NCBI RefSeq assembly: GCF_026008495.1
Contig: NZ_BQUN01000112.1
Span: forward strand, 1 to 64,000
Direction: 5' to 3'
Origin: Streptomyces sp. A012304
GTDB lineage: Bacteria; Actinomycetota; Actinomycetes; Streptomycetales; Streptomycetaceae
DNA length: 64,000 bases
A program made the position numbers and the translations under genes. The notes under the pieces were generated by a model. The model saw only the letters and a list, made by a program, of their open reading frames with translations, did not search any database and was not told the origin of the DNA. Shown here piece after piece: positions 1-64,000 of the stretch (the first letter of the stretch is position 1; each line of letters opens with the position of its first letter).

Positions 1-704
1 GGGGTGAGGGGGGTGACCGGCTTGTCCTTGGCCTGGGACAGGTCCGGTCCGGCCTTCGTGGCGGTGTCGATCTCCTTGGCGGAGGTCTGCTTGCCCTGGC
101 TGACCTGTCCGTCGACCTGCCCCTTGACGGCCTCCGCCTTGCCCGACCCGGAGAAGTTGTCGGCCTCGTCCAGGTTCTTCGGCGCCTGGGCGGCGATGGC
201 CTGGTTGACGGCGGCGATGAACCCGGCCTTGTCGAACACGCCGGGCTTGGCGGCGTTCATCTTCTCGGCCTGCGCGGCCTTGCCCTGGGCCTGCTTGTCG
301 TCCGGTGGGGCGACGGCGGCGTCCTGCGCGGCCTTCGCCTCCGCGGCGGCGGGAGCGTGCCGGGAGGCCGTGGTCTTCTTGACCCGCACCTCGGACTTCA
401 GGCCCTGGAAGGCGGGCGACGCCGACGGCGGCGGCTTGACCGGCGGGGCCGGGGCGGCCGTGGAGGGCGGAGCCGCGGTCTGGCGCTGCGCGACCAGCCG
501 GGCCACCGCCGCGTTCCCCGCCCGTGTCTGCAGCAGACGCAACTGCTGCGGGGCGAGTTCCGCCGGAGGGCCGCTCTCCGGCCCGGACACCGTGGTGGGT
601 GAGGCGGACTCCTCGACCGTGGACCGGGTCTGGGCAGGGGCCGCCGGGCGTGCCGGCGCCGCGGTGGTCCTCGCGCTGGGTTTTTTGTCCGGCGCCGACT
701 TCAT
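1..704 (-). CDS. CIS-associated low-complexity protein, N-terminal part
   Basis: An open frame runs leftward from an ATG at 702-704 and leaves the window without a stop, so only about 234 N-terminal residues are visible. The protein begins MKSAPDKKPSARTTAAPARP and is rich in Ala, Pro and Lys. Residues around 55-75 read LLQTRAGNAAVARLVAQR, the AGNAAV-R-L-QR signature seen at the head of many actinobacterial proteins encoded beside contractile injection systems. No enzymatic domain, signal peptide or membrane segment is visible in the part present. It is transcribed divergently from the sheath gene, with 181 bases between the two starts. It may be a cargo, adaptor or toxin-carrier protein, but the missing C-terminus would decide this. 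The opposite strand is also open here, but its translation shows no family features. Confidence 0.75.
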   Translation of the reverse strand, partial: MKSAPDKKPSARTTAAPARPAAPAQTRSTVEESASPTTVSGPESGPPAELAPQQLRLLQTRAGNAAVARLVAQRQTAAPPSTAAPAPPVKPPPSASPAFQGLKSEVRVKKTTASRHAPAAAEAKAAQDAAVAPPDDKQAQGKAAQAEKMNAAKPGVFDKAGFIAAVNQAIAAQAPKNLDEADNFSGSGKAEAVKGQVDGQVSQGKQTSAKEIDTATKAGPDLSQAKDKPVTPLT

Positions 705-885
705 GGCGGCAAGTGTTCGGGTTCGTGGCCACTCGTACACGAGAACGGTGGGAACGGCCGGGGGAAGGGCCGCGTGCCTGATCGGGCAGCGGGCTGTGCA
801 CCGCGCCGCGGACGACGACACGTTCCGGGTGATCGCGACCGAAAGTCAGAATCTGCTTCGGCCGCTGGTCAAGGGAGGAGTCAGT

Positions 886-2460
886 ATGCCGTCGTATCTG
901 TCCCCGGGCATCTACGTCGAGGAAGTGGAGGCCGGGGCACGACCGATCGAGGGAGTGGGCACCTCGGTCGCCGCGTTTCTCGGCTTCGCCCCGCAAGGGC
1001 CTCTGAACGAGCCGACACTCGTCACCAACTGGAGCCAGTACGTGGGTGTCTTCGGCGACTTCGTCGAGGGTTCCTACCTGGCGTCCGCCGTGTACGGGTA
1101 CTTCGCCAACGGGGGAGGGAACTGCTACGTCGTTCGGATCGGCGACGGCGGGAACGGCGTCGCGGGAGAACTGCCGGGCGGGGCCGCCGGCGGGACGACG
1201 GGCGGTGAGTCCGCGGCCGAGGCGCTGCTCGGCGGATTCCGGGTCCGGGCGCTGCCGGGCGTCACCGGTGAGGTCACGGTGGAGGTCGGCGGGGCGGAGG
1301 GCGAGGCGCCGCCGAACGAGGCGTTCAAGCTGGTGGTCAAGGTGGACGGGGAGGAGAAGGAGACCTACCCCTCGGTGTCCGCCCGTCGCGGCAAGGACAA
1401 CGTCGTCACCAAGGTCAAGGAGAAGTCGCGGATCATCGCCCTGGAGGAGGTCAGCCGGGCCGCCGCGTCGGCCAGGCCCGACACCGGCACGGTCGTCCTC
1501 GCGGCCAAGTCCGGCACGGCGCCCGCTCCGGCGGGGTCCGACGCGGTCGCGCTGTCGGCCGACACCTACATCGGTGACGCGGACGAGCGGACGGGCTTCG
1601 GCGGGCTGGAGGCCATCGACGAGATCACGATGGTGGCCGTGCCCGACCTGATGAGCGCCCACCAGCGGGGCATCGCCGATGACGAGACCGTCATCGCGGT
1701 GCAGCAGGCCCTGATCGCCCACTGCGAGCTGATGGGCGACCGGGTCGCCATCCTGGACGCTCCCCCCGGGCTGTCGCCGCAGCAGATCAAGAACTGGCGG
1801 ATGGACACGGCCGGCTTCGACTCGAAGTTCGCGACGCTCTACTACCCGTGGATCAAGGTGTTCGACCCGTCGGTCGGCCGTAACACCTTCGTCCCGCCGA
1901 GCGGGCACATCGCCGGCGTGTGGGCGCGCAACGACGAGTCGCGCGGTGTGCACAAGGCACCGGCGAACGAGGTCCTGCGCGGCGCGGTCGGCCTCCAGAC
2001 GCAGATCACCAAGGGCGAGCACGACCTGCTGAACCCCATCGGCGTCAACTGCGTCCGCTCCTTCCCGGGCCGCGGCATCCGGGTGTGGGGCGCCCGCACC
2101 CTCTCCTCCGACCCCGCCTGGCGCTACCTGAACGTACGCCGGCTCTTCAACTACCTGGAGGAGTCGATCCTGACCGGCACGCAGTGGGTCGTCTTCGAAC
2201 CGAACGACGACGCCCTGTGGGCGCGCATCCGGCGCACGATCTCGGCGTTCCTGGTCAACGAGTGGCGCAAGGGCGCGTTGTTCGGGCTGACCCCGGACGA
2301 GGCCTTCTACGTCAAGTGCGACCGGGAGACCAACCCCGCCGAGAGCATCGACGCCGGCCAGGTCATCTGCGAGGTCGGGGTCGCCCCGGTCAAGCCCGCG
2401 GAGTTCGTGGTGTTCCGGCTGGCACAGCTGTCGGGCGGCACGGGATCGGTCGACGAGTAG
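886..2460 (+). CDS. contractile sheath protein
   Basis: Phage tail sheath family protein of 524 residues. It forms the contractile sleeve around the inner tube. The start at 886 is preceded by GGGAGGAG at 873-880, and the protein opens MPSYLSPGIYVEEVEAG, the classic sheath N-terminus. The same frame is open back to position 4, but that extension is antisense to the divergent gene and lacks sheath-like sequence. The N-terminal core (about 1-120) is followed by a variable inserted region (about 120-230, Gly/Ala/Glu-rich) and a conserved C-terminal half with GRGIRVWGARTL, LNVRRLFNYLEESI and a terminal EVGVAPVKPAEFVVFRL arm of the kind that interlocks neighbouring subunits. It heads the CIS operon. 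The 181-base divergent gap upstream should hold its promoter, but I could not identify convincing -35 and -10 boxes there. Confidence 0.95.
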   Translation: MPSYLSPGIYVEEVEAGARPIEGVGTSVAAFLGFAPQGPLNEPTLVTNWSQYVGVFGDFVEGSYLASAVYGYFANGGGNCYVVRIGDGGNGVAGELPGGAAGGTTGGESAAEALLGGFRVRALPGVTGEVTVEVGGAEGEAPPNEAFKLVVKVDGEEKETYPSVSARRGKDNVVTKVKEKSRIIALEEVSRAAASARPDTGTVVLAAKSGTAPAPAGSDAVALSADTYIGDADERTGFGGLEAIDEITMVAVPDLMSAHQRGIADDETVIAVQQALIAHCELMGDRVAILDAPPGLSPQQIKNWRMDTAGFDSKFATLYYPWIKVFDPSVGRNTFVPPSGHIAGVWARNDESRGVHKAPANEVLRGAVGLQTQITKGEHDLLNPIGVNCVRSFPGRGIRVWGARTLSSDPAWRYLNVRRLFNYLEESILTGTQWVVFEPNDDALWARIRRTISAFLVNEWRKGALFGLTPDEAFYVKCDRETNPAESIDAGQVICEVGVAPVKPAEFVVFRLAQLSGGTGSVDE

Positions 2461-2479
2461 CAGAACGGCAGGCGGATCA

Positions 2480-2500
2480 CGGCCCGACGGCAACGGGCCG
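2480..2500 (+). promoter_or_regulatory. hairpin between sheath and tube genes
   Basis: CGGCCCG (2480-2486) and CGGGCCG (2494-2500) form perfect 7-bp arms around a 7-base loop, 20 bases after the sheath stop. No T-run follows, so it may tune mRNA stability or partial termination between sheath and tube, two proteins needed in large amounts. The function is inferred only. Confidence 0.4.
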
Positions 2501-2567
2501 CCCGCGGATCGGTCCCGGGGCGGTGGAAGACCACCGTCCACACACGAGATGAGCCATGGAGGCTGGG

Positions 2568-3011
2568 ATGGCACTCCCCGAACTTGACAGCTCTGTCGGC
2601 CACTCCTTCGGGCTGGAATTCGACGGCGTGGTGATCAAGCAGATCACCGAGGTCAGCGGCTTGAAAATGGAACAGGACGTCATCGAGCTCAAGCAGAACA
2701 CCGCCGACGGAAAGTACGCCATCAAGAAGCTGCCGGGCCGCCCCAAGGCCGGCGAGGTCACCGTCACCCGCGGTCTGACCGAGGACAACAGCTTCGAGGC
2801 GTGGATCAAATCGTCCCGGTTCGGCAAGATGGGCGACGCCCGCAAGAACGGCGCGATCATCGTCTACGACTACGAGGGCAGCGCGATCAAGCGCTACCAG
2901 TTGATCAACGCCTGGCCGAAGTCGCTGGAGATCGGCACCCTCAAGGCCGGCGACACCTCGGTCCTCACCGAGAAGCTCTCGATCACGTACGAGAGCATGG
3001 AAGTTGAGTGA
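2568..3011 (+). CDS. CIS inner tube protein (first copy)
   Basis: Phage tail tube family protein (T4 gp19-like) of 147 residues. Rings of it stack inside the sheath to form the tube that is driven into the target. The sequence has the family pattern: LDSSVGHSFGLEFDGV, then ITEVSGLKMEQDVIELKQ, KLPGRPKAGEVTVTRGLT and a terminal LSITYESMEVE. I place the start at 2568 because GGAGG at 2558-2562 sits five bases upstream. The earlier in-frame ATG at 2556 overlaps that ribosome binding site and would add only MEAG. The stop overlaps the next gene's start. Together with the sheath this is the best-conserved part of the apparatus. A diverged second tube-like gene follows at 6746. Confidence 0.93.
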   Translation: MALPELDSSVGHSFGLEFDGVVIKQITEVSGLKMEQDVIELKQNTADGKYAIKKLPGRPKAGEVTVTRGLTEDNSFEAWIKSSRFGKMGDARKNGAIIVYDYEGSAIKRYQLINAWPKSLEIGTLKAGDTSVLTEKLSITYESMEVE

Positions 3012-3496
3012 TGCGCAGGACGGCGCCCGCGCAGGCGCGGCAGGCGGCACCGCCGGTCCCGGACGCACCGGGGCACGACCACATCGGGGAACCGGGCGAG
3101 AGCCCGAACGGTGCGGGGCGTGACACGCTCCGCACCGAGTTCGCCTTCGAACTGCCCCGGGGGTACGTGGACGCGTCCGGCACCGTGCACCGGCACGGTG
3201 TGATGCGGCTGGCCACCGCCCGGGACGAACTCATCCCGCTGCGGGACGACCGGGTGCGGGAGAACTCCGCGTACCTGTCGGTGGTCCTGATCGCCCGTGT
3301 GATCACCCGGCTCGGCACCATCGAGGACGTCCACGCGGGCATCGTGGAAGACCTGTTCGCCTCGGATCTCGCCTTCCTCCAGGACTTCTACCGGCGGATC
3401 AACGCGGAGGGCCACACCCGCGCCGCGGTCACCTGCCCCTCCTGCCAGGAACACTTCGCCGTGGACCTCGCCGGGGGCCGCCTGGGGGAATCGTGA
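3011..3496 (+). CDS. T4-type baseplate hub assembly chaperone-like protein
   Basis: A 161-residue protein. After a disordered Pro/Ala-rich head (about 1-40) it reads FAFELPRGYVDASGTVHRHGVMRLATARDEL, then a helical stretch with LIARVITRLG and DLFASDLAFLQDFYRRIN. This is the pattern I associate with T4-type baseplate assembly proteins found after the tube gene in Streptomyces CIS loci. A CPSC motif near the C-terminus (TCPSCQEHF) is a single CxxC pair, perhaps half of a metal site. The ATG at 3011 overlaps the tube gene stop, and GGAAG lies seven bases upstream; a GTG at 3008 is the alternative. It ends overlapping the next small gene, so translation is coupled on both sides. The exact role is inferred from family resemblance and position. 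Confidence 0.72.
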   Translation: MRRTAPAQARQAAPPVPDAPGHDHIGEPGESPNGAGRDTLRTEFAFELPRGYVDASGTVHRHGVMRLATARDELIPLRDDRVRENSAYLSVVLIARVITRLGTIEDVHAGIVEDLFASDLAFLQDFYRRINAEGHTRAAVTCPSCQEHFAVDLAGGRLGES

Positions 3497-3636
3497 CGTA
3501 CGCGGTCGACCGCCTCTACGAGGAGATCGCGTACCTGGCCTATCACTTCCACTGGCCGCTCGAAGAGCTGCTCGATCTGGAACACCCCGAACGGCAGCGG
3601 TACGTCGAGCAGATCGCCCGTCTCAACGGGCGGTGA
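3493..3636 (+). CDS. DUF6760 family small CIS protein (47 aa)
   Basis: A 47-residue gene starting at GTG 3493, whose GTGA overlaps the stop of the preceding gene. It reads TYAVDRLYEEIAYLAYHF, then HWPLEELLDLEHPERQRYVEQIARLN. It is acidic, probably all-helical, with a central HFHWP turn. Small proteins of this sort regularly follow the tube and chaperone genes in actinobacterial CIS operons and in some phage-tail operons; the DUF6760 assignment is from memory of that pattern. The conserved place and coupled start argue that it is real and works in assembly, perhaps with the CxxC protein before it. The role is unknown. Confidence 0.8.
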   Translation: MTYAVDRLYEEIAYLAYHFHWPLEELLDLEHPERQRYVEQIARLNGR

Positions 3637-3648
3637 GAGGACACCGAG

Positions 3649-6708
<3,060 letters not shown>

Positions 6709-6745
6709 CAGAGCACCCGGTACCGACAGAAAGGCAGGGCACCCG

Positions 6746-7183
6746 ATGTCCACGACCCAGGACCCGGCGGTCTCGGTCTGCTTCGTCGTCACGATCGACG
6801 GGATCGAGCTGGGGTCGTTCAACAGCTGTGAGGGGCTGGGCTGCGAGGTGGTGCTGGAGACCCGCGAGGAAGGCGGGAACAACGGCCACGTCTGGCAGTT
6901 GCCGACGCGCCTGAAGTACCCCAACGTCAAACTCTCCCGGCCGCTGACGAAGGAAACCCAGAAGGTGGCCCAGTGGTTCGCCAGCATGACCACCGGCTTC
7001 GCCCGCAAGACCGCGCACATCGAGGCGCGTACCGGCGACGACGTGATGGTCGCCCGCTGGGGCCTGCTGGAGGTGGTGCCGGTGCGCTGGACCGGGCCGA
7101 CGTTCAACCCCGAGTCGCCCAAGGTCGCCATCGAGACCATCGAGATCGCGCACCACGGTTACATGATGGAGCCCGGAGCATGA
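6746..7183 (+). CDS. CIS tube protein, second copy
   Basis: A 145-residue tail-tube-like protein, starting MSTTQDPAVSVCFVVTIDGI and continuing with LGSFNSCEGLGCEVVLETREEGG, LPTRLKYPNVKLSRPLTKET and a terminal IETIEIAHHGYM. It shares the fold pattern of the tube gene at 2568 but little identity. In the Afp/PVC type of CIS the later tube paralogue forms the tube initiator between spike and tube; the same role is inferred here from its place just before the LysM and spike genes. The start has a GAAAGG-type site upstream. The stop overlaps the next start (ATGA). Confidence 0.88.
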   Translation: MSTTQDPAVSVCFVVTIDGIELGSFNSCEGLGCEVVLETREEGGNNGHVWQLPTRLKYPNVKLSRPLTKETQKVAQWFASMTTGFARKTAHIEARTGDDVMVARWGLLEVVPVRWTGPTFNPESPKVAIETIEIAHHGYMMEPGA

Positions 7184-8004
7184 GCGGGCCCGTGGCGTTC
7201 AGCGCGGCAGGCGGCGCGAAGTCGGCGTCGGCCGCGGGCGGTGGCGCGCGCCCCAAGCTGGAGCACGCCTACCTCGAACTGCGCACCCCGCCCTCGGGCG
7301 GCAGCCTCACCCCCGGCGGACCCTGCGGCCGGATCGACTTCCAGTTCAATCCCAAGGAACTCAGCCTGGGCAAGTCGGCGTCCTGGAAACGCACCCCCGC
7401 CAAGGGCGCCAAGAGCGCGGGCCCGCCGGAGTACCAGGGGCCGCAGCCCAGCAAGCTCACCGTCGAGATGTTCTTCGACGCGAGCGACACCCAGGACACC
7501 AGTGTCGTCAAGGCCGTGGAGAGTCTGTTCGCCTGCTGCGTACCGACCAACGAGACCCGGCAGGCGCAGCGGTCGTCGCCGCCCTGGGTCATCTTCCACT
7601 GGGGCGGCATCACCGGCTTCCCCGGCTACGTCAGCCAGGTCCAGGTCAAGTACACGCTGTTCACCACGTCCGGGGTGCCGATCCGCGCGGTCTGCCAGGT
7701 GACGATGGAGGAGATCAGCGGAGAGACAGCCGGCCAGAACCCGACCTCGGGGGCGCTCACCGCCCGCCGTGTCCACCGGCTCCGCGCCGGCGACACGCTC
7801 CAGGGGCTCGCCTGGGCCGAGTACGGCGACGCGGCCGCCTGGCGGGCCATCGCCGAGGCCAACGGGATCGACGATCCGATGCGGCTGGCCGAGGGGCGGG
7901 AACTGCTGCTCCCCGCGGTCGACGAACTGGACGCGGTGCCGGGCGGGGCGGCGGAGCCCCTCGCGTCCGGGTCCGCGGCGACCGGCGGCAGGAGGGACGT
8001 CTGA
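7180..8004 (+). CDS. LysM-domain CIS baseplate protein
   Basis: A 274-residue protein. After a disordered head (about 1-25), residues about 26-190 form the CIS tube/baseplate-type domain (HAYLELRTPP, GRIDFQFNPKELSLGKSASWKR, PSKLTVEMFFDASD, WVIFHWGGITGFPGYVSQV). Residues about 196-243 form a LysM domain (VHRLRAGDTLQGLAWAEYGD, then LAEGRELLLPA). In phage and CIS such proteins join the tube to the spike; the LysM motif can bind peptidoglycan or act only structurally, as in T4 gp53. The ATG at 7180 overlaps the previous stop. An earlier in-frame start inside the tube gene is possible but would give a tail with no family features. Confidence 0.88.
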   Translation: MSGPVAFSAAGGAKSASAAGGGARPKLEHAYLELRTPPSGGSLTPGGPCGRIDFQFNPKELSLGKSASWKRTPAKGAKSAGPPEYQGPQPSKLTVEMFFDASDTQDTSVVKAVESLFACCVPTNETRQAQRSSPPWVIFHWGGITGFPGYVSQVQVKYTLFTTSGVPIRAVCQVTMEEISGETAGQNPTSGALTARRVHRLRAGDTLQGLAWAEYGDAAAWRAIAEANGIDDPMRLAEGRELLLPAVDELDAVPGGAAEPLASGSAATGGRRDV

Positions 8005-9875
8005 TGGCCAATGACACCGTCGCCAAGATCCTGGTCGTGGAGATCGGCGGCACCAGGCTCCCCGCCGACCTCGCCAACACCCTGGTGGACGGCTACGTCG
8101 ACGACAGCCGGATCCTGCCCGACACGTTCGTCCTGCGGTTCCGCGACCCCAGCCGGGTACTGCTCGACAAGGCCGGCATCAAGATCGGCTCCGAGGCGCG
8201 GCTGCTGGTCGCGTCCGGCGCGGGCGGCTCGCCGAAACCGCTGCTCAAGGGTGAGGTGACCGCGCTGGAACTGGACTTCGACGAGACCGGTACGTTCACC
8301 GTGGTCCGTGGGCTGGACAAGGCGCACCGGCTCTTCCGGGGCCGTCGCGTCGCCGCCTACCAGAACATGACCGTCGCGGACATCTGCCGCCGCGTCGCCC
8401 AGCGCGCCGGGCTCGGGACGGGGAAGATCGACGTGTCCGGCCCGGTCCTCGAACACGTCGCCCAGGCGAACGTCTCCGACTGGGACTTCGTCCGCGACCT
8501 GGCCGAGGACGCCGGAGCGCAGGCGTACGTCATCGACGGCGCCCTGCACGTCACCAAGCCCACCGACGCCTCCGGTGCGCCCGGCTCCTCGGCCCGCGCC
8601 GACCGGGACCCGCTCGTGCTGGAACTCGGGAAGAACCTGGTGCGCTGCCGCGCCGGGGTGACCGCCGCCGGGCAGGTCTCCCAGGTCCAGGTGCGCGGCT
8701 GGGACACCAAGACCAAGCGGGCACTGGTCGGCACGGCCGAAGCGGGCAAGGCGGACACCGTCCAGCTGGGCATCGGCCCGGCGGACGCGGCGGGCCCCTT
8801 CGGGAAGGCCGACTACCTCGTCACCGACAACACCTACGGCGTGCAGGCCCGCGTCGAGCAGGTCGCCAAGGCGCTGGCGCAGCGGATCGCCGGGTCGTTC
8901 GCCGAGATGGAAGCGGTCATCCAGGGAAACCCCGAGGTCAGGGCCGGTGGCGCGGTCGCGCTGTCCGGGGTCGGTGCCCCGTTCGAGGGCCGGTACACCG
9001 TCACCGCCTCCCGGCACGTGTTCGACGCACGGCGCGGCTACGAGACCTGGGTGACCGTCTCGGGCCAGCAGGAACGCTCCCTGTCGGCGCTGGCCGGCGG
9101 CGCCACGGGCCGGGCGGGCCGGCTCCCCGAGGTGGACGGCGTGGTCATCGGTCTCGTCTCCGACACCAAGGACCCGGACAAGCTCAGCCGCGTCAAGGTG
9201 AAGTTCCCCTGGCTGTCCGACGAGTACGTCAGCGACTGGGCCCGCTGCGCGCAGACCTCCGGAGGAGGGGGCAAGGACGGCAAGGGAACGTCCGCGTTCG
9301 CCCCGGAGGTCGGTGACGAGGTGCTGGTCGGGTTCGAGCAGGGCAGGCTCGACCGCCCGTACGTCCTCGGCTGCCTCTTCAACGGGCAGGACAAGCCGTC
9401 CACGGCGAGCGGCGACCTGATCGACGCGACCAGCGGCGCCGTCAACCGGCGGTCGTTCTCCTCCCGCAGCGGCAACCAGCTCGAACTGCTCGACAACGCC
9501 TCCGGCCCGCAGGGCGTCCGGATGGTCACCGGCGACGGCAAGCTCACCATCGACCTCGACCGCAAGGGCACCAAGATCATCGTGCACAGCGACGGAACGG
9601 TGGAGATCGACGCCAAGGACAAGGTCACCGTCAAGGCGGGCAACGGCGCGCTGATGGACGCCGGCAGCGGCACCCTCGAACTGACCGGCAAGTCGGTGAA
9701 GGTGACCGCGCAGACCGGCGTCCAGGTCGACGGCGGCAGCGGCCAGGTCGGGCTCACGACGAGCGGGGGAGTGGAGGTGAAGGGCAGCCAGGTCGCGGTC
9801 AACGGCACCGCGCGCACGGAGATCAAGGGCGGGGCGACCTGCACGATCAACGCGGGCCTGGTCCGGATCAACTGA
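8004..9875 (+). CDS. VgrG-like spike protein
   Basis: A 623-residue central spike. The N-terminal gpD-like part spans about 1-370 and includes ILPDTFVLRFRDPSRVLLDK and MTVADICRRVAQRAGLG. An OB-fold gp5-like domain follows at about 375-465 (VDGVVIGLVSDTKDPDKLSR, VKVKFPWLSDEYVSDWARC, PEVGDEVLVGFEQG). The C-terminal third is repetitive and strand-rich, as expected for the triple-stranded beta-helix needle (TIDLDRKGTKIIVHSDGTVEI, VKVTAQTGVQVDGG). No toxin domain is fused. The start overlaps the LysM gene stop. The protein should trimerise and carry the PAAR tip encoded next. Confidence 0.93.
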   Translation: MANDTVAKILVVEIGGTRLPADLANTLVDGYVDDSRILPDTFVLRFRDPSRVLLDKAGIKIGSEARLLVASGAGGSPKPLLKGEVTALELDFDETGTFTVVRGLDKAHRLFRGRRVAAYQNMTVADICRRVAQRAGLGTGKIDVSGPVLEHVAQANVSDWDFVRDLAEDAGAQAYVIDGALHVTKPTDASGAPGSSARADRDPLVLELGKNLVRCRAGVTAAGQVSQVQVRGWDTKTKRALVGTAEAGKADTVQLGIGPADAAGPFGKADYLVTDNTYGVQARVEQVAKALAQRIAGSFAEMEAVIQGNPEVRAGGAVALSGVGAPFEGRYTVTASRHVFDARRGYETWVTVSGQQERSLSALAGGATGRAGRLPEVDGVVIGLVSDTKDPDKLSRVKVKFPWLSDEYVSDWARCAQTSGGGGKDGKGTSAFAPEVGDEVLVGFEQGRLDRPYVLGCLFNGQDKPSTASGDLIDATSGAVNRRSFSSRSGNQLELLDNASGPQGVRMVTGDGKLTIDLDRKGTKIIVHSDGTVEIDAKDKVTVKAGNGALMDAGSGTLELTGKSVKVTAQTGVQVDGGSGQVGLTTSGGVEVKGSQVAVNGTARTEIKGGATCTINAGLVRIN

Positions 9876-9991
9876 CGGGGCGCCGCGTGGCACGTACGAC
9901 ACCTCGCACGACGGCGACCGGCTCCACGGCCGGCCCCGGTACGACGAAGCGACGACGAGAAGCGAACAGCCGACGAGAAGGAGCCTCCTGC

Positions 9992-10273
9992 ATGCCACCC
10001 GCCGCCCGCGTCGGCGACCCCACCGGCCACCCGGGGACGGTCGGCCCGCCCGGCGCACCCACCGTCCTCATCGGCGGCATGCCCGCCGCCACCGTCGGTA
10101 CGACCCACACCTGCGCCTTCCCGCCGCCCGCCGTGCATCCGCCGTCCGTGATCATTCCGCCGGGGTGCCCCACGGTCCTGATCAACGGCAAGCCCGCCGC
10201 CCGCATCGGTGACACCGCCGCCTGCGGGGCACCGATCGTCGCGGGCTGTCCGACCGTCCTGATCGGCGGGTGA
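9992..10273 (+). CDS. PAAR-domain spike tip protein
   Basis: A 93-residue PAAR protein that caps the spike. It has the repeated PTVLI-GG/NG-KPAA pattern: GAPTVLIGGMPAATVG, then GCPTVLINGKPAARIGD and GCPTVLIGG, with conserved Cys and His residues for metal binding. I place the start at 9992, where AGAAGGAG (976-983 within this kilobase) lies eight bases upstream. The frame is open further upstream, but that segment is Arg/Thr-rich and not PAAR-like. No toxin extension follows the domain, so effector delivery is not encoded in the tip itself. Confidence 0.92.
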   Translation: MPPAARVGDPTGHPGTVGPPGAPTVLIGGMPAATVGTTHTCAFPPPAVHPPSVIIPPGCPTVLINGKPAARIGDTAACGAPIVAGCPTVLIGG

Positions 10274-10280
10274 GCGGCTG

Positions 10281-10694
10281 ATGGGACAGCAGTTCGTCGG
10301 CGCGGGCTGGGCGTTCCCGCCGCGCACCGACGCCACCGGGAGCATCGCCCTGGTGCGCGGCGAGCGGGAGATCGAGGAATCGATCCGGCTCGTGCTCGCG
10401 ACCTCCCCGGGGGAGCGCCCCATGCGGCCGGAGTTCGGCTGCGCCATCCACGACTACGTGTTCGCCCCCGCCGACGCCGGCACCGCGGGCCAGGTCGCCT
10501 ACGAGATCCGGCTCGCCCTGGACCGCTGGGAGCCGAGGATCGAGGTCGTGGGCATCGACGTCCGGTTCGACGCCGTGGAGGACGGCGTGCTGTACATCGA
10601 CATCAGCTACACCGTGCGCGGCACGAACGACCCCCGCAACCTCGTGTTCCCGTTCTATGTGATCCCCGCACACGAGGAAGGAGCGGGTCCGTGA
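10281..10694 (+). CDS. baseplate wedge protein, gp25-like
   Basis: A 137-residue GPW/gp25 family protein. Typical features are the opening GWAFPPRTDATGSIALVRGEREIEESIR, the core TSPGERPMRPEFGCAIHDYVF, and the C-terminal strand pair ending YIDISYTVRGTNDPRNLVFPF. It builds the inner baseplate and nucleates sheath assembly. Its GTGA stop overlaps the start of the baseplate J gene. Confidence 0.93.
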   Translation: MGQQFVGAGWAFPPRTDATGSIALVRGEREIEESIRLVLATSPGERPMRPEFGCAIHDYVFAPADAGTAGQVAYEIRLALDRWEPRIEVVGIDVRFDAVEDGVLYIDISYTVRGTNDPRNLVFPFYVIPAHEEGAGP

Positions 10695-12637
10695 CGCTGC
10701 CCAGCCCCAATCTCGACGACCGGAGGTTCCAGGGACTCGTCGACGACGCCAAGAGGTTCGTCCAGCAGCGTTGCCCCGAGTGGTCCGACCACAACGTCTC
10801 CGATCCGGGCGTGACGCTGATCGAGGCGTTCGCCACGATGGTCGACCAGCTCCTCTACCGCCTCAACCGCGTACCCGAGAAGAACTACCTGGCCTTCCTC
10901 GACCTGATCGGCGTCCGGCTGCACCCGCCCACCGCCGCCCGCACGGACGTCACGTTCTGGCTGTCCGCGCCGCAGCCCGAGCCCGTCCGGGTCAGGGCCG
11001 GTACCGAGGTCGCCACCGTGCGCACCGAGACCGAGGAGGCGGTGGTGTTCACCACCGTCCGTGACCTGTCGATCGTGCCGTGCGGGCTGACCCGGCTGGC
11101 GACCTGCCCCGGCGGGGGCGGCGCCGCCGACCGCACGCAGGAACTCGCCCTCGGCCGCGACGTGCCCTGCTTCGGTAGCGAGCCCGCCCCCGGCGACGCC
11201 CTGTACGTCGGCCTGAGCAACCCGGTCCCGGCCGGCGTCGTCGTGCTGCGCCTGGACTGCCGGGTCGACGGCGTCGGCGTCGACCCGCGGCGCCCGCCGC
11301 TGCGCTGGGAGGCGTGGGACGGCACGGTGTGGGCGCGCTGCGACGTCGAGGAGGACACGACCGGCGGCTTCAACCGCCCCGGCCAGGTGGTTCTGCACCT
11401 GCCGGAGAACCACACGGAATCCACGATCGCGCGTGAAGTCGCGGGGTGGGTGCGCTGCCGGCTGGTCTCCGCCGAGCCGGACCAGCCCACCTATCTCCAG
11501 TCGCCGACCATCCGTGAGGCCGAGGCCTTCACCATCGGCGCGACGGTCGAGGCCGTGCACGCCGAAACGGTGACGGACGAGGTCCTGGGGCTGTCCGAGG
11601 GCGTGCCCGGCCAGTCCTTCCACGTCGCCCGGCCCCCCGTCGTCCCGGGCGACGAGCCGTTCGTCGTGGAGGTGGCGGACGGCTCGGGCTGGTCGCCGTG
11701 GCACCGCGTCGACGACTTCGCCCACTCGGGCCCCGGCGACCGGCACGTGACGCTGGACCCGAACTCCGGCCGGATCGACTTCGGCCCGGCCGTTCGCGAG
11801 CCGGACGGGACGATCCGCTACTACGGCGCCGTGCCGGCCAAGGGCACCCCGGTGCGGATCCGCTCCTACCGCACCGGAGGCGGCAGCCAGGGCAACGTCG
11901 CCAAGGGCACGCTGCGGGTGCTGCGCACCTCCCTGCCGTTCGTCGCGCGGGCCGAGAACCGGCGGTCCGCCGTCGGTGGGGTCGACGGGGAGAGCGTGGA
12001 GAGCGCCAAGGTCCGCGGCCCCATGACGCTGAGCACCCTGTACCGGGCGGTCGTCCCACGCGACTACGAGGTGCTGGCCCGCGAGGTCGCCCCGGACGCG
12101 GCGCGCGTCGCCTGCGTCCCCGCGGGGGAGGGCGAGGAGGGCGGCGTACGGCTGCTGCTGGTGCCGGCCGTGCGGAGCGACGAACAGGGCCGGCTGCGCT
12201 TCGACGACCTGGTGCCGCCCCGGGAGACGCTGCGGGGCCTCGCCGACTACCTGGACGAGCGCCGTCCCATCGGCACCCGGCTGGTGGTCGAGCCGCCCTA
12301 CTACCAGGGGGTCACCGTCGTGGCGTCCGTCCTGGCGGCCCGCGGCGTGGCCGCCGACCCGGTCCGCACCGCTGCGCTGGCCGCCCTGTACGGGTATTTC
12401 AACCCGATCACCGGAGGCCCGAGCGGACAGGGATGGCCGTTCGGGCGGCCGATCCACGCCGGTGAGGTGTACGCCGTCCTCCAACGGGTGCCGGGCGTCG
12501 ACCTCGTCGAGGACGTCAGGCTCTTCCCGGCCGACCCGCTGACCGGGCAGCGCGCCGAACCGGTCACCAGGATCGTGCTCGACCCGCACGCCCTCGTCTT
12601 TTCCTACGAGCACCAACTCCGAATGCGGGAGGCCTGA
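10691..12637 (+). CDS. baseplate J-like wedge protein
   Basis: A 648-residue baseplate J family protein. The N-terminus (LPSPNLDDRRFQGLVDDAKRF, WSDHNVSDPGVTLIEAFATMVDQLLYRLNRVPEKNYLAFLDLIG) is diagnostic of the large CIS wedge protein. The C-terminal half has IRSYRTGGGSQGNVAKGTLRVL and VVPRDYEVLAREVAPD. It starts at GTG 10691, overlapping the gp25 stop, and is followed without a gap by the tail protein I gene. It should dimerise in the wedge with tail protein I and gp25 around the spike. Confidence 0.93.
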   Translation: MTLPSPNLDDRRFQGLVDDAKRFVQQRCPEWSDHNVSDPGVTLIEAFATMVDQLLYRLNRVPEKNYLAFLDLIGVRLHPPTAARTDVTFWLSAPQPEPVRVRAGTEVATVRTETEEAVVFTTVRDLSIVPCGLTRLATCPGGGGAADRTQELALGRDVPCFGSEPAPGDALYVGLSNPVPAGVVVLRLDCRVDGVGVDPRRPPLRWEAWDGTVWARCDVEEDTTGGFNRPGQVVLHLPENHTESTIAREVAGWVRCRLVSAEPDQPTYLQSPTIREAEAFTIGATVEAVHAETVTDEVLGLSEGVPGQSFHVARPPVVPGDEPFVVEVADGSGWSPWHRVDDFAHSGPGDRHVTLDPNSGRIDFGPAVREPDGTIRYYGAVPAKGTPVRIRSYRTGGGSQGNVAKGTLRVLRTSLPFVARAENRRSAVGGVDGESVESAKVRGPMTLSTLYRAVVPRDYEVLAREVAPDAARVACVPAGEGEEGGVRLLLVPAVRSDEQGRLRFDDLVPPRETLRGLADYLDERRPIGTRLVVEPPYYQGVTVVASVLAARGVAADPVRTAALAALYGYFNPITGGPSGQGWPFGRPIHAGEVYAVLQRVPGVDLVEDVRLFPADPLTGQRAEPVTRIVLDPHALVFSYEHQLRMREA

Positions 12638-13195
12638 ATGCGCGCAGCGGTCGCGGGACTGCCCACGCCCCACCCACTCATCTACCAGCTCCCCGCCGTC
12701 TACCTGGGGGAGGACTTCATCCAGCGGTTCCTCGGGGCGCTGGACGAGGTCCTCGCGCCGGTGCTGCTGACCGTCGACAACCTTCCCGCCCACCTCGACC
12801 CGCGTACCGCCCCGGAGGACTTCCTGGCGTGGATGGGCGAGTGGGTGGCCACGGACCCGGCCGCCGGCCAGTCGGCCGGGCAGCGGCGGGCCGCGGTCCT
12901 CGGGGCGGTGGAACGGCACCGCAGACGGGGAACGAGAGGCGGACTCGCCGAAGCCGTACGGCTGGAGTTCGGCACCGAGCCGGAGATCGAGGAGACCGGC
13001 GGGACGTCGTGGTCCGAGACGGCACGCAGCCCCCTGCCCGGGCCGGCCGGTGCCCCGCCGCGGGTCACCGTACGGGTGCGGGTGGCCGACCCGGACGCGG
13101 CGGGCGCGCAGCGGCTGCGCCAGCTGGTGGCCGGTGAGGTGCCGGCGCACGTCGGATACGACACGCACCTGCTGCCCCTCGCGGACGCGTCATGA
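12638..13195 (+). CDS. tail protein I-type baseplate wedge protein
   Basis: A 185-residue phage tail protein with PHPLIYQLPAVYLGEDFIQRFLGALDEVLAPVLLTVDNLPAHLDPRTAPEDFLAWMGEWV (given here as the region from residue 11 to 70, key residues only) and RRRGTRGGLAEAVRLEFG. Confidence 0.9.
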   Translation: MRAAVAGLPTPHPLIYQLPAVYLGEDFIQRFLGALDEVLAPVLLTVDNLPAHLDPRTAPEDFLAWMGEWVATDPAAGQSAGQRRAAVLGAVERHRRRGTRGGLAEAVRLEFGTEPEIEETGGTSWSETARSPLPGPAGAPPRVTVRVRVADPDAAGAQRLRQLVAGEVPAHVGYDTHLLPLADAS

Positions 13196-14532
13196 GCGGC
13201 CCCGGCGGGCCGGCCTGCCCGGACTGCGGCCACCGCAACGCGCCGGACGCGGCGTTCTGCGCGTCCTGCAACGCCTTCCTGGAGTGGGAGCAGAACGGCG
13301 CCGGCTCCGCGAGCGGCGGCCAGGCCACCGGAACCGCGCCCCGCACGGCGGCCGCGGGGACCGCCGTCTCCGGCCCGGCGGTGCCGAGTCCCGTGGCGTC
13401 GGGCACCGCGACACCGGACGCCTCCGGTTCCGGGCCGTCCGCCCGGACGGCCGCGGCCGCCGGTCCCGCGCCGGAGCCGGCGGCCACCCGGACCGCTCCC
13501 GTCCTGCCCCGGCCGCAGACCTCGGCACCCGCTCCGACACGGCCCGGGACAGAGGAGCCGCCCGCGTCCGCGCCGGAGCCGGCCGCCCCGAGTCCGGCGA
13601 ACCCGTCCCCGTCCGTTCCCGCCGCGCAGGCCGGGCCGGTCCGGCCCCGGACGCCCGCGGATCCCGGCGTCTCGGGCACCGTGCGGCGGCCCGGTGAACG
13701 GTCGGCCGACCCGGACGACGTGCCCGCGCCGACGGACCCCCAGGACACCCCCGCGACCGGGACCGCGCCCCGCTCCCCGACCCCGGTCCACGACCTGGTC
13801 TGTCCGGCGTGCGCACAGGCCAACCCCCGTACCCGCACCCTGTGTCTGCGCTGCGGCGCCGTTCTCACCGCGACCGTGGTGACGCGGGAGCGGCTCTCGT
13901 GGTGGGAGCGGCTGCTGCGGCGGTTCCGCCGTCCGCCGCGCAGACTCGCGGCCGGACAGCGCCCTCCGTCCCGGGCCTGGCGACGGCCGAGCCTCGCGAT
14001 CCCGATCACGCTGGCCCTCCTGCTCGGCGGCGGCTACCTCGCCCGGCCCCACCTGGGCAGCCTCATCGACAACCTGCGGAACAAGACGGCCGAACCCACC
14101 CCTGTCAACCCGAAGTTCGCGGACGCGTCCAGCCACCTCAGGGGCCATGGGCCGAACCTGGCCTTCGACGGGGCGAACAACACCTACTGGGCGCCGGCGC
14201 CGGTCGGCGCGGGGACGGGTGAGGCTGTGGAGGCACGCTTCGAACAGCCCGTCACGCTCGAGAAACTCATCATCCACACCGGCGTCTCGGTCAACAAGGA
14301 CGAGTTCCTCAAGCAGGCCAGGCCGTCCGTCCTCGATGTCGAGCTGGGCGAACCGGGCGGCGCCATGGTGAAGAAGCGACTCGAACTGGAGGACAAGCCG
14401 GGGCCGCAGACGCTGGACCTCCAAGGGAAGAACGTCAGCTCGGTGCGGTTCATCGTCCGGTCCAGTTACGGAGCGGAGGCGAAGGGCCGGCACACGGCGA
14501 TCCTGGAAGCCGAGTTCTTCGGCCGGCGATGA
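13192..14532 (+). CDS. zinc-ribbon, transmembrane, discoidin-like CIS membrane protein
   Basis: A 446-residue protein and the last gene of the CIS operon. It has two zinc ribbons, C9-C12/C23-C26 and C204-C207/C218-C221, separated by about 175 residues of Pro/Ala/Thr-rich linker. A basic stretch (RRFRRPPRRLAAGQRPPSR) precedes one membrane helix at about 267-283 (LAIPITLALLLGGGYL). The last 150 residues resemble a discoidin/F5-8C-type glycan-binding fold (NLAFDGANNTYWAP, VEARFEQPVTLEKLIIHTG, VSSVRFIVRSSYG). The topology suggests ribbons in the cytoplasm and the sugar-binding domain outside. Streptomyces CIS loci are reported to encode a membrane protein that recruits the particle to the membrane, from memory called CisA; this gene fits that architecture but I cannot confirm orthology. 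The start overlaps the previous stop. Confidence 0.82.
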   Translation: MSGPGGPACPDCGHRNAPDAAFCASCNAFLEWEQNGAGSASGGQATGTAPRTAAAGTAVSGPAVPSPVASGTATPDASGSGPSARTAAAAGPAPEPAATRTAPVLPRPQTSAPAPTRPGTEEPPASAPEPAAPSPANPSPSVPAAQAGPVRPRTPADPGVSGTVRRPGERSADPDDVPAPTDPQDTPATGTAPRSPTPVHDLVCPACAQANPRTRTLCLRCGAVLTATVVTRERLSWWERLLRRFRRPPRRLAAGQRPPSRAWRRPSLAIPITLALLLGGGYLARPHLGSLIDNLRNKTAEPTPVNPKFADASSHLRGHGPNLAFDGANNTYWAPAPVGAGTGEAVEARFEQPVTLEKLIIHTGVSVNKDEFLKQARPSVLDVELGEPGGAMVKKRLELEDKPGPQTLDLQGKNVSSVRFIVRSSYGAEAKGRHTAILEAEFFGRR

Positions 14533-14588
14533 CGTCGGCCGGAGCACACGGCGAGTTCGGCGGCCCGGTTCTTCGGCCGGCGATGACG
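14491..14588 (+). repeat. imperfect 54-bp duplication at the end of the CIS operon
   Basis: A segment covering CACACGGCGA and the final coding bases TTCTTCGGCCGGCGATGACG, stop codon included, recurs 54 bases downstream (14514-14534 matches 14568-14588). The copy lies just after the gene, between convergent genes. It is the main content of the 155-base gap before 14688. No clear terminator hairpin was found there. Confidence 0.75.
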
Positions 14589-14687
14589 GCGGACGGCGGC
14601 GACCGGGGGGTGGCGGCTCGTCGAACGGACGTGATCGTCCCCGGGACCGTCACCGAGCGTTGTTCCCGCGCACCCCGGCGCCCGCCG

Positions 14688-17411
14688 CTACATCGGGTGG
14701 GAGAGCCCGCCGGACGACGGGATCCCCAGCGAGGCCAGCATCGCCGAGTAACCACGCCGGGCCCGCGCGCTGTCGGCCGCGAGCCCCGCGGCGTCGCAGG
14801 CCCGGATCAGGACCCGCCAAGCGGCGTCGCGGTGCCCGTCGATCTCGAGGCAGCGCTCGGCCGCCTCCACGGCCTCCACGGGCCGGCTCTGGGCGAGACG
14901 TATCTCGGCCAGGGCCACGGCCGAGTTGGCCGCTTCCCGACGCAGCCGTTCCCGGTCGGCGATCACCCACTCGGCCAGCCCGTCCTCGGGCAGCAGCTCA
15001 CCCGCGTAGTGGTCCAGAGCGACACGGAACGCCTCCGCCGCCTCCTCCAGCCGGTCCTGCGCCCGGGCGCGTCGGCCGTCGCGCACCGCCCGCTCGAACG
15101 CCACGACGTCGCTCACATCGCCGGGTGCCAGCACCAGCCGGTAGGAATCGCCCTGCCGGGCGATGAGCCGGGAACCGCCCCTGGGACGTTCCGGTTCCAG
15201 GAAGGAACGCAGACTGGAGACCGTCACCTGGAGGTTGTGCAGCGTGGACGGGGTCGTCACTCCGTCCCAGAACGCGAGCAGCAGATGGTCACGGTGGACC
15301 GCCTGGCCGGCGCGTACCGCGAGGAGCCGCAGTACCGCCTGTGCCCTGGGGCGCAGCTTCGCCCAGTCGTGCGCGCGCCCGGCCAGGGTGAACTCGAAAC
15401 CACCGAGGCAACGCACCGTCAGGCCCGGTGCCGACGGTGCCGACGGTGCCGCGAGGACGCGTCCGGGCGCGGTGGGGTGGTGCCCGCCCGCTCTGGTCCT
15501 GCCCGTCGCCGCCGCGCCGTCCCCGACCGGGCCGGCGGGGGCCGCGAGCGCGGTGAGCCAGGAGCGCAGCCCGGCCACCGGCAACCCCGCGGACCGGGCG
15601 GTCGACCAGGCGGCCTCCTGCAGCTCGGCCCTGCTCGCCACGTCGGGCGCCGCCAGGGCCATCGCGCCCATGGCCAGCGCGCGTGCGCCCGGTACACCCG
15701 CCGACCGGGCGAACGCCTCCGCCTGTGCGGCGCGCTGTCCCGCGTCCGGCAGGTCGTGCGCGGCCTCCACGACGGCGAGGGCGGCCCGGCCCCACGCCTC
15801 CAGCGTGCCCCAGCCCAGCGCCCGGAACCGCCGCACGACGTCCTCCAGCTCGCCGATGCCGGGGTGCCCCGCCCGCACCGAGCGCAGGCACCCGGCCAGC
15901 GCGGCGAGCGCCGCCCCTTCGGTGTCGCCGAGCCGGGTGCACTCGTCCAGCACGACGACCGGCTGCCCGGCGTCCTCGGGATGCGGCCCGAGGCCCAGCA
16001 GGCACCGGGCGGCCCGGCTCAGCCACAGCAGGTCCAGCCGTTCGGCGTCGTAGGCGATCCGCTGGAGTTCCGGGTAGGGGACCGGCCCGGCCGGGCCCTC
16101 GGCCAGCACGTCCAAAGCCACCCGGACCAGCTGTCCGGACAGCGCGACCAGGGCGTCGTCCGTCGCCTCCGCCACGGCCCGGCGCACGATGGTGCCGGCC
16201 GTCCTGTCGCCGGTCAGGGCGGCGGCGATGCCCTGGACGAGGAGCGCGGCGGAGCTGTCGGAACCGCCCTCGGTGACGCGCCCGGGGGAGCGGCCGAGGC
16301 ACGCGTCGGGGGTGCCCGCGACGACGGCGCGCAGCGGGTGGGGCCAGTCGGCGGGCCCGCGGGGGCGCACCGCCGAGAGCGGCGGGTCCAGTTGACCACC
16401 TGCCGCGGCGCAGGCGGCGGCCCGGCTGCCCAGCCGCGCCCGTTCGGTGTCGGTCAGCGTGCTGGTGAGCCACGCGCGCAGGGATTCGCGGAGCAGGGGC
16501 TCGGCGCCGTACGTCCGTCCGTCCGGGTCGGCGCGCAGGACCCCGTGGTCGTGGGCCAGGGACCAGAGCATCTCGGCGCTGTCGGCCCGGCCGGTCAGCG
16601 CCTGGCAGGCGTCGGCGGTGAGCCGGGTCAGCAGGCAGGTCTCCGTCAGGAACCGTCTGAGACGGTCGGGGAGCGGGGCGAGCACCTCCCGGTCCAGGTA
16701 TTCGCGGCCGAACAACCCCTCGGCCAGGATCCGCTGCTGACCCGTGTCGGGGCGGGCCGCCACGGCCTTGGCGAACAGCCTCAGCGTCGCGGCCCTGCCG
16801 CCGGTGGACCGGACCAGGGGCAGTGCGATTCCGGGGCGCAGCGCCGTGTCGTACAGGTGCCGGAAGAGGTGCTCGACCTCCCAGGAACGGAAACGCAGCG
16901 CGTCGGCGTTCACCACCGTCGCGCTCGACGCCTCCAGCGCGGCCACCGACAACCCTGCGGCGGGGCGCGTGCCGATCAGTACCCGTGGGTGCGGCGGTGC
17001 CAGCTGCCCGAGCCGGACCACGAGCGCCCGCGCGGCCGCTGAGAGCAGGTGCATGTCATCGATGACGACCAGTCGTCCGGCCGCTCCGCCGCCGCCCGCG
17101 TCCCGGCGCCGCGCCACCTGCTGGGCCGCGCCGGACGGCCAGACGGCGCCCGCCAGGACGTCTGCCGGGTACCCGAGCGTGGTCAGCAACTCCCGCTCGT
17201 CGGCGCCGGGCCGGGCCTGGTACCACGTCACCGGGCCCGCATGCGCCTGGGCCGCGTGGGCCAGCAGCGCGGTCTTCCCGAAGCCGGGCGGGGCGACCAC
17301 CAGGCCCGACGAGCAGTGGGTGAGCTGCTCGGTCAGACGACCCCGGGACATGGTGGCAGAGGCCGGTATCCGGAATGCGGTCCACTGCTGAGCCGGTAAA
17401 AGACTCGTCAT
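14688..17411 (-). CDS. ATPase-SARP transcriptional regulator (TTA-containing)
   Basis: A 907-residue regulator. The N-terminal part (about 20-300) is a P-loop NTPase of the MalT/LuxR-LAL kind, with Walker A APPGFGKTALL and Walker B RLVVIDDMHLL. The middle is helical and Ala/Leu-rich. The C-terminal 270 residues are a SARP module: a winged helix (CLGGFEFTLAGRAHDWAKLRPRAQAVLRLLA, by key residues) followed by a bacterial transcriptional activator domain (ELLPEDGLAEWVIADRERLR, ALAEIRLAQ). AfsR has the opposite order, with SARP first. I choose ATG 17411 because GGAG at 17421-17424 is nine bases upstream; the ATG at 17420 directly abuts that site. Codon 5 is TTA, so translation probably needs the bldA tRNA. 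The gene is convergent with the CIS operon and may control it, though this is inference from position. Confidence 0.88.
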   Translation of the reverse strand: MTSLLPAQQWTAFRIPASATMSRGRLTEQLTHCSSGLVVAPPGFGKTALLAHAAQAHAGPVTWYQARPGADERELLTTLGYPADVLAGAVWPSGAAQQVARRRDAGGGGAAGRLVVIDDMHLLSAAARALVVRLGQLAPPHPRVLIGTRPAAGLSVAALEASSATVVNADALRFRSWEVEHLFRHLYDTALRPGIALPLVRSTGGRAATLRLFAKAVAARPDTGQQRILAEGLFGREYLDREVLAPLPDRLRRFLTETCLLTRLTADACQALTGRADSAEMLWSLAHDHGVLRADPDGRTYGAEPLLRESLRAWLTSTLTDTERARLGSRAAACAAAGGQLDPPLSAVRPRGPADWPHPLRAVVAGTPDACLGRSPGRVTEGGSDSSAALLVQGIAAALTGDRTAGTIVRRAVAEATDDALVALSGQLVRVALDVLAEGPAGPVPYPELQRIAYDAERLDLLWLSRAARCLLGLGPHPEDAGQPVVVLDECTRLGDTEGAALAALAGCLRSVRAGHPGIGELEDVVRRFRALGWGTLEAWGRAALAVVEAAHDLPDAGQRAAQAEAFARSAGVPGARALAMGAMALAAPDVASRAELQEAAWSTARSAGLPVAGLRSWLTALAAPAGPVGDGAAATGRTRAGGHHPTAPGRVLAAPSAPSAPGLTVRCLGGFEFTLAGRAHDWAKLRPRAQAVLRLLAVRAGQAVHRDHLLLAFWDGVTTPSTLHNLQVTVSSLRSFLEPERPRGGSRLIARQGDSYRLVLAPGDVSDVVAFERAVRDGRRARAQDRLEEAAEAFRVALDHYAGELLPEDGLAEWVIADRERLRREAANSAVALAEIRLAQSRPVEAVEAAERCLEIDGHRDAAWRVLIRACDAAGLAADSARARRGYSAMLASLGIPSSGGLSHPM
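17397..17399 (-). promoter_or_regulatory. TTA codon (bldA control point)
   Basis: Codon 5 of the ATPase-SARP gene is TTA. In Streptomyces such codons are rare and make translation depend on the developmental bldA leucine tRNA. Confidence 0.85.
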
Positions 17412-17785
17412 ATGTCTCATCTCCGTGGTTCCCGGACGCTCTTACGAGAATGTCCCATTCTGACGGTTTTTTCTTTTGTGCTGTTTTTCGTACGACAAAG
17501 CCTGGCAGATCATGGGGCGTAGGACTTGCGTGACCGTGGGGTGTCATTTTCGTGCTTTTCCCTCATCGGATGTGCCCGGAAACGGGTGATGACCAAGAGA
17601 GTTCTGTTCCGGGGCGCGGGGGACTGCTCGGCGCTCTCCCGCGGCATCCGGCATCCGGCAGCCGCTGGTGCTGCTGATGTCCGCTCTGACGAGCGCGCCG
17701 GGGAGCCGGCGAAACGCGAAAGGCCGCCCGACCAGGTCCTCCCTCTGGTCGGGCGCCCTTCCTCGCTCCGATGCCCTCTCCCGGA
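17412..17785 (-). promoter_or_regulatory. upstream region of the ATPase-SARP gene
   Basis: This 370-base gap has no credible gene. It holds an AT-rich block (about 17461-17500) unusual for this DNA, and AGAATG-tcc-CATTCT at 17447-17461, a 6-bp inverted repeat just upstream of the regulator start that could be its operator. The far end holds the terminator at 17720-17756. Confidence 0.45.
17720..17756 (-). terminator. terminator of the galactonate dehydratase gene
   Basis: GCCCGACCAG (17726-17735) and CTGGTCGGGC (17745-17754) form perfect 10-bp arms with a 9-base loop, 30 bases past the stop. On the minus strand a GGCCTTTCG tract follows the stem. Confidence 0.75.
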
Positions 17786-18931
17786 CTACCAGGCGGCCAG
17801 TGAGCCGTCCGTGTTGCGCCAGACCGGGTTGCGCCAGCGGTGGCCGCGCTCCGCCGCGGCGCGGACCGCGTCCTCGTCGATGGTGATGCCGAGGCCGGGT
17901 GCGGTGGGGCGCTCGATGTAGCCGTCGTGGAAGGTGAAGGGTGTGGTGTCGGCGAGGTAGTCCAGCAGCCCGCCGCTGTCGCCGTAGCCGATGCCCAGTG
18001 CCTGTTCCTGGATGAGGAAGTTGGGGATCGCGAAGTCGAGCTGGAGGCTCGCCGCGAGGGCGATCGGGCCGAGCGGGCAGTGCGGGGCGACCAGGACGTC
18101 GTAGGTCTCGGCCATCGCGGCGATGCGGCGGGTCTCGGAGATTCCGCCGGCGTGGCTGATGTCGGGCTGGGCGACGGCGATGCCGTCGCAGAGCACCGAG
18201 CGGAAGTCCCAGCGTGAGTACAGCCGTTCGCCGGTGGCGATGGGGATCGAGGTGGAGCGCGCCACGGCGCCGAGGTCCTGGGAGAACTCCGGCAGCACGG
18301 GTTCCTCGACGAAGAGCGGCAGGAGCGGTTCCAGCAGGGGCAGCACTCGGCGGGACATCGCCCCGCTGAAGCGGCCGTGGAAGTCCAGCGCGAGGTCGCG
18401 GTCCGGCCCGATGGCCTCGCGGACCGCGCTCACGCCGTCCACGATGGCGTTGATCGCGGCGGGTGTGGCGAGCGGCTCCAGCTGGCCGCAGGGGTTCAGC
18501 TTGACCGCCGTCATGCCCTTGGCGACCTGTGCGGCCGCCGACTCGGCGAGTTCCTCGGGGCTCTCGCCGCCGACCCAGCCGTAGACCCGCACCCGGTCGC
18601 GCACATGGCCGCCGAGGAGCTGGTGCACCGGGACGCCGTGGGTCTTGCCCGCGATGTCCCACAGGGCCTGGTCGATACCGGCCAGGGCGCTGCTCAGGAC
18701 GACACCGCCGCGGTAGAAGCCGCTCTTGGCGAGCACCTGCCAGTGCTCCTCGATCCGGGCGGGGTCCTGGCCGAGCAGGTAGTCGAACATCTCCTCGACG
18801 CAGCGGGCGACCGTCTGGGCCTTGCCCTCGACGATGGGCTCGCCCCAGCCGGAGATGCCCTCGTCGGTGTCGACGCGCAGGAAGAGCCAGCGCGGCTCGA
18901 CGAGGAACAGCTCGTATCCAGTGATCTTCAT
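17786..18931 (-). CDS. dgoD: D-galactonate-type dehydratase (enolase superfamily)
   Basis: A 381-residue mandelate-racemase-subgroup enzyme that removes water from a sugar acid to give a 2-keto-3-deoxy acid. It matches E. coli DgoD closely along its length: [46 protein letters not shown] (by key residues), [42 protein letters not shown] and [15 protein letters not shown]. These include the three acidic metal ligands and the catalytic His. The start at 18931 has GGAGG about ten bases upstream. With the aldolase, kinase, lactonase and SDR of this locus it completes a De Ley-Doudoroff-like route. Related enzymes accept arabinonate or fuconate, so the exact sugar acid is not certain. Confidence 0.9.
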
Positions 18932-19058
18932 GGAGTGGACCTCCGGGTCCTGTGTGAGGTGCGGCCTGGCGCGGGGAACCGCCCGCTCGGGGGCGGGGGG
19001 AGGAGGCGGGTGCGAAGGGGGTGCCGTGCGGCGGGAGGGGAGGGGGCCGCCGGCGGTT

Positions 19059-19826
19059 CTACTCGTGGGAGCTGATGCTGCGGCCACCGTCCACGAGCAG
19101 GTTCTGCCCGGTGACGAAGGCGGCGTCCTCGGAGGCGAGGAAGGCCACGGCGGCGGCGACGTCCTCGGGCACGCCGAGCCGGCCGACGGGGGTGCGCGCG
19201 ATGGTCCGCGCCTTGTACTCGGGGGGTGTCTCGGCCCACAGCGCGGTGGTCACGGCTCCGGGCAGGACGGCGTTGAACCTGATCTGCCCGCCGTACTCGA
19301 CGGCGAGCTGGCGGACCAGGGCGTCGATCCCGCCCTTGGCCGCCGCGTACGCGGGAAAGCCCTTGAAGCCGACGGCCGCGTGCACGGACGAGGTGACCAC
19401 CACGGCGCCCCGGGCCGACCTGAGCAGGGGAACGGCGGCCCGGACGCCGTAGAACACCGAGTCGAGGCAGAGTCGCAGCTGGTCGTGCCAGAGAGTGTCG
19501 TCCAGTTCGTGTGCCGCTGCGGGCAGATTGCGGCCGGCGTTGAGGTGGAGCACGTCCAGACGCCCGGTCCAGGACTCGACGTCGGTGACGGCGGCTGCCC
19601 ACTGGCTCGGCGAGGTGACGTCGAGGGGCCGGTCCCGCGCCCGCCCTCCCGCGGCGCGGATCTCCTCGGCCACGCGGTGGGCGCCCTCGGCGTCCACGTC
19701 GGTGACCAGGACGGACGCTCCCTCCGCGGCCAGCCGGTGGGCGGTGGCCGCCCCGATGCCGGAGGCGGCCGCGGTGAGCAGGGCCGTACGGCCGGTGAAA
19801 CGCGCCGGTGCCGCGGCGACGGTCAT
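19059..19826 (-). CDS. SDR sugar dehydrogenase, putative
   Basis: A 255-residue classical short-chain dehydrogenase. The cofactor motif reads TAAASGIG, with Ala in place of the usual first Gly of TGxxxGIG. An Asp follows beta-2 (VTDVDAEG), favouring NAD. LHLNAGR replaces NNAG. The catalytic Ser lies in VTSSVH and Tyr/Lys in YAAAKGG. The C-terminus ends [10 protein letters not shown]. It sits between dgoD and the LacI gene, with its start overlapping the LacI stop, so it belongs to this sugar operon. Oxidation of an aldose to its lactone would supply the first step of the pathway; this is inference from context. Confidence 0.8.
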
Positions 19827-20872
19827 GGTGTTCCTCCCGGTCCCGCCGGTCTGGTCGTGGATTCGCGCAGCACCAGCCGCGGCTCGGTCGGTACGACGAC
19901 ATCTCCCACCGGCGCACCCCGGACGGCGGCCACCAGGGCGTCCACGGCCGCGGTCCCCAGCTCGTACAGGGGCATCGCCACGGTGGTCAGCGGGGGATGG
20001 AGATGCGCGGCGACGGGCAGGTCGTCGTTGCCGATCACCGAGACGTCCTCGGGGACGCGCAACCCGAGACTGCGGATCGCGGCCATCGCACCCATCGCCT
20101 GAGCGAGCGAGCTGGTGTAGAGCGCGGTGACCGGCGGACGGCCCTCGCCGTCCAGGGGCCGCAGCAGTTCCAGCGCCGCCGACCGGCCGCCGTCCTCGGT
20201 GAAGTCCCCGGACGCGACCGGCGCGGCCGACAGCCCCAGCTCCCCGGCGTACCGCAGGAAGGCGTCCTTACGGGTGTCACTGGGGGTGATCCCGGGCGGG
20301 CCCGCGATGTGGCCGACCGCGCGGTGTCCGAGGCCGTGCAGGTGGTCGAGCGCGGTCACGCTGGAGCGGGCCACGTCCATGGTGACGTTGCGGCCGGAGC
20401 CCTCGACCGAGCGGTTGAGAAAGACATGCGGGACGGGGCTGCGGCTCAGCGCGTCCAGCAGGGGGTGACCGGGGCGGGCCGAGGCGATGAGCAGTCCGTC
20501 GACCCTGCCCTCCTGGACCAGGTCGTTGAAGGACTCGTCGGCCTCCTGCCCGTCGAAGTCCTCGGCCAGCAGGGAGAGATAGCCCAGTTCACGGGCGCGC
20601 TGGTAGGCGCCGCGGGCGATGGTGACGTACGTGGGGTTGTCCAGGGCGGGGACCAGCAGGGCCAGGGCGTGGGTGCTCGCTCCGGCCAGCGCCCGGGCCC
20701 CGGAGTGGGGGCGGTAGCCCAGCTCTTCGGCGGCCTCGTGGACTCGTCGGCGGGTCTCGGGCCGGACGTTCAGGTCCTGTCGGCCGTTGAGCACCTTGGA
20801 CACGGTCGCCTTGGAGACTCCGGCCCTCTCCGCCACGTCCACCAGCCTCGCCCTGACGGGCTGTTCCGACAC
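19823..20872 (-). CDS. LacI-family transcriptional regulator
   Basis: A 349-residue repressor. The N-terminal helix-turn-helix reads [25 protein letters not shown], with the hinge helix at [14 protein letters not shown], then a periplasmic-binding-protein-like sensor domain ([54 protein letters not shown]). I choose GTG 20872, six bases after GGGGAG; the frame extends upstream but without typical sequence. It is transcribed away from the transporter operon and should control both arms through the shared 470-base region in response to a sugar or sugar acid. Confidence 0.9.
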
Positions 20873-21343
20873 GTGGATCTCCCCTTCTCGGTGGGCGCCA
20901 GGGACCGCTCGACGTTGCGGCGGTGGCGCGTTCTGTTCTCTCAGCAACCTCTTGACACCTTCTGGCGCTGCAACCTAACGTTCGCCGCAGTTCGAGTCAA
21001 CCGGTTTCCCCAGACGGAAATGAGCGACATGTCTGGGCAGAGCCCCGGAAACCGGTCCGTCGAGAACGCAGCAGTTCCATGGCCGAATACCGGCCATGGG
21101 CGGGGGTGTGACATGACGCCCCCGGACGAGTCACCGCGGACGCGACCACCGTCGCCGTCGCGGACGACGGTGCGGTGCCGACACACGTGCACGACAGCCG
21201 TGTGGGCGCCCGGTCCGGACATCTCGCGCCAGGGCGGTGCTTCCCGCCCGATCCGTCCCGCTCCTCTACCCCGTGCTCCTCCGCCGCTCTCCCCACGGCA
21301 ACTCCGTATGCCTCGTTCGAGCCGCCCGAAAGGCAGTCCAGCT
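20873..21343. promoter_or_regulatory. divergent control region of the sugar locus
   Basis: A 470-base gap with no gene. TTGACA at 20952-20957 with TAACGT at 20976-20981 is a fair rightward promoter. Downstream lies an ordered set of inverted repeats: ACCGGTTTCC (21000-21009) with GGAAACCGGT (21047-21056), CCCAGAC (21009-21015) with GTCTGGG (21031-21037), and the 8-bp palindrome GACATGTC (21026-21033). AACCGGTT (20999-21006) is also palindromic. These could be LacI-type operators or a leader RNA structure. Confidence 0.6.
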
Positions 21344-22690
21344 ATGACCATCCCGACCGCAGGGTCCCTCGACAGACGTCGTTTCCTCACCTACTCCGGT
21401 GCCGCGCTCGGCGCGGCCGCGCTGTCCGGCTGTGCCGCTTCCGTCGACGACGGCTCGGGCGGCGGCGGTGCGCGGAGCGGCAGCACGACGCTCACGGTCA
21501 TGTGCGAGAAGGACGACTTCGACATCAAGGCCGCCCAGGAGGCACTGGGTGTGAAGATCACGTACCTCAAGAGCGACCCCACCAAGCTCAACGCCATGCT
21601 GGCGAGCAAGACCCCGCCGGACCTGGTGCGCGGCCTCGGTGCCGTGGAGACCCCGTACTTCGCGGCGCGCAAGCTGATGACCGACCTGGACCCGTACTTC
21701 GCCAAGAGCACCGTCCTCAAGCCCTCCGACCTCGACCCGGTCAACGACCTCTGGCGTTACGAAGGCGGCAAGCAGGGCACGGGCCCCCGCTACGGCATGG
21801 CCAAGGACTTCTCGCAGGACCAGATGTTCTGGTACCGCACCGACCTGTTCGAGGCCGCGAAGCTGGACCTGCCCAGCGAGACCGAGGCGCTCTCCCGCGA
21901 CGAGTGGCTCGACCTCGGCAAGCGCCTGGTCAAGCGCCGGCTGGGCAAGGTGAAGGTGTACGGCATGAACGCCACGGGACTCGGCTACTTCACCCAGATG
22001 ATGGGCATGACCGCGTCGGCCGGCGGCAGCCTGTTCGCCGAGGACCTGGCCTCGGTGGACTTCTCCTCGCCGGAGGCGCTCAAGGCGCTCCAGTGGTACC
22101 TGGACTACACGAAGGCCGACATCGGACCGAGCGTCGTCAACCCCAACCCGGACGGCTGGGACTGGCCCACCTACCAGGCCGGCCGGATGGCGATGGCCTG
22201 CGACGGCTACTGGTTCGGCGGGGCGATCGCCGGCGATCCCAAGGTCGCCGAGGTCTCGCGCCTCGCCCCCGCGCCCCAGCTCGGCAGCGACCGCGTCAGC
22301 CCCTGTTTCGGCGCCACCGGCTTCTGGATCCCCAGGGACGCCAAGAACAAGGACGCGGCCTGGAAGTTCTTCGAGTGGTTCTTCGGCGGAGCGCCGGCCC
22401 AGGCCCGGGCCGCCGGCGGCTGGGGCATTCCCACCCTGAAGTCACTGCGCTCGAAGATGCCGCAGGAGAAGCCGTACCAGAAGCAGGCCTTCAAGGTGCA
22501 GGAGCAGGAGCTCGCGCACTTCTCGGCCCTGACCTTCACCCCGTACGCCCAGATCTCGTCCCTGGACGGAGTGATCAGCAAGGTGCTGCCGGGCGCGGTC
22601 AAGTCCGGCCACTCCGCGGGCAAGGTCGCGGACCAGCTGAACAAGCAGATGAACGACGTGCTCGCCCAGGGCAAGGACGTGCTGGGGTGA
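21344..22690 (+). CDS. ABC sugar-binding lipoprotein
   Basis: A 448-residue extracellular solute-binding protein of the CUT1 type. The N-terminus has a twin-arginine signal (DRRRFLTYSG) and a lipobox (ALSGC, Cys near residue 29), so it is exported and lipid-anchored. A Gly/Ser linker leads into the binding fold (TLTVMCEKDDFD, MLASKTPPDLVRG, MAMACDGYWFGGAIAG, KFFEWFFGG). The ATG at 21344 has GAAAGG upstream; the frame is open far further back, but the signal peptide fixes the start. It feeds the two permeases that overlap in series. The expected ligand is an arabinose- or galactose-containing oligosaccharide, inferred from the glycosidases downstream. Confidence 0.92.
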   Translation: MTIPTAGSLDRRRFLTYSGAALGAAALSGCAASVDDGSGGGGARSGSTTLTVMCEKDDFDIKAAQEALGVKITYLKSDPTKLNAMLASKTPPDLVRGLGAVETPYFAARKLMTDLDPYFAKSTVLKPSDLDPVNDLWRYEGGKQGTGPRYGMAKDFSQDQMFWYRTDLFEAAKLDLPSETEALSRDEWLDLGKRLVKRRLGKVKVYGMNATGLGYFTQMMGMTASAGGSLFAEDLASVDFSSPEALKALQWYLDYTKADIGPSVVNPNPDGWDWPTYQAGRMAMACDGYWFGGAIAGDPKVAEVSRLAPAPQLGSDRVSPCFGATGFWIPRDAKNKDAAWKFFEWFFGGAPAQARAAGGWGIPTLKSLRSKMPQEKPYQKQAFKVQEQELAHFSALTFTPYAQISSLDGVISKVLPGAVKSGHSAGKVADQLNKQMNDVLAQGKDVLG

Positions 22691-23715
22691 GCACCGAACA
22701 GCTCGCCGAACCCGCTGCCGGGCTCGCTGTGCGGGGCCCGGCCGGGGCCGCGGCCGCCGGGCCGCCGCGCCGGCGCCGCTCGTTGACGACGCGCAGGGCC
22801 TGGGCCTTCTACCTCTTCGCCGGCCCCTGGGTGCTGGGCTTCCTGACTCTGACGGCCTTCCCGCTCGGGTACGCGCTCTGGCTGAGCCTCACGAACTCCG
22901 ACGGGCTGTCGGAGAACGCCCGCTTCGTGGGCCTGGACAACTACAGGGAGGTCCTCTCCGACTCGGAGACGCTGGCGTCCCTGGCACGCACGGGCGTGTT
23001 CACCGGGATGACCGTGCCGCTGACGATCGTGGCCGGGCTGTTCCTGGCGGTGCTGGTGAACCAGCCGATACGGGGCCGCGGCCTGTTCCGCACACTGCTG
23101 TACCTGCCCGCCGTGGTGCCGCCGGTGGGCGCCGCCCTCACCTTCAGGATGATCTTCGACCGTGACTCCGGGGCGGCCAACGGCCTGCTGGACCTCTTCG
23201 ACGTCAACGGGCTCGCCTGGCTGGCGGATCCCTACGCCCGCTGGGTGCTGATCGTCCTGACCCTGTGGGGCGTGGGCAACGTCATGATCATCTCGCTGGC
23301 GGGACTCCAGGACATCCCCAGAGAGCTGCACGAGGCGGCCCGGGTCGACGGCGCCAGTCCCTGGCAGTCCTTCACCCGGATCACCCTGCCCCTGCTCTCG
23401 CCCGTCCTCTTCTTCCAGGTCGTCACCGGGATCATCGCCGCGCTGCAGACCTTCGCACCGCTGCTCATCTCGCTCGACCCCACCCCGAGGGGCCTCGGAA
23501 GCGTCCCGGAGAGCAACAACCTCTTCATGATCCACGTCCTCGACCAGTACCTCGTCGGAGGCCGTTACGGCTACGCCTCCGCCCTGCTCTGGGTGCTGTT
23601 CCTGATCATCGTCGCCGTCACCTTCGTCGTCTTCAAACTCAGCAAGGGCGCGGTCTTCTACTCCGTGGAACCGGAGCGCGCGAAGACCAAGACCCGCACG
23701 ATCGGAGGCGCGTGA
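22687..23715 (+). CDS. ABC sugar permease 1 (MalF-type)
   Basis: A 342-residue inner-membrane permease. It starts at GTG 22687, overlapping the binding-protein stop, with an Ala/Pro/Arg-rich cytoplasmic head. Six hydrophobic segments begin with WAFYLFAGPWVLGFLTLTAFPL. The EAA loop that contacts the ATPase reads ELHEAARVDGASPWQSFTRITLP. No ATP-binding subunit is encoded nearby; in Streptomyces a shared ATPase (MsiK) usually energises such CUT1 importers. Confidence 0.93.
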   Translation: MSTEQLAEPAAGLAVRGPAGAAAAGPPRRRRSLTTRRAWAFYLFAGPWVLGFLTLTAFPLGYALWLSLTNSDGLSENARFVGLDNYREVLSDSETLASLARTGVFTGMTVPLTIVAGLFLAVLVNQPIRGRGLFRTLLYLPAVVPPVGAALTFRMIFDRDSGAANGLLDLFDVNGLAWLADPYARWVLIVLTLWGVGNVMIISLAGLQDIPRELHEAARVDGASPWQSFTRITLPLLSPVLFFQVVTGIIAALQTFAPLLISLDPTPRGLGSVPESNNLFMIHVLDQYLVGGRYGYASALLWVLFLIIVAVTFVVFKLSKGAVFYSVEPERAKTKTRTIGGA

Positions 23716-24536
23716 TGGTGCTCTCCCGGCGCAGTGTCGTCTACATGCTCCTGGTCAGCGTCCTCGTCCTCATGCTCAGCCCCTTCGCCTGGCTCGCGAT
23801 CACCGCGTTCAAGGACCCGTCGGAGCTGCGCGCCGTCCCCATCCACTGGTGGCCGCACCACCCGAGCCCTCAGAACTTCCTGGACGCGCTGACCAGTTGG
23901 GACTACCTCGGCTACGCCCGCAACTCCCTGACGATCGCCGTCATCTACTCGGTCCTCGCGACCCTCGCCTCGGCCTGGGCCGGGTACGGCTTCGCCCGGC
24001 TCGAAGCACCCGGGAAACGGGTCGTCTTCGGCGTGCTGCTGTCCACGATGATGCTGCCGCAGGTCATTACCCTCATCCCGACCTACCTGCTGTTCGCCAA
24101 GGTCAACCTCATCAACACGTACATGCCGTGGGTGCTGTGGGGTCTGTGCGGCGCACCGTATCTGATCTTCCTGTTCCGGCAGTTCTTCACCAACATGCCG
24201 AAGGAACTGGAGGAGGCCGCGATCGTCGACGGCTGCGGGCAGATCCGCATCTTCTGGCGGATCTTCCTGCCTCAGTCGTGGCCGGTCATCGCCACCAGCC
24301 TGATCCTGTCCTTCTCCTGGACCTGGGGTGACTGGATCGCGCCCGCGCTGCTGCTGGACACCGGCCGCACCACCCTCGCCGTCCAGCTCACGTACGGCTA
24401 TGTCAACGCGCACGGTGGCCAGCTCAACAACCTCGTCGCGGCAGGCACCCTGGTGTACGTCGTGCCCGTGCTGGCGCTCTTCCTCATCCTGCAGCGCGGC
24501 TTCGTCGCCGGGATATCCACCTCCGGACTCAAGTGA
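23715..24536 (+). CDS. ABC sugar permease 2 (MalG-type)
   Basis: A 273-residue permease. ATG 23715 overlaps the previous stop, with GGAGG at 23704-23708. Hydrophobic helices start at YMLLVSVLVLMLSPFAWLAI, and the EAA loop reads ELEEAAIVDGCGQIRIFWRIFLP. It pairs with the MalF-type subunit in the importer. The C-terminal QRGFVAGISTSGLK is typical of the family. Confidence 0.93.
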   Translation: MVLSRRSVVYMLLVSVLVLMLSPFAWLAITAFKDPSELRAVPIHWWPHHPSPQNFLDALTSWDYLGYARNSLTIAVIYSVLATLASAWAGYGFARLEAPGKRVVFGVLLSTMMLPQVITLIPTYLLFAKVNLINTYMPWVLWGLCGAPYLIFLFRQFFTNMPKELEEAAIVDGCGQIRIFWRIFLPQSWPVIATSLILSFSWTWGDWIAPALLLDTGRTTLAVQLTYGYVNAHGGQLNNLVAAGTLVYVVPVLALFLILQRGFVAGISTSGLK

Positions 24537-24575
24537 CGCTGTTTACCAACGCACCACAGTGCAAAGGAACTTCCC

Positions 24576-24626
24576 ATGACCACTACCCAGGGCTCCGGCA
24601 CGTCGTCCGCGGCGGTGAGGCCATGA
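24576..24626 (+). CDS. 16-residue leader ORF coupled to the aldolase gene
   Basis: AAAGGAA precedes an ATG at 24576 that opens a 16-codon frame, MTTTQGSGTSSAAVRP. Its TGA (24624-24626) overlaps the ATG of the aldolase (24623) as ATGA. The aldolase start itself has only GAGG two bases upstream, too close to work well, so ribosomes finishing this mini-ORF probably reinitiate there. It may instead be the relic of a longer gene head. No peptide function is suggested. Confidence 0.5.
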   Translation: MTTTQGSGTSSAAVRP

Positions 24627-25294
24627 CGGAGCGTCCGGCTCCCACCCCGCAGCTGGGCCGGGCCCGGGTCATGGCCATCCTGCGGTCGGCCGACGCGACG
24701 GGACTGCCCGCCGTGGCCCGGGCCCTCGCGGACGGCGGCATCACCTGCCTCGAGGTCACCCTCACCACACCGGGCGCCCTCGACGCGCTGGCCGCCATCC
24801 GGCGGGAACTCGGCCCCGAGGTGGCCGTCGGCGCCGGCACGGTGATCACCACCGGGCAGGCACGGGACGCGCTCGCGGCCGGAGCCGAGTTCCTGGTGGC
24901 CCCGGCCGTGGACACCGACGTCATCCGCGACACCGCCGACAGAGGCATCCCCTGCTACCCGGGCGCCTGGACACCGACCGAGGTCTCCACCGCCTGGCGG
25001 GCGGGCGCCGCCGCCGTCAAGCTCTTCCCGGCGAGCACCGGCGGCCCCGCCCACCTGCGACAGCTGCGCGCCCCGCTCCCGGACGTCCCGCTCATCGCCG
25101 TCGGCGGAGTCGGCGTCGAGCAGGCCCGCGACTACCTCGACGCGGGCGCCCTCGCCGTCGGCATCGGCTCCCCGCTGCTGCACGGAGCGGACCGCGACCC
25201 GGTACCGCAGACCCTGCACGCCCTCACGGCGAGGACCCGCGTCCTGCTCGACGCGGTCCGGGCCACGCCCGGTCATCAGGAGGTGGGCCCGTGA
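24623..25294 (+). CDS. KDPG/KDPGal aldolase (class I)
   Basis: A 223-residue aldolase that splits 2-keto-3-deoxy-6-phosphogluconate or -galactonate to pyruvate and glyceraldehyde 3-phosphate. The general acid/base Glu is E44 in LEVTLTTPGAL, and the Schiff-base Lys is K133 in AAVKLFPAS, matching E45/K133 of E. coli KDPG aldolase. GAGTVIT and AVGGVG phosphate-loop motifs are present. The ATG is translationally coupled to the short leader ORF. Its neighbours are the kinase that makes its substrate (overlapping GTGA) and the dehydratase on the opposite arm. DgoA (galacto-) versus Eda (gluco-) specificity cannot be read from the sequence. Confidence 0.92.
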   Translation: MTERPAPTPQLGRARVMAILRSADATGLPAVARALADGGITCLEVTLTTPGALDALAAIRRELGPEVAVGAGTVITTGQARDALAAGAEFLVAPAVDTDVIRDTADRGIPCYPGAWTPTEVSTAWRAGAAAVKLFPASTGGPAHLRQLRAPLPDVPLIAVGGVGVEQARDYLDAGALAVGIGSPLLHGADRDPVPQTLHALTARTRVLLDAVRATPGHQEVGP

Positions 25295-26238
25295 ACGCCC
25301 CCTACCTGGTGACCGTCGGCGAGGTCCTCGCGGTCCTGGCCGCACCGGACGCCGGTCCGCTGGCGCTGGGTTCGGGTCTGCGTCTCGGGCTGGCCGGAGC
25401 CGAGTCGAACGTCGCCGTGGGCGTCAGCCGGCTCGGCGGGTCCGCCACCTGGATCGGCCGCGTCAGCGACGACCCGCTCGGCGACCTCATCCTGCGCGAA
25501 CTGCGCGCCGAAGGCGTCACCACGGTCGCCGCAAGAGACCCCGCCCCCACCTCGCTGCTGCTGCGGGAACGCCGCACGGCCACGCACAGCCGTACCCGCT
25601 ACTACCGCACCCACACGGCCGGTTCCCGGCTCGCCCCCGACGACATCCCCGAGCACCTCGTCGCCGGCGCGGCGGTCCTGCACATCACCGGCATCACCCC
25701 GGCGCTGGGCGAGGGCCCGGCCCGTGCCGTCGCCCGGGCGGTGGACATCGCCGTCGACGCCGGCGTGCCGGTCTCCCTGGACATCAACTACCGCTCACTG
25801 CTGTGGACCGAGACCGAGGCCAGGCACACACTGTTGCCGCTGTTGCGCAGGAGCGACCTGGTCTTCGCCGGAACGCACGAAGGCCGGCTCGTGGTGCCCG
25901 ACGCCGAAGGACCGGGCCAGCTCGCCAAGGGCATCTGCGACCTCGGCCCCGCCGCAGCCGTGATCAAGCTCGGCGCCGAAGGCGCGTACGCCCTCCTCGA
26001 CGGGCGGTCCTACCGGCAGCCCGCCCTTCCCGTCACCGCGCTCGACTCGGTGGGCGCGGGAGACGCGTTCGCCGCCGGGTACCTCGCCGAACTCCTCGCC
26101 GGTGAGCCCCCGCAGCGGCGGCTGCGGACGGCGGCCCTGCTGGGCGCCTTCGCGGTCAGCACCACCGGCGACTGGGAAGGCCTGCCCCGGCGCTCCGAAC
26201 TGGGGCTGCTGGACCACCACGACGACATCGTGCGCTGA
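25291..26238 (+). CDS. PfkB-family 2-keto-3-deoxy sugar acid kinase
   Basis: A 315-residue ribokinase-fold kinase. Substrate-binding motifs are GAESNVAVGVSRLGG, and LDINYRSLLW matches the KDG-kinase form of the NYR motif. The nucleotide and catalytic region is VIKLGAEGAYAL and LDSVGAGDAFAAGYLAEL, with the catalytic Asp in GAGD. GTG 25291 overlaps the aldolase stop, and AGGAGG lies seven bases upstream, the best ribosome binding site in the operon. It should phosphorylate the dehydratase product (KDGal/KDG) for the aldolase. Confidence 0.9.
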   Translation: MNAPYLVTVGEVLAVLAAPDAGPLALGSGLRLGLAGAESNVAVGVSRLGGSATWIGRVSDDPLGDLILRELRAEGVTTVAARDPAPTSLLLRERRTATHSRTRYYRTHTAGSRLAPDDIPEHLVAGAAVLHITGITPALGEGPARAVARAVDIAVDAGVPVSLDINYRSLLWTETEARHTLLPLLRRSDLVFAGTHEGRLVVPDAEGPGQLAKGICDLGPAAAVIKLGAEGAYALLDGRSYRQPALPVTALDSVGAGDAFAAGYLAELLAGEPPQRRLRTAALLGAFAVSTTGDWEGLPRRSELGLLDHHDDIVR

Positions 26239-26303
26239 TCCCCCACCGGCGCCACGTCCGCTCGAGCACCCACCCGCTCAAGGAACTCCCAGGGATCACA
26301 CCC

Positions 26304-27380
26304 ATGCCCACACATGCCTCCGACGACGAGGTCCTCGTCCTCACCGGCTCCCACACACCCGACTCCGGCGGGGACGGCGCCGGGATCGCCGCCCTACGAC
26401 TCGCCCCGGGGACCGGTCACCTGACGTACGACACCTCGGTGCCGCCGGTCCCCGTCAGCGGGGCGTCCTTCCTGGCGGCCCACCCCTCTCTCGACGTCGT
26501 CTACAGCACGAACGAGACCGAGCCGGGCACCGTCAGCGCCCTCGTCCAGCACGGCGACGGCCACCTCTCCACGCTCGGCGACCCGCTGAGCAGCGGCGGC
26601 ACCAACCCCTGCCACCTCACCGTGCACCCGGACGGGGGCTGGCTGCTGACCGCGAACTACGGCAGCGACACGGCGCCCGGCAGCGTGGCCGCGCACCGCC
26701 TCGGCACGGACGGACGTCTGCTGGAGCCGACCGACGTCGTGGTCCACGAGGGGTCGGGCCCGGTCACCGGACGGCAGGAGGGCAGCCACGCCCATCAGGT
26801 GCTCGTCGACCCGGCCGGCCGTTTCGTCCTCGCCACCGACCTGGGCGCGGACGCCGTCTTCACGTACCGGCTCGACACCCGGACCGGCGCCCTGGAGCGG
26901 TTCGCGGTCAGCCGGCTGCGCGCGGGGTCGGGGCCTCGCCACCTCGTCTTCGCCCCCGGCGGTGAGCTGGTGTTCAGCGCGGACGAACTGTCCTCGACCG
27001 TCACCTGCCACCGGTACGACGCCGGTACGGGCACGCTGACGGCGCTCTCCAGCGTGCCCGCCACGGCGCTGAGGGACGTCGCCAATCAGCCCGGCGGTAT
27101 CGTCGCCTCGCCCTGCGGCCGTTTCGTGTGGGTGACCAACCGGGGCGCGGACACCGTGGCCGCGTTCCGGGTCACCGACACCGCCGCGCTGGAACCGATC
27201 GGCGAGACGTCCGCCGGCGGTACCTGGCCCCGCAGCCTGGCCTACGCGGCCGGTCATCTGCTGGTCGCCAACCAGCACAGCGGCACCCTCGCCGCACTGC
27301 GTGTCCTGGACGACGGGTCGCTGCGGCCGGCGGGCCCGGCGCTGTCCGTTCCGTCGGTGGTCTGCACGCTCGCCCTCTGA
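26304..27380 (+). CDS. beta-propeller sugar lactonase
   Basis: A 358-residue protein of the 6-phosphogluconolactonase-like seven-bladed propeller family (YbhE type). Repeated blades carry NPCHLTVHPDGGWLLTANYG, SHAHQVLVDPAGRFVLATDLG, PRHLVFAPGGELVFSADE, GIVASPCGRFVWVTNRGAD and WPRSLAYAAGHLLVANQHSG. No signal peptide is present, so it acts in the cytoplasm. In this locus it would open the aldonolactone made by the dehydrogenase to the acid used by the dehydratase. The substrate is inferred from neighbours. Confidence 0.85.
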   Translation: MPTHASDDEVLVLTGSHTPDSGGDGAGIAALRLAPGTGHLTYDTSVPPVPVSGASFLAAHPSLDVVYSTNETEPGTVSALVQHGDGHLSTLGDPLSSGGTNPCHLTVHPDGGWLLTANYGSDTAPGSVAAHRLGTDGRLLEPTDVVVHEGSGPVTGRQEGSHAHQVLVDPAGRFVLATDLGADAVFTYRLDTRTGALERFAVSRLRAGSGPRHLVFAPGGELVFSADELSSTVTCHRYDAGTGTLTALSSVPATALRDVANQPGGIVASPCGRFVWVTNRGADTVAAFRVTDTAALEPIGETSAGGTWPRSLAYAAGHLLVANQHSGTLAALRVLDDGSLRPAGPALSVPSVVCTLAL

Positions 27381-27418
27381 AACCGGCGTCTCAGCTTTCT
27401 TTCCCTTGAAAGGCAGTC

Positions 27419-28942
27419 ATGTCCCACCCCACCACCCCCGCTCGCTTCACCCTCGACTCGGCGTTCGGTATCGGCGCCGTCGACCCCCGGCTGTACGGGT
27501 CGTTCGTCGAGCACCTGGGCCGCTGCGTCTACACAGGCATCTACGAACCCGGCCACCCCACCGCGGACGCCGACGGCCTGCGCCAGGACGTCCTGGAGCT
27601 GGTCCGGGAACTGGGCGTCACCACGGTGCGCTACCCGGGCGGCAACTTCGTCTCCGGCTACCGCTGGGAGGACTCCGTCGGCCCGCGCGAGGAACGCCCG
27701 GCCCGGCTGGACCTCGCCTGGAAGACCACCGAGACCAACGAGTTCGGCCTCGGTGAGTTCATGGACTTCTGCGCCAAGACCGGCATGGAACCCATGATGG
27801 CCGTCAACCTCGGAACCCGCGGGGTCGAGGACGCCCTGCGTCTGCTGGAGTACTGCAACCATCCGGGCGGCACCGAACTGTCCGACCGCCGCGTCGCCCA
27901 CGGCGCCAAGGAACCGTACGGCGTCAAGATGTGGTGCCTCGGCAACGAGATGGACGGGACCTGGCAGATCGGCCACAAGACCGCCGAGGAGTACGGGCGG
28001 CTCGCCGCCGAGACCGCCCGCGCCATGAAGATGATCGAGCCCGATCTGGAGCTCGTGGCCTGCGGCAGCTCGGGTTCCGGCATCGAGACGTTCGCCGCCT
28101 GGGAGGCCACCGTCCTGGAGGCCGCCTACGACAACGTCGAGTACGTCTCCCTGCACGCCTACTACGAGGAGATCGACGGAGACCGGGACTCCTTCCTGGC
28201 GTCCGCCGTCGACATGGAGCACTTCATCGAGTCGGTGGTCGCCACCTGCGACCACGTCCGCGCCCGGCTGAAGGCGACCAAGCGCATCAACCTCTCCTTC
28301 GACGAGTGGAACGTCTGGTACCAGAAGCGGCCCAACCCGCACGCCGTGGAGGACTGGCAGCAGGCCCCGCGCCTGCTGGAGGACGTCTACACCGTCACCG
28401 ACGCCGTGGTGTTCGGCTCGATGCTCATCGCGCTGCTGCGGCACGCCGACCGGGTCACCGCCGCATCCCTGGCCCAGCTCGTCAACGTCATCGCGCCGAT
28501 CATGACCGAGCCCGGCGGCGCGGCCTGGCGGCAGACCACGTTCTTCCCCTTCGCCCAGGCGTCGACGTACGGGCGTGGGCGGGTGCTGCGCGTCGACGTG
28601 GACAGCCCGACGTACCCCACCGCCCGCTTCGGCGACGTACCGCTGCTGCACGCCACCGCCGTCATCGACGACGAGACCGGCGACATCACCGTCTTCGCGG
28701 TCAACCGCGGCCAGACGGACGCCCTGCCGCTGAACATCGACCTGCGCGGCGTCGACGCCCACACCCTGGCGGAGCACCTGGTCCTGGCCGACAGCGACCC
28801 GGAGGCCGTCAACACGGCGGAGCGGCCCGACCGTGTCCTCCCGCGCCCCGCCACCGGAACCACCGTCACCGACGGCGTCCTCCACGCCGAACTCGAACCG
28901 CTCTCCTGGAACATGATTCGGCTGACGGCCCAGCAGGACTGA
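27419..28942 (+). CDS. abfA: GH51 alpha-L-arabinofuranosidase, intracellular
   Basis: A 507-residue glycosidase that removes terminal alpha-L-arabinofuranosyl units from arabinan, arabinoxylan or arabinogalactan oligosaccharides. It has the GH51 pattern: LYGSFVEHLGRCVYTGIYEP, VTTVRYPGGNFVSGYRWED, acid/base Glu177 in CLGNEMDGTW and nucleophile Glu296 in LSFDEWNVWYQ. The lack of a signal peptide implies that it acts on imported oligosaccharides. GAAAGG lies upstream. It follows the lactonase by 38 bases and is separated from the next glycosidase by a hairpin. Confidence 0.95.
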   Translation: MSHPTTPARFTLDSAFGIGAVDPRLYGSFVEHLGRCVYTGIYEPGHPTADADGLRQDVLELVRELGVTTVRYPGGNFVSGYRWEDSVGPREERPARLDLAWKTTETNEFGLGEFMDFCAKTGMEPMMAVNLGTRGVEDALRLLEYCNHPGGTELSDRRVAHGAKEPYGVKMWCLGNEMDGTWQIGHKTAEEYGRLAAETARAMKMIEPDLELVACGSSGSGIETFAAWEATVLEAAYDNVEYVSLHAYYEEIDGDRDSFLASAVDMEHFIESVVATCDHVRARLKATKRINLSFDEWNVWYQKRPNPHAVEDWQQAPRLLEDVYTVTDAVVFGSMLIALLRHADRVTAASLAQLVNVIAPIMTEPGGAAWRQTTFFPFAQASTYGRGRVLRVDVDSPTYPTARFGDVPLLHATAVIDDETGDITVFAVNRGQTDALPLNIDLRGVDAHTLAEHLVLADSDPEAVNTAERPDRVLPRPATGTTVTDGVLHAELEPLSWNMIRLTAQQD

Positions 28943-28961
28943 CCACTCCGACACAGCCGCC

Positions 28962-29016
28962 GCCCATGAGCCGCTGCCACCGCCGTCGTCCCCGTCGCGG
29001 AGACCGGCTCATGGGC
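28962..29016 (+). terminator. long-loop hairpin after GH51 gene
   Basis: GCCCATGAGCCG (28962-28973) and CGGCTCATGGGC (29005-29016) are perfect 12-bp arms 31 bases apart, 20 bases after the GH51 stop. No T-run follows, so partial termination or processing is more likely than a full stop. Confidence 0.5.
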
Positions 29017-29056
29017 CCGCGTGCGGCACGATGACACTCACACCTGGGAAGAACCG

Positions 29057-30010
29057 ATGACAACCGTTGCCCGGCCCTTGTTCCGAGACCCCATGCACGA
29101 CGGCGCGACCGACCCCACGGTCATCTGGAACCGGCAGGCCGGCGAGTGGTGGATGTTCTACACGAGCCGACGCGCCGACGCGCCACCGATGGACGACGCG
29201 AGCTGGATACACGGGACCGACATCGGAATCGCGTCCTCCGCGGACGGCGGAGCCACCTGGCTGTACCGGGGCATCGCCGAAGGGCTGAACATCGAGCCCG
29301 GGCGGCACACCTACTGGGCCCCCGAGATCATCGACGACGGAACCGAGTACCACATGTACGTCAGCGTGATCCGCGGCGTTCCGACCCAGTGGCCGGGGCA
29401 CCCGCGCGTGATCCGCCACTACACCAGCCACGACCTCTTCACCTGGACCTACCGTTCCACCCTGACGCTCTCGTCCGACAGAGTCATCGACGCCTGCGTC
29501 CTGCGGCTCCCCACCGGCGGCTACCGCATGTGGTACAAGGACGAGGCCGATCACGCGCACACCTACGCGGCGGACAGCGACGACCTGGCGCGGTGGACCG
29601 TCCGGGGACCCGCCGTCGAGATCTCCAAGCACGAAGGCCCGAACGTCTTCGAGCTGGACGGCGGCTACTGGATGCTCATCGACGAATGGCACGGGCAGCG
29701 GGTTCTGCACTCACGGGACCTGGAGACATGGGAACCGCGCGGACTCGTCCTCGATCGCCCCGGGCAGGGCCCGGACGACGGGGGATACGGCTACCACGCC
29801 GATGTCGTCACCAGCGAACTCGGCGCGTTCGTCTTCTACTTCTCCCACCCCAGGCGACCCGACGACCACCCCCGCCCCCACACCAGCCACGAGGACCGCC
29901 GGAGCTCGGTGCACGTCGCCCGCCTGCGGGTGAGCGGGGACACCCTCGTGTGCGACCGCGACGAGATCCTCGAGGCCCCCATCCTCCCCCTCCAAGGGCC
30001 TGCCCGGTGA
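29057..30010 (+). CDS. GH43-like five-bladed propeller glycosidase
   Basis: A 317-residue protein with repeated blade motifs: HDGATDPTVIWNRQAGEWWMFYTSR, TYWAPEIIDDGTEYHMYVSV, DACVLRLPTGGYRMWYKDEADH, EGPNVFELDGGYWMLIDEWHG and YHADVVTSELGAFVFYFSH. The Asp near the N-terminus (ATDPT), the Asp in VIDACV and Glu in EGPNV fit the acidic triad of GH43/GH117-type propellers. There is no signal peptide. It is probably an arabinosidase or galactosidase of the same set; the family is a fold-level call. ATG 29057 is chosen with GGGAAGAA just upstream. Confidence 0.75.
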   Translation: MTTVARPLFRDPMHDGATDPTVIWNRQAGEWWMFYTSRRADAPPMDDASWIHGTDIGIASSADGGATWLYRGIAEGLNIEPGRHTYWAPEIIDDGTEYHMYVSVIRGVPTQWPGHPRVIRHYTSHDLFTWTYRSTLTLSSDRVIDACVLRLPTGGYRMWYKDEADHAHTYAADSDDLARWTVRGPAVEISKHEGPNVFELDGGYWMLIDEWHGQRVLHSRDLETWEPRGLVLDRPGQGPDDGGYGYHADVVTSELGAFVFYFSHPRRPDDHPRPHTSHEDRRSSVHVARLRVSGDTLVCDRDEILEAPILPLQGPAR

Positions 30011-30111
30011 CACGGGAGGCCTCGCGGTTCCCGCTCTGACGCCGGAACGTCGGCAGCACGAAGCCGCTTCCCGGCAGGCCCGAAGCGTTCGAACGAAGGA
30101 AACAAGCAGTC

Positions 30112-32421
30112 ATGCAGTCGCTTCCCCGAGGCGCGGTACGCCTTCTGCCCGGCCCGTTCCTGGACGCGCAGGCCACCGCCCTCGACTATCTGCTGTCCCT
30201 CGACCCCGACCGGCTCCTCGCGCCCCTGCGGCGCGAGGCCGGCCTGCCACCGGTCGCCGAGTCCTACGGCAACTGGGAGAACTCCGGTCTCGACGGTCAC
30301 ACCGTCGGGCACGCGCTGTCGGGTGCCGCCCTCATGAGCGCGGTGACGGACGATCCCCGGCCGAAGGCCCTGGTCGAACGTCTGGTCGAGGGTGTCGTCG
30401 AGTGCCAGGACGCCCTGGGCACCGGCTACGTCGGAGGTGTCCCCGACGGCGTGCGGCTGTGGCAACGAGTGGCCGCGGGGCAGGTGGAGCGCGACTCGTT
30501 CGAGCTCGGTGGTGCCTGGGTGCCGTGGTACAACCTGCACAAGCTCTTCGCCGGCCTGCTGGACGCCCACCGGTACGCCGGTTCGGACCCGGCCCTGACG
30601 GCCGTCCGGCGGCTGGCCGACTGGTGGGACCGGATGGCGGCCGGGATGGACGACGACACCCACGAGGCCATGCTCCGCACGGAGTTCGGCGGGATGTGCG
30701 AGGTGCTCGCGGACCTCGCCGACATCACCGGCACCGACCGGTACGCCGCCCTGGCACGGCGCTTCCTCGACCACTCCCTGCTCGGCCCGCTGCGTGAGCA
30801 CCGCGACGTCCTCGACGGGACGCACGCCAACACGCAGATCGCCAAGGCCGTCGGGTACCAGCGGCTGGGCGAGGTCGCCCGCGACCCCGGTCTGCGGGAC
30901 GCCGCCCGCTTCTTCTGGCAGACCATGACCCGGCACCGGACGTTCTCCTTCGGCGGCAACTCCGTACGCGAGCACCTGCACCCCCGCGACGACTTCAGCT
31001 CCGCGCTCCGGTCGCCGGAAGGCCCCGAGACCTGCAACACGTACAACATGCTCAAGCTGAGCCGCGCGCTGTTCCTCGAACGGCCGGATGCCGAGGTGCT
31101 CGACCACTACGAGCGCGCGACGGTCAACCACATCCTCTCGTCCCTGCATCCGAACGGCGGGCTGGTGTACTTCACCCCGGTCCGGCCGGGCCACTACCGC
31201 GTGGCGTCGACGCCCCAGAACTGCTTCTGGTGCTGCGTCGGCACCGGGCTGGAGAACCACGCGAAGTACGGCGAGCTGGTGTACACCACCGAGGGCGACG
31301 ACCTGTTCGTCAACCTCTTCATCGCCTCCCGACTGAGACTCCCCGAACAGAACCTGGTGCTCGAGCAGACCGGGACGGCCCCCTACGACGACGAGGTGAG
31401 AGTCGTGGTGCGCGGCGCTCCCACCACCCCCGTGGCGATCCACATACGCGTGCCCGGCTGGCACGAGGGGACTGCGCACCCCCGCGTCAACGGCACGCCG
31501 CCCGAGGACGGGACGGCCCCGCTCACGACGCGCCTCGGAACAGGCGGACAGCCCCTGACCTACGTGCGTCTCGAACGGCAGTGGCGTGCGGGGGACACCA
31601 TCACCATGCGCCTTCGCCCGCGCGTCAGCGCCGAGCTGCTCCCCGACGGCTCGCCATGGGTGTCGTTCCGCTACGGGCCCACCGTCCTCGCGGCGGAGGG
31701 AGACCGGAACGACCTGGTCGGCCTCTTCGCCGACGACTCCCGGATGGGGCATGTCGCCAGTGGTCCGCTGCGCCCCCTGGAGCACCTGCCCGTCGTACTC
31801 GCCCGGAGCACCTCGGATCCGGCGGCCGGCGTACGCCGGCTCGGCCCGGACCGGTTGGCGTTCGCCCTTGATCACGTGGACGCGCGACCGGGCGAGTCCA
31901 TCACCCTCGTCCCCTTCGCCGGCATCCACGACGCCCGCTACCACCTTTACCTCCCCCTGGCGGAACCGGAGCGGCTGTATGAGCGGCGGGCGGAGCTGCG
32001 CGCGGCCGACGACGCGGCACTCGCACTGCGTGACCGCACCGTCGACGCCGTCGCCGCCGGTGAGCAGCAGCCCGAAAGTGATCACCGGTTCATGGGACAC
32101 GACACCTGGTCGGGGCGCACCGACGGGCTGAGGTGGCGGGCCGCCACCGGATGGTGGTCCTACCGCCTGGCAGACCCGGACGGCGCCGCCACCGGCCTTC
32201 AGGTGATCCACCTCTCGGGCGGAAACGCAGGGCCGACCCGCGTGCTGGTCGACGGGCGGGCGCTGGGCACGATCACACCCTCGCCCTCGGGCGAGGGCGA
32301 GGAAATCTGCCAGGTGTTCCCGCTCGACTCCGACCGTCCCGCCGGACTCGTGAAGGTTCGCTTCGAAGCGACCGGCTCCGCGACCACCGTCCGGCTGCGC
32401 GAAGCGCGTCTGGTGCGCTGA
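30112..32421 (+). CDS. GH127-family beta-L-arabinofuranosidase-like enzyme
   Basis: A 769-residue protein of the former DUF1680 family (GH127 and relatives). The N-terminal alpha/alpha barrel contains WYNLHKLFAGLLDAHRY, THANTQIAKAVGY and SFGGNSVREHLHP. The zinc and nucleophile site characterised in HypBA1 is conserved: E306 and C308 in GPETCNTYN, and the Cys pair C374-C375 in FWCCVGTGLENHAKYG. Beta-sandwich domains follow. It lacks a signal peptide. It would release beta-L-arabinofuranose, as found in extensin glycans, or related residues. It is about 100 residues longer than HypBA1 at the C-terminus (segment after about 640, ending LREARLVR). Confidence 0.88.
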   Translation: MQSLPRGAVRLLPGPFLDAQATALDYLLSLDPDRLLAPLRREAGLPPVAESYGNWENSGLDGHTVGHALSGAALMSAVTDDPRPKALVERLVEGVVECQDALGTGYVGGVPDGVRLWQRVAAGQVERDSFELGGAWVPWYNLHKLFAGLLDAHRYAGSDPALTAVRRLADWWDRMAAGMDDDTHEAMLRTEFGGMCEVLADLADITGTDRYAALARRFLDHSLLGPLREHRDVLDGTHANTQIAKAVGYQRLGEVARDPGLRDAARFFWQTMTRHRTFSFGGNSVREHLHPRDDFSSALRSPEGPETCNTYNMLKLSRALFLERPDAEVLDHYERATVNHILSSLHPNGGLVYFTPVRPGHYRVASTPQNCFWCCVGTGLENHAKYGELVYTTEGDDLFVNLFIASRLRLPEQNLVLEQTGTAPYDDEVRVVVRGAPTTPVAIHIRVPGWHEGTAHPRVNGTPPEDGTAPLTTRLGTGGQPLTYVRLERQWRAGDTITMRLRPRVSAELLPDGSPWVSFRYGPTVLAAEGDRNDLVGLFADDSRMGHVASGPLRPLEHLPVVLARSTSDPAAGVRRLGPDRLAFALDHVDARPGESITLVPFAGIHDARYHLYLPLAEPERLYERRAELRAADDAALALRDRTVDAVAAGEQQPESDHRFMGHDTWSGRTDGLRWRAATGWWSYRLADPDGAATGLQVIHLSGGNAGPTRVLVDGRALGTITPSPSGEGEEICQVFPLDSDRPAGLVKVRFEATGSATTVRLREARLVR

Positions 32422-32513
32422 CGCGACCCACACCCGTCCCAGAGCACTCGCCGAGCACACCTGACGGCCGCCGCAGGTTCTGCGAACCCGGCCGGAAAGG
32501 AAACGATTCAGTC

Positions 32514-33818
32514 ATGACCCGATTCCCCCGTCCGATCCCCGAGCGGCACCTGCGTCCGCCGATGGGCTGGAACAGCTGGGACTGCTACGGCACGACCGTC
32601 ACCGAGGACGAGGTCCTCGCCAACGCGAGTTTCATGCACGAGCACCTGCTGGCCCACGGCTGGGACACCGTCGTCGTGGACATCCAGTGGTACGAGCCCA
32701 CAGCCCGCGCCCACGGCTACAATTCGGACGCCCCGGTGGTCCTCGACGGCCACGGTCGGCAGCTGCCCGCCCCGAACCGATTTCCCTCGGCGGCGGGCGG
32801 CGCGGGATTCGCGCCGCTGGCCGACCGCGTTCACCGACTCGGCCTGCGATTCGGCCTGCACATCATGCGCGGCATTCCGCGCCGGGCCGTGGCCGCCCGA
32901 CTGCCCGTGGCGGGCACCGACTTCACAGCCGACGAGATCGCCGATACCGACTCCGTCTGCCCCTGGAACCCGGACAACTACGGCCTGAACCATGACCACC
33001 CGGGGGCCCAGGCGTATTACGACTCCCAGGTCGCCCAGTTCGCCCGGTGGGGCGTCGACTTCATCAAGGCCGACGACATGCTCTTCCCGTACCACGAGCG
33101 GGAGATCGCCGCCTACGCCCGGGCCATCGCCCGGAGCGGCCGGCCCATCGAGCTGAGTCTGTCACCGGGCACCGACGTGTCGGTCGCCCACCTGGACCAC
33201 CTGCGGGAGAACGCCACCATGTGGCGTGTCTGCGACGACCTGTGGGACCGGTGGGAGGACGTGGAGGCGCAGTTCGCCCGCATGGCCCGGTGGGCTCCGT
33301 GGCAGGGCACAGGATCGACGGGCGGCTGGGCGGACGCCGACATGCTGCCCCTCGGCCGCATCGGCATCCGGGCCGAGCGGGGCGACGACCGTCTCTGCTC
33401 CCTCACCCGCCCCGAGCAGATCAGCCTGCTCACACTGTGGCTGATCTCCCGCTCCCCGCTGATGATGGGCGGCGACCTGCCCACCAGCCCGCCGGAGACC
33501 ATCGAGCTGCTCACCAACGACGAAGCACTCGCCGTCCTGTGGCACAGCACCGGCAACCGGGAGGTCCTCCGCGAGCGGGACCTCGTCCTGTGGACCGCCC
33601 AGGACACCGACGGACGTACCCGCTACGCCGCCGTGTTCTCCCTCGCCGGCACCCCTCGGCGCGTCACCGTCCCGCTCGGCTCTCTCGGCGCCCGTCCCGA
33701 CGACCACGTCCGCGAGCTGTGGACCCGCACCGACACCCCGCACGACGGCCGTGGCCTGGCCGTCGACCTGCCCGCGCACGGCGCGGCCCTTCTCCGTCTG
33801 GGCCAGGACGTGAGGTAG
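32514..33818 (+). CDS. GH27 alpha-galactosidase / beta-L-arabinopyranosidase
   Basis: A 434-residue glycosidase. PPMGWNSWDCYGTTVTEDE is the clan-D opening. The nucleophile is in DFIKADDM (Asp187; usual form KYDNC), and the acid/base lies in CDDLWDRW (Asp241 or Asp242). SRSPLMMGGDL follows, then a C-terminal beta domain. The ADDM replacement for DNC and the INxxC-less pocket resemble GH27 members that act on beta-L-arabinopyranosides, so specificity is open. The start at 32514 has GGAAAGGAA upstream. It is the last gene of the sugar operon. No signal peptide is present. Confidence 0.87.
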   Translation: MTRFPRPIPERHLRPPMGWNSWDCYGTTVTEDEVLANASFMHEHLLAHGWDTVVVDIQWYEPTARAHGYNSDAPVVLDGHGRQLPAPNRFPSAAGGAGFAPLADRVHRLGLRFGLHIMRGIPRRAVAARLPVAGTDFTADEIADTDSVCPWNPDNYGLNHDHPGAQAYYDSQVAQFARWGVDFIKADDMLFPYHEREIAAYARAIARSGRPIELSLSPGTDVSVAHLDHLRENATMWRVCDDLWDRWEDVEAQFARMARWAPWQGTGSTGGWADADMLPLGRIGIRAERGDDRLCSLTRPEQISLLTLWLISRSPLMMGGDLPTSPPETIELLTNDEALAVLWHSTGNREVLRERDLVLWTAQDTDGRTRYAAVFSLAGTPRRVTVPLGSLGARPDDHVRELWTRTDTPHDGRGLAVDLPAHGAALLRLGQDVR

Positions 33819-33958
33819 ATGAGGTTCCCCTTACCGTCATAGTGGGGGCGACGGGTCGCCGGCAGGCAGGTCATCTTGATCGCGTCGCTGGTCACGGCCT
33901 GGCGGCGCCAGGTCCGGGGCCTGCGGCGCGGATGCCGGCTCCGTATACGCTGAGGCGG

Positions 33959-34603
33959 ATGACTACCGAACCGTCGCTCGATCTGCCGCCGGCGCAGCAG
34001 GCGCGCAGCCGGCTCACCCAGCAGCGGATCCTGGAAGCAGGCACGGCCCTCCTCGAAGAAGGCGGCACCGAGGCGCTCACCGTGGCGGCCGTCGCCTCTC
34101 GGGCGGGCGTCTCGGTGGGCAGCGTCTACCGGCGGTTCGGCGACAAGGATCGTCTGATCGCGGCGCTGCAGCACGCCATGATCGACCAGTTCCGCGCCGA
34201 CATCATCCGCCGCTTCGCTCCGCTGCGCGCGGATCCGGCCGCGCTGGTCTCCTCGGCGGTCGCGGGGCTCACCGAGACGTTCGAGACGCACGCGCGCCTG
34301 ATGCGCGTCTTCATCACCGCGGGCACCACCGATCCTGCGGTGGCCCGAGTGGGGTCCGAGGCCAGCGTCGACGCCGGCCGGGTCTTCCGGCAATTCCTGG
34401 AGCCGGTCCTGCCGGCCATGGCCGGCATCCCGGAGCCGGAGTTGCGCCTGGATGTCGTCTTCCGTCTGGTCTACGGGGCTTGTATGAACCGTGTGCTGCA
34501 CGGTGAACGCTTCGAATCGGAACGGCCGCTGACCTGGCGTCAACTGACCGACGAGCTGGTGAACATGGCCTGCCTGTACCTCCTCGGTGTGCCGGGGCGG
34601 TGA
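33959..34603 (+). CDS. TetR-family regulator
   Basis: A 214-residue regulator. The N-terminal DNA-binding domain reads RLTQQRILEAGTALLEEGG, then LTVAAVASRAGVSVGSVYRRFGDKDRLIAAL. The C-terminal ligand domain is helical, with an unremarkable pocket. The start at 33959 is preceded by GAGG only three bases away; an in-frame ATG at 33932 would add nine residues. It stands alone between the sugar operon and a convergent LysR gene, so its targets are not evident. Confidence 0.85.
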   Translation: MTTEPSLDLPPAQQARSRLTQQRILEAGTALLEEGGTEALTVAAVASRAGVSVGSVYRRFGDKDRLIAALQHAMIDQFRADIIRRFAPLRADPAALVSSAVAGLTETFETHARLMRVFITAGTTDPAVARVGSEASVDAGRVFRQFLEPVLPAMAGIPEPELRLDVVFRLVYGACMNRVLHGERFESERPLTWRQLTDELVNMACLYLLGVPGR

Positions 34604-34727
34604 GCTCCCGCTCTCCCAGGTGAAGCGCGTCGGCGGTGCGGCCGGATGCCCGCGCCGGGTCGGCCGACGTCGTCGGGCAGGGTCCCGCGCCCTGCGGGCC
34701 GAGCCTGGCCCGGCGTCGGCGCATGGC

Positions 34728-35609
34728 TCAGATCGTCGCCCGGATGATCCCCACGGTGCGTGTCAGATGCGGCTCGGAGCGGTCGGCGCGGTGGGCGACG
34801 GCCAGCTCCACGCGCGCGTGGGTACCGGTCAGTGGCAGGTAGGCGACGCCTTCGAGAGCCAACGCCGTGACGGGCTCGGGCACGACCGCGACGCCGAGGC
34901 CGCCGGCCACGAGCGTGATCAGTGTCGAGGTCTCGCCGACCTCGTGGCGGATGCGCGGCTCGACGCCGGCGTCGCGCAGGAGGCCCAGCACCACGTCGTA
35001 CATCACCGACCTGCGGTCCGCGGAGTGCACGATCAGGTCGGCACCGGCCAGGTCCGCGGTCCGCAGCCGTTTCCGGCGGGCGAGGGGGTGGTCGACCGGG
35101 ACGGCGACGACCAGCCGGTCCCGGCGCAGGGTGTGCACGGTGAGGGAGAGGTCGGCCGCCGGAGGCCGCAGCAGCGCGACGTCGATCGCGCCGCCGCGCA
35201 ACGCCTCGACCTGGTCGGGCGCCAGCATTTCACCGCGGAAGGCGAAGTCGACGCCGGGAAGCTCCTCCGAGAGCCGGCGCGAGAGCGCGGGCAGGAGGCT
35301 GTACGTCGCCGAGCCCACGCACCCGATCGCCAGGTGGCCCACCGAGCCGGCGGCGACGAGCCGTGCGTGGTGGGCAGCCTCGTCGACGTCCTCGAGGATC
35401 GCGCGTGCCCGCTTCAGGTAAGCACGGCCGGCCTCGGTGAGGTCGACGCGGCGCGTGGTGCGGTTCAGCAGTCCGACGCCGAGCTCGGCCTCGAGCTGGC
35501 GGATCTGCTGGGAGAGCGGCGGCTGCGCCATGTGGAGCCGCTCCGCGGCCCGACCGAAGTGGCGCTCCTCGGCCACCGCGACGAAGTACCGGAGATGACG
35601 CAGATCCAT
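34728..35609 (-). CDS. LysR-family regulator of the beta-ketoadipate genes
   Basis: A 293-residue LysR protein. The winged helix reads MDLRHLRYFVAVAEERHFGRAAERLHMAQPPLSQQIRQLE (by key residues), and the effector domain follows from about 90. It resembles the CatR/BenM/PcaQ branch. It diverges from the thiolase gene with 71 bases between starts, the usual layout for an activator of the adjacent operon. The inducer is probably an aromatic or ring-cleavage product such as beta-ketoadipate or muconate (inference). Confidence 0.88.
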   Translation of the reverse strand: MDLRHLRYFVAVAEERHFGRAAERLHMAQPPLSQQIRQLEAELGVGLLNRTTRRVDLTEAGRAYLKRARAILEDVDEAAHHARLVAAGSVGHLAIGCVGSATYSLLPALSRRLSEELPGVDFAFRGEMLAPDQVEALRGGAIDVALLRPPAADLSLTVHTLRRDRLVVAVPVDHPLARRKRLRTADLAGADLIVHSADRRSVMYDVVLGLLRDAGVEPRIRHEVGETSTLITLVAGGLGVAVVPEPVTALALEGVAYLPLTGTHARVELAVAHRADRSEPHLTRTVGIIRATI

Positions 35610-35680
35610 ATGTCAACCATATCAATCGACTCGGATATGTGTACTTCAGAATATCGAGTCCGGGGGTTAGCGTCGCTGCC
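35610..35680. promoter_or_regulatory. LysR-thiolase divergent promoter and likely LysR box
   Basis: ATATC (35619-35623) and GATAT (35634-35638) form a 5-bp inverted repeat with 10 bases between, in an AT-rich island rare for this DNA. TCGACT (35626-35631) with GAATAT (35649-35654), spaced 17 bases, is a possible rightward promoter. Confidence 0.5.
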
Positions 35681-36886
35681 ATGAGCGCTTTCCTCTACGC
35701 CGCGACACGGACGCCGTTCGGCCGCTTCAACGGCGCGCTGGCCGGCGTCCGCCCCGACGACCTCGCCGCCGCCGCGATCACCTCGACGCTGGCCACGGTG
35801 CCGCATCTCGACCACGCCGCGATCGACGACGTGGTGTGGGGCAACGCAAACGGCGCGGGGGAGGAGAACCGCAACGTCGGCCGTATGGCGGCGCTGCTCG
35901 CCGGGCTCCCGGTGAGCGTGCCCGGCGCCACGGTCAACCGGCTGTGCGGGTCGAGCCTCGACGCGGCGATGATCGCCAGCCGGGCGATCGAGTCCGGCGA
36001 CGCCGAGGTGGTGCTGACCGGTGGTGTGGAGTCGATGACCCGGGCGCCGTGGGTGCTGCCCAAGTCGGCGAAGCCGTTCCCGGCCGGAGACGTCACCGCG
36101 GTGTCGACCACGCTCGGCTGGCGGCTGGTCAACCCGCGGATGCCGAAGGAGTGGACGGTCAGCCTCGGCGAGGCCAACGAGCAGCTCGGTGAGCGCTTCG
36201 GGATCTCCCGTGAGCGGCAGGACGAGTTCGCCGCCCGCTCCCACCGACTCGCCCACGCCGCCTGGGAGTCGGGCTTCTACGACGACTTGGTCGTGCCGGT
36301 CGAAGGGGTCGACCTGACCCGCGACGAGGGCATCCGCGCCGGATCCACACCGCAGGTGCTGGCGGGGCTCAAGCCCGTCTTCCGCACCCCGCAGCAAGGC
36401 GGCACCATCACCGCGGGCAACGCCAGCCCGCTCAACGACGGTGCCTCCGCGGTGCTGTTGGGCAGCGAGACGGCAGCGGCCACGATCGGGGCCGACCCGA
36501 TCGCCCGCATCGCCGGCCGAGGGGTCATGGCTCTGGAACCGCAGGCCTTCGGCTACGCCCCGGTCGAGGCGGCCAACCGTGCGCTGGCCCGGGCCGGGAT
36601 CGGCTGGGACCAGGTGGGCGCGGTCGAGCTCAACGAGGCCTTCGCGGTGCAGTCGCTCGTCTGCCTCGACACGTGGAAGATCGACCCCGCCCTCGTCAAT
36701 CAGAAGGGCGGCGCCATCGCGATCGGACACCCGCTGGGCGCCTCGGGCGGCCGCATCCTCGCCACCCTGGCCAAGGTGCTGCGCGAGACGAGGCAGCGCT
36801 ACGGCGTCGCCGCGATCTGCATCGGGGTCGGCCAGGGGCTGGCCGTCGTACTGGAGAACTGCGATGTGACGGGGGTGGCCCGGTGA
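35681..36886 (+). CDS. pcaF: 3-oxoadipyl-CoA / acetyl-CoA acyltransferase
   Basis: A 401-residue degradative thiolase. The acyl-carrying Cys is C89 in NRLCGSSLDA, the His is in IAIGHPLGASGGR and the second Cys in AICIGVGQGLA. RTPFGRFNGALAGVRPDDL opens the protein. The PcaF/PaaJ role is inferred from coupling to the two CoA-transferase subunits: beta-ketoadipyl-CoA would be split to succinyl-CoA and acetyl-CoA. A canonical ribosome binding site is not close; GGGGG lies 15 bases upstream. Its stop overlaps the next start (GTGA). Confidence 0.85.
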   Translation: MSAFLYAATRTPFGRFNGALAGVRPDDLAAAAITSTLATVPHLDHAAIDDVVWGNANGAGEENRNVGRMAALLAGLPVSVPGATVNRLCGSSLDAAMIASRAIESGDAEVVLTGGVESMTRAPWVLPKSAKPFPAGDVTAVSTTLGWRLVNPRMPKEWTVSLGEANEQLGERFGISRERQDEFAARSHRLAHAAWESGFYDDLVVPVEGVDLTRDEGIRAGSTPQVLAGLKPVFRTPQQGGTITAGNASPLNDGASAVLLGSETAAATIGADPIARIAGRGVMALEPQAFGYAPVEAANRALARAGIGWDQVGAVELNEAFAVQSLVCLDTWKIDPALVNQKGGAIAIGHPLGASGGRILATLAKVLRETRQRYGVAAICIGVGQGLAVVLENCDVTGVAR

Positions 36887-37578
36887 GCCGGACGGAGATT
36901 CTCGAGAGCACCGACGCCGCGGTCGCCGGGATCGAGGACGGATCCACCGTCCTCGTCGGCGGATTCGGCCTGGCCGGGATGCCGTTCGACCTGATCGACG
37001 CGCTCATCCGGCAGGGCGCGAAGGACCTCACGATCGTGTCCAACAACGCCGGCAACGGCGATGTCGGGCTGGCCGCGCTGCTGGCCGCCGGACGCGTACG
37101 CAAGGTGGTCTGCTCCTTTCCGCGCCAGGCCGACTCCTGGGTCTTCGACGGCCTCTACCGCGCGGGGAAGATCGAACTCGAGGTGGTGCCGCAGGGCAAC
37201 CTCGCCGAGCGGATGCGCGCGGCCGGTGCCGGCATCGGCGCCTTCTACTGCCCGACCGCGGTCGGCACACCGCTGGCCGAGGGCAAGGAGGAACGCGAGA
37301 TCGACGGCCGGAAGTACCTGCTGGAGTACCCCATCAAGGGCGACTACGCGCTGATCAGCGCGCATGTCGCCGATGCGATGGGCAACCTCGTCTACCGCAA
37401 GACCGCCCGCAACTTCGGACCGGTCATGGCCACGGCCGCCACGACGACCATCGTCCAGGTCGACGAGATCGTCGAGATCGGGAAGCTCGACCCCGAGGCC
37501 GTCGTCACCCCGTCCATCTACGTCGACCGCGTCGTCCAGGTGACGGCCCGCCATTACACCGTGCAGGGGGCACGATGA
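36883..37578 (+). CDS. pcaI: 3-oxoadipate CoA-transferase subunit A
   Basis: A 231-residue alpha subunit of a family I CoA-transferase. Key segments are STVLVGGFGLAGMPFDLIDAL, LTIVSNNAGNGDVGLAALLAAG, ELEVVPQGNLAERMRAAGAGI, GAFYCPTAVGTPLAEGKE and TARNFGPVMATAA. Translation is coupled at both ends (GTGA with pcaF, ATGA with pcaJ). It would transfer CoA from succinyl-CoA to beta-ketoadipate. The paralogous pair at 61.2-62.6 kb shares the same motifs. Confidence 0.88.
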   Translation: MSRTEILESTDAAVAGIEDGSTVLVGGFGLAGMPFDLIDALIRQGAKDLTIVSNNAGNGDVGLAALLAAGRVRKVVCSFPRQADSWVFDGLYRAGKIELEVVPQGNLAERMRAAGAGIGAFYCPTAVGTPLAEGKEEREIDGRKYLLEYPIKGDYALISAHVADAMGNLVYRKTARNFGPVMATAATTTIVQVDEIVEIGKLDPEAVVTPSIYVDRVVQVTARHYTVQGAR

Positions 37579-38264
37579 CCACCACCTACTCCGGGGTGCC
37601 GACGGTCGCGGACCACCGGCTCTCGATGGATGAACTGGCCGCCGTCATCGCACGCGACATCCCGGCCGGCGCCTTCGTCAACCTCGGCATCGGACAGCCC
37701 ACCAAGATCGCCGACCAGCTGCCGGCCGACTCCGGGGTCGTCCTGCACACCGAGAACGGCATGCTCAACATGGGCCCCAGGGCCGTAGGCGACGCGATCG
37801 ACCCCGACCTGACCAACGCCGGCAAGGTCCCGGTGACCGAGCTGCCGGGAGCGGCGTACTTCCACCACGCCGACTCCTTCGCCATGATGCGCGGTGGACA
37901 CCTCGACGTCTGCGTCCTCGGCGCCTACCAGGTCGCCTTCAACGGCGACCTCGCCAACTGGACCACCGGCGGACCCGACGACATCCCAGCGGTCGGCGGA
38001 GCCATGGACCTTGCCATCGGCGCCAAGGACGTCTACGTGATGATGACCCTCTTCACCCGCTCCGGCGCGCCGAAGCTCGTGCCGCGGTGCACCTACCCGC
38101 TCACCGGCGTGGGCTGCGTCAGCCGCGTCTACACCGACCACGGCGTCTTCGACGTCGGTCCTGATGGCGTACGGATCAGGGAGACGTACGGCATCAGCGC
38201 GGAAGAGCTCGCGAACCGATGCGGCGTCACGCGTCCTGGACCGACGGGTGACTCGGAGGGATGA
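37575..38264 (+). CDS. pcaJ: 3-oxoadipate CoA-transferase subunit B
   Basis: A 229-residue beta subunit with the catalytic Glu60 in HTENGMLNMGP and AFVNLGIGQPTKIADQLP before it. GGAMDLAIGAKDVYVMMTLF and CTYPLTGVGCVSRVYTDHGVFDV follow. It overlaps subunit A. A strong hairpin ten bases after the stop ends the operon. No genes for earlier pathway steps (protocatechuate or catechol cleavage) are nearby, so they must lie elsewhere. Confidence 0.88.
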   Translation: MTTTYSGVPTVADHRLSMDELAAVIARDIPAGAFVNLGIGQPTKIADQLPADSGVVLHTENGMLNMGPRAVGDAIDPDLTNAGKVPVTELPGAAYFHHADSFAMMRGGHLDVCVLGAYQVAFNGDLANWTTGGPDDIPAVGGAMDLAIGAKDVYVMMTLFTRSGAPKLVPRCTYPLTGVGCVSRVYTDHGVFDVGPDGVRIRETYGISAEELANRCGVTRPGPTGDSEG

Positions 38265-38273
38265 CGTCGTCGC

Positions 38274-38320
38274 CCGACCCGGGCGGGCTCGGCCCTCAGC
38301 CATGAGCCCGCCCGGGTCGG
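38274..38320. terminator. bidirectional terminator
   Basis: CCGACCCGGGCGGGCTC (38274-38290) and GAGCCCGCCCGGGTCGG (38304-38320) are perfect 17-bp arms with a 13-base loop, between the convergent pcaJ and GH62 genes. CTCCCTTATC follows on the plus strand. Confidence 0.88.
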
Positions 38321-38353
38321 CTCCCTTATCGGAGTCGGATCCGTGTCATGCCG

Positions 38354-39838
38354 TCAGCGCTGCAGGGTCAGCAGGCCGGGGCGGTAGGGGAGGAGGCCGT
38401 AGTCGACGCCGTCGGAGCTGGGGCTGCGCCCCTGGTAGAGCAACTGCAGGTTGCAGGGGTCGATGGTCATGGTCTGGTCGGCGCTGGTGCGGAGCAGTTC
38501 GCCGTGGCTGATGTCATTGGTCCAAGTCGCGCCGCTGTTGGCCTTGCCGGCGAACGGGTTGCTCTCGGTCGCGGCCTGGGGTGTCCAGGAGCCGTTCAGG
38601 CTGGTCGCGGTGAACGAGCGGAAGTAGCGCTTCTCGTCCGCACCCCGAGCCTCGACGATCATCAGGTACTGGTTGCGGTCCTTGACCTTGTAGACCTGCG
38701 GCGCCTCGAACAGGTTCTTCACCGTGTCGCTCATGATCGTTGTGTACGAGGAGCCGAAGCTGCCCGGGAAGTTCCCGATGGGCATGCTGGCCCGGTAGAT
38801 CTTGCCGTTGTCACCGGCGAAGAACAGGTACATGTTCGTCCCGTCACCGATGATCGTCTGGTCGATGGGGCCGGTTCCGGAGTCGGAGATGCTGCCGGTG
38901 AACAGCGGCTGCGGTGCTGACCAGCCGTTCGGGTTGGTCGGATCGGCCGACGTCCGGTAGTTGAAGGCGGCCGCGCCCCACTGGTAGGTGAGCACCCAGA
39001 TGTTCTTCGGTGCGAAGTAGAAGAGCGAGGGGGCGACGGTGCCGGACGACATCGTGTTCTGGCTGGCCGAGGCCATCTCCGACCAGTTGGTGAACGGGGT
39101 GAAGTTCATCGAGCCCCAGGCCCTTCCCGTTCCCGCGGCGCCGTGTGTCGTCGCATAGACGAGCTGCTTGCCGTTGTAGGGGGCGACGGTGAAGTCCTTG
39201 AGCGAGGCCCACCCCGACTTGGGCTGCGCCAGCGCGCCCGTCGACGTCCAGCGGTAGGTCGACGGGAGATTGCAACCCGGGCCGGGGTTGTCGGCACCGA
39301 CCTTGACGAGCTGCCACTGCTGGTTGCTGCCGCCCCAGTCGTCGTACTGGACGATGTTCGCGTTGTCGGCGGTGGAGGCGCCCTGTACTTCGAGGGCCTT
39401 GTTGCTGTGGCGCGAGATGAGCCGCACGTAGCCGTCCGAGCTGTCGGCCAGCCGCCACTGCTGGTTGGTGCTGTTCAGGTCGGTCCACTGGACGATCGAG
39501 CCGCCGTTCGCGGTGGACCAGTTGTGAACGTCCAGCACCTTGCCCGAGTGCCGGGACTTGATGCGGTAGTAGCCGCCCCCGGAATCGACGAACTGCCACT
39601 GCTGCTGGTTCTGATCGTTCCTGGCCCACTGGGTGATGCGGGCGCCGTCGGTGGTCGCCATGTTGTAGACGTCCAGGGCTTTGCCGCTGTTGCGGTTGAC
39701 CAGCACATACGAGGCGTTGGGGTCTACGGTCGCCGCGCTGGCGGGCTGGGCACCGAAGAAGGTGGCCACGAGCAGCAGGGGCGAAAGAACGGCGAGTAAG
39801 CGTCTTGGACGCAGCAGGGACGGGTGGCGAAACCGCAT
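38354..39838 (-). CDS. secreted GH62 arabinofuranosidase with CBM13 (TTA-containing)
   Basis: A 494-residue exoenzyme. The signal peptide runs to about residue 35 ([22 protein letters not shown]). Residues about 38-170 are a ricin-type CBM13 with three QW repeats (QQQWQFV, NQQWRLA, NQQWQLV). From about 185 on it is a GH62 propeller: [81 protein letters not shown] and [14 protein letters not shown]62 removes arabinofuranose from arabinoxylan. ATG 39838 has AAGGAGG seven bases upstream. Codon 14, within the signal peptide, is TTA, suggesting bldA-dependent translation. It is divergent from the xylanase. Confidence 0.93.
39797..39799 (-). promoter_or_regulatory. TTA codon in GH62 signal peptide
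   Basis: Codon 14 of the GH62 gene (Leu, after Arg-Arg) is TTA, the rare codon read by the bldA tRNA. Confidence 0.85.
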
Positions 39839-42160
<2,322 letters not shown>

Positions 42161-42190
42161 TAAGCCCGCCACCAACGAAAGGGTGAATCG

Positions 42191-43567
42191 ATGACGGCCT
42201 ACGGTCCGGCTTCCCTCGTCCCTCCACCAAGACATCGATGGTGGTCCCGGGTCGCCGCCCTGGTGGCGGCGACCCTCGCGATCGGCGTGCTCGCCGTGGT
42301 GCGTCCGGCGCCCGCCGAGGCGGCGACGGTGGACACCAATGCCTGGTACGTCCTGGTCAACCGCAACAGCGGCAAGGCGCTGGACGTCTCTGGCTCCTCC
42401 ACCGCCGACGGCGCGCGGGTCAGCCAGTGGACGCGCAGCGACGGAGCCAACCAGCAGTGGCAGTTCGTGGCCTCCGGCGACGGCTTCTACCGCCTCAAGG
42501 CCCGGCATTCGAGCAAGGTCCTCGACGTGGCCGGCGCGTCTTCCGCGGACGGTGCCGCGATCCAGCAGTGGGCCGACCACAACGGGGCCAACCAGCAGTT
42601 CCGCCTGGCCGACTCCGACGCGGGCCACGTCCGGCTGATCAACCGCACCAGCGGCAAGGCGGTGGAGGTGCAGGGCGCCTCCACCGCCGACGGAGGCAAC
42701 GTCGTCCAGTACGCCGACTGGGGCGGCGCCAACCAGCAATGGCAGATGATCAAGCTGTCGACCGGTGGCGGTGGCGGTGGCGGATGCGGCAGCGCGCCGA
42801 CTCTGACGAGCGGTACGCACACGATTCAGAGCGGTGGCAAGAGCCGCAGCTTCATCCTCAGGGTTCCCGCCAACTACGACAACAGCCACCGCTACCGGCT
42901 GATCTTCGCGTTCCACTGGCGGGGCGGAACCGCCGGCGACGTCGCCTCGGGCGGCACGAGCGGGAACGCATGGTCCTACTACGGCCAGCAAGAACAGTCG
43001 AACAACAGCGCCATCCTGGTCGCCCCCCAGGGCCTCGGCAACGGCTGGGCCAATGCGGGCGGTGAGGACGTCACCTTCGTCGACGACATGATCCGGCGCA
43101 TCGAGGGCGGCCTCTGTGTCAACCCGGCACAGCGTTTCGCCACGGGATTCAGCTGGGGCGGCGGTATGAGCTACGCGCTCGCATGCAGCCGGGCGAACGT
43201 CTTCAGGGCGGTCGCGGTCATATCCGGCGCCCAGATCAGCGGGTGCAGCGGCGGCACCCAGCCCATCGCCTACTTCGGAATCCACGGCATCAGCGACAAC
43301 GTCCTCAACATCGGGCAAGGACGGTCCCTGCGCGACAAATTCGTCAGCAACAACGGCTGCGCCGCCCAGAGCCCGCGCGAGCCCGCGCCGGGCAGCCGAA
43401 CGCACATCACCACCACCTACTCGGGCTGCCGTGCCGGATACCCGGTCCAGTGGGCCGCGTTCGACGGAGGCCACATACCCGGTCCGGTCGACGGCTCCTC
43501 CGGCGAGAGCGGCGTCACCACCTGGACCAAGGCAGAGATCTGGAGGTTCTTCGCACAGTTCCAGTGA
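42191..43567 (+). CDS. secreted feruloyl-esterase-like protein with CBM13
   Basis: A 458-residue secreted protein. The signal peptide ends near residue 44 (RPAPAEAA). A CBM13 (about 46-190) is very similar to that of the GH62 protein. A poly-Gly linker is followed by a CE1-type alpha/beta-hydrolase (about 200-458) with RSFILRVPANYDNSHRYRLIFAFHWRGG, nucleophile Ser321 in GFSWGGGMSYAL, and a late His in FDGGHIPGP. Such enzymes free ferulate from arabinoxylan and would complement the flanking xylanase and arabinofuranosidase. It lies 30 bases after the xylanase stop and is probably co-transcribed. The acyl specificity is inferred. Confidence 0.88.
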   Translation: MTAYGPASLVPPPRHRWWSRVAALVAATLAIGVLAVVRPAPAEAATVDTNAWYVLVNRNSGKALDVSGSSTADGARVSQWTRSDGANQQWQFVASGDGFYRLKARHSSKVLDVAGASSADGAAIQQWADHNGANQQFRLADSDAGHVRLINRTSGKAVEVQGASTADGGNVVQYADWGGANQQWQMIKLSTGGGGGGGCGSAPTLTSGTHTIQSGGKSRSFILRVPANYDNSHRYRLIFAFHWRGGTAGDVASGGTSGNAWSYYGQQEQSNNSAILVAPQGLGNGWANAGGEDVTFVDDMIRRIEGGLCVNPAQRFATGFSWGGGMSYALACSRANVFRAVAVISGAQISGCSGGTQPIAYFGIHGISDNVLNIGQGRSLRDKFVSNNGCAAQSPREPAPGSRTHITTTYSGCRAGYPVQWAAFDGGHIPGPVDGSSGESGVTTWTKAEIWRFFAQFQ

Positions 43568-43580
43568 CCCACCCGCACCA

Positions 43581-43615
43581 CGGAGTGGAGCCAGGATGAT
43601 CCTGGCTCCACTCCG
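43581..43615. terminator. perfect 35-bp palindrome after the esterase gene
   Basis: CGGAGTGGAGCCAGGAT (43581-43597) and ATCCTGGCTCCACTCCG (43599-43615) are perfect 17-bp arms around one base, 13 bases past the stop. It is the first of two stacked hairpins. Confidence 0.85.
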
Positions 43616-43650
43616 TCGACGTCTATCCACGCTGGAGACCGGCTGACCCG

Positions 43651-43693
43651 CCCGGCCGCGGACTCCCCGTCGCCATGGGAGCCCGCGGCCGGG
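43651..43693. terminator. second terminator hairpin
   Basis: CCCGGCCGCGG (43651-43661) pairs with CCGCGGCCGGG (43683-43693), extended inward by CTCCC/GGGAG with one mismatch. TCTCTTCC follows. It sits between the convergent esterase and B3/B4 genes. Confidence 0.8.
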
Positions 43694-43712
43694 TCTCTTC
43701 CATCCGCGTCAT

Positions 43713-44435
43713 CTAGATCACGGGTGATCCCCAGGTGGCCTGAGGTCCGGCCGGGCTGAGGTAGTGGACGGCGGTCTGTGTGGTGTGCGGGGCGAGCAGG
43801 CCTTGCAGTTCTTCCGCCGCGGCCTTGAGGAGGCCGCCGTCGCGGGTGGCATGGAGGGTTTCGAGGACGAGGGCGACGTGGGTGGAGTCCTCGGTGACGC
43901 GGGTCTGGTGGGCGTCGCGGTGGTTCCAGTGACGGGTCAGGACAATGCCGGCGTCTGCGTAGATGATCTCGCCTGGTTTGGGCTGCTCGACAGTGCCGGG
44001 TTCGCCGAGCGGGGTGAAGGACTCGGTGCCGTCCGCGTACCGGATGTCGACGTCGCCGGTGACGTGGTCGAGGTCGAAGGCGCCGGCGGGCAGGCCGTGA
44101 CGGACGGAGACGGCGTTGTAGGAGTCGACGGCCGGGTTGATGCGCGGCAGGCTGCCCTTCTTGGCCAGGCGGCGGCCGAGCGCGTCGACGCTGGGGCGGA
44201 TGCGGCGGGGGTTGGTGCCGAAGGAGCGGTAGGCGGTGTGCCACGCCTCGATCCGGGGGTCGGTCTCGTCGGCAGGCTGCCAGGTGCCCTCGGCGAGCTG
44301 CTGCTCCAGGTCCTCCAGAGCGGCTGTGGTGTGCGGCCAGGGTTCACGGCCGCGCAGGCCGGTGGCGGTGACCAGAGCGATGAGCGTGTCGGGGAAGGCA
44401 TCCGCGACGGCGGGGGCGATGCGGAAGGCGGGCAT
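43713..44435 (-). CDS. B3/B4 tRNA-binding-domain protein
   Basis: A 240-residue protein resembling the B3/B4 (editing) domain of phenylalanyl-tRNA synthetase beta, as a free-standing unit: WHTAYRSFGTNPRRIRPSVDAL, KKGSLPRINPAVDSYNAVSVRHGLPAGAFDL (by key residues), GEPGTVEQPKPGEIIYAD and LTRHWNHRDAHQTRVTEDS. Stand-alone B3/B4 proteins are common in Streptomyces and may hydrolyse mischarged tRNA, but this is not established for this group. It commonly sits next to XRE-cupin regulators and DMT transporters, as here. Confidence 0.85.
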   Translation of the reverse strand: MPAFRIAPAVADAFPDTLIALVTATGLRGREPWPHTTAALEDLEQQLAEGTWQPADETDPRIEAWHTAYRSFGTNPRRIRPSVDALGRRLAKKGSLPRINPAVDSYNAVSVRHGLPAGAFDLDHVTGDVDIRYADGTESFTPLGEPGTVEQPKPGEIIYADAGIVLTRHWNHRDAHQTRVTEDSTHVALVLETLHATRDGGLLKAAAEELQGLLAPHTTQTAVHYLSPAGPQATWGSPVI

Positions 44436-44484
44436 GAGCGGGGTTTCCGTTTCCTAGGTCCGGGTGTGGGCGGTCGAGGCGGGG

Positions 44485-44697
44485 TCAGGCCTTCCAGGGA
44501 CCGATGCGGTCCCGGCGGCGCTGCTGCCGTGCGGTGGGCACGTCGAGACCCTGGCCGCGTACGGTGAGACGGTCGGCGACAGCGGTGCGGTACTCGACGG
44601 GCTTGTGGTCGTCGTACTTGAACTCGGCCAGGACGTCGGTGACCTCCAGACGCGGACGCTCGCCGCCCCCAGCGGCGACCTCGCCGTCGTCGCGCGG
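44485..44697 (-). pseudogene. C-terminal remnant of an unidentified gene
   Basis: A frame closed by a stop at both ends and lacking a start reads LEVTDVLAEFKYDDHKPVEYR, then AVADRLTVRGQGLDVPTARQ and a terminal RRRDRIGPWKA. It looks like the genuine end of a protein. It vaguely recalls the end of FMN-binding PaiB-like proteins, but I cannot name it. It abuts the EamA remnant directly, suggesting that a deletion joined two genes. Confidence 0.5.
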
Positions 44698-44934
44698 TCA
44701 CGGGCGACAGCACGTTCATCGGACCGATCGCCGGCGTGCGGTAGAGCAGGGTGAACGCGGCGGCGGAGGCGACCCCGGACGCGGCACCCCAGCCAGGGGC
44801 GTCGGCGCTGAACGAGGCGCCGAGCACCGGCCACGGCAACAGTTCGACCGCGCCTTTCGGGCGCCGAGGCCGCCGAGAAAGTCGGCGCATCCATAGGCGA
44901 GTGAGCTGCCCAGGGCCAGCGGCAGAGCGATCAC
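44698..44934 (-). pseudogene. broken EamA/DMT transporter, N-terminal fragment
   Basis: From GTG 44934 (AAGGGA upstream) the frame reads VIALPLALGSSLAYGCADFLGGLGARKA, an EamA-family first helix. About one base is then lost or gained (near 44850), and the other frame continues VELLPWPVLGASFSADAPGWG, ASGVASAAAFTLLYRTPAIGP and MNVLSPVTA, matching the third and fourth helices. The second helix and the whole C-terminal half are missing. It would have been an exporter divergent from the XRE-cupin regulator. Confidence 0.75.
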
Positions 44935-44956
44935 AGCACATCCCTTACTGTCATCT

Positions 44957-45008
44957 GAACGACCGAAGAGTACAATGCAACGACCGGTCCGTGTCAATTG
45001 AACGACCG
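44957..45008. promoter_or_regulatory. three phased AACGACCG repeats (operator candidate)
   Basis: AACGACCG occurs at 44958-44965, 44979-44986 and 45001-45008, spaced 21 and 22 bases, or two helical turns. The block lies between the broken transporter and the XRE-cupin regulator, as expected for that regulator's binding sites. Confidence 0.65.
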
Positions 45009-45049
45009 CACGGTGCATTGCAGTGGTCGATGGCGAGGATGGAGATCAG

Positions 45050-45634
45050 ATGGTGGAGACAGCCGCAGCCCTGCGGACGGTCGCGCACAACGTCCGGGCG
45101 GCCCGCACCAGGGCGGGTCTGTCCCTTGAGGAACTCAGCCGGCGCGCTCAGGTCAGCAAGGGTGCCCTGGTGGGACTCGAGAAAGCCCAGGGGAATCCCA
45201 ACCTGGCCACCCTGGTCCGGCTGGCCGACACCCTCGGCATCTCGGTGTCCGACCTGATGCAGGGACCGCCCGAAGGCCGCGTCCGTGTCGTGGCCGCCGA
45301 CGCCGTGGCACCGCTGTGGACCGGCGACCGAGGCAGCGAGGCCCGGCTCATGCTGACGACCTCGGGCCCGGCTCCTGTCGAGGTCTGGCGCTGGCACCTG
45401 GAACCGGACGAGGAATATCCCAGCCACCCCCACCAGGCCGGCGTCGTGGAAACCGTCAGTGTCATCTCCGGCCAGATGATCTTGGTCGTCGGCGGCACCG
45501 AACACACCGTGGAAGCCGGACAGACCGCCACGTTCGACGGCGACACCGCTCACACCTATCGCGGCTCCGGCACCGAGACCTGCCACCTGATCATGACGGT
45601 CCACCTTCCGCCCGGTCCCGCTGCCACGACCTGA
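45050..45634 (+). CDS. XRE-cupin transcriptional regulator
   Basis: A 194-residue regulator: an N-terminal XRE helix-turn-helix (VRAARTRAGLSLEELSRRAQVSKGALVGLEKAQGNPNLATLVRLADTLGIS, by key residues 15-65) and a C-terminal cupin sensor (EYPSHPHQAGVVETVSVISGQM, GDTAHTYRGSG). ATG 45050 has GGAG five bases upstream; GTG 45023 is an alternative. It diverges from the transporter remnant and B3/B4 gene, which it probably once controlled with a small ligand. Confidence 0.88.
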   Translation: MVETAAALRTVAHNVRAARTRAGLSLEELSRRAQVSKGALVGLEKAQGNPNLATLVRLADTLGISVSDLMQGPPEGRVRVVAADAVAPLWTGDRGSEARLMLTTSGPAPVEVWRWHLEPDEEYPSHPHQAGVVETVSVISGQMILVVGGTEHTVEAGQTATFDGDTAHTYRGSGTETCHLIMTVHLPPGPAATT

Positions 45635-45694
45635 CCCACGGCCCGGGCGCGCAGCCACGCATCCGCCAGGTCATGCCTCCCCGGTGGCGGGTGT

Positions 45695-45904
45695 GTGCGA
45701 AGCGGCGCCGTCCTCGGCGCCAACGGCATCCCTCTGGAGTACTCGCCGCTGCGCCACGCCAACAACCTGGAGTCGGTGCTCACTTACGAGGGCACGAGCG
45801 AGATCCACACTCTGGTCGTCGGCCGGGCCCTGACCGGCAGGCGGCCTACCGCCGATATGCCGGAAGTGACGGGAATGCCACCTGGAGAAGCGCAGTTGGA
45901 TTAA
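45695..45904 (+). pseudogene. acyl-CoA dehydrogenase C-terminal remnant
   Basis: The frame reads [21 protein letters not shown], then [20 protein letters not shown] and ALTGRR. This is the C-terminal end of glutaryl-CoA-dehydrogenase-like enzymes (LGGNGI, NLE-V-TYEGT, IGRA-TG). About 330 N-terminal residues are missing, and the reading frame upstream is unrelated. It is a relic. Confidence 0.8.
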
Positions 45905-46000
45905 GTGCGGCCGGTGGAAATAAGTCGAGGATTTGGAACTGATTGCGGTGCCGAAAAAAAGGAGGCTGCAGGGTCCGTTTGGTAGGCGTCGATCCTCGTT

Positions 46001-46013
46001 TACAATAGGACCA
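46001..46013 (+). promoter_or_regulatory. -10 element of a probable leaderless transcript
   Basis: TACAAT at 46001-46006 is a good -10 box, and the GntR ATG lies seven bases after it, where transcription should start. The -35 region (TTTGGT, 45978-45983) is weak. No ribosome binding site precedes the ATG. Confidence 0.5.
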
Positions 46014-46720
46014 TGACGGAGGGGAACGGAAGCCAGGGCAAGGCGCGGCCGATGAGTGACAAGGCCTATGAGACGCTCCTCGAGGCCGTGGTGAGCTGCG
46101 AACTGGTACCGGGTGCATGGATCAAGGCGTCCGAGCTCTCGGAGTCGCTCGGCCTGGGCCGGACGCCGACGATGCAGGCGCTGCAGCGCCTGGAGGCGGC
46201 CGGGTTTGCCCGCCCGGTGAAGCGCAAGGGCTGGCAGGTGGCTCCGGTTACGCTGCAGAGCGTCCACGACATCCTCGAAGCCTTCGAGTTGACCGCCCCG
46301 GGGCTGGTGACGTTGGTCGTCCGCAATGCCACCGATGAGCAGATCGCCACGCTGGGGCAATTGGTGACGGCGTGGGCGCCGGGCCGGCCCCCGTCCGAAA
46401 CCATGCCTGACTTGAAAGCGGCCCCGATCCGTTACCTCGCCCACATCTGCGGAAATCCGATGATGACGGAAATGGCGCTTCCTTTGGCGACACATGTGGA
46501 GCGGGTTCTCAATTTCGGACTGCTGCAGGATAATTTCCTGGACTCCGCTTACGTCCGCTGGCGCAACGTCTTTTTGGAAGCCGCTGCGGCCCGTGATGAG
46601 AAACGTGCCCGGGAGGCGGTCCTCAAAGTGATCCACGTCGGCGGGGCGGAGGTCAACCGGATTCTTCAGGGTGCACAGTCCATCCGGTCGGTTCCCCTGC
46701 ACATCGAACGTGCCTCCTGA
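46013..46720 (+). CDS. GntR-family (FCD type) regulator of the aromatic island
   Basis: A 235-residue regulator. The winged helix reads KAYETLLEAVVSCELVPGAWIKASELSESLGLGRTPTMQALQRLEAAGFARPV (by key residues 17-68). The C-terminal helical FCD-like domain has FELTAPGLVTLVVRNAT and YLAHICGNPMM. It abuts the SDR gene tail to tail, the two stops sharing TGATCA. The gene and its leader are less GC-rich than the neighbours. It is the only regulator in the 46-64 kb catabolic island, hence its likely controller. An internal ATG at 46052 is an alternative start. Confidence 0.85.
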   Translation: MTEGNGSQGKARPMSDKAYETLLEAVVSCELVPGAWIKASELSESLGLGRTPTMQALQRLEAAGFARPVKRKGWQVAPVTLQSVHDILEAFELTAPGLVTLVVRNATDEQIATLGQLVTAWAPGRPPSETMPDLKAAPIRYLAHICGNPMMTEMALPLATHVERVLNFGLLQDNFLDSAYVRWRNVFLEAAAARDEKRAREAVLKVIHVGGAEVNRILQGAQSIRSVPLHIERAS

Positions 46721-47455
46721 TCAGATCGAGATCCCGCCGTCGACAGGCAGCACCACGCCGGTGACGTATCCCGCTTCGTGGGAGGCGAGGAAGCCCACCG
46801 CGGCGCACATCTCGGAGGCGTCGCCGAACCTGCCCAGCGGGATGCCAGAGGCCAGTTCGGCCTTCTTGTCCTCCGGGATGGAAGCGACCATCCGGGTCTC
46901 GGCGTTGGGCGAGATGGCGTTGACGGTGACTCCGAACCGGGCCAGTTCCTTGGCCGCGGTCCTGGTGAACCCGATGATGCCCGCCTTGGCGGTGGCGTAG
47001 TTCGCCTGACCGGTGTTGCCGTGCAGACCCGTGTACGAGGTGACGTTGACGACGCGGCCGTAACCCCGGGTGCGGAAGTGCGGAACGCAGGCGCGGGTCA
47101 GCCGGAAGGTGCCGCCGGCATGGATGGCCAGGACGCTCTCCCAGTCGTCGTCCGTGAGCTTCCACAGGACCTTGTCGCGCAGGATTCCGGCGTTGTTGAC
47201 GATGACGTCGATCCGGCCGGTCTCGGCGATGACCTGTTCGACGGCCTGCTCGATGTCCTCGGTGCTGCTGACGTCACCGGGGACGGCTCGTGCTCCGACC
47301 TCGGCCGCGGCCTTGCGGACTTCTTCGCGGTCGTAGTCGATGAGGAAGACGTCGGCACCGGAGCCCGCGAAGAATCGGCCGAGTTCGAGACCGATACCTC
47401 GGGCACCGCCGGTCACGATCACGGTCTGGCCGGTGAAGTCGAACGACAGGTTCAT
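46721..47455 (-). CDS. FabG-like short-chain dehydrogenase
   Basis: A 244-residue SDR with TGGARGIGLEL, NNAGILRD, catalytic Ser in VTSYTG, Tyr/Lys in YATAKAG, and the C-terminal YVTGVVLPVDGG. An Asp after beta-2 (LIDYDREE) favours NAD. It is typical of 3-hydroxyacyl-CoA or hydroxy-ring dehydrogenases. It is last in the leftward five-gene operon with the ligase, FAH-type hydrolase, small protein and flavin reductase, so it may oxidise a side-chain alcohol after CoA activation. Confidence 0.88.
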   Translation of the reverse strand: MNLSFDFTGQTVIVTGGARGIGLELGRFFAGSGADVFLIDYDREEVRKAAAEVGARAVPGDVSSTEDIEQAVEQVIAETGRIDVIVNNAGILRDKVLWKLTDDDWESVLAIHAGGTFRLTRACVPHFRTRGYGRVVNVTSYTGLHGNTGQANYATAKAGIIGFTRTAAKELARFGVTVNAISPNAETRMVASIPEDKKAELASGIPLGRFGDASEMCAAVGFLASHEAGYVTGVVLPVDGGISI

Positions 47456-47526
47456 CGCGAGTTCTCTCCTGGGACGGGGACTGCTTGTGGTTCGTGTGGT
47501 TCACCTTGCGCGTCGCTTCTCGATCC

Positions 47527-49170
47527 TCACCGCAGTTCGCGGCGCAGGATCTTGCCGGCCGGGTTCCTGGGCAGTTCGTCGACGATCTCGATGGCCCGGG
47601 GGTACTTGTACGCCGCCATCCGCTGCTTGCAGAACATGACGAGGGCGTCCGGAGTGGTCGCCCGGCCGGGCTGGAGGGACACGAACGCCTTGACCGTCTG
47701 CCCCCGGTACTCGTGGGCGACGCCGATCACCGCGGCCTCGCGGACGGCGGGGTGGCCGAGGAGGACGTCCTCCACCTCCCGGGGCCACACCTTGTAGCCG
47801 GAAGCGATGATCATGTCGCTCTTCCGTCCGACCAGGTAGAACCAACCGTCTTCGTCCATCATGCCTATGTCGCCGGTGTGCAGCTCGCCGTCGACGATCT
47901 TCTCCGCGGTCTCTGCCGGCTTGTTCCAGTAGCCGGGAGTGACCTGCGGACCGGAGACGACGAGCTCGCCGGTCTCGCCCGGCAGCAGTGGCGTTCCGTT
48001 GTCGTCGATGACACGCACGGACGTGTTGAAGACGGGGAGGCCGACCGACAGGGCGCCCGTCTCGGGGTCGACGGGTGCGTCCAGACCCAGCGGTACGGCG
48101 TGTGTCGGCGAGGTGGTCTCGGTCATCCCGTAGATGTTGTGGATGTTCATTCCGGTGCGGGCCAGGATCTTGTCGCGCAGCCGAGGCGCGATCGGGGCGC
48201 CGCCGGAGTAGACCGCCCGCAGAGACGCGAAGTCGTCCCTGGTCGCCCCGGGAAGCCCGGAGAGATGGTTGAAGACTGTGATGGCGCCGACGGTGAACGT
48301 CGGCCGGTGCTCGCGGATCGCGTCCAGGATGACGCTGCCCTCGAAACGGTGAGCGAGCACGAGCTTGGAGCCGATCACCAGACAGACGCAGACGTGCGCG
48401 ACGAGCCCGGTGATGTGAAACAGCGGAGCGACACCGAGAAGGACGTCGTCCTGGTTCAGTTTCATCCACTCGCGGTAGGTGTGGCTGTTGAACGCCAGGC
48501 CGCCATGGGTGTTGATCGCCGCCTTCGGCACGCCGGTGGTGCCGGAGGTGTAGGTCAGGACCGCCGTATCTTCGGCGTTCGCGCTGACCGGTGCCGGCGC
48601 GCGGTCACCGTATCGGGAGTACACGTCCGTCAGCCGTAGGGCCCCGGAGACCACGGGTTGCTCCGTGACGGGGATGACGCGTTCGTCGTCGCGCTCCTGG
48701 TCGTCGCGTACGGAGGCCACGAAGACCTGCCGCACCTCGGTCTGCCCGCCTTCGAGCACCTCACGGGCAACCGACACGTACAGATCGTCCAGGCTCAGCA
48801 GGGCCGTCGCGCCCGAGTCCCTGAGCAGGTGGGACAGTTCGCGCGCCTTGTTCATGGGGTTGACGAGAACCGCGATGCCACCGGCCTTCCAGGCCGCGAG
48901 GAGGCCGACCGCGAACGCCGGGTTGTTCTGGGTGTAGAGCGCGAGCCGGTCGCCGGCGGCGAAGCCGCCCTCCGTCAGGGCGACCGCCAGCGCGTCCGAG
49001 CGCTGGTCGAGGTCTCGGAAGGACAGGGCACCGTCGAAATAGGCGATCGCGGTTCTGTCGGGGAACTCGGAGACCGTGGTCGCGAACAGTTCGAGCATCG
49101 ACTCGGACTCGGGGGCGATCTGTCTCGGGAGATCACCGGGATACGTGTCCAGCCAGGGACGCCCGTTCAC
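47527..49170 (-). CDS. AMP-forming acyl-CoA ligase
   Basis: A 547-residue ANL-superfamily ligase: P-loop YTSGTTGVPKAA, YGMTETTSPTH, GELHTGDIGMMDEDGWFYLVGR and the acyl-adenylate Lys in PRNPAGKILRR. The hinge reads GRKSDMI. It would activate an aromatic or fatty acid to its CoA thioester. It starts at GTG 49170, overlapping the FAH-gene stop (GTGA); earlier in-frame sequence is Arg-rich and antisense-like. The substrate is unknown. Confidence 0.9.
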   Translation of the reverse strand: MNGRPWLDTYPGDLPRQIAPESESMLELFATTVSEFPDRTAIAYFDGALSFRDLDQRSDALAVALTEGGFAAGDRLALYTQNNPAFAVGLLAAWKAGGIAVLVNPMNKARELSHLLRDSGATALLSLDDLYVSVAREVLEGGQTEVRQVFVASVRDDQERDDERVIPVTEQPVVSGALRLTDVYSRYGDRAPAPVSANAEDTAVLTYTSGTTGVPKAAINTHGGLAFNSHTYREWMKLNQDDVLLGVAPLFHITGLVAHVCVCLVIGSKLVLAHRFEGSVILDAIREHRPTFTVGAITVFNHLSGLPGATRDDFASLRAVYSGGAPIAPRLRDKILARTGMNIHNIYGMTETTSPTHAVPLGLDAPVDPETGALSVGLPVFNTSVRVIDDNGTPLLPGETGELVVSGPQVTPGYWNKPAETAEKIVDGELHTGDIGMMDEDGWFYLVGRKSDMIIASGYKVWPREVEDVLLGHPAVREAAVIGVAHEYRGQTVKAFVSLQPGRATTPDALVMFCKQRMAAYKYPRAIEIVDELPRNPAGKILRRELR

Positions 49171-50036
49171 CGCCGGTCCTCCGGCGCCGCCACGACGTCG
49201 TTCCGGAGAACCCCGACGCCCGATACCTCGATCTCGGTCACGTCGCCGGGGACGAGGAGGCGCGGCGGCTTCGCGGTCAGTCCGATACCGCCGGGTGTCC
49301 CGGTGGCGATCACGTCGCCGGGGGCCAGGGTGGTGAACCCCGTGACGTACCCCAGAATGGCCGTGAAATCGAAGACGAGTCGGTCCAGTGTGGCGTCCTG
49401 CCGCAGCTCGCCGTTGACCCGTGTGGTCAGCCGTACCGATCCGAGGTCGTCGAACTCGTCCAGCGTGACCAGCCACGGACCGAAGGAACCGACGCCGCGG
49501 AAGTTCTTGCCGGGCAGCCACTGGCTGTTGTGCAGCTGCCAGTCCCGGACGCTCAGGTCGTTGTAGCAGGACAGACCCGCGATCGCCGCCCGTGCGTCGG
49601 CGTCCGTCTCGATCACCGACACATGACGGCCGATGACGATCGCGACCTCTCCTTCGTAGTCCAGCTGCCTGGTGTTCGGCGGATGCACGACGGGCTGTTC
49701 GTGACCGACCTGGGTGTCGGCGAACCGGCTGAAGATGGTCGGGTGTTCGGGCTTGTCGACGTGCCCGGTCTCCTCCCGGTGGTCGACGTAGTTGACGCCC
49801 ACACACAGGATCTTCGCCGGGTCCGGGACCGGCGGAAGGTACTCGATCTCGGCCAGCGAGTGGGTGGCCTCGCGGCCGGCGCTGAGTTGCCTGAGGCGGC
49901 CCGTGAGATCGCGTTCCAGGAGCTCCCGGATCGAGGTGGCCTCTCCGCCGAGTGCCTCGGCGCCGTCGATGACGCCGCCGGCCGCCAGGACGCCGAACGA
50001 CACCTTGTCGCCGATGCGGTACGTGAGCAGTTTCAT
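49167..50036 (-). CDS. fumarylacetoacetate hydrolase family protein
   Basis: A 289-residue FAH-fold protein. Metal ligands lie in LDYEGEVAIVIG (the E-x-E pair) and the later Asp of SVRDWQ. KILCVGVNYVDHREETG opens the catalytic domain, and PGDVIATGTPGGIGL closes it. It would hydrolyse a beta-diketo acid such as fumarylacetoacetate or an acylpyruvate. With the homogentisate dioxygenase of this island it could carry the final C-C cleavage. It is shorter than true FAH (about 420 residues), so a related diketo-acid substrate is more likely. Confidence 0.88.
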   Translation of the reverse strand: MKLLTYRIGDKVSFGVLAAGGVIDGAEALGGEATSIRELLERDLTGRLRQLSAGREATHSLAEIEYLPPVPDPAKILCVGVNYVDHREETGHVDKPEHPTIFSRFADTQVGHEQPVVHPPNTRQLDYEGEVAIVIGRHVSVIETDADARAAIAGLSCYNDLSVRDWQLHNSQWLPGKNFRGVGSFGPWLVTLDEFDDLGSVRLTTRVNGELRQDATLDRLVFDFTAILGYVTGFTTLAPGDVIATGTPGGIGLTAKPPRLLVPGDVTEIEVSGVGVLRNDVVAAPEDRR

Positions 50037-50048
50037 CGGTGCTTCTCC

Positions 50049-50285
50049 TCATGGATTCCTGGCCGGAAGCGAGCGGGACGAGTCACGCCGAGTCGCGGCC
50101 TGATCAGGCGCTCTTGCAATGCGCGCGGATGTGATCCGCGTCAATGTCCGCCCGAGCCCGTCCTCGACCGCGGCGCGCGACCGCGTCGCATCGAGGCCGA
50201 CGACATCGACGTGCAACCGGCCGAAGCCGTCGGAGTCCACCAGCGAGACCGGCCGGTCGGGGGCATCGGCGATACGGACGAACAT
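50049..50285 (-). CDS. 78-residue protein of unknown function
   Basis: A small gene with a strong AAGGAG eight bases before its ATG, set between the flavin reductase and FAH genes of the same operon. The N-terminal half reads MFVRIADAPDRPVSLVDSDG, then FGRLHVDVVGLDATRSRAAVEDG and looks like a compact alpha/beta unit. The C-terminal tail is basic and disordered. No family was recognised. The antisense frame is open but not protein-like. Confidence 0.7.
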   Translation of the reverse strand: MFVRIADAPDRPVSLVDSDGFGRLHVDVVGLDATRSRAAVEDGLGRTLTRITSARIARAPDQAATRRDSSRSLPARNP

Positions 50286-50382
50286 CTGCGGTTCTCCTTG
50301 CCCTGTGAGCCATGACGCGCCGGCCGCCGCGAGCGACGGGCCGAACGCCCGGTGAGGTTCACGGCGTTCAAGCCACGGGCGG

Positions 50383-50910
50383 TCAGGCGGCGCCCATGTA
50401 ACGGCGACGGTGGAACACCAGCGGTCTCTCTCCCGGTACCGCGTCGAGGTCGGCGACCTCACCGAGAACGATGAAGTGGTCCCCGGCCTCGTGCAGCGTC
50501 GTGATCCGGCAGTCGATCCACGCCGCCACTCCCTCCAGCACCGGGGAGCCGGTGGCCGGTGCCGGACGCCAGGACAGGCCGGCGAACTTGTCGGCGCCAC
50601 TCGTGGCGAACGCCTGGGAAACGTGTTGCTGGTTCACGGTCAGCACGTTCGCGCAGAAGGCGCCGGCCTGTCGTATACGTCGGAAGCTGCTCGACGTCGC
50701 CGCGGGCAGAAAGCCGACCAGGGGTGGATCCAGCGACACCGAGAGGAAGGTGCCGACGGCCAGCCCGACCGGCTCGCCGCGGTCCAAGGCGGTCACCACC
50801 ACAACGCTGGTGGGCACCGCGGAGAGGACGTCGCGGAAACGGGCGGCTTCCAGGGGTGCTTCGCTCCCGGAAGAGCGGCTCTCGGAGGCCGGTGATGATG
50901 TCCATGCCAT
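50383..50910 (-). CDS. flavin reductase (HpaC type)
   Basis: A 175-residue flavin reductase-like split-barrel protein: FRDVLSAVPTSVVVVTALDRG, GLAVGTFLSVSLDPPLVGFLPA, GAFCANVLTVNQQHVSQAFA and GDHFIVLGEVADL. It would supply FADH2 or FMNH2 to one of the island's two-component monooxygenases (the acyl-CoA-dehydrogenase-like one at 56353 or the luciferase-like one at 54144). AAGGA precedes the ATG at 50910. It is first in the leftward operon. Confidence 0.9.
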   Translation of the reverse strand: MAWTSSPASESRSSGSEAPLEAARFRDVLSAVPTSVVVVTALDRGEPVGLAVGTFLSVSLDPPLVGFLPAATSSSFRRIRQAGAFCANVLTVNQQHVSQAFATSGADKFAGLSWRPAPATGSPVLEGVAAWIDCRITTLHEAGDHFIVLGEVADLDAVPGERPLVFHRRRYMGAA

Positions 50911-51392
50911 CGTTGCAGTCCTTTTCGGTCAGGCGGGGGCCACGTCGTCGCAGAGAGTGCGCACGGCAGGCAGCACCTCAGCGGCGAACAGCTCCCAGGT
51001 AGGGCTGGTTGTACGACGGATCACTCAGCAGCGCACCTGCGGGTCGGGCATCACCACCGGACGCGTTCGGCGGCGCGGGCGATGCCCGGCTGACTCAGGC
51101 CGAGGTCGGCCCGGTGACGGGCGACGAATTCCATCGGGGATGGCGTCGGGGGTCATCACCACGCTGTACAACCTCCTCGGATCGGCTCTCGCCGACCGGA
51201 CCACCTGGACCGCGGCCATGCGCGAACCGTCCGGCGACGCCCTTGGGAAGCCAAGCCGAACGTAACATAGACATGTCTGTCTTGAAAATAAACATTTCTA
51301 TTGACGCTTGAGATGTTCCATGCTCCGATCAGAGGCACGGTTCAGTAGTGGTCCGCCGGATGCCCGCCCGCGCCGCCTGTTTGGAGAACACC
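50911..51392. promoter_or_regulatory. divergent control region of the aromatic island
   Basis: This 480-base gap separates the leftward and rightward operons. It contains a gene relic (50932-51000) and an AT-rich core near 51260-51305 with the perfect palindrome AGACATGTCT (51269-51278), a likely operator. TTGAAA (51282) and TTGACG (51301) are candidate -35 boxes without good -10 partners. Frames crossing the rest look antisense or random. Confidence 0.55.
50932..51000 (-). pseudogene. possible tail of a luciferase-like monooxygenase
   Basis: A short frame ending in a stop reads WELFAAEVLPAVRTLCDDVAP, typical of the last helix of LLM-class flavin oxidoreductases. Upstream the frame quickly meets stops, so only the end of a former gene remains. 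Confidence 0.4.
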
Positions 51393-51995
51393 ATGACCGA
51401 GTTCGATCCCGCCCGTACCGCTCTCATCAACATCCACTGGCAGTACGACATCGTGAAACCCGAGGGTGTCTTCGGACCGTTCTTCGCCGAGGGCGTCGAG
51501 CGGCACGGCCTGATCGCCAAGAACGCGCGGCTCAGGAAGGCGGCCCGAGCCGCAGGTGCCGCCGTGATCCACGTCCGGACGGCCTTCCGCCCCGGCTACA
51601 CCGATCTGATCGTCAACAGCCCTCTGCTGGCCCTGGTGGAGGAGCGCAAGGCCCTCGTCGAGGGAACACGTGGCGCCGAACTCATCGAGGAGCTCACGCC
51701 CGAGATCGGGGAGGTGGTCATCACCCATACCCGCCTCACCGGCTTCCACGGCACCGACCTCGACGGGATCCTGCGCGGCAGGGGCATCGACACCGTCGTC
51801 TTCTCCGGCGTCGCCACCGACCACGCCGTCCAGGGCACCGCCCGCGAGGCGGTCAACCACGGCTACCGCACCCTCATCGTCTCCGACGCGTGCTCGACGA
51901 CCAACGACGAGGCGCACCAGGCCGCCCTGGACACCTTCACGCTGCTGGGCGAGATCGTCACCACCGAAGACGTCGTGGCCGCCTTCTCCCGATGA
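51393..51995 (+). CDS. isochorismatase-fold protein lacking the catalytic triad
   Basis: A 200-residue member of the isochorismatase/cysteine-hydrolase fold by overall pattern: TALINIHWQ, VIHVRTAFRPGY, THTRLTGFHGTDLDGILRGRGID, FSGVATDHAVQGTAREAVNHGY. The catalytic Asp (IDMQ in relatives) is His15, the Lys is His112, and the nucleophilic Cys (GVATxxCV) is Ala145. Phenazine-type isochorismatases lack Cys but keep Asp and Lys; here all three are gone. It may be a binding protein, or use its histidines differently. GGAG lies six bases before ATG 51393. It is first in the rightward operon. Confidence 0.85.
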   Translation: MTEFDPARTALINIHWQYDIVKPEGVFGPFFAEGVERHGLIAKNARLRKAARAAGAAVIHVRTAFRPGYTDLIVNSPLLALVEERKALVEGTRGAELIEELTPEIGEVVITHTRLTGFHGTDLDGILRGRGIDTVVFSGVATDHAVQGTAREAVNHGYRTLIVSDACSTTNDEAHQAALDTFTLLGEIVTTEDVVAAFSR

Positions 51996-52037
51996 GCCGC
52001 GCACACCACGAGAACACCAAGACGGAGGAGTAGGCCG

Positions 52038-52898
52038 ATGTCGCCCATCACACCGCGGACCCGCATGCAGTACGTCCGCCCCTTCGACCCGGACCAGGCC
52101 ATCGACACGGGATTCCCCGGCTACCGCGCCCAGTTCCTCTCCCATCTGGAGAGCACGATCCTGATCAACAGCCGCATCGAGGAGGGCGGTTGTGGCCCCG
52201 GCCTGCACTACCACCACGTCGATCAGCTGTACTACCTGGTCGAGGGAACCATGAACGTCCAGCTGGGGCACGAGGTCCAGCACATCGACGCCGGCACCCT
52301 CGTGTTCATCCCCGCGGGGCTGGCACACCGCAACTGGAACGACGGGCCGGGCGCCGAGACCCACTTCGAGATGCTGATCCCCGCTCCCGGGCCGATGGCC
52401 CAGCTGGCGTACATGGTGGACTCTCCCGACGACGTACCGGCCTCCCACCGCACCGACCACCCCGGGTACACCCAGCGCGTCGATCCCGACACCCTGGACG
52501 AGCCGATGCCGGGTCTCAAGATGGTCGCTCTGGCCGGCCCCGCGACCGGCGCGCGGCACTCCGTCGTCAACTACATGGAGGTCGCCCCGGGTGGGGCGGG
52601 TCCGGGCACCCACATCCACGCCTTCGACCAGTACTACCTGGTGCTGGAGGGGGAACTGACCGTCGAGGTCGCACTGGAGAAGCATGTCGTGGGCCCCCGC
52701 ACGCTGGTGGTGCTGCCCGCCGGCGTGCCGCACCGGCAGTACAACGCGGGCACGGTGACAGAGAAGCACCTGGCGGTCCTCTCACCCGCGCCCGAGCCGG
52801 TGAAGCCCTGGGACAGCGGTGTGGACTTCAGCGCCAATGGCGACGACGCCACCGGCCCGCAGTCCGTCTTCGAGCAGATCGGAGCGGGGCGGTCATGA
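52038..52898 (+). CDS. bicupin protein
   Basis: A 286-residue protein with two cupin folds. Each has the His-x-His motif followed by Gln where Glu is usual: GLHYHHVDQLYYLVEG with PAGLAHRNW, and THIHAFDQYYLVLEG with PAGVPHRQY. It could be a metal-dependent dioxygenase, isomerase or sensor. The shared Gln substitution suggests one conserved altered metal site. Its stop overlaps the next start (ATGA). Its exact function is unknown. Confidence 0.85.
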   Translation: MSPITPRTRMQYVRPFDPDQAIDTGFPGYRAQFLSHLESTILINSRIEEGGCGPGLHYHHVDQLYYLVEGTMNVQLGHEVQHIDAGTLVFIPAGLAHRNWNDGPGAETHFEMLIPAPGPMAQLAYMVDSPDDVPASHRTDHPGYTQRVDPDTLDEPMPGLKMVALAGPATGARHSVVNYMEVAPGGAGPGTHIHAFDQYYLVLEGELTVEVALEKHVVGPRTLVVLPAGVPHRQYNAGTVTEKHLAVLSPAPEPVKPWDSGVDFSANGDDATGPQSVFEQIGAGRS

Positions 52899-54112
52899 CC
52901 GATCTGCATGGTGGTTACCGACCGCGCCCGGAGCAACTGGCATTGAAGCGGGGCGCGGTGGACTTCTCCGACGACGCCGGTGTGGCCGCCATCATGAAGC
53001 TCGTCGGGGACGCGGAGCTGCCGCCGGTGGCGGAGACCGCCGCTGAGCCCTTCGTGGGGATCACGACCGACGGGCAGCCCCTGACCGACCTCTTCACCCT
53101 GGCCGACGAGGGTGCCCCGACCGAGCGGGCGGTGCGCGAGGCGCTGGGTTATCTGGGCCGGCTCACGGCAGCGCAACAGGCGCTCGGCGTGCTGCCGGTC
53201 GACGCCACCGAATGGCGGCTGTGGTCCAACGCGTTTCTGACGTTCCCCGAACACGGCCTGCTGTTGCAGGAGTTGCCCGGGCCAGTGCGTGAGTCGGCGC
53301 TGTCGGTGATCGAAGCCACCATCAGCCCCGAAGGTTACGAGCTGCTGCGTCAGGCGATGCGTCTCAACGCCGAACTGGGGGAACTGGTCGGCAGGTACCC
53401 GGACACACTCACCGAGTACTGCTACCGGTTCACCCTGTTCGGCGAGCCGTCGCTCGAACAGCCGTGGGGCTGGCAACTGGCGGGGCACCACATCGATCTG
53501 CACGCGCTCTTCATCGGCGGCCAGTTGGTGCTCACACCCACCTTCCTCGGCGTGGAGTTCGGCGGTGAGGCCGTGTTCGCCGACCAACGCGAGCGGGCCC
53601 GGGAGTTCATGGAGTCCCTGAGCGCGCCACAGCGCGACCGGGCCCTGCTGTACGGCTCGATGCTGTCCGCGGACCTTCCCCCCGAACTGTCCGGCATCGT
53701 CGACGGCCGCCACCGCACGGCAGCGGGCCGGGACAACCGCGTGCTCCCGTACGTGGGGCTGGCGGGCGACCGGCTGACGCCGGGTCAGCGAGAGCTGCTG
53801 TTGTCGCTCACGGACCCCTATCTGGAGGCGCTGCCCCCACAGCCTCGTGCGCACCGCCGGAACCAGATCGAGCGCTTCCTCGACGACACCCACCTGGGGT
53901 GGATCGGGACGTGGGAACCCGGCGCGCCCTTCTACTACCGGGTGCACAGTCCGGTCGTGCTCATCGAGTACGACAACCACGCCGGCATCTTCCTCGACAA
54001 CGACGAGCCGGAGCCGTACCACGTGCACACCATCGTGCGCACCCCCAACGGCGGCGACTACGGCAAGGACCTGCTGCGGCAGCACTACGCACACCAGCAC
54101 CCGCACACGTGA
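52895..54112 (+). CDS. DUF3500 family protein
   Basis: A 405-residue protein matching the DUF3500 pattern. The C-terminal half has GWQLAGHHIDLHALFIGGQLV, TPTFLGVEFGGEAVF, YYRVHSPVVLIEYDNHAGIFL and PYHVHTIVRTPNGGDYGKDLL. Clustered His and acidic residues (GHHIDLH, EYDNHAG, YHVHTI) look like a metal-binding hydrolase or oxygenase centre, but no function is established for the family that I know of. There is no signal peptide. It is coupled to the bicupin and placed before the LLM oxygenase, so a catabolic role is likely. Confidence 0.8.
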   Translation: MTDLHGGYRPRPEQLALKRGAVDFSDDAGVAAIMKLVGDAELPPVAETAAEPFVGITTDGQPLTDLFTLADEGAPTERAVREALGYLGRLTAAQQALGVLPVDATEWRLWSNAFLTFPEHGLLLQELPGPVRESALSVIEATISPEGYELLRQAMRLNAELGELVGRYPDTLTEYCYRFTLFGEPSLEQPWGWQLAGHHIDLHALFIGGQLVLTPTFLGVEFGGEAVFADQRERAREFMESLSAPQRDRALLYGSMLSADLPPELSGIVDGRHRTAAGRDNRVLPYVGLAGDRLTPGQRELLLSLTDPYLEALPPQPRAHRRNQIERFLDDTHLGWIGTWEPGAPFYYRVHSPVVLIEYDNHAGIFLDNDEPEPYHVHTIVRTPNGGDYGKDLLRQHYAHQHPHT

Positions 54113-54143
54113 CGGAGGAGCGCGCACCGGAAGGAGAACCGCC

Positions 54144-55208
54144 ATGGACGTTGGTTTCCTGTTCAACATCCGCCGTCACCCCGAGGAGCAGCGCAGCCTG
54201 CGGCAGGTCTACCAGGACCACATCGACGACGTCGTCCACGCCGAGAGGCTCGGATTCACCCACGCCTGGGCCGGCGAACACCACTTCGCCTGGGACCAGG
54301 CGACGCCCGGACTGTTCCCGGTGCTGGCCGCGGTCGCCCAACGGACCAGCACGATCCGCATCGGTACCTACGTGACCGTACTGCCCTACCACCACCCGCT
54401 CCGGGTGGCCGAGGACGCCGCGGTGCTCGACATCCTCTCCGGGGGCAGATGCGAACTCACCGTGGGCGCCGGGTCGTTCTACGAGGAGTTCCGCTCCTAC
54501 GACGTCGACGCCGCCGAACGCTTCGGCCGCCTCTACGAGGGGCTGGACGTCATCCTCAAGTGTTTCACCGAGGACGAGTTCAGCCATGAGGGCAAGTACT
54601 TCACCTTCCCCGACGTGCGGATGACCACCAAGCCGCTGCAGGAGAGGCTGCCGGTCTGGGTCGCCGCCAGCGGTCCCGTCGGAGTGAAGCGTGTCGCGCG
54701 CCGCGGACTGAACGTCGCCGGCGCTTCCATGTTCGGTCCGCAGCTCATGGACCTGTTCGACAGCGAGCTGCGCGCCCATGGGTACGACCCCGCCGACCAC
54801 GGATCAGGGCTCCTGTCCATGGTGCACGTCGCCGAGGACGAGGACCGGGCGTGGGCCGAGGCCGCCCGCGGAGTCCACCACTGGCTCACCTTCCTCGCCG
54901 GCCACGAATGGGTCGGGCTCGAATTCACCGGCGGCACACTCGACGTCCCCGCACCCGACCGACTGCGCGACTGGGCCGCCCACTCACCGATCCCGTACCA
55001 CGTCGGCACGCCCGACCAGGTCGCGGAGTCACTGCTCAAGCGGGTCGGGTCGGCGCGTAACACGAACCTCGCCCTTTCCTTCCGCCAGGTGTTCATGGAC
55101 ACGGCCACGGTCCACCACTCCATGGACCTGTTCGCCGCACACGTCATGCCCGCACTCCGGGCCTGGCAGCACCCGGCGGACACCGCCGACCTTCGTTCGG
55201 ACAAATGA
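54144..55208 (+). CDS. LLM-class flavin-dependent monooxygenase
   Basis: A 354-residue bacterial-luciferase-fold oxidoreductase: DVGFLFNIRRHPEEQ, GFTHAWAGEHHFAWDQATPG, RIGTYVTVLPYHHPLRVAEDAAVLDILSGGRCELTVGAG (by key residues) and RLPVWVAASGPVGVKRVARRG. It would use reduced flavin, probably from the reductase at 50383, for a hydroxylation or Baeyer-Villiger step. AAGGAG is seven bases before ATG 54144. F420 use cannot be excluded. Confidence 0.9.
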   Translation: MDVGFLFNIRRHPEEQRSLRQVYQDHIDDVVHAERLGFTHAWAGEHHFAWDQATPGLFPVLAAVAQRTSTIRIGTYVTVLPYHHPLRVAEDAAVLDILSGGRCELTVGAGSFYEEFRSYDVDAAERFGRLYEGLDVILKCFTEDEFSHEGKYFTFPDVRMTTKPLQERLPVWVAASGPVGVKRVARRGLNVAGASMFGPQLMDLFDSELRAHGYDPADHGSGLLSMVHVAEDEDRAWAEAARGVHHWLTFLAGHEWVGLEFTGGTLDVPAPDRLRDWAAHSPIPYHVGTPDQVAESLLKRVGSARNTNLALSFRQVFMDTATVHHSMDLFAAHVMPALRAWQHPADTADLRSDK

Positions 55209-55230
55209 TCAATCAATGGGGAGATACACC

Positions 55231-56115
55231 ATGCGTGCTGCAGTAGTGAACAGCTTCGGCGGACCCGAAGTCGTGGAGATCGTGGACACCGAGGTGCCCG
55301 AGCCGTCGGCGGGAGAGGTGCGGATCAAGGTGGCGGCAGCCGCGCTGAACCCGTGTGACGTCGCGGCGCGGTCCGGGGCCTACGGGGGAGCGGGACAGCG
55401 GATAGGACTCGGCTGGGACGTCGCCGGGACCATCGACGCGGTCGGCGAGGGAAGCGACTGGAACGTCGGCGACAAGGTCGTGGCACTCTTCTTCGGCCTG
55501 ATCAAGCGGCTGGGCACGCACGCCGAATACGTCGTCGTGCCCGCGGACTCCGTCGCCGGGGCGCCCAAGACCCTGGACTCGACCCACGCCGCGACCCTGC
55601 CGCTGAACACGCTGACCGCGCTCCAGGCCCTGGAGCTCCTGGAGCTGACGGAGGGACAGTCGCTCCTGGTGACCGGTGCCGCGGGTGCGGTCGGCGCGTA
55701 CGCCGTGCAGCTCGCCGTCCGCCGCGGGATCGTGGTGACGGGGCTGGCGCGGGAAGGCGACGCGGAGTTCGTACGGTCGCTGGGGGCGGCGCATGCCACG
55801 AGCGGAGAGCCGAAGAGCTTCGACGCGGTCCTCGACGCGGCGGTCCTCGGTGAGCGGGCCCTCGCATGGGTGCGGGACGGTGGAGCCTATGTCGGCCTCC
55901 TGCCGCCCCTGCTGCCGGCGGCCGAGCGCGGCGTACGGACCAGTGCCATCGAGGTGAACGCCGACGGGGCGAGCCTGGCCGAGCTGGTCCGGCTTGCGGA
56001 CGAGGGGGCGCTGACCCCTCGCGTGGCCGGGACCTACGCCCTGGAGGAAGCGGCGAAGGCGCACGCCCGGTTCGCGGAGGGCGGGGTGCGGGGGCGGCTG
56101 GTGCTGCTTCCCTGA
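55231..56115 (+). CDS. MDR-family quinone oxidoreductase / alcohol dehydrogenase
   Basis: A 294-residue medium-chain dehydrogenase: MRAAVVNSFGGPEVVEIVD, NPCDVAARSGAYGG, LGWDVAGTIDAVGEGS, LLVTGAAGAVGAYAVQLA (the nucleotide site AAGAVG) and a C-terminal GRLVLLP. No structural-zinc Cys cluster is present, so it is of the zinc-free quinone-reductase type. GGGGAG precedes ATG 55231. It would reduce a quinone or enone intermediate of the pathway. Confidence 0.88.
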   Translation: MRAAVVNSFGGPEVVEIVDTEVPEPSAGEVRIKVAAAALNPCDVAARSGAYGGAGQRIGLGWDVAGTIDAVGEGSDWNVGDKVVALFFGLIKRLGTHAEYVVVPADSVAGAPKTLDSTHAATLPLNTLTALQALELLELTEGQSLLVTGAAGAVGAYAVQLAVRRGIVVTGLAREGDAEFVRSLGAAHATSGEPKSFDAVLDAAVLGERALAWVRDGGAYVGLLPPLLPAAERGVRTSAIEVNADGASLAELVRLADEGALTPRVAGTYALEEAAKAHARFAEGGVRGRLVLLP

Positions 56116-56242
56116 CAGGCCTTGGTCCTCCGTACCCAAGGTGGCCTGGCGGGTCTCGTGCCTGGCCGGGGATTCTCCGGCCAGGACGCCCGCCGGGCAC
56201 GTGGTCCAGAGCGCATCGAAGGACATCTGCGAAACAAACAAC

Positions 56243-56257
56243 GCCATCTCTGATGGC
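56243..56257. promoter_or_regulatory. inverted repeat upstream of the ACAD-type oxygenase
   Basis: GCCATC-tct-GATGGC is a perfect 6-bp inverted repeat within the 237-base gap before 56353, an operator candidate. Nothing else is seen in the gap. Confidence 0.35.
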
Positions 56258-56352
56258 TCCACCGAGGACCCGCCGAGGTTGACGGCCTGCCCGTTCGACC
56301 GTTCCCGCGGCCCTCGCACCGAACAGCGTAGTTCTCCCGGATAGAGGTTCCC

Positions 56353-57561
56353 ATGACCACCATTTCCGATGTGCCCGGCGTGACCGGCACCGACTCCGCC
56401 GCCGGCCGCGACCGGCTGCTCGCCGCCCTGGACGCGGCCGCCGCCGAGCTCCAGGTCGAAGGCCCGGCCTGCGATGAAGCGGGCATGCTCACGGACCGCA
56501 CGATGGAGTTGCTGCGAGACATCGGCATGGGCTGGATGTATGTCAGCAAGGACCTGGGCGGCCTGGACTTGGGAGCTGGCGACTCAGCCGTGGTCTTCGA
56601 ACGCATCGCCTACATCGACGGGCCGATCGGCTGGACAGGGGGAATCTTCGCGGGCGTCGGCCTGCTCGCGGCGCTCTTCGAGAAGTCCGCCGCGAAAGCA
56701 CTCCTGGCCGACGGGGCGCCGAACTGTTCCGCGACCGCCTACCCCAGCGGACGCGCCGTGCGGGTCGAGGGCGGCTACCGGCTCACCGCGTCCTACTCGT
56801 ACTGCAGCGGACTTCCGAACGCCGACTACGTGTTCTGCAACTCCCTGGTCTTCGACGGCGACCAGCCCGTCCCCGGTCCTCCGCTCATGTTTCTCGTACC
56901 GGCCTCGGCGGCCACCCTCCAGGGCAACTGGGACACGATGGGGCTCCGCGGCACCGGCTCCGTCGACTTCACCGTCACCGACTACTTCGTTCCGGATCAC
57001 CACGCCGTCTCGCTGTTCCCCCCGCCGGGGACGTCCGGGCTCGCCGCAGCCGGCTTGCTGGTAGCGGTTCACCTCGGGCGCCAGGCGTGGGCGTCCGGCA
57101 CCACCCGTCGACTCCTCGACGAGATCGCCGCCCACGCGAGCCGTGAGCCCAGGCCCGGGGCGACCCGGCTCGCGGACAACCCGGTCTTCCGCACCGAATA
57201 CGCGGACTTCGAACTGGCGTACCGCTCCGCTCGTGCACTCGGGGCCGAAGTCTTCGCCGAGATCGACGCCACGGTGGCACGTGGGGAGCCCCTCAGCCGT
57301 CGGCAGAACACTCTGCTCGCCGGCGCCAGCGTGCACATGCACGACATCTGCCGCGATGTCGCCGTGTGGGCGTTCAACAAGGCGGGAGGCACCGCACTGC
57401 GCGCCGGAACGCTTCAGCGTGTCGTCCGCGACGCCCTCTCCGGGTGTCAGCACGCGGTGGCCGGCCGCAGCCTGCTGCCGGACATCGGTCATGAGCTCGT
57501 CGGTGCGCCGCCGGAGCTGCAGTGGATCGGAACGACACTGGGTGCGCTTCCCGGGAAGTGA
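56353..57561 (+). CDS. acyl-CoA-dehydrogenase-fold flavin monooxygenase
   Basis: A 402-residue protein with the acyl-CoA dehydrogenase fold but features of the group D flavin monooxygenases (HsaA, HpaB-C2 type): no CoA-binding C-terminal Glu motif, GGYRLTASYSYCSGLPNADYVFC in the middle domain, GNWDTMGLRGTGSVDFTVTDYFVP, and HMHDICRDVAVWAFNKAGGTALRAG at the end (by key residues). FADH2 from the reductase at 50383 would allow hydroxylation of an aromatic ring. A true acyl-CoA dehydrogenase is the alternative. GAGG lies upstream of ATG 56353. Confidence 0.8.
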   Translation: MTTISDVPGVTGTDSAAGRDRLLAALDAAAAELQVEGPACDEAGMLTDRTMELLRDIGMGWMYVSKDLGGLDLGAGDSAVVFERIAYIDGPIGWTGGIFAGVGLLAALFEKSAAKALLADGAPNCSATAYPSGRAVRVEGGYRLTASYSYCSGLPNADYVFCNSLVFDGDQPVPGPPLMFLVPASAATLQGNWDTMGLRGTGSVDFTVTDYFVPDHHAVSLFPPPGTSGLAAAGLLVAVHLGRQAWASGTTRRLLDEIAAHASREPRPGATRLADNPVFRTEYADFELAYRSARALGAEVFAEIDATVARGEPLSRRQNTLLAGASVHMHDICRDVAVWAFNKAGGTALRAGTLQRVVRDALSGCQHAVAGRSLLPDIGHELVGAPPELQWIGTTLGALPGK

Positions 57562-57602
57562 CCGCGCGCGTCCATGAAGGGGCGGCTTGATCGGTGACAG
57601 AA

Positions 57603-57640
57603 CTGGGCGGTTGGTTCGGGGTTCCGAACCAACCGCCCAG
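57603..57640. terminator. bidirectional terminator
   Basis: CTGGGCGGTTGGTTCGG (57603-57619) and CCGAACCAACCGCCCAG (57624-57640) are perfect 17-bp arms with a GGTT loop, between convergent operons. ATTCATG follows. Confidence 0.9.
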
Positions 57641-57674
57641 ATTCATGACGCTGTCGCCACGCTCCCGCGAGATC

Positions 57675-58496
57675 TCACAGAGTGACGAGGGTGGCGTCCG
57701 AAGGGAGCTGGAAATCCGATCCGCGAGCGAGGAAGTCCGCGACCAAAGCGGCCAGATCCTCGGCGCGGTCGCCCTGCACGTCGTGCGCCGCGTCGTGAAG
57801 AAGGACGAAGCTGCAGTCGGGCATGAGGCGGACGAAAGTGCGTCCGTTCTGGGGTGGTATGAAACCGTCCTTGTCGCCGAACACCACCAGCGTGCGAACG
57901 GAACTCTCAGGCAGGCGATCGGCGATCTTCTGCGAGTAGTCGGGGTCCGCCTGCGCGAGCCTGGAGATCAACGCGAACATCCGAGCCTGGGACTCGGGGG
58001 GACCCGGCTCGAAGACCGGTGGCCGCTCGGGGTGAACGCGAACCTTGCGCAGGGCTTCCTCGGGGGTGACGTCCACCTGTGAGGTGTCGGCACCTTCGCG
58101 GAAGGTGCCGGGTGCCTCGAGGACCAGTGAGGCCACCCGTTCCGGGTGATCGAGGGCGACGTTCAGGGCGATGTCGCCGCCGAGCGCGCTTCCGAGCAGG
58201 TGGAAGCTCTTCAGCCCGAGGTCCTGGGTCGCCTGGTAGACGGTGACGGCCAGGTCGGTGAGTGTCTGATCGCGGCCGTCGTCGGGCTCGTCGCCCCATC
58301 CGGGCAGCGCGAACAGGATGACGTCGTACGTCTCGGCGAGCCGGTCCAGCATGGGGGAGAAGCGGAAGCCCGCGGCGCTGTGGATGACGACGAGGGTGTC
58401 GCCCTCGCCGGCGCGGAAGTACCGGATGGTGTGGCCGTCGGCTTGGGCGACGCCTTCGGTGAAGGCGGCGCCGTACTGTGCGGATGCGGATGTCAT
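57675..58496 (-). CDS. alpha/beta-hydrolase-fold protein with Ala at the nucleophile position
   Basis: A 273-residue alpha/beta hydrolase fold protein: HSAAGFRFSPMLDRLAETYDV, LFALPGWGDEPDDG, then the elbow LLGSALGGDIAL. In the G-x-Nu-x-G elbow the nucleophile is Ala104 instead of Ser; the residue before it is Ser103. The Asp (FGDKDGFIPP) and His (HDAAHDVQGD) of the triad remain. It may therefore be inactive, act as a binder, or use another mechanism. It is the last gene of the leftward homogentisate operon. Confidence 0.85.
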   Translation of the reverse strand: MTSASAQYGAAFTEGVAQADGHTIRYFRAGEGDTLVVIHSAAGFRFSPMLDRLAETYDVILFALPGWGDEPDDGRDQTLTDLAVTVYQATQDLGLKSFHLLGSALGGDIALNVALDHPERVASLVLEAPGTFREGADTSQVDVTPEEALRKVRVHPERPPVFEPGPPESQARMFALISRLAQADPDYSQKIADRLPESSVRTLVVFGDKDGFIPPQNGRTFVRLMPDCSFVLLHDAAHDVQGDRAEDLAALVADFLARGSDFQLPSDATLVTL

Positions 58497-58553
58497 GGGC
58501 CAACTTTCGAGGACGAGTTCCGTGGAATGGGTGGCCCCAGAGGGGCAGAGGGG

Positions 58554-58586
58554 CTTCCGGCCCGCCAGGCAGACGTGGGCCGGAAG
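58554..58586 (-). terminator. intra-operon hairpin after hmgA
   Basis: CTTCCGGCCC (58554-58563) and GGGCCGGAAG (58577-58586) are perfect 10-bp arms with a 13-base loop, between the hmgA stop and the hydrolase start. There is no T-run; it may limit read-through. Confidence 0.55.
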
Positions 58587-58604
58587 ACGTGTCGTACGGC
58601 GGTG

Positions 58605-59942
58605 TCAGCCCTGGAAGTGGCGCTCGATGCCGTTCCAGACCCCGTCGTAGTCCTCCTGAAGCGTCGGCAGGGTGAGGGCCGCGGCGGTCGGGATGACGGG
58701 CAGTCGGGTCTCGAACAGGAACGTGAGACCGTTGTCGATCTTGCGTGGCTCGAGCTCCGTCGTGCTGGCGGTCTCGTAGGTCTCGCGGTCGGGGCCGTGC
58801 GAGGCGAAGCAGTTGTGCAGGCTGGCGCCGCCCGGGAGGAAGCCTTCGGCCTTCGCGTCGTAGGTGCCGTGCACGAGCCCCACGAACTCGCTCATGACGT
58901 TGCGGTGGAACCACGGCGGACGGAAGGTGTTCTCGGCGACGAGCCAGCGGTCCGGGAAGATCGCGAAGTCGGCGTTCGCCGTACCGGGGATACCGCTGGG
59001 CGAGGTCAGCACGGTGTAGATCGACGGGTCCGGATGGTCGAACGAGATCGTGCCGATCACCATGAAGTTGCTCAGGTCGTACTTGTAGGGCGCGAGGCTG
59101 CCGTGCCAGCCGACGACGTCGAGCGGGGAGTGGTCGTAGTCGGCGACCCACAGGTTGCCGAGGTACTTGTTGAAGACCCGCACCTCCTCGTCCCGGTCCT
59201 CGAAGGCCGCCGTCGGGTACCGGAAGTCCCGGTGGTTGGCCAGGCCGTTGGCACCGATCGGGCCGAGCTCGGGCAGCCTGAAGATCTGGCCGTAGTTCTC
59301 CAGGACGTACCCACGAGCCACACCGTCGGGCAGCTCCACCTTGAAGCGGAGGCCGCGCGGGAGGACGAGGATCTCGCCGGGGGAGACGGCGAGGACGCCG
59401 AGTTCCGTGGCGACGCGCAGACCGCCCTGCTGCGGGACGATGAGCATCTCGCCGTCGCTGTTGACGAAGTACTCGCGGTCCATCGACCGGGCCGCGGCGT
59501 ACATGTGGATGGCGACGCCCGACTGCGCGCGCACATCGCCGTTGCCGCCGAGGGTGAACAGCGACTCGACGAACGTCTTCGGCTCGGCCGGGAACTCGTA
59601 GGGATCCCAGCGCAGGCGATTGGGGGAAGGGGCGGCGTTCGCGATCGGGCTCGCGGTCAGGCCGCCGGCGTCGACCTGGCGGAACGGGGAGTGCTTGGCG
59701 GAGGGCCGGATGCGGTAGACCCAGGTACGCAGGTTGTCCTGGCGCGGTGCCGTGAACGCGGTGCCGCTCAGCTGCTCGGCGTAGAGGCCCAGCGGTGCCT
59801 TCTGCGGGCTGTTGCGGCCCTGCGGAAGGGCCCCTGGGACGGCTTCGGTGACGTGCTGGTTGCCGAAACCCGAGAGATACGCGAGGTCGCGGGTGGACGC
59901 CGGTCCGCTCATGTCGGTGAGTGATGTGTCAACAGTGGTCAT
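58605..59942 (-). CDS. hmgA: homogentisate 1,2-dioxygenase
   Basis: A 445-residue Fe(II) dioxygenase that opens homogentisate to maleylacetoacetate. It carries the family signatures: [26 protein letters not shown] (by key residues), [14 protein letters not shown], and the iron site with His and Glu in [14 protein letters not shown] and His in NCFASHGPD. The length equals that of authentic HmgA. It lies between thiolase and hydrolase genes on the minus strand, not beside maiA or fahA, so its use is tied to this island rather than ordinary tyrosine breakdown; a second copy elsewhere is possible. The preceding stop is 36 bases upstream. Confidence 0.95.
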
Positions 59943-59977
59943 GATGCCTCCATGAGATGTGGGGGCCTGGGACGGCC

Positions 59978-61165
59978 TCAGGTCGACTCCAGGACGCTGA
60001 CGTAGTTGGCCACCGCGAGCCCGCCCATGTTGTGCACGGCGGCGCGACGGGCGCCCGGCAGCTGCATGTCACCGGCGGTGCCGGACAGTTGCATCGCGGC
60101 CATCACATGCTGGGAGACCCCGGTGGCGCCGACCGGGTGGCCCTTGCTCTTCAACCCGCCGGAGAGGTTCACCGGCAGGCTGCCGCCCCGGAAGACGGTG
60201 CCCTCGTCGAGAGCGGCACGGCCCTTCCCACGCGGTGCGATCCCGAGCACCTCGTACATCACCAGCTCGGCGATCGTGAAGCAGTCGTGCAGCTCGATCA
60301 GGTCGAGGTCACCGAGTTCCACGCCGGCCATGTCTTTCGCGCGGTTCCAGGCGGCGGCGCTGCCGGCGAACTCGACCGGGTCGCGTTTGCCGGCGGGCAG
60401 GAAGTCGTTCGCCTGGCCGAAGCCGATGAGCCGCACCGGGCTCTGGGCCGCGCTGCCGCTCGGCTCGGTCGCCAGGACGAGGGCGGCGGCGCCGTCGGAG
60501 ACCGGCGAGCAGTCGGTGCGCCGCAACGGACCGGCGACGACGGGGTTCTTGGGCGAGGTCGTGGCGCAGAACTCGGGGGTGAGCTCCTTGTGGAGGTGAG
60601 CCCACGGATTGGCCAGACCGTTGCGGTGGTTCTTCGCGGCGATCTGCCCCAGAACGTCGTCCAGGGCGCCGTAGCGCTGCTGGTAGGCCTTGGCGACGTT
60701 GGCGAACAGCCCGGCGAAACCGGTACGGGACTCCTGGCCGGCGAGTTCGTAGTCGGCCCCGAGCAGGGCGGCGCCGACCTGCTCCGCCGGGGCGTGGGAC
60801 ATCTTCTCGGCGCCGATCACCAGGACGGTCCGAGCGGTGCCGGCGAGCAGGGACCTGACGCCGCCGTGGACGGCGGCCGAGCCGGAGGCGCAGGCGTTCT
60901 CGACCCGGGTCGCGGGTACGCCGAACAGGTCGTCGGAGATCTGGAGGGCGAGGGAAGAGGCGAAAGCGAGGGGCCAGAGGCCCGAGTTGAACTGGCCGAA
61001 CCAGATCTCGTCGACGTCTCCGGCGTCGATGCCCGCGGAGACGATCGCGTCACGGGCGACGGCGACGACGAGGTCCTCGAGCGACTGGTCACGCAATGCG
61101 CCGAACCGCGTGTGACCCCAACCGGAGATGACGATGTCGGTTCCGAAGGTCTTGGCGAGAGTCAT
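59978..61165 (-). CDS. SCP-x-like thiolase
   Basis: A 395-residue thiolase-fold enzyme: [20 protein letters not shown], acyl Cys in [29 protein letters not shown], His in [14 protein letters not shown], and a C-terminal [18 protein letters not shown] with no second Cys, as in SCP-x/acetyl-CoA acetyltransferase-like types. ATG 61165 overlaps the subunit B stop. With the CoA-transferase pair it could cleave acetoacetyl-CoA or a longer 3-ketoacyl-CoA. Confidence 0.88.
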
Positions 61166-61818
61166 CAGGCAGCCGCCTCGTACGCGGAGCCGACGGTGAA
61201 CTCGGCCTCGGTGACATCGCGGAGGTCGTCGACCGTCACCCCGCGTGCGGTCCGGGCCAGCAGCAGGCCACCCTCGACGACGTCGAAGACGGCGAGGTCG
61301 GTGACGACACGATCGACGACGCCGACACCGGTCAGCGGGAGGGTGCACTCGCGGACGATCTTGGGGGATCCGTCCTTGGCGAGGTGCGTCGTCAGGACGA
61401 CCACGCGGCGAGCCCCGGCGACCAGATCCATGGCTCCGCCCATGCCCTTGACGACGGATCCCGGGATGCTCCAGTTGGCGAGGTCTCCGGAGCCCGACAC
61501 CTGCATGGCGCCCAGGATCGTGAGGTCGACGTGTCCGCCGCGGATCATCGCGAAGGAGGCGGCCGAGTCGAAGACGCTGCCGCCGGGCAGCACGGTGACG
61601 GTCTGCTTGCCCGCGTTGATCAGGTCGGCGTCCTCGTCCCCTTCGTAGGGGAACGGGCCCATGCCCAGCAGGCCGTTCTCGCTCTGGAGGGTGACCTTCA
61701 CACCGTCGGGGAGGTGGTTGGCGACCAGGGTGGGGATGCCGATGCCGAGGTTGACATAGGCGCCGTCTCTCAGTTCGGAGGCGGCGATGGCGGCCATCTC
61801 GTCACGCGACCATGCCAT
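61165..61818 (-). CDS. 3-oxoacid CoA-transferase subunit B
   Basis: A 217-residue beta subunit. The catalytic Glu47 is in [11 protein letters not shown], after [44 protein letters not shown] and [22 protein letters not shown] follow. Genomic coupling with homogentisate dioxygenase suggests use on acetoacetate (SCOT-like, from fumarylacetoacetate cleavage). It is paralogous to pcaJ at 37575. Confidence 0.88.
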
Positions 61819-61878
61819 GACAGCTCCTTTTCTTCATGTCCGCTTCCTCACGTCCTCTTCTTCATGGGCGCCACGTGC

Positions 61879-62592
61879 TCAGGCGGACGTCTCGGTCCGC
61901 TGCCGCGTGGTGCGCTGCTCGATGTGCTTGAACCGGCTCGACGTCCGTACGACGCGTTGGACGTAGATGCTCGGCGTGACGACGTGGTCGGGATGGATCT
62001 CGCCCTCGTCGACAACCTCGTCGACCTCGGCCACGGTGACCCGGCCGGCCGTGGCGACGACCGGGTTGAAGTTGCGGGCGGTGTAGCGGTAGACGAGGTT
62101 GCCGGTGGTGTCCGCGCGGTGGGCGCGCACCAGCGCGAGGTCGGCGACCAGGCCGCGTTCGAGCACGTACTCGACTCCGTCGAAGACCTCGGTCTTCTTG
62201 CCCTCCGCGACCTTGGTACCCACTCCCGTGCGGGTGTAGAAGGCGGGGATCCCGGCTCCGCCCGCCCGGAGCCGTTCGGCCAGGGTGCCCTGCGGGTTGA
62301 ATTCCACGTCGAGCACTCCGTCGAGGTACTGCTGCGCGAAGAGCTTGTTCTCGCCCACGTACGAGGCGATGACCTTGCTGACCTGGCCGCCCTCGATGAG
62401 GACGCCGAGGCCTATCCCGTCCACCCCCATGTTGTTGGAGATGACGGTGAGATCGCGGACGCCCGATGCGCGGACCGCCGCGATCAGGTCGTCGGGGATG
62501 CCGCTCAGGCCGAACCCGCCTACGGCCAGGGTCATCCCGTCGGACAGCAGATCGTGCAGCGCCTCGGTGGCGGTGGGGTGAATGACAGCCAT
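61879..62592 (-). CDS. 3-oxoacid CoA-transferase subunit A
   Basis: A 237-residue alpha subunit: MTLAVGGFGLSGIPDDLIAAV, LTVISNNMGVDGIGLGVLIEGG, DVEFNPQGTLAERLRAGGAGI, FYTRTGVGTKVAEGK and YRYTARNFNPVVATA. ATG 62592 has GAAAGGA six bases upstream; a GTG at 62607 would add five residues. It forms the enzyme with subunit B, 60 bases downstream. It is closer to SCOT alpha (YVGENKLF, FNPQGTLAERLRAGG) than the pcaI copy. Confidence 0.88.
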   Translation of the reverse strand: MAVIHPTATEALHDLLSDGMTLAVGGFGLSGIPDDLIAAVRASGVRDLTVISNNMGVDGIGLGVLIEGGQVSKVIASYVGENKLFAQQYLDGVLDVEFNPQGTLAERLRAGGAGIPAFYTRTGVGTKVAEGKKTEVFDGVEYVLERGLVADLALVRAHRADTTGNLVYRYTARNFNPVVATAGRVTVAEVDEVVDEGEIHPDHVVTPSIYVQRVVRTSSRFKHIEQRTTRQRTETSA

Positions 62593-62709
62593 GTCGGTTC
62601 CTTTCACGGCCGGTTCGTCGGCACAGCGGGTCGGGAACGGGGGAGTGGGGATCGGGAGACGCCCAAGGGGGCCGGGCGCGGTCGCGTGTCGACGCGGTGC
62701 GCGGAGCGC

Positions 62710-64000
62710 TCAGTGGCGCTCGGCGACCGGCTCGGAGGCGAGCACCTCTCCCCGCAGGCACAGCTCCTCCAGGAGTCCGAGGACCGTGCTGTGAGAGGTC
62801 GCCGTGCCGTAGACGTAACGGTCCGGCCGGACGACCGCCCACGAGATTCCCAGCCGGGAGGCCCAGTCCACGAGGGTGCCGTCGAGGTCGACCACGTCCG
62901 CCACCGCCGCGTCCCCGTTCCTGGTCGCCGTACGGCTGTTCCCGCGAGTGGTCGATCTCCTGACGACCACCTGTCGGGCCCCGAGTGCTCGGCACACGCT
63001 CTCCAGGAGGGGACCGGAGTCGTCGCCCGCGCCGGCCCCGGACTCGTCGTTCTCGATGCTCACGACGGCGAACCAGTCGCCCAGTACCTCGTCGAGGCGG
63101 ACCCGGTCACCGCTCGCGTCCCTCACCCACGGCTGAGGGAACTGGGCGCCGGCCGCCACGTTCGGCGGCGACGCGATCAGTCCAGCTGACAGCGGCGGTA
63201 TGACCTGCTGCCGAGTGGGGTCCGGACGCAGTCGGCGTTCCTCGCGGAGCCGGGTGTCCCGAGCCGAGGCGCGGTCGGGATCGAGCTCGCCGATGATCTT
63301 TCCGAACTCCTTGGCGAGCCCGACGACCTCGCCCACGTGCGGACGCATCTCGGCCTGGTAGGTGTCCAACACGTCTTCCGGCCAGCCGCGCTTGGCGACG
63401 GCGTCGAGTTTCCAGGCGAGTCCGGTCGCGTCCCGGATCCCGGCGCACATGCCCTGTCCGAGAAAGGGCGGCATCTGATGAGCCGCGTCACCGGCGAGCA
63501 GGATGCGTCCGCGTCGCCAGCTGTCGACGACGAGAGCGTGGAACCGGTAGACGGCGACCCGTGCGATCTCGAGAGCGTCGACATCGACGAAATGGGACAG
63601 GACCCTTCTCAGTACCGCGTGGTCTTTGAAGTCCTGCGGGTCTTCCGACGGGAGCACCTTGATCTCCCAGCGCCTGAGCGAGCCCGGTCCGATGATGAAG
63701 GTCCCCGGACGGGAGGGCTGGCAGTACTGCGTGGCCCTGGGCGGAAGCTCGGTGTCGGCGATCAGGTTGGCGTCGACGATCACCCACCACTCGTCGAAGT
63801 CGAGATCGGTGATCGTGGGTTCGACGAGTGAGCGGGTCCGGCTCCTCGCGCCGTCGCAGCCGACCAGGAACTCCGCCTCGACGTGTTCCGTCTCTCCGTC
63901 GCGCTCCAGGACGACCACGACGGAGTCCGTGTTCTCGGCCGCGTCGACGAGCGAGGTCCCCAGTCGTTGTTCGACGTTCCCGTAGCGCTCCAGCTCCCGC
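62710..64000 (-). CDS. MhpA-type FAD aromatic hydroxylase, cut by the window edge
   Basis: The C-terminal 430 or so residues of a class A flavoprotein monooxygenase; the frame is open to the right edge (RELERYGNVEQRLGT at the break), so the N-terminal GxGxxG FAD motif lies outside. Visible are FLVGCDGARSRTRSLV (the DG motif) and GRILLAGDAAHQMPPFLGQGMCAGIRDATGLAWKLD (the GD motif; by key residues), then a thioredoxin-like C-terminal domain ending in SEPVAERH. It matches the family of 3-(3-hydroxyphenyl)propionate hydroxylase. It should hydroxylate a phenolic acid to a diol and begins the homogentisate operon. Confidence 0.9.
   Translation of the reverse strand, partial: RELERYGNVEQRLGTSLVDAAENTDSVVVVLERDGETEHVEAEFLVGCDGARSRTRSLVEPTITDLDFDEWWVIVDANLIADTELPPRATQYCQPSRPGTFIIGPGSLRRWEIKVLPSEDPQDFKDHAVLRRVLSHFVDVDALEIARVAVYRFHALVVDSWRRGRILLAGDAAHQMPPFLGQGMCAGIRDATGLAWKLDAVAKRGWPEDVLDTYQAEMRPHVGEVVGLAKEFGKIIGELDPDRASARDTRLREERRLRPDPTRQQVIPPLSAGLIASPPNVAAGAQFPQPWVRDASGDRVRLDEVLGDWFAVVSIENDESGAGAGDDSGPLLESVCRALGARQVVVRRSTTRGNSRTATRNGDAAVADVVDLDGTLVDWASRLGISWAVVRPDRYVYGTATSHSTVLGLLEELCLRGEVLASEPVAERH

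Follow-up and report, generated by a model that had tools for sequence, protein, structure and literature searches.

We have found that an accessory aromatic-catabolic island of Streptomyces sp. A012304 is made up of two adjacent modules. The half built on homogentisate 1,2-dioxygenase (HmgA), here module 1, is of a known kind; the open question is the DUF3500 protein of module 2. The reading that we consider probable is that module 1 is a homogentisate route and that module 2 opens a second aromatic unit; one plant compound may feed both.

Layout of the island

The island extends beyond the right edge of the window (the whole 64,000-nt stretch of DNA that was analysed) to approximately C111:82411. 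Extending the sequence to the right, as the preliminary description had advised, completed the gene for the MhpA-type hydroxylase and added a second FAH hydrolase gene joined to it, further FAH genes and two further DUF3500 genes. Of 19 FAH-family matches in the whole genome, four lie in a 31-kb stretch of the island, where 0.06 were expected, and all genomic DUF3500 matches found with DUF3500a as the query (three whole and one fragment) fall inside it; the grouping of these genes is thus not due to chance. Every gene that had been named from the sequence was confirmed using Pfam/NCBIfam. Genes resembling those for plant polysaccharides and those of pca type, judged by eye, are also present in the window.

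The homogentisate module

Module 1 is a minus-strand operon in the order FAH64-MhpA-ScoA-ScoB-thiolase-HmgA, with intergenic gaps of -4, 102, 60, -4 and 35 bases. FAH64, a hydrolase encoded outside the window (C111:64338-65225), precedes the MhpA/MhaA-type FAD hydroxylase and overlaps it by 4 bases at the operon head. The hydroxylase gene runs from 62710 to 64000 at the window edge and is complete to C111:64341, giving a protein of 543 aa that scores 480.4 bits at full length with NF004829 (cut-off 390). Subunits A (ScoA, 61879..62607; TIGR02429, 250.3 bits, cut-off 128.5) and B (ScoB, 61165..61818; TIGR02428, 326.5 bits, cut-off 243.55) of a 3-oxoacid CoA-transferase both exceed their subfamily cut-offs, and they are followed by a predicted acetoacetyl-CoA thiolase (59978..61168; NF005704, 594.5 bits, cut-off 412) and HmgA (58605..59942; TIGR01015, 663.1 bits, equivalog cut-off 510.75). 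With HmgA, ScoAB and the thiolase all above cut-off, the coherent line from ring cleavage to acetyl-CoA that had been proposed stands.

Alignment of HmgA to 3zds and 1ey2, which between them represent the human and P. putida enzymes, revealed that the iron ligands and substrate residues are kept: the His in the HRN segment and the Glu after it, the Tyr before AK, and the His of both SLH and HGPD. Judged by score and residues, the island protein belongs with the true homogentisate 1,2-dioxygenases. Because the catalytic residues are retained, the homogentisate-like diol postulated earlier is unnecessary. In a tree, this HmgA, which is the second copy of the genome, is of a non-Streptomyces type.

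The genome encodes its own tyrosine route on other contigs, with HPPD on C95, hmgA on C63 and fumarylacetoacetase on C37, and the suggestion that the island serves a plant phenolic is supported as probable. It had also been remarked that no maleylacetoacetate isomerase is in view. This is true but uninformative: the whole genome gave no match to GST-type maiA/HmgC (TIGR01262; among 14 control genomes, three gave matches and one was above cut-off), so its absence from the island is not distinctive.

In module 1, MhpA would hydroxylate a phenylacetate-type phenol, presumably 3- or 4-hydroxyphenylacetate, to homogentisate, the ring of which HmgA would open to maleylacetoacetate. FAH64 would then release fumarate or maleate together with acetoacetate, with isomerisation perhaps spontaneous, carried out by an unrelated enzyme or skipped, and ScoAB and the thiolase would convert acetoacetate to two acetyl-CoA. 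A FAH64-family protein (44%) that adjoins hppD and maiA in Legionella adelaidensis favors a homogentisate role for FAH64, whereas its closest relative found (64%), on a Variovorax plasmid outside homogentisate clusters, counts against it. The nearest named relatives of MhpA examined (3 of 65 plasmid records; 40-47%) sit with VOC-family proteins and FAH rather than with HmgA, which tells against a firm assignment of the MhpA substrate.

The closest characterised system is mhaAB-hmgABC, known from Pseudomonas putida U and from Burkholderia xenovorans LB400. According to an excerpt of PMC3053370, it converts 3-hydroxyphenylacetate to homogentisate, and LB400 MhaA (~560 aa), formerly annotated as MhpA, adjoins hmgABC. 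In both systems HmgA and a fumarylacetoacetate hydrolase are accompanied by an MhpA/MhaA-type flavoprotein, with the likeness to MhaA drawn by description. In comparison with the system as excerpted there, module 1 has SCOT and thiolase genes built in and another type of FAH, while no HmgC/maiA was found in the genome and the operon lacks a gene the size of that for the small coupling protein MhaB (60 aa), for which the largest gap between FAH64 and HmgA (102 bases) leaves no room.

The DUF3500 module

At the left end of module 2, a GntR/FCD gene (46013..46720, plus strand; Pfam GntR and FCD; 79% in G869, the second genus genome described below) probably regulates the module. Four minus-strand genes follow: an SDR/FabG-type reductase (46721..47455), an AMP-binding CoA ligase (47527..49170; 89% in G869), the FAH-family hydrolase/decarboxylase FAH49 (49167..50036; PF01557, 204 bits) and an HsaB-like flavin reductase (50383..50910; NF045630). 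The stop of FAH49 overlaps the start of the CoA ligase, and its PDB neighbors place it on the HpaG/acylpyruvase side of the FAH family. On the plus strand, an isochorismatase-fold protein (51348..51995; PF00857) has Ala, within GVATDHAVQ, at what we take to be the place of the nucleophilic Cys, in agreement with the triad-less fold first described. Next are a bicupin (52038..52898) with HxH...Q in both domains, the DUF3500 protein (52895..54112; PF12006, 278.5 bits, cut-off 27.2), a luciferase-like (LLM) flavin-dependent monooxygenase (54144..55208; PF00296, 195.6 bits), a quinone-reductase-like oxidoreductase (55231..56115; PF08240, PF13602) and an HsaA-like reduced-flavin monooxygenase with the acyl-CoA dehydrogenase fold (56353..57561). 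A PcaD/HsaD-like alpha/beta hydrolase (57675..58496, minus strand) stays with module 2 in G869.

The HsaA-like oxygenase and HsaB-like reductase resemble HsaAB-type two-component flavin monooxygenases, although both are under the equivalog cut-offs (95.4 vs 450 and 174.5 vs 230 bits, respectively). Together with the LLM protein, this pair would oxygenate the second aromatic unit, which the DUF3500 protein and FAH49 would open and then cleave; the bicupin, CoA ligase, SDR, quinone reductase and alpha/beta hydrolase would also belong to the module.

DUF3500 as a candidate ring-opening enzyme

Pfam still lists DUF3500 as a family of unknown function. We examined 79 DUF3500 loci with flanks of up to 10 kb a side, selected by score (the top 80 among 585 or more) and thus not a random sample. 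H198, H199, E221, H376 and H378 are invariant in 79/79 aligned rows, with H198 and H199 lying within the search pattern itself, and these residues make up the conserved motifs GHH, E and HxH, which are candidate metal ligands. The structure model (pLDDT 93.1) matched 9x86, the only solved relative found, with a Foldseek E of 1.1e-16 and a VIA Z of 21.3 over 246 aligned residues at 30% identity. The title of this entry is 'dehydratase ApmL in Amipurimycin biosynthesis'. ApmL/Amc20 shares the fold and the GHH and HxH motifs; in the printed alignment, however, it has Asn in place of E221.

Our tentative proposal is that DUF3500 proteins represent a new structural class of ring-opening enzyme, dependent on a metal and acting on tri- and tetrahydroxybenzenes, and that a bacterial hydroxylase-DUF3500-FAH line finishes breakdown of the flavonoid phloroglucinol (A) ring. 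The island would then hold three DUF3500/FAH sets beside the homogentisate operon. Within the best-scoring sample, FAH-type matches were found in 25 of 79 loci, eight of them closely related and Arthrobacter-type, against ~2.7 genes expected from the density of this one genome, and FAD hydroxylase matches in 17. Quercetin 2,3-dioxygenase occurred in nine, together with an esterase and a FAD hydroxylase. This fits the proposal, reported in an excerpt of the review PMC12388069, that the Aspergillus nidulans DUF3500 protein AN10530 is a putative dioxygenase opening 1,2,3,5-tetrahydroxybenzene. In clusters of Arthrobacter type, a quercetin dioxygenase and then an esterase would come first, followed in turn by a FAD hydroxylase (2,4,6-trihydroxybenzoate to 1,2,3,5-tetrahydroxybenzene), DUF3500 and FAH. 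The island protein and AN10530, as excerpted there, belong by name to the same family, and the island system differs in being bacterial and in having FAH-family hydrolases and a bicupin. Linkage to FAH and hydroxylases is opposed by a Pfam tally of the immediate neighbors (108 of 141), which held only two FAH and six FAD hydroxylases, compared with two FAD hydroxylases among distant genes (108 of 208).

It is also possible, if somewhat doubtful, that DUF3500 acts after ring cleavage as a dehydratase, hydrolase or isomerase, and that ring opening in module 2 falls to the bicupin or to a different enzyme. The title of 9x86 and the recurrence of the bicupin as a conserved neighbor argue for this, as does Thioclava, where DUF3500 is collinear with FAH, hpaH and an HpcH/HpaI aldolase and an hpaD-annotated gene is divergent nearby. 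The fungal proposal and the replacement of E221 by Asn in 9x86 argue against it, as does a Pseudarthrobacter locus in which the seven genes scanned (nine further called genes lie outside the scan) include no ring-cleaving enzyme except quercetin dioxygenase.

Conservation and separation of the modules

A close MhpA is present in one of 391 other genus genomes, G869, in which 16 of the 17 genes in the window part of the island are kept at 79-96% identity. Module 1 recurs there as the same operon with its gene order kept (81-96%); the SDR is missing, with no room for it at the corresponding place. A 7.5-kb stretch separates the two blocks in G869, a plasmid stretch of Rhodococcus qingshengii CS98 keeps DUF3500 (58%), the bicupin (66%), the CoA ligase (58%) and the SDR (84%) without HmgA, and HmgA was found in 0 of the 79 best-scoring loci within flanks of up to 10 kb a side. 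Module 2 is therefore independent of the HmgA operon. In Prauserella the DUF3500-bicupin pair is again adjacent (68 and 67%). The earlier view of HmgA as the hub of one novel pathway thus gives way to two modules. The HmgA operon is a variant of the known mha/hmg route, and the unusual members of the set (DUF3500, bicupin, LLM and CoA ligase) form part of the separate module.

These observations, together with the separate regulators of the modules, render unlikely a single linear pathway for a larger natural product such as an isoflavonoid or stilbenoid, in which module 2 would open a polyhydroxylated ring and split the molecule, and the hydroxyphenylacetate released would feed module 1. Such a pathway would account for the adjacency of the modules in each of the two genomes where they are known, and the quercetin dioxygenase of nine loci in the best-scoring sample and the plant-polysaccharide-like and pca-type-like genes seen by eye favor it; against it, no Arthrobacter-type quercetinase was found in this genome in a search run without a positive control. 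It is improbable that module 1 is just another tyrosine/homogentisate pathway and that MhpA has an unrelated function: HmgA, FAH, SCOT and thiolase would suffice for an ordinary homogentisate line, but HPPD is absent from the island (above cut-off solely on C95), MhpA overlaps FAH64 and the gene order is kept in G869.

Conclusions

The homogentisate half is a compact form of a known route that includes its own disposal of acetoacetate, and it was found in only 2 of 392 genomes of the genus when these were searched with its MhpA. For the DUF3500 half, we offer a concrete, testable bacterial role for a family of unknown function. If true, this role would supply the ring-opening step for the flavonoid phloroglucinol ring and would connect the fungal proposal with bacterial flavonol-degrading clusters.

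Extent and gene content of the island

The preliminary description had proposed an unassigned aromatic catabolic island built around homogentisate dioxygenase (HmgA), with no maleylacetoacetate isomerase in view. Every gene that it named was confirmed by Pfam and NCBIfam, and half of its interpretation stands: the aromatic island is real, whereas HmgA belongs to a variant of the known homogentisate route and is not the hub. The genes fall into a minus-strand operon of FAH64, MhpA, ScoA, ScoB, thiolase and HmgA (module 1) and a DUF3500 set with bicupin, CoA ligase, FAH49, luciferase-like monooxygenase (LLM), HsaA-type protein, flavin reductase and SDR (module 2). The genome is 9.66 Mb in size and the G+C content of the island region is 66–70%. 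No description of this gene set was found in open-access literature on hydroxyphenylacetate hydroxylases, isoflavone clusters, tetrahydroxybenzene ring cleavage or Streptomyces homogentisate clusters (titles and the starts of abstracts, among the matches listed).

Extension of the sequence to the right, as the preliminary description had suggested, completed MhpA (543 aa; contig positions 62710–64341) and added further FAH-family hydrolase and DUF3500 genes. A second FAH-family hydrolase, FAH64 (contig positions 64338–65225, minus strand), overlaps MhpA by 4 bases. A scan of ten proteins to the right of the window identified, beyond FAH64 and in order, an IclR regulator, a GntR regulator, an acyl-CoA dehydrogenase, an amidohydrolase and another IclR regulator, followed by DUF3500b (71988–73337), a CaiB-type CoA-transferase, FAH75 and an enoyl-CoA hydratase. 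An SDR, a second enoyl-CoA hydratase and a GntR regulator come next (identified by eye), and FAH79 lies between this regulator and DUF3500c (81167–82411). A DUF3500 remnant (68983–69204), degraded and interrupted by a stop, is 57% identical to DUF3500a (window 52895–54112) over 74 residues and, judged by sequence, is a trace of duplication within the island. All four of the genome's DUF3500 matches (query DUF3500a, E ≤ 0.001) are on the island stretch of this contig, and 4 of its 19 FAH-family matches fall within 31 kb, where 0.06 would be expected. A DUF3500 gene at 48% identity is present in another genome of the genus (G032), and a Streptomyces aurantiacus contig matches at 47%.

Two features to the left of the island were recognized by eye. 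About 8 kb away (window 34728–38264), a thiolase, CoA-transferase subunits and a LysR-type regulator resemble an end segment of the pca (beta-ketoadipate) pathway, and the stretch 29000–43600 holds genes that resemble those for glycoside hydrolases and ricin-type-repeat proteins of plant polysaccharide degradation.

Structure and possible role of DUF3500

DUF3500 loci were collected by scanning a set in which each species was represented by a single genome. The 79 loci obtained, from the best 80 of at least 585 confirmed, are the closest relatives and a non-random sample, with at most 10 kb of flanking sequence in either direction, in some cases shortened by contig ends. Residues H198, H199, E221, H376 and H378 are identical in 79/79 aligned rows (the window and 78 of these loci) and in 18/18 rows of a separate alignment; H198 and H199 lie within the pattern used to fetch the loci, and E221, H376 and H378 lie outside it. 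Locus L108 has a stop within its reading frame and for that reason was left out of the larger alignment. The predicted DUF3500 structure (mean pLDDT 93.1, pTM 0.92) has one clear relative in the PDB, 9x86 (Z 21.3), titled as a dehydratase (ApmL) of amipurimycin biosynthesis; all other PDB rows have Z ≤ 4.0 (e.g., CMD1), too weak to link the model to other oxygenase folds. The GHH and HxH motifs are common to DUF3500 and 9x86, although the latter has Asn at the position of E221 in the printed alignment. Among the open-access matches listed, there was no mention of ApmL, and Amc20 appeared in apparently unrelated uses.

In view of the title of 9x86 and of a Thioclava operon that carries hpaH and an aldolase alongside, DUF3500 may act after ring cleavage, for example as a dehydratase. 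Ring opening itself has been proposed for an Aspergillus nidulans DUF3500 protein, described in a 2025 review as a putative dioxygenase acting on 1,2,3,5-tetrahydroxybenzene (PMC12388069). Eight closely related Arthrobacter-type loci, among the best 80 of at least 585, have an FAH gene, an FAD hydroxylase and then DUF3500, with an alpha/beta-hydrolase esterase upstream and a convergent quercetin 2,3-dioxygenase immediately downstream of DUF3500 (E 8.3e-62 to 2h0v for the Pseudarthrobacter copy). In a ninth locus, from Microbacterium sp. STN6, a quercetinase match lies ~9 kb from DUF3500. These neighborhoods lend independent support to the ring-opening proposal. The Pseudarthrobacter locus (L081:4212–12242; FAH at 7265–8119, FAD hydroxylase at 8122–9867 and DUF3500 at 9848–11086) and its seven counterparts, with esterases, FAH, FAD hydroxylase, DUF3500 and quercetin 2,3-dioxygenase, are possibly a flavonol-degradation cluster. 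Quercetin dioxygenase yields a depside, the hydrolysis of which gives 2,4,6-trihydroxybenzoate. A hydroxylase could then convert 2,4,6-trihydroxybenzoate to 1,2,3,5-tetrahydroxybenzene, and DUF3500 and FAH would complete the breakdown of this ring. A search of the window's genome for an Arthrobacter-type quercetinase, run without a positive control, found none.

Module 2 as a separate unit

Within the 79 DUF3500 loci (best 80 of at least 585; tblastn, E ≤ 1e-10), an FAH-type match was present in 25, an MhpA-type FAD hydroxylase in 17 and both in 11. Eight of the 25 FAH-positive loci are the related Arthrobacter-type ones, and the expectation is ~2.7 FAH genes in the 1.38 Mb covered if they were as dense as in the window's genome, a density that may not suit other phyla. 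Bicupin, CoA ligase and LLM were each found in 5/79, the HsaA type in 6/79, ScoAB in 1/79 and thiolase in 1/79. HmgA was found in 0/79 within flanks of up to 10 kb a side.

Immediate neighbors gave a fainter picture. The Pfam tally covered 108 of 141 called immediate neighbors, with 138 second neighbors outside it; 33 were excluded by hand. Seven Arthrobacter-type loci account for 14 of these, including seven upstream FAD hydroxylases, and 19 make up the rest. The control was 108 hand-picked genes out of 208 distant ones. FAD_binding_3 (6 vs. 2) and TctC (8 vs. 4) gave a weak signal; FCD (7) and Cupin_2 (5) were absent from the first 25 families of the control, and FAH occurred twice. This weak tally argues against a uniform hydroxylase-DUF3500-FAH arrangement. 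The home-made gene caller overlooked DUF3500 in two loci (L051 and L055).

Individual arrangements vary. On a Paraburkholderia sprentiae plasmid (L034:9033–19135), DUF3500 is flanked by two FAH genes and then a cupin protein, with an FAD oxidoreductase, a maleylacetate reductase and a ring-cleavage dioxygenase further along. An accessory-gene table for Rhodococcus qingshengii RL1 places DUF3500 in one locus-tag run with an MhpA-type hydroxylase, an MFS transporter, and HTH and FCD regulators (PMC8416521), a further DUF3500-hydroxylase pairing.

A plasmid of R. qingshengii CS98 carries DUF3500 (58%), bicupin (66%), CoA ligase (58%) and SDR (84%); a thiolase, a MaoC dehydratase and a crotonase accompany them, and HmgA was absent from the 33 kb examined. 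Prauserella retains the bicupin-DUF3500 pair (67 and 68%). These two clusters and the DUF3500 loci without HmgA indicate that module 2 is an independent unit. The SDR (window 46721–47455; L030:12725–13453 in R. qingshengii) is more similar between the two than its neighbors are (58–66%) and has no room at its place in the related genome G869, and so seems, on these comparisons, to have moved on its own.

Recurrence in the genus was checked through MhpA, other island genes being examined only where MhpA was close. MhpA matches (E ≤ 1e-90) occurred in 4/392 genus genomes, own included; G869 has the only close one (89%), the other two being at 41%. Of the 17 genes in the region first described (window 46013–64000), all but the SDR are present in G869 at 79–96% identity, as are FAH64 (81%) and the IclR regulator (93%). 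Between HmgA and the module 2 alpha/beta hydrolase, G869 has a 7.5-kb stretch that is not in the window's genome, encoding an RraA-like protein, two HpcH/HpaI proteins, short FAH and DUF3500 proteins (the latter called at 177 aa), a GntR/FCD regulator, an aldehyde dehydrogenase and a protein that matches no Pfam family. This stretch is the border between the modules. A single pathway with HmgA as its hub is therefore rejected as the main reading, since none of the 79 sampled DUF3500 loci has HmgA within its flanks (10 kb a side at most, less at contig ends) and the blocks stand apart in G869.

Module 1 and the homogentisate route

The gaps in module 1, from FAH64 through MhpA, ScoA, ScoB and thiolase to HmgA, are -4, 102, 60, -4 and 35 bases. 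At 663 bits, HmgA clears the cut-off of 510.75, and it retains the catalytic segments when aligned to the Pseudomonas putida (3zds) and human (1ey2) enzymes. A homologue of changed specificity, such as the methoxyhydroquinone dioxygenase MhdA (PMC12388069), is not favored, given these intact segments and the acetoacetate enzymes in the operon.

At full length, MhpA scores 480.4 for the PRK06183.1-3 subfamily, above the cut-off of 390. In Burkholderia xenovorans LB400, a flavoprotein formerly annotated as MhpA and adjoining hmgABC was proposed to be MhaA, a 3-hydroxyphenylacetate 6-hydroxylase (PMC3053370, which also cites the deposited MhaA of P. putida U, AAY16572). MhpA matched 65 plasmid records (E ≤ 1e-60); in the three examined (Rhodococcus erythropolis BG43, Massilia and Bosea), relatives at 40–47% stand beside VOC-family proteins and FAH genes, and HmgA was absent nearby in 3/3. 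Assignment to hydroxyphenylacetate is consequently based on the operon and not on the enzyme.

Genes of tyrosine catabolism outside the island comprise HPPD, fumarylacetoacetase and hmgA, on contigs C95, C37 and C63, respectively. A GST-type maiA was found nowhere in the genome, so the absent isomerase is rejected as a special feature of the island.

The island HmgA is 62% identical to the C63 copy. Matches to hmgA (E ≤ 1e-100) occurred in 45/394 genomes of a class-wide sample, and 39 of these 45 were other members of the genus, each with one match at this limit. A quick 37-row tree places the island HmgA with actinobacterial rows from outside Streptomyces and with proteobacterial ones (SH-aLRT 96), apart from the Streptomyces rows (SH-aLRT 98); its branch is long, so its exact placement is unsure. 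Across 395 other genomes from the phylum, FAH64 had no match at E ≤ 1e-40; in the plasmid collection it matched 106 records, mostly proteobacterial among those listed; one relative adjoins hppD and maiA in Legionella adelaidensis, and another (64%) is on a Variovorax plasmid without hppD or maiA. Together, the HmgA tree and the distribution of FAH64 make it likely that module 1 was acquired from outside the genus.

Two points slightly lower confidence in the overall explanation, namely that only three of the MhpA-matching plasmid records were examined and that the recurrence in G869 came from an MhpA search. We nevertheless consider the region to be, somewhat more probably than otherwise, an accessory aromatic-catabolic island of two adjacent modules.
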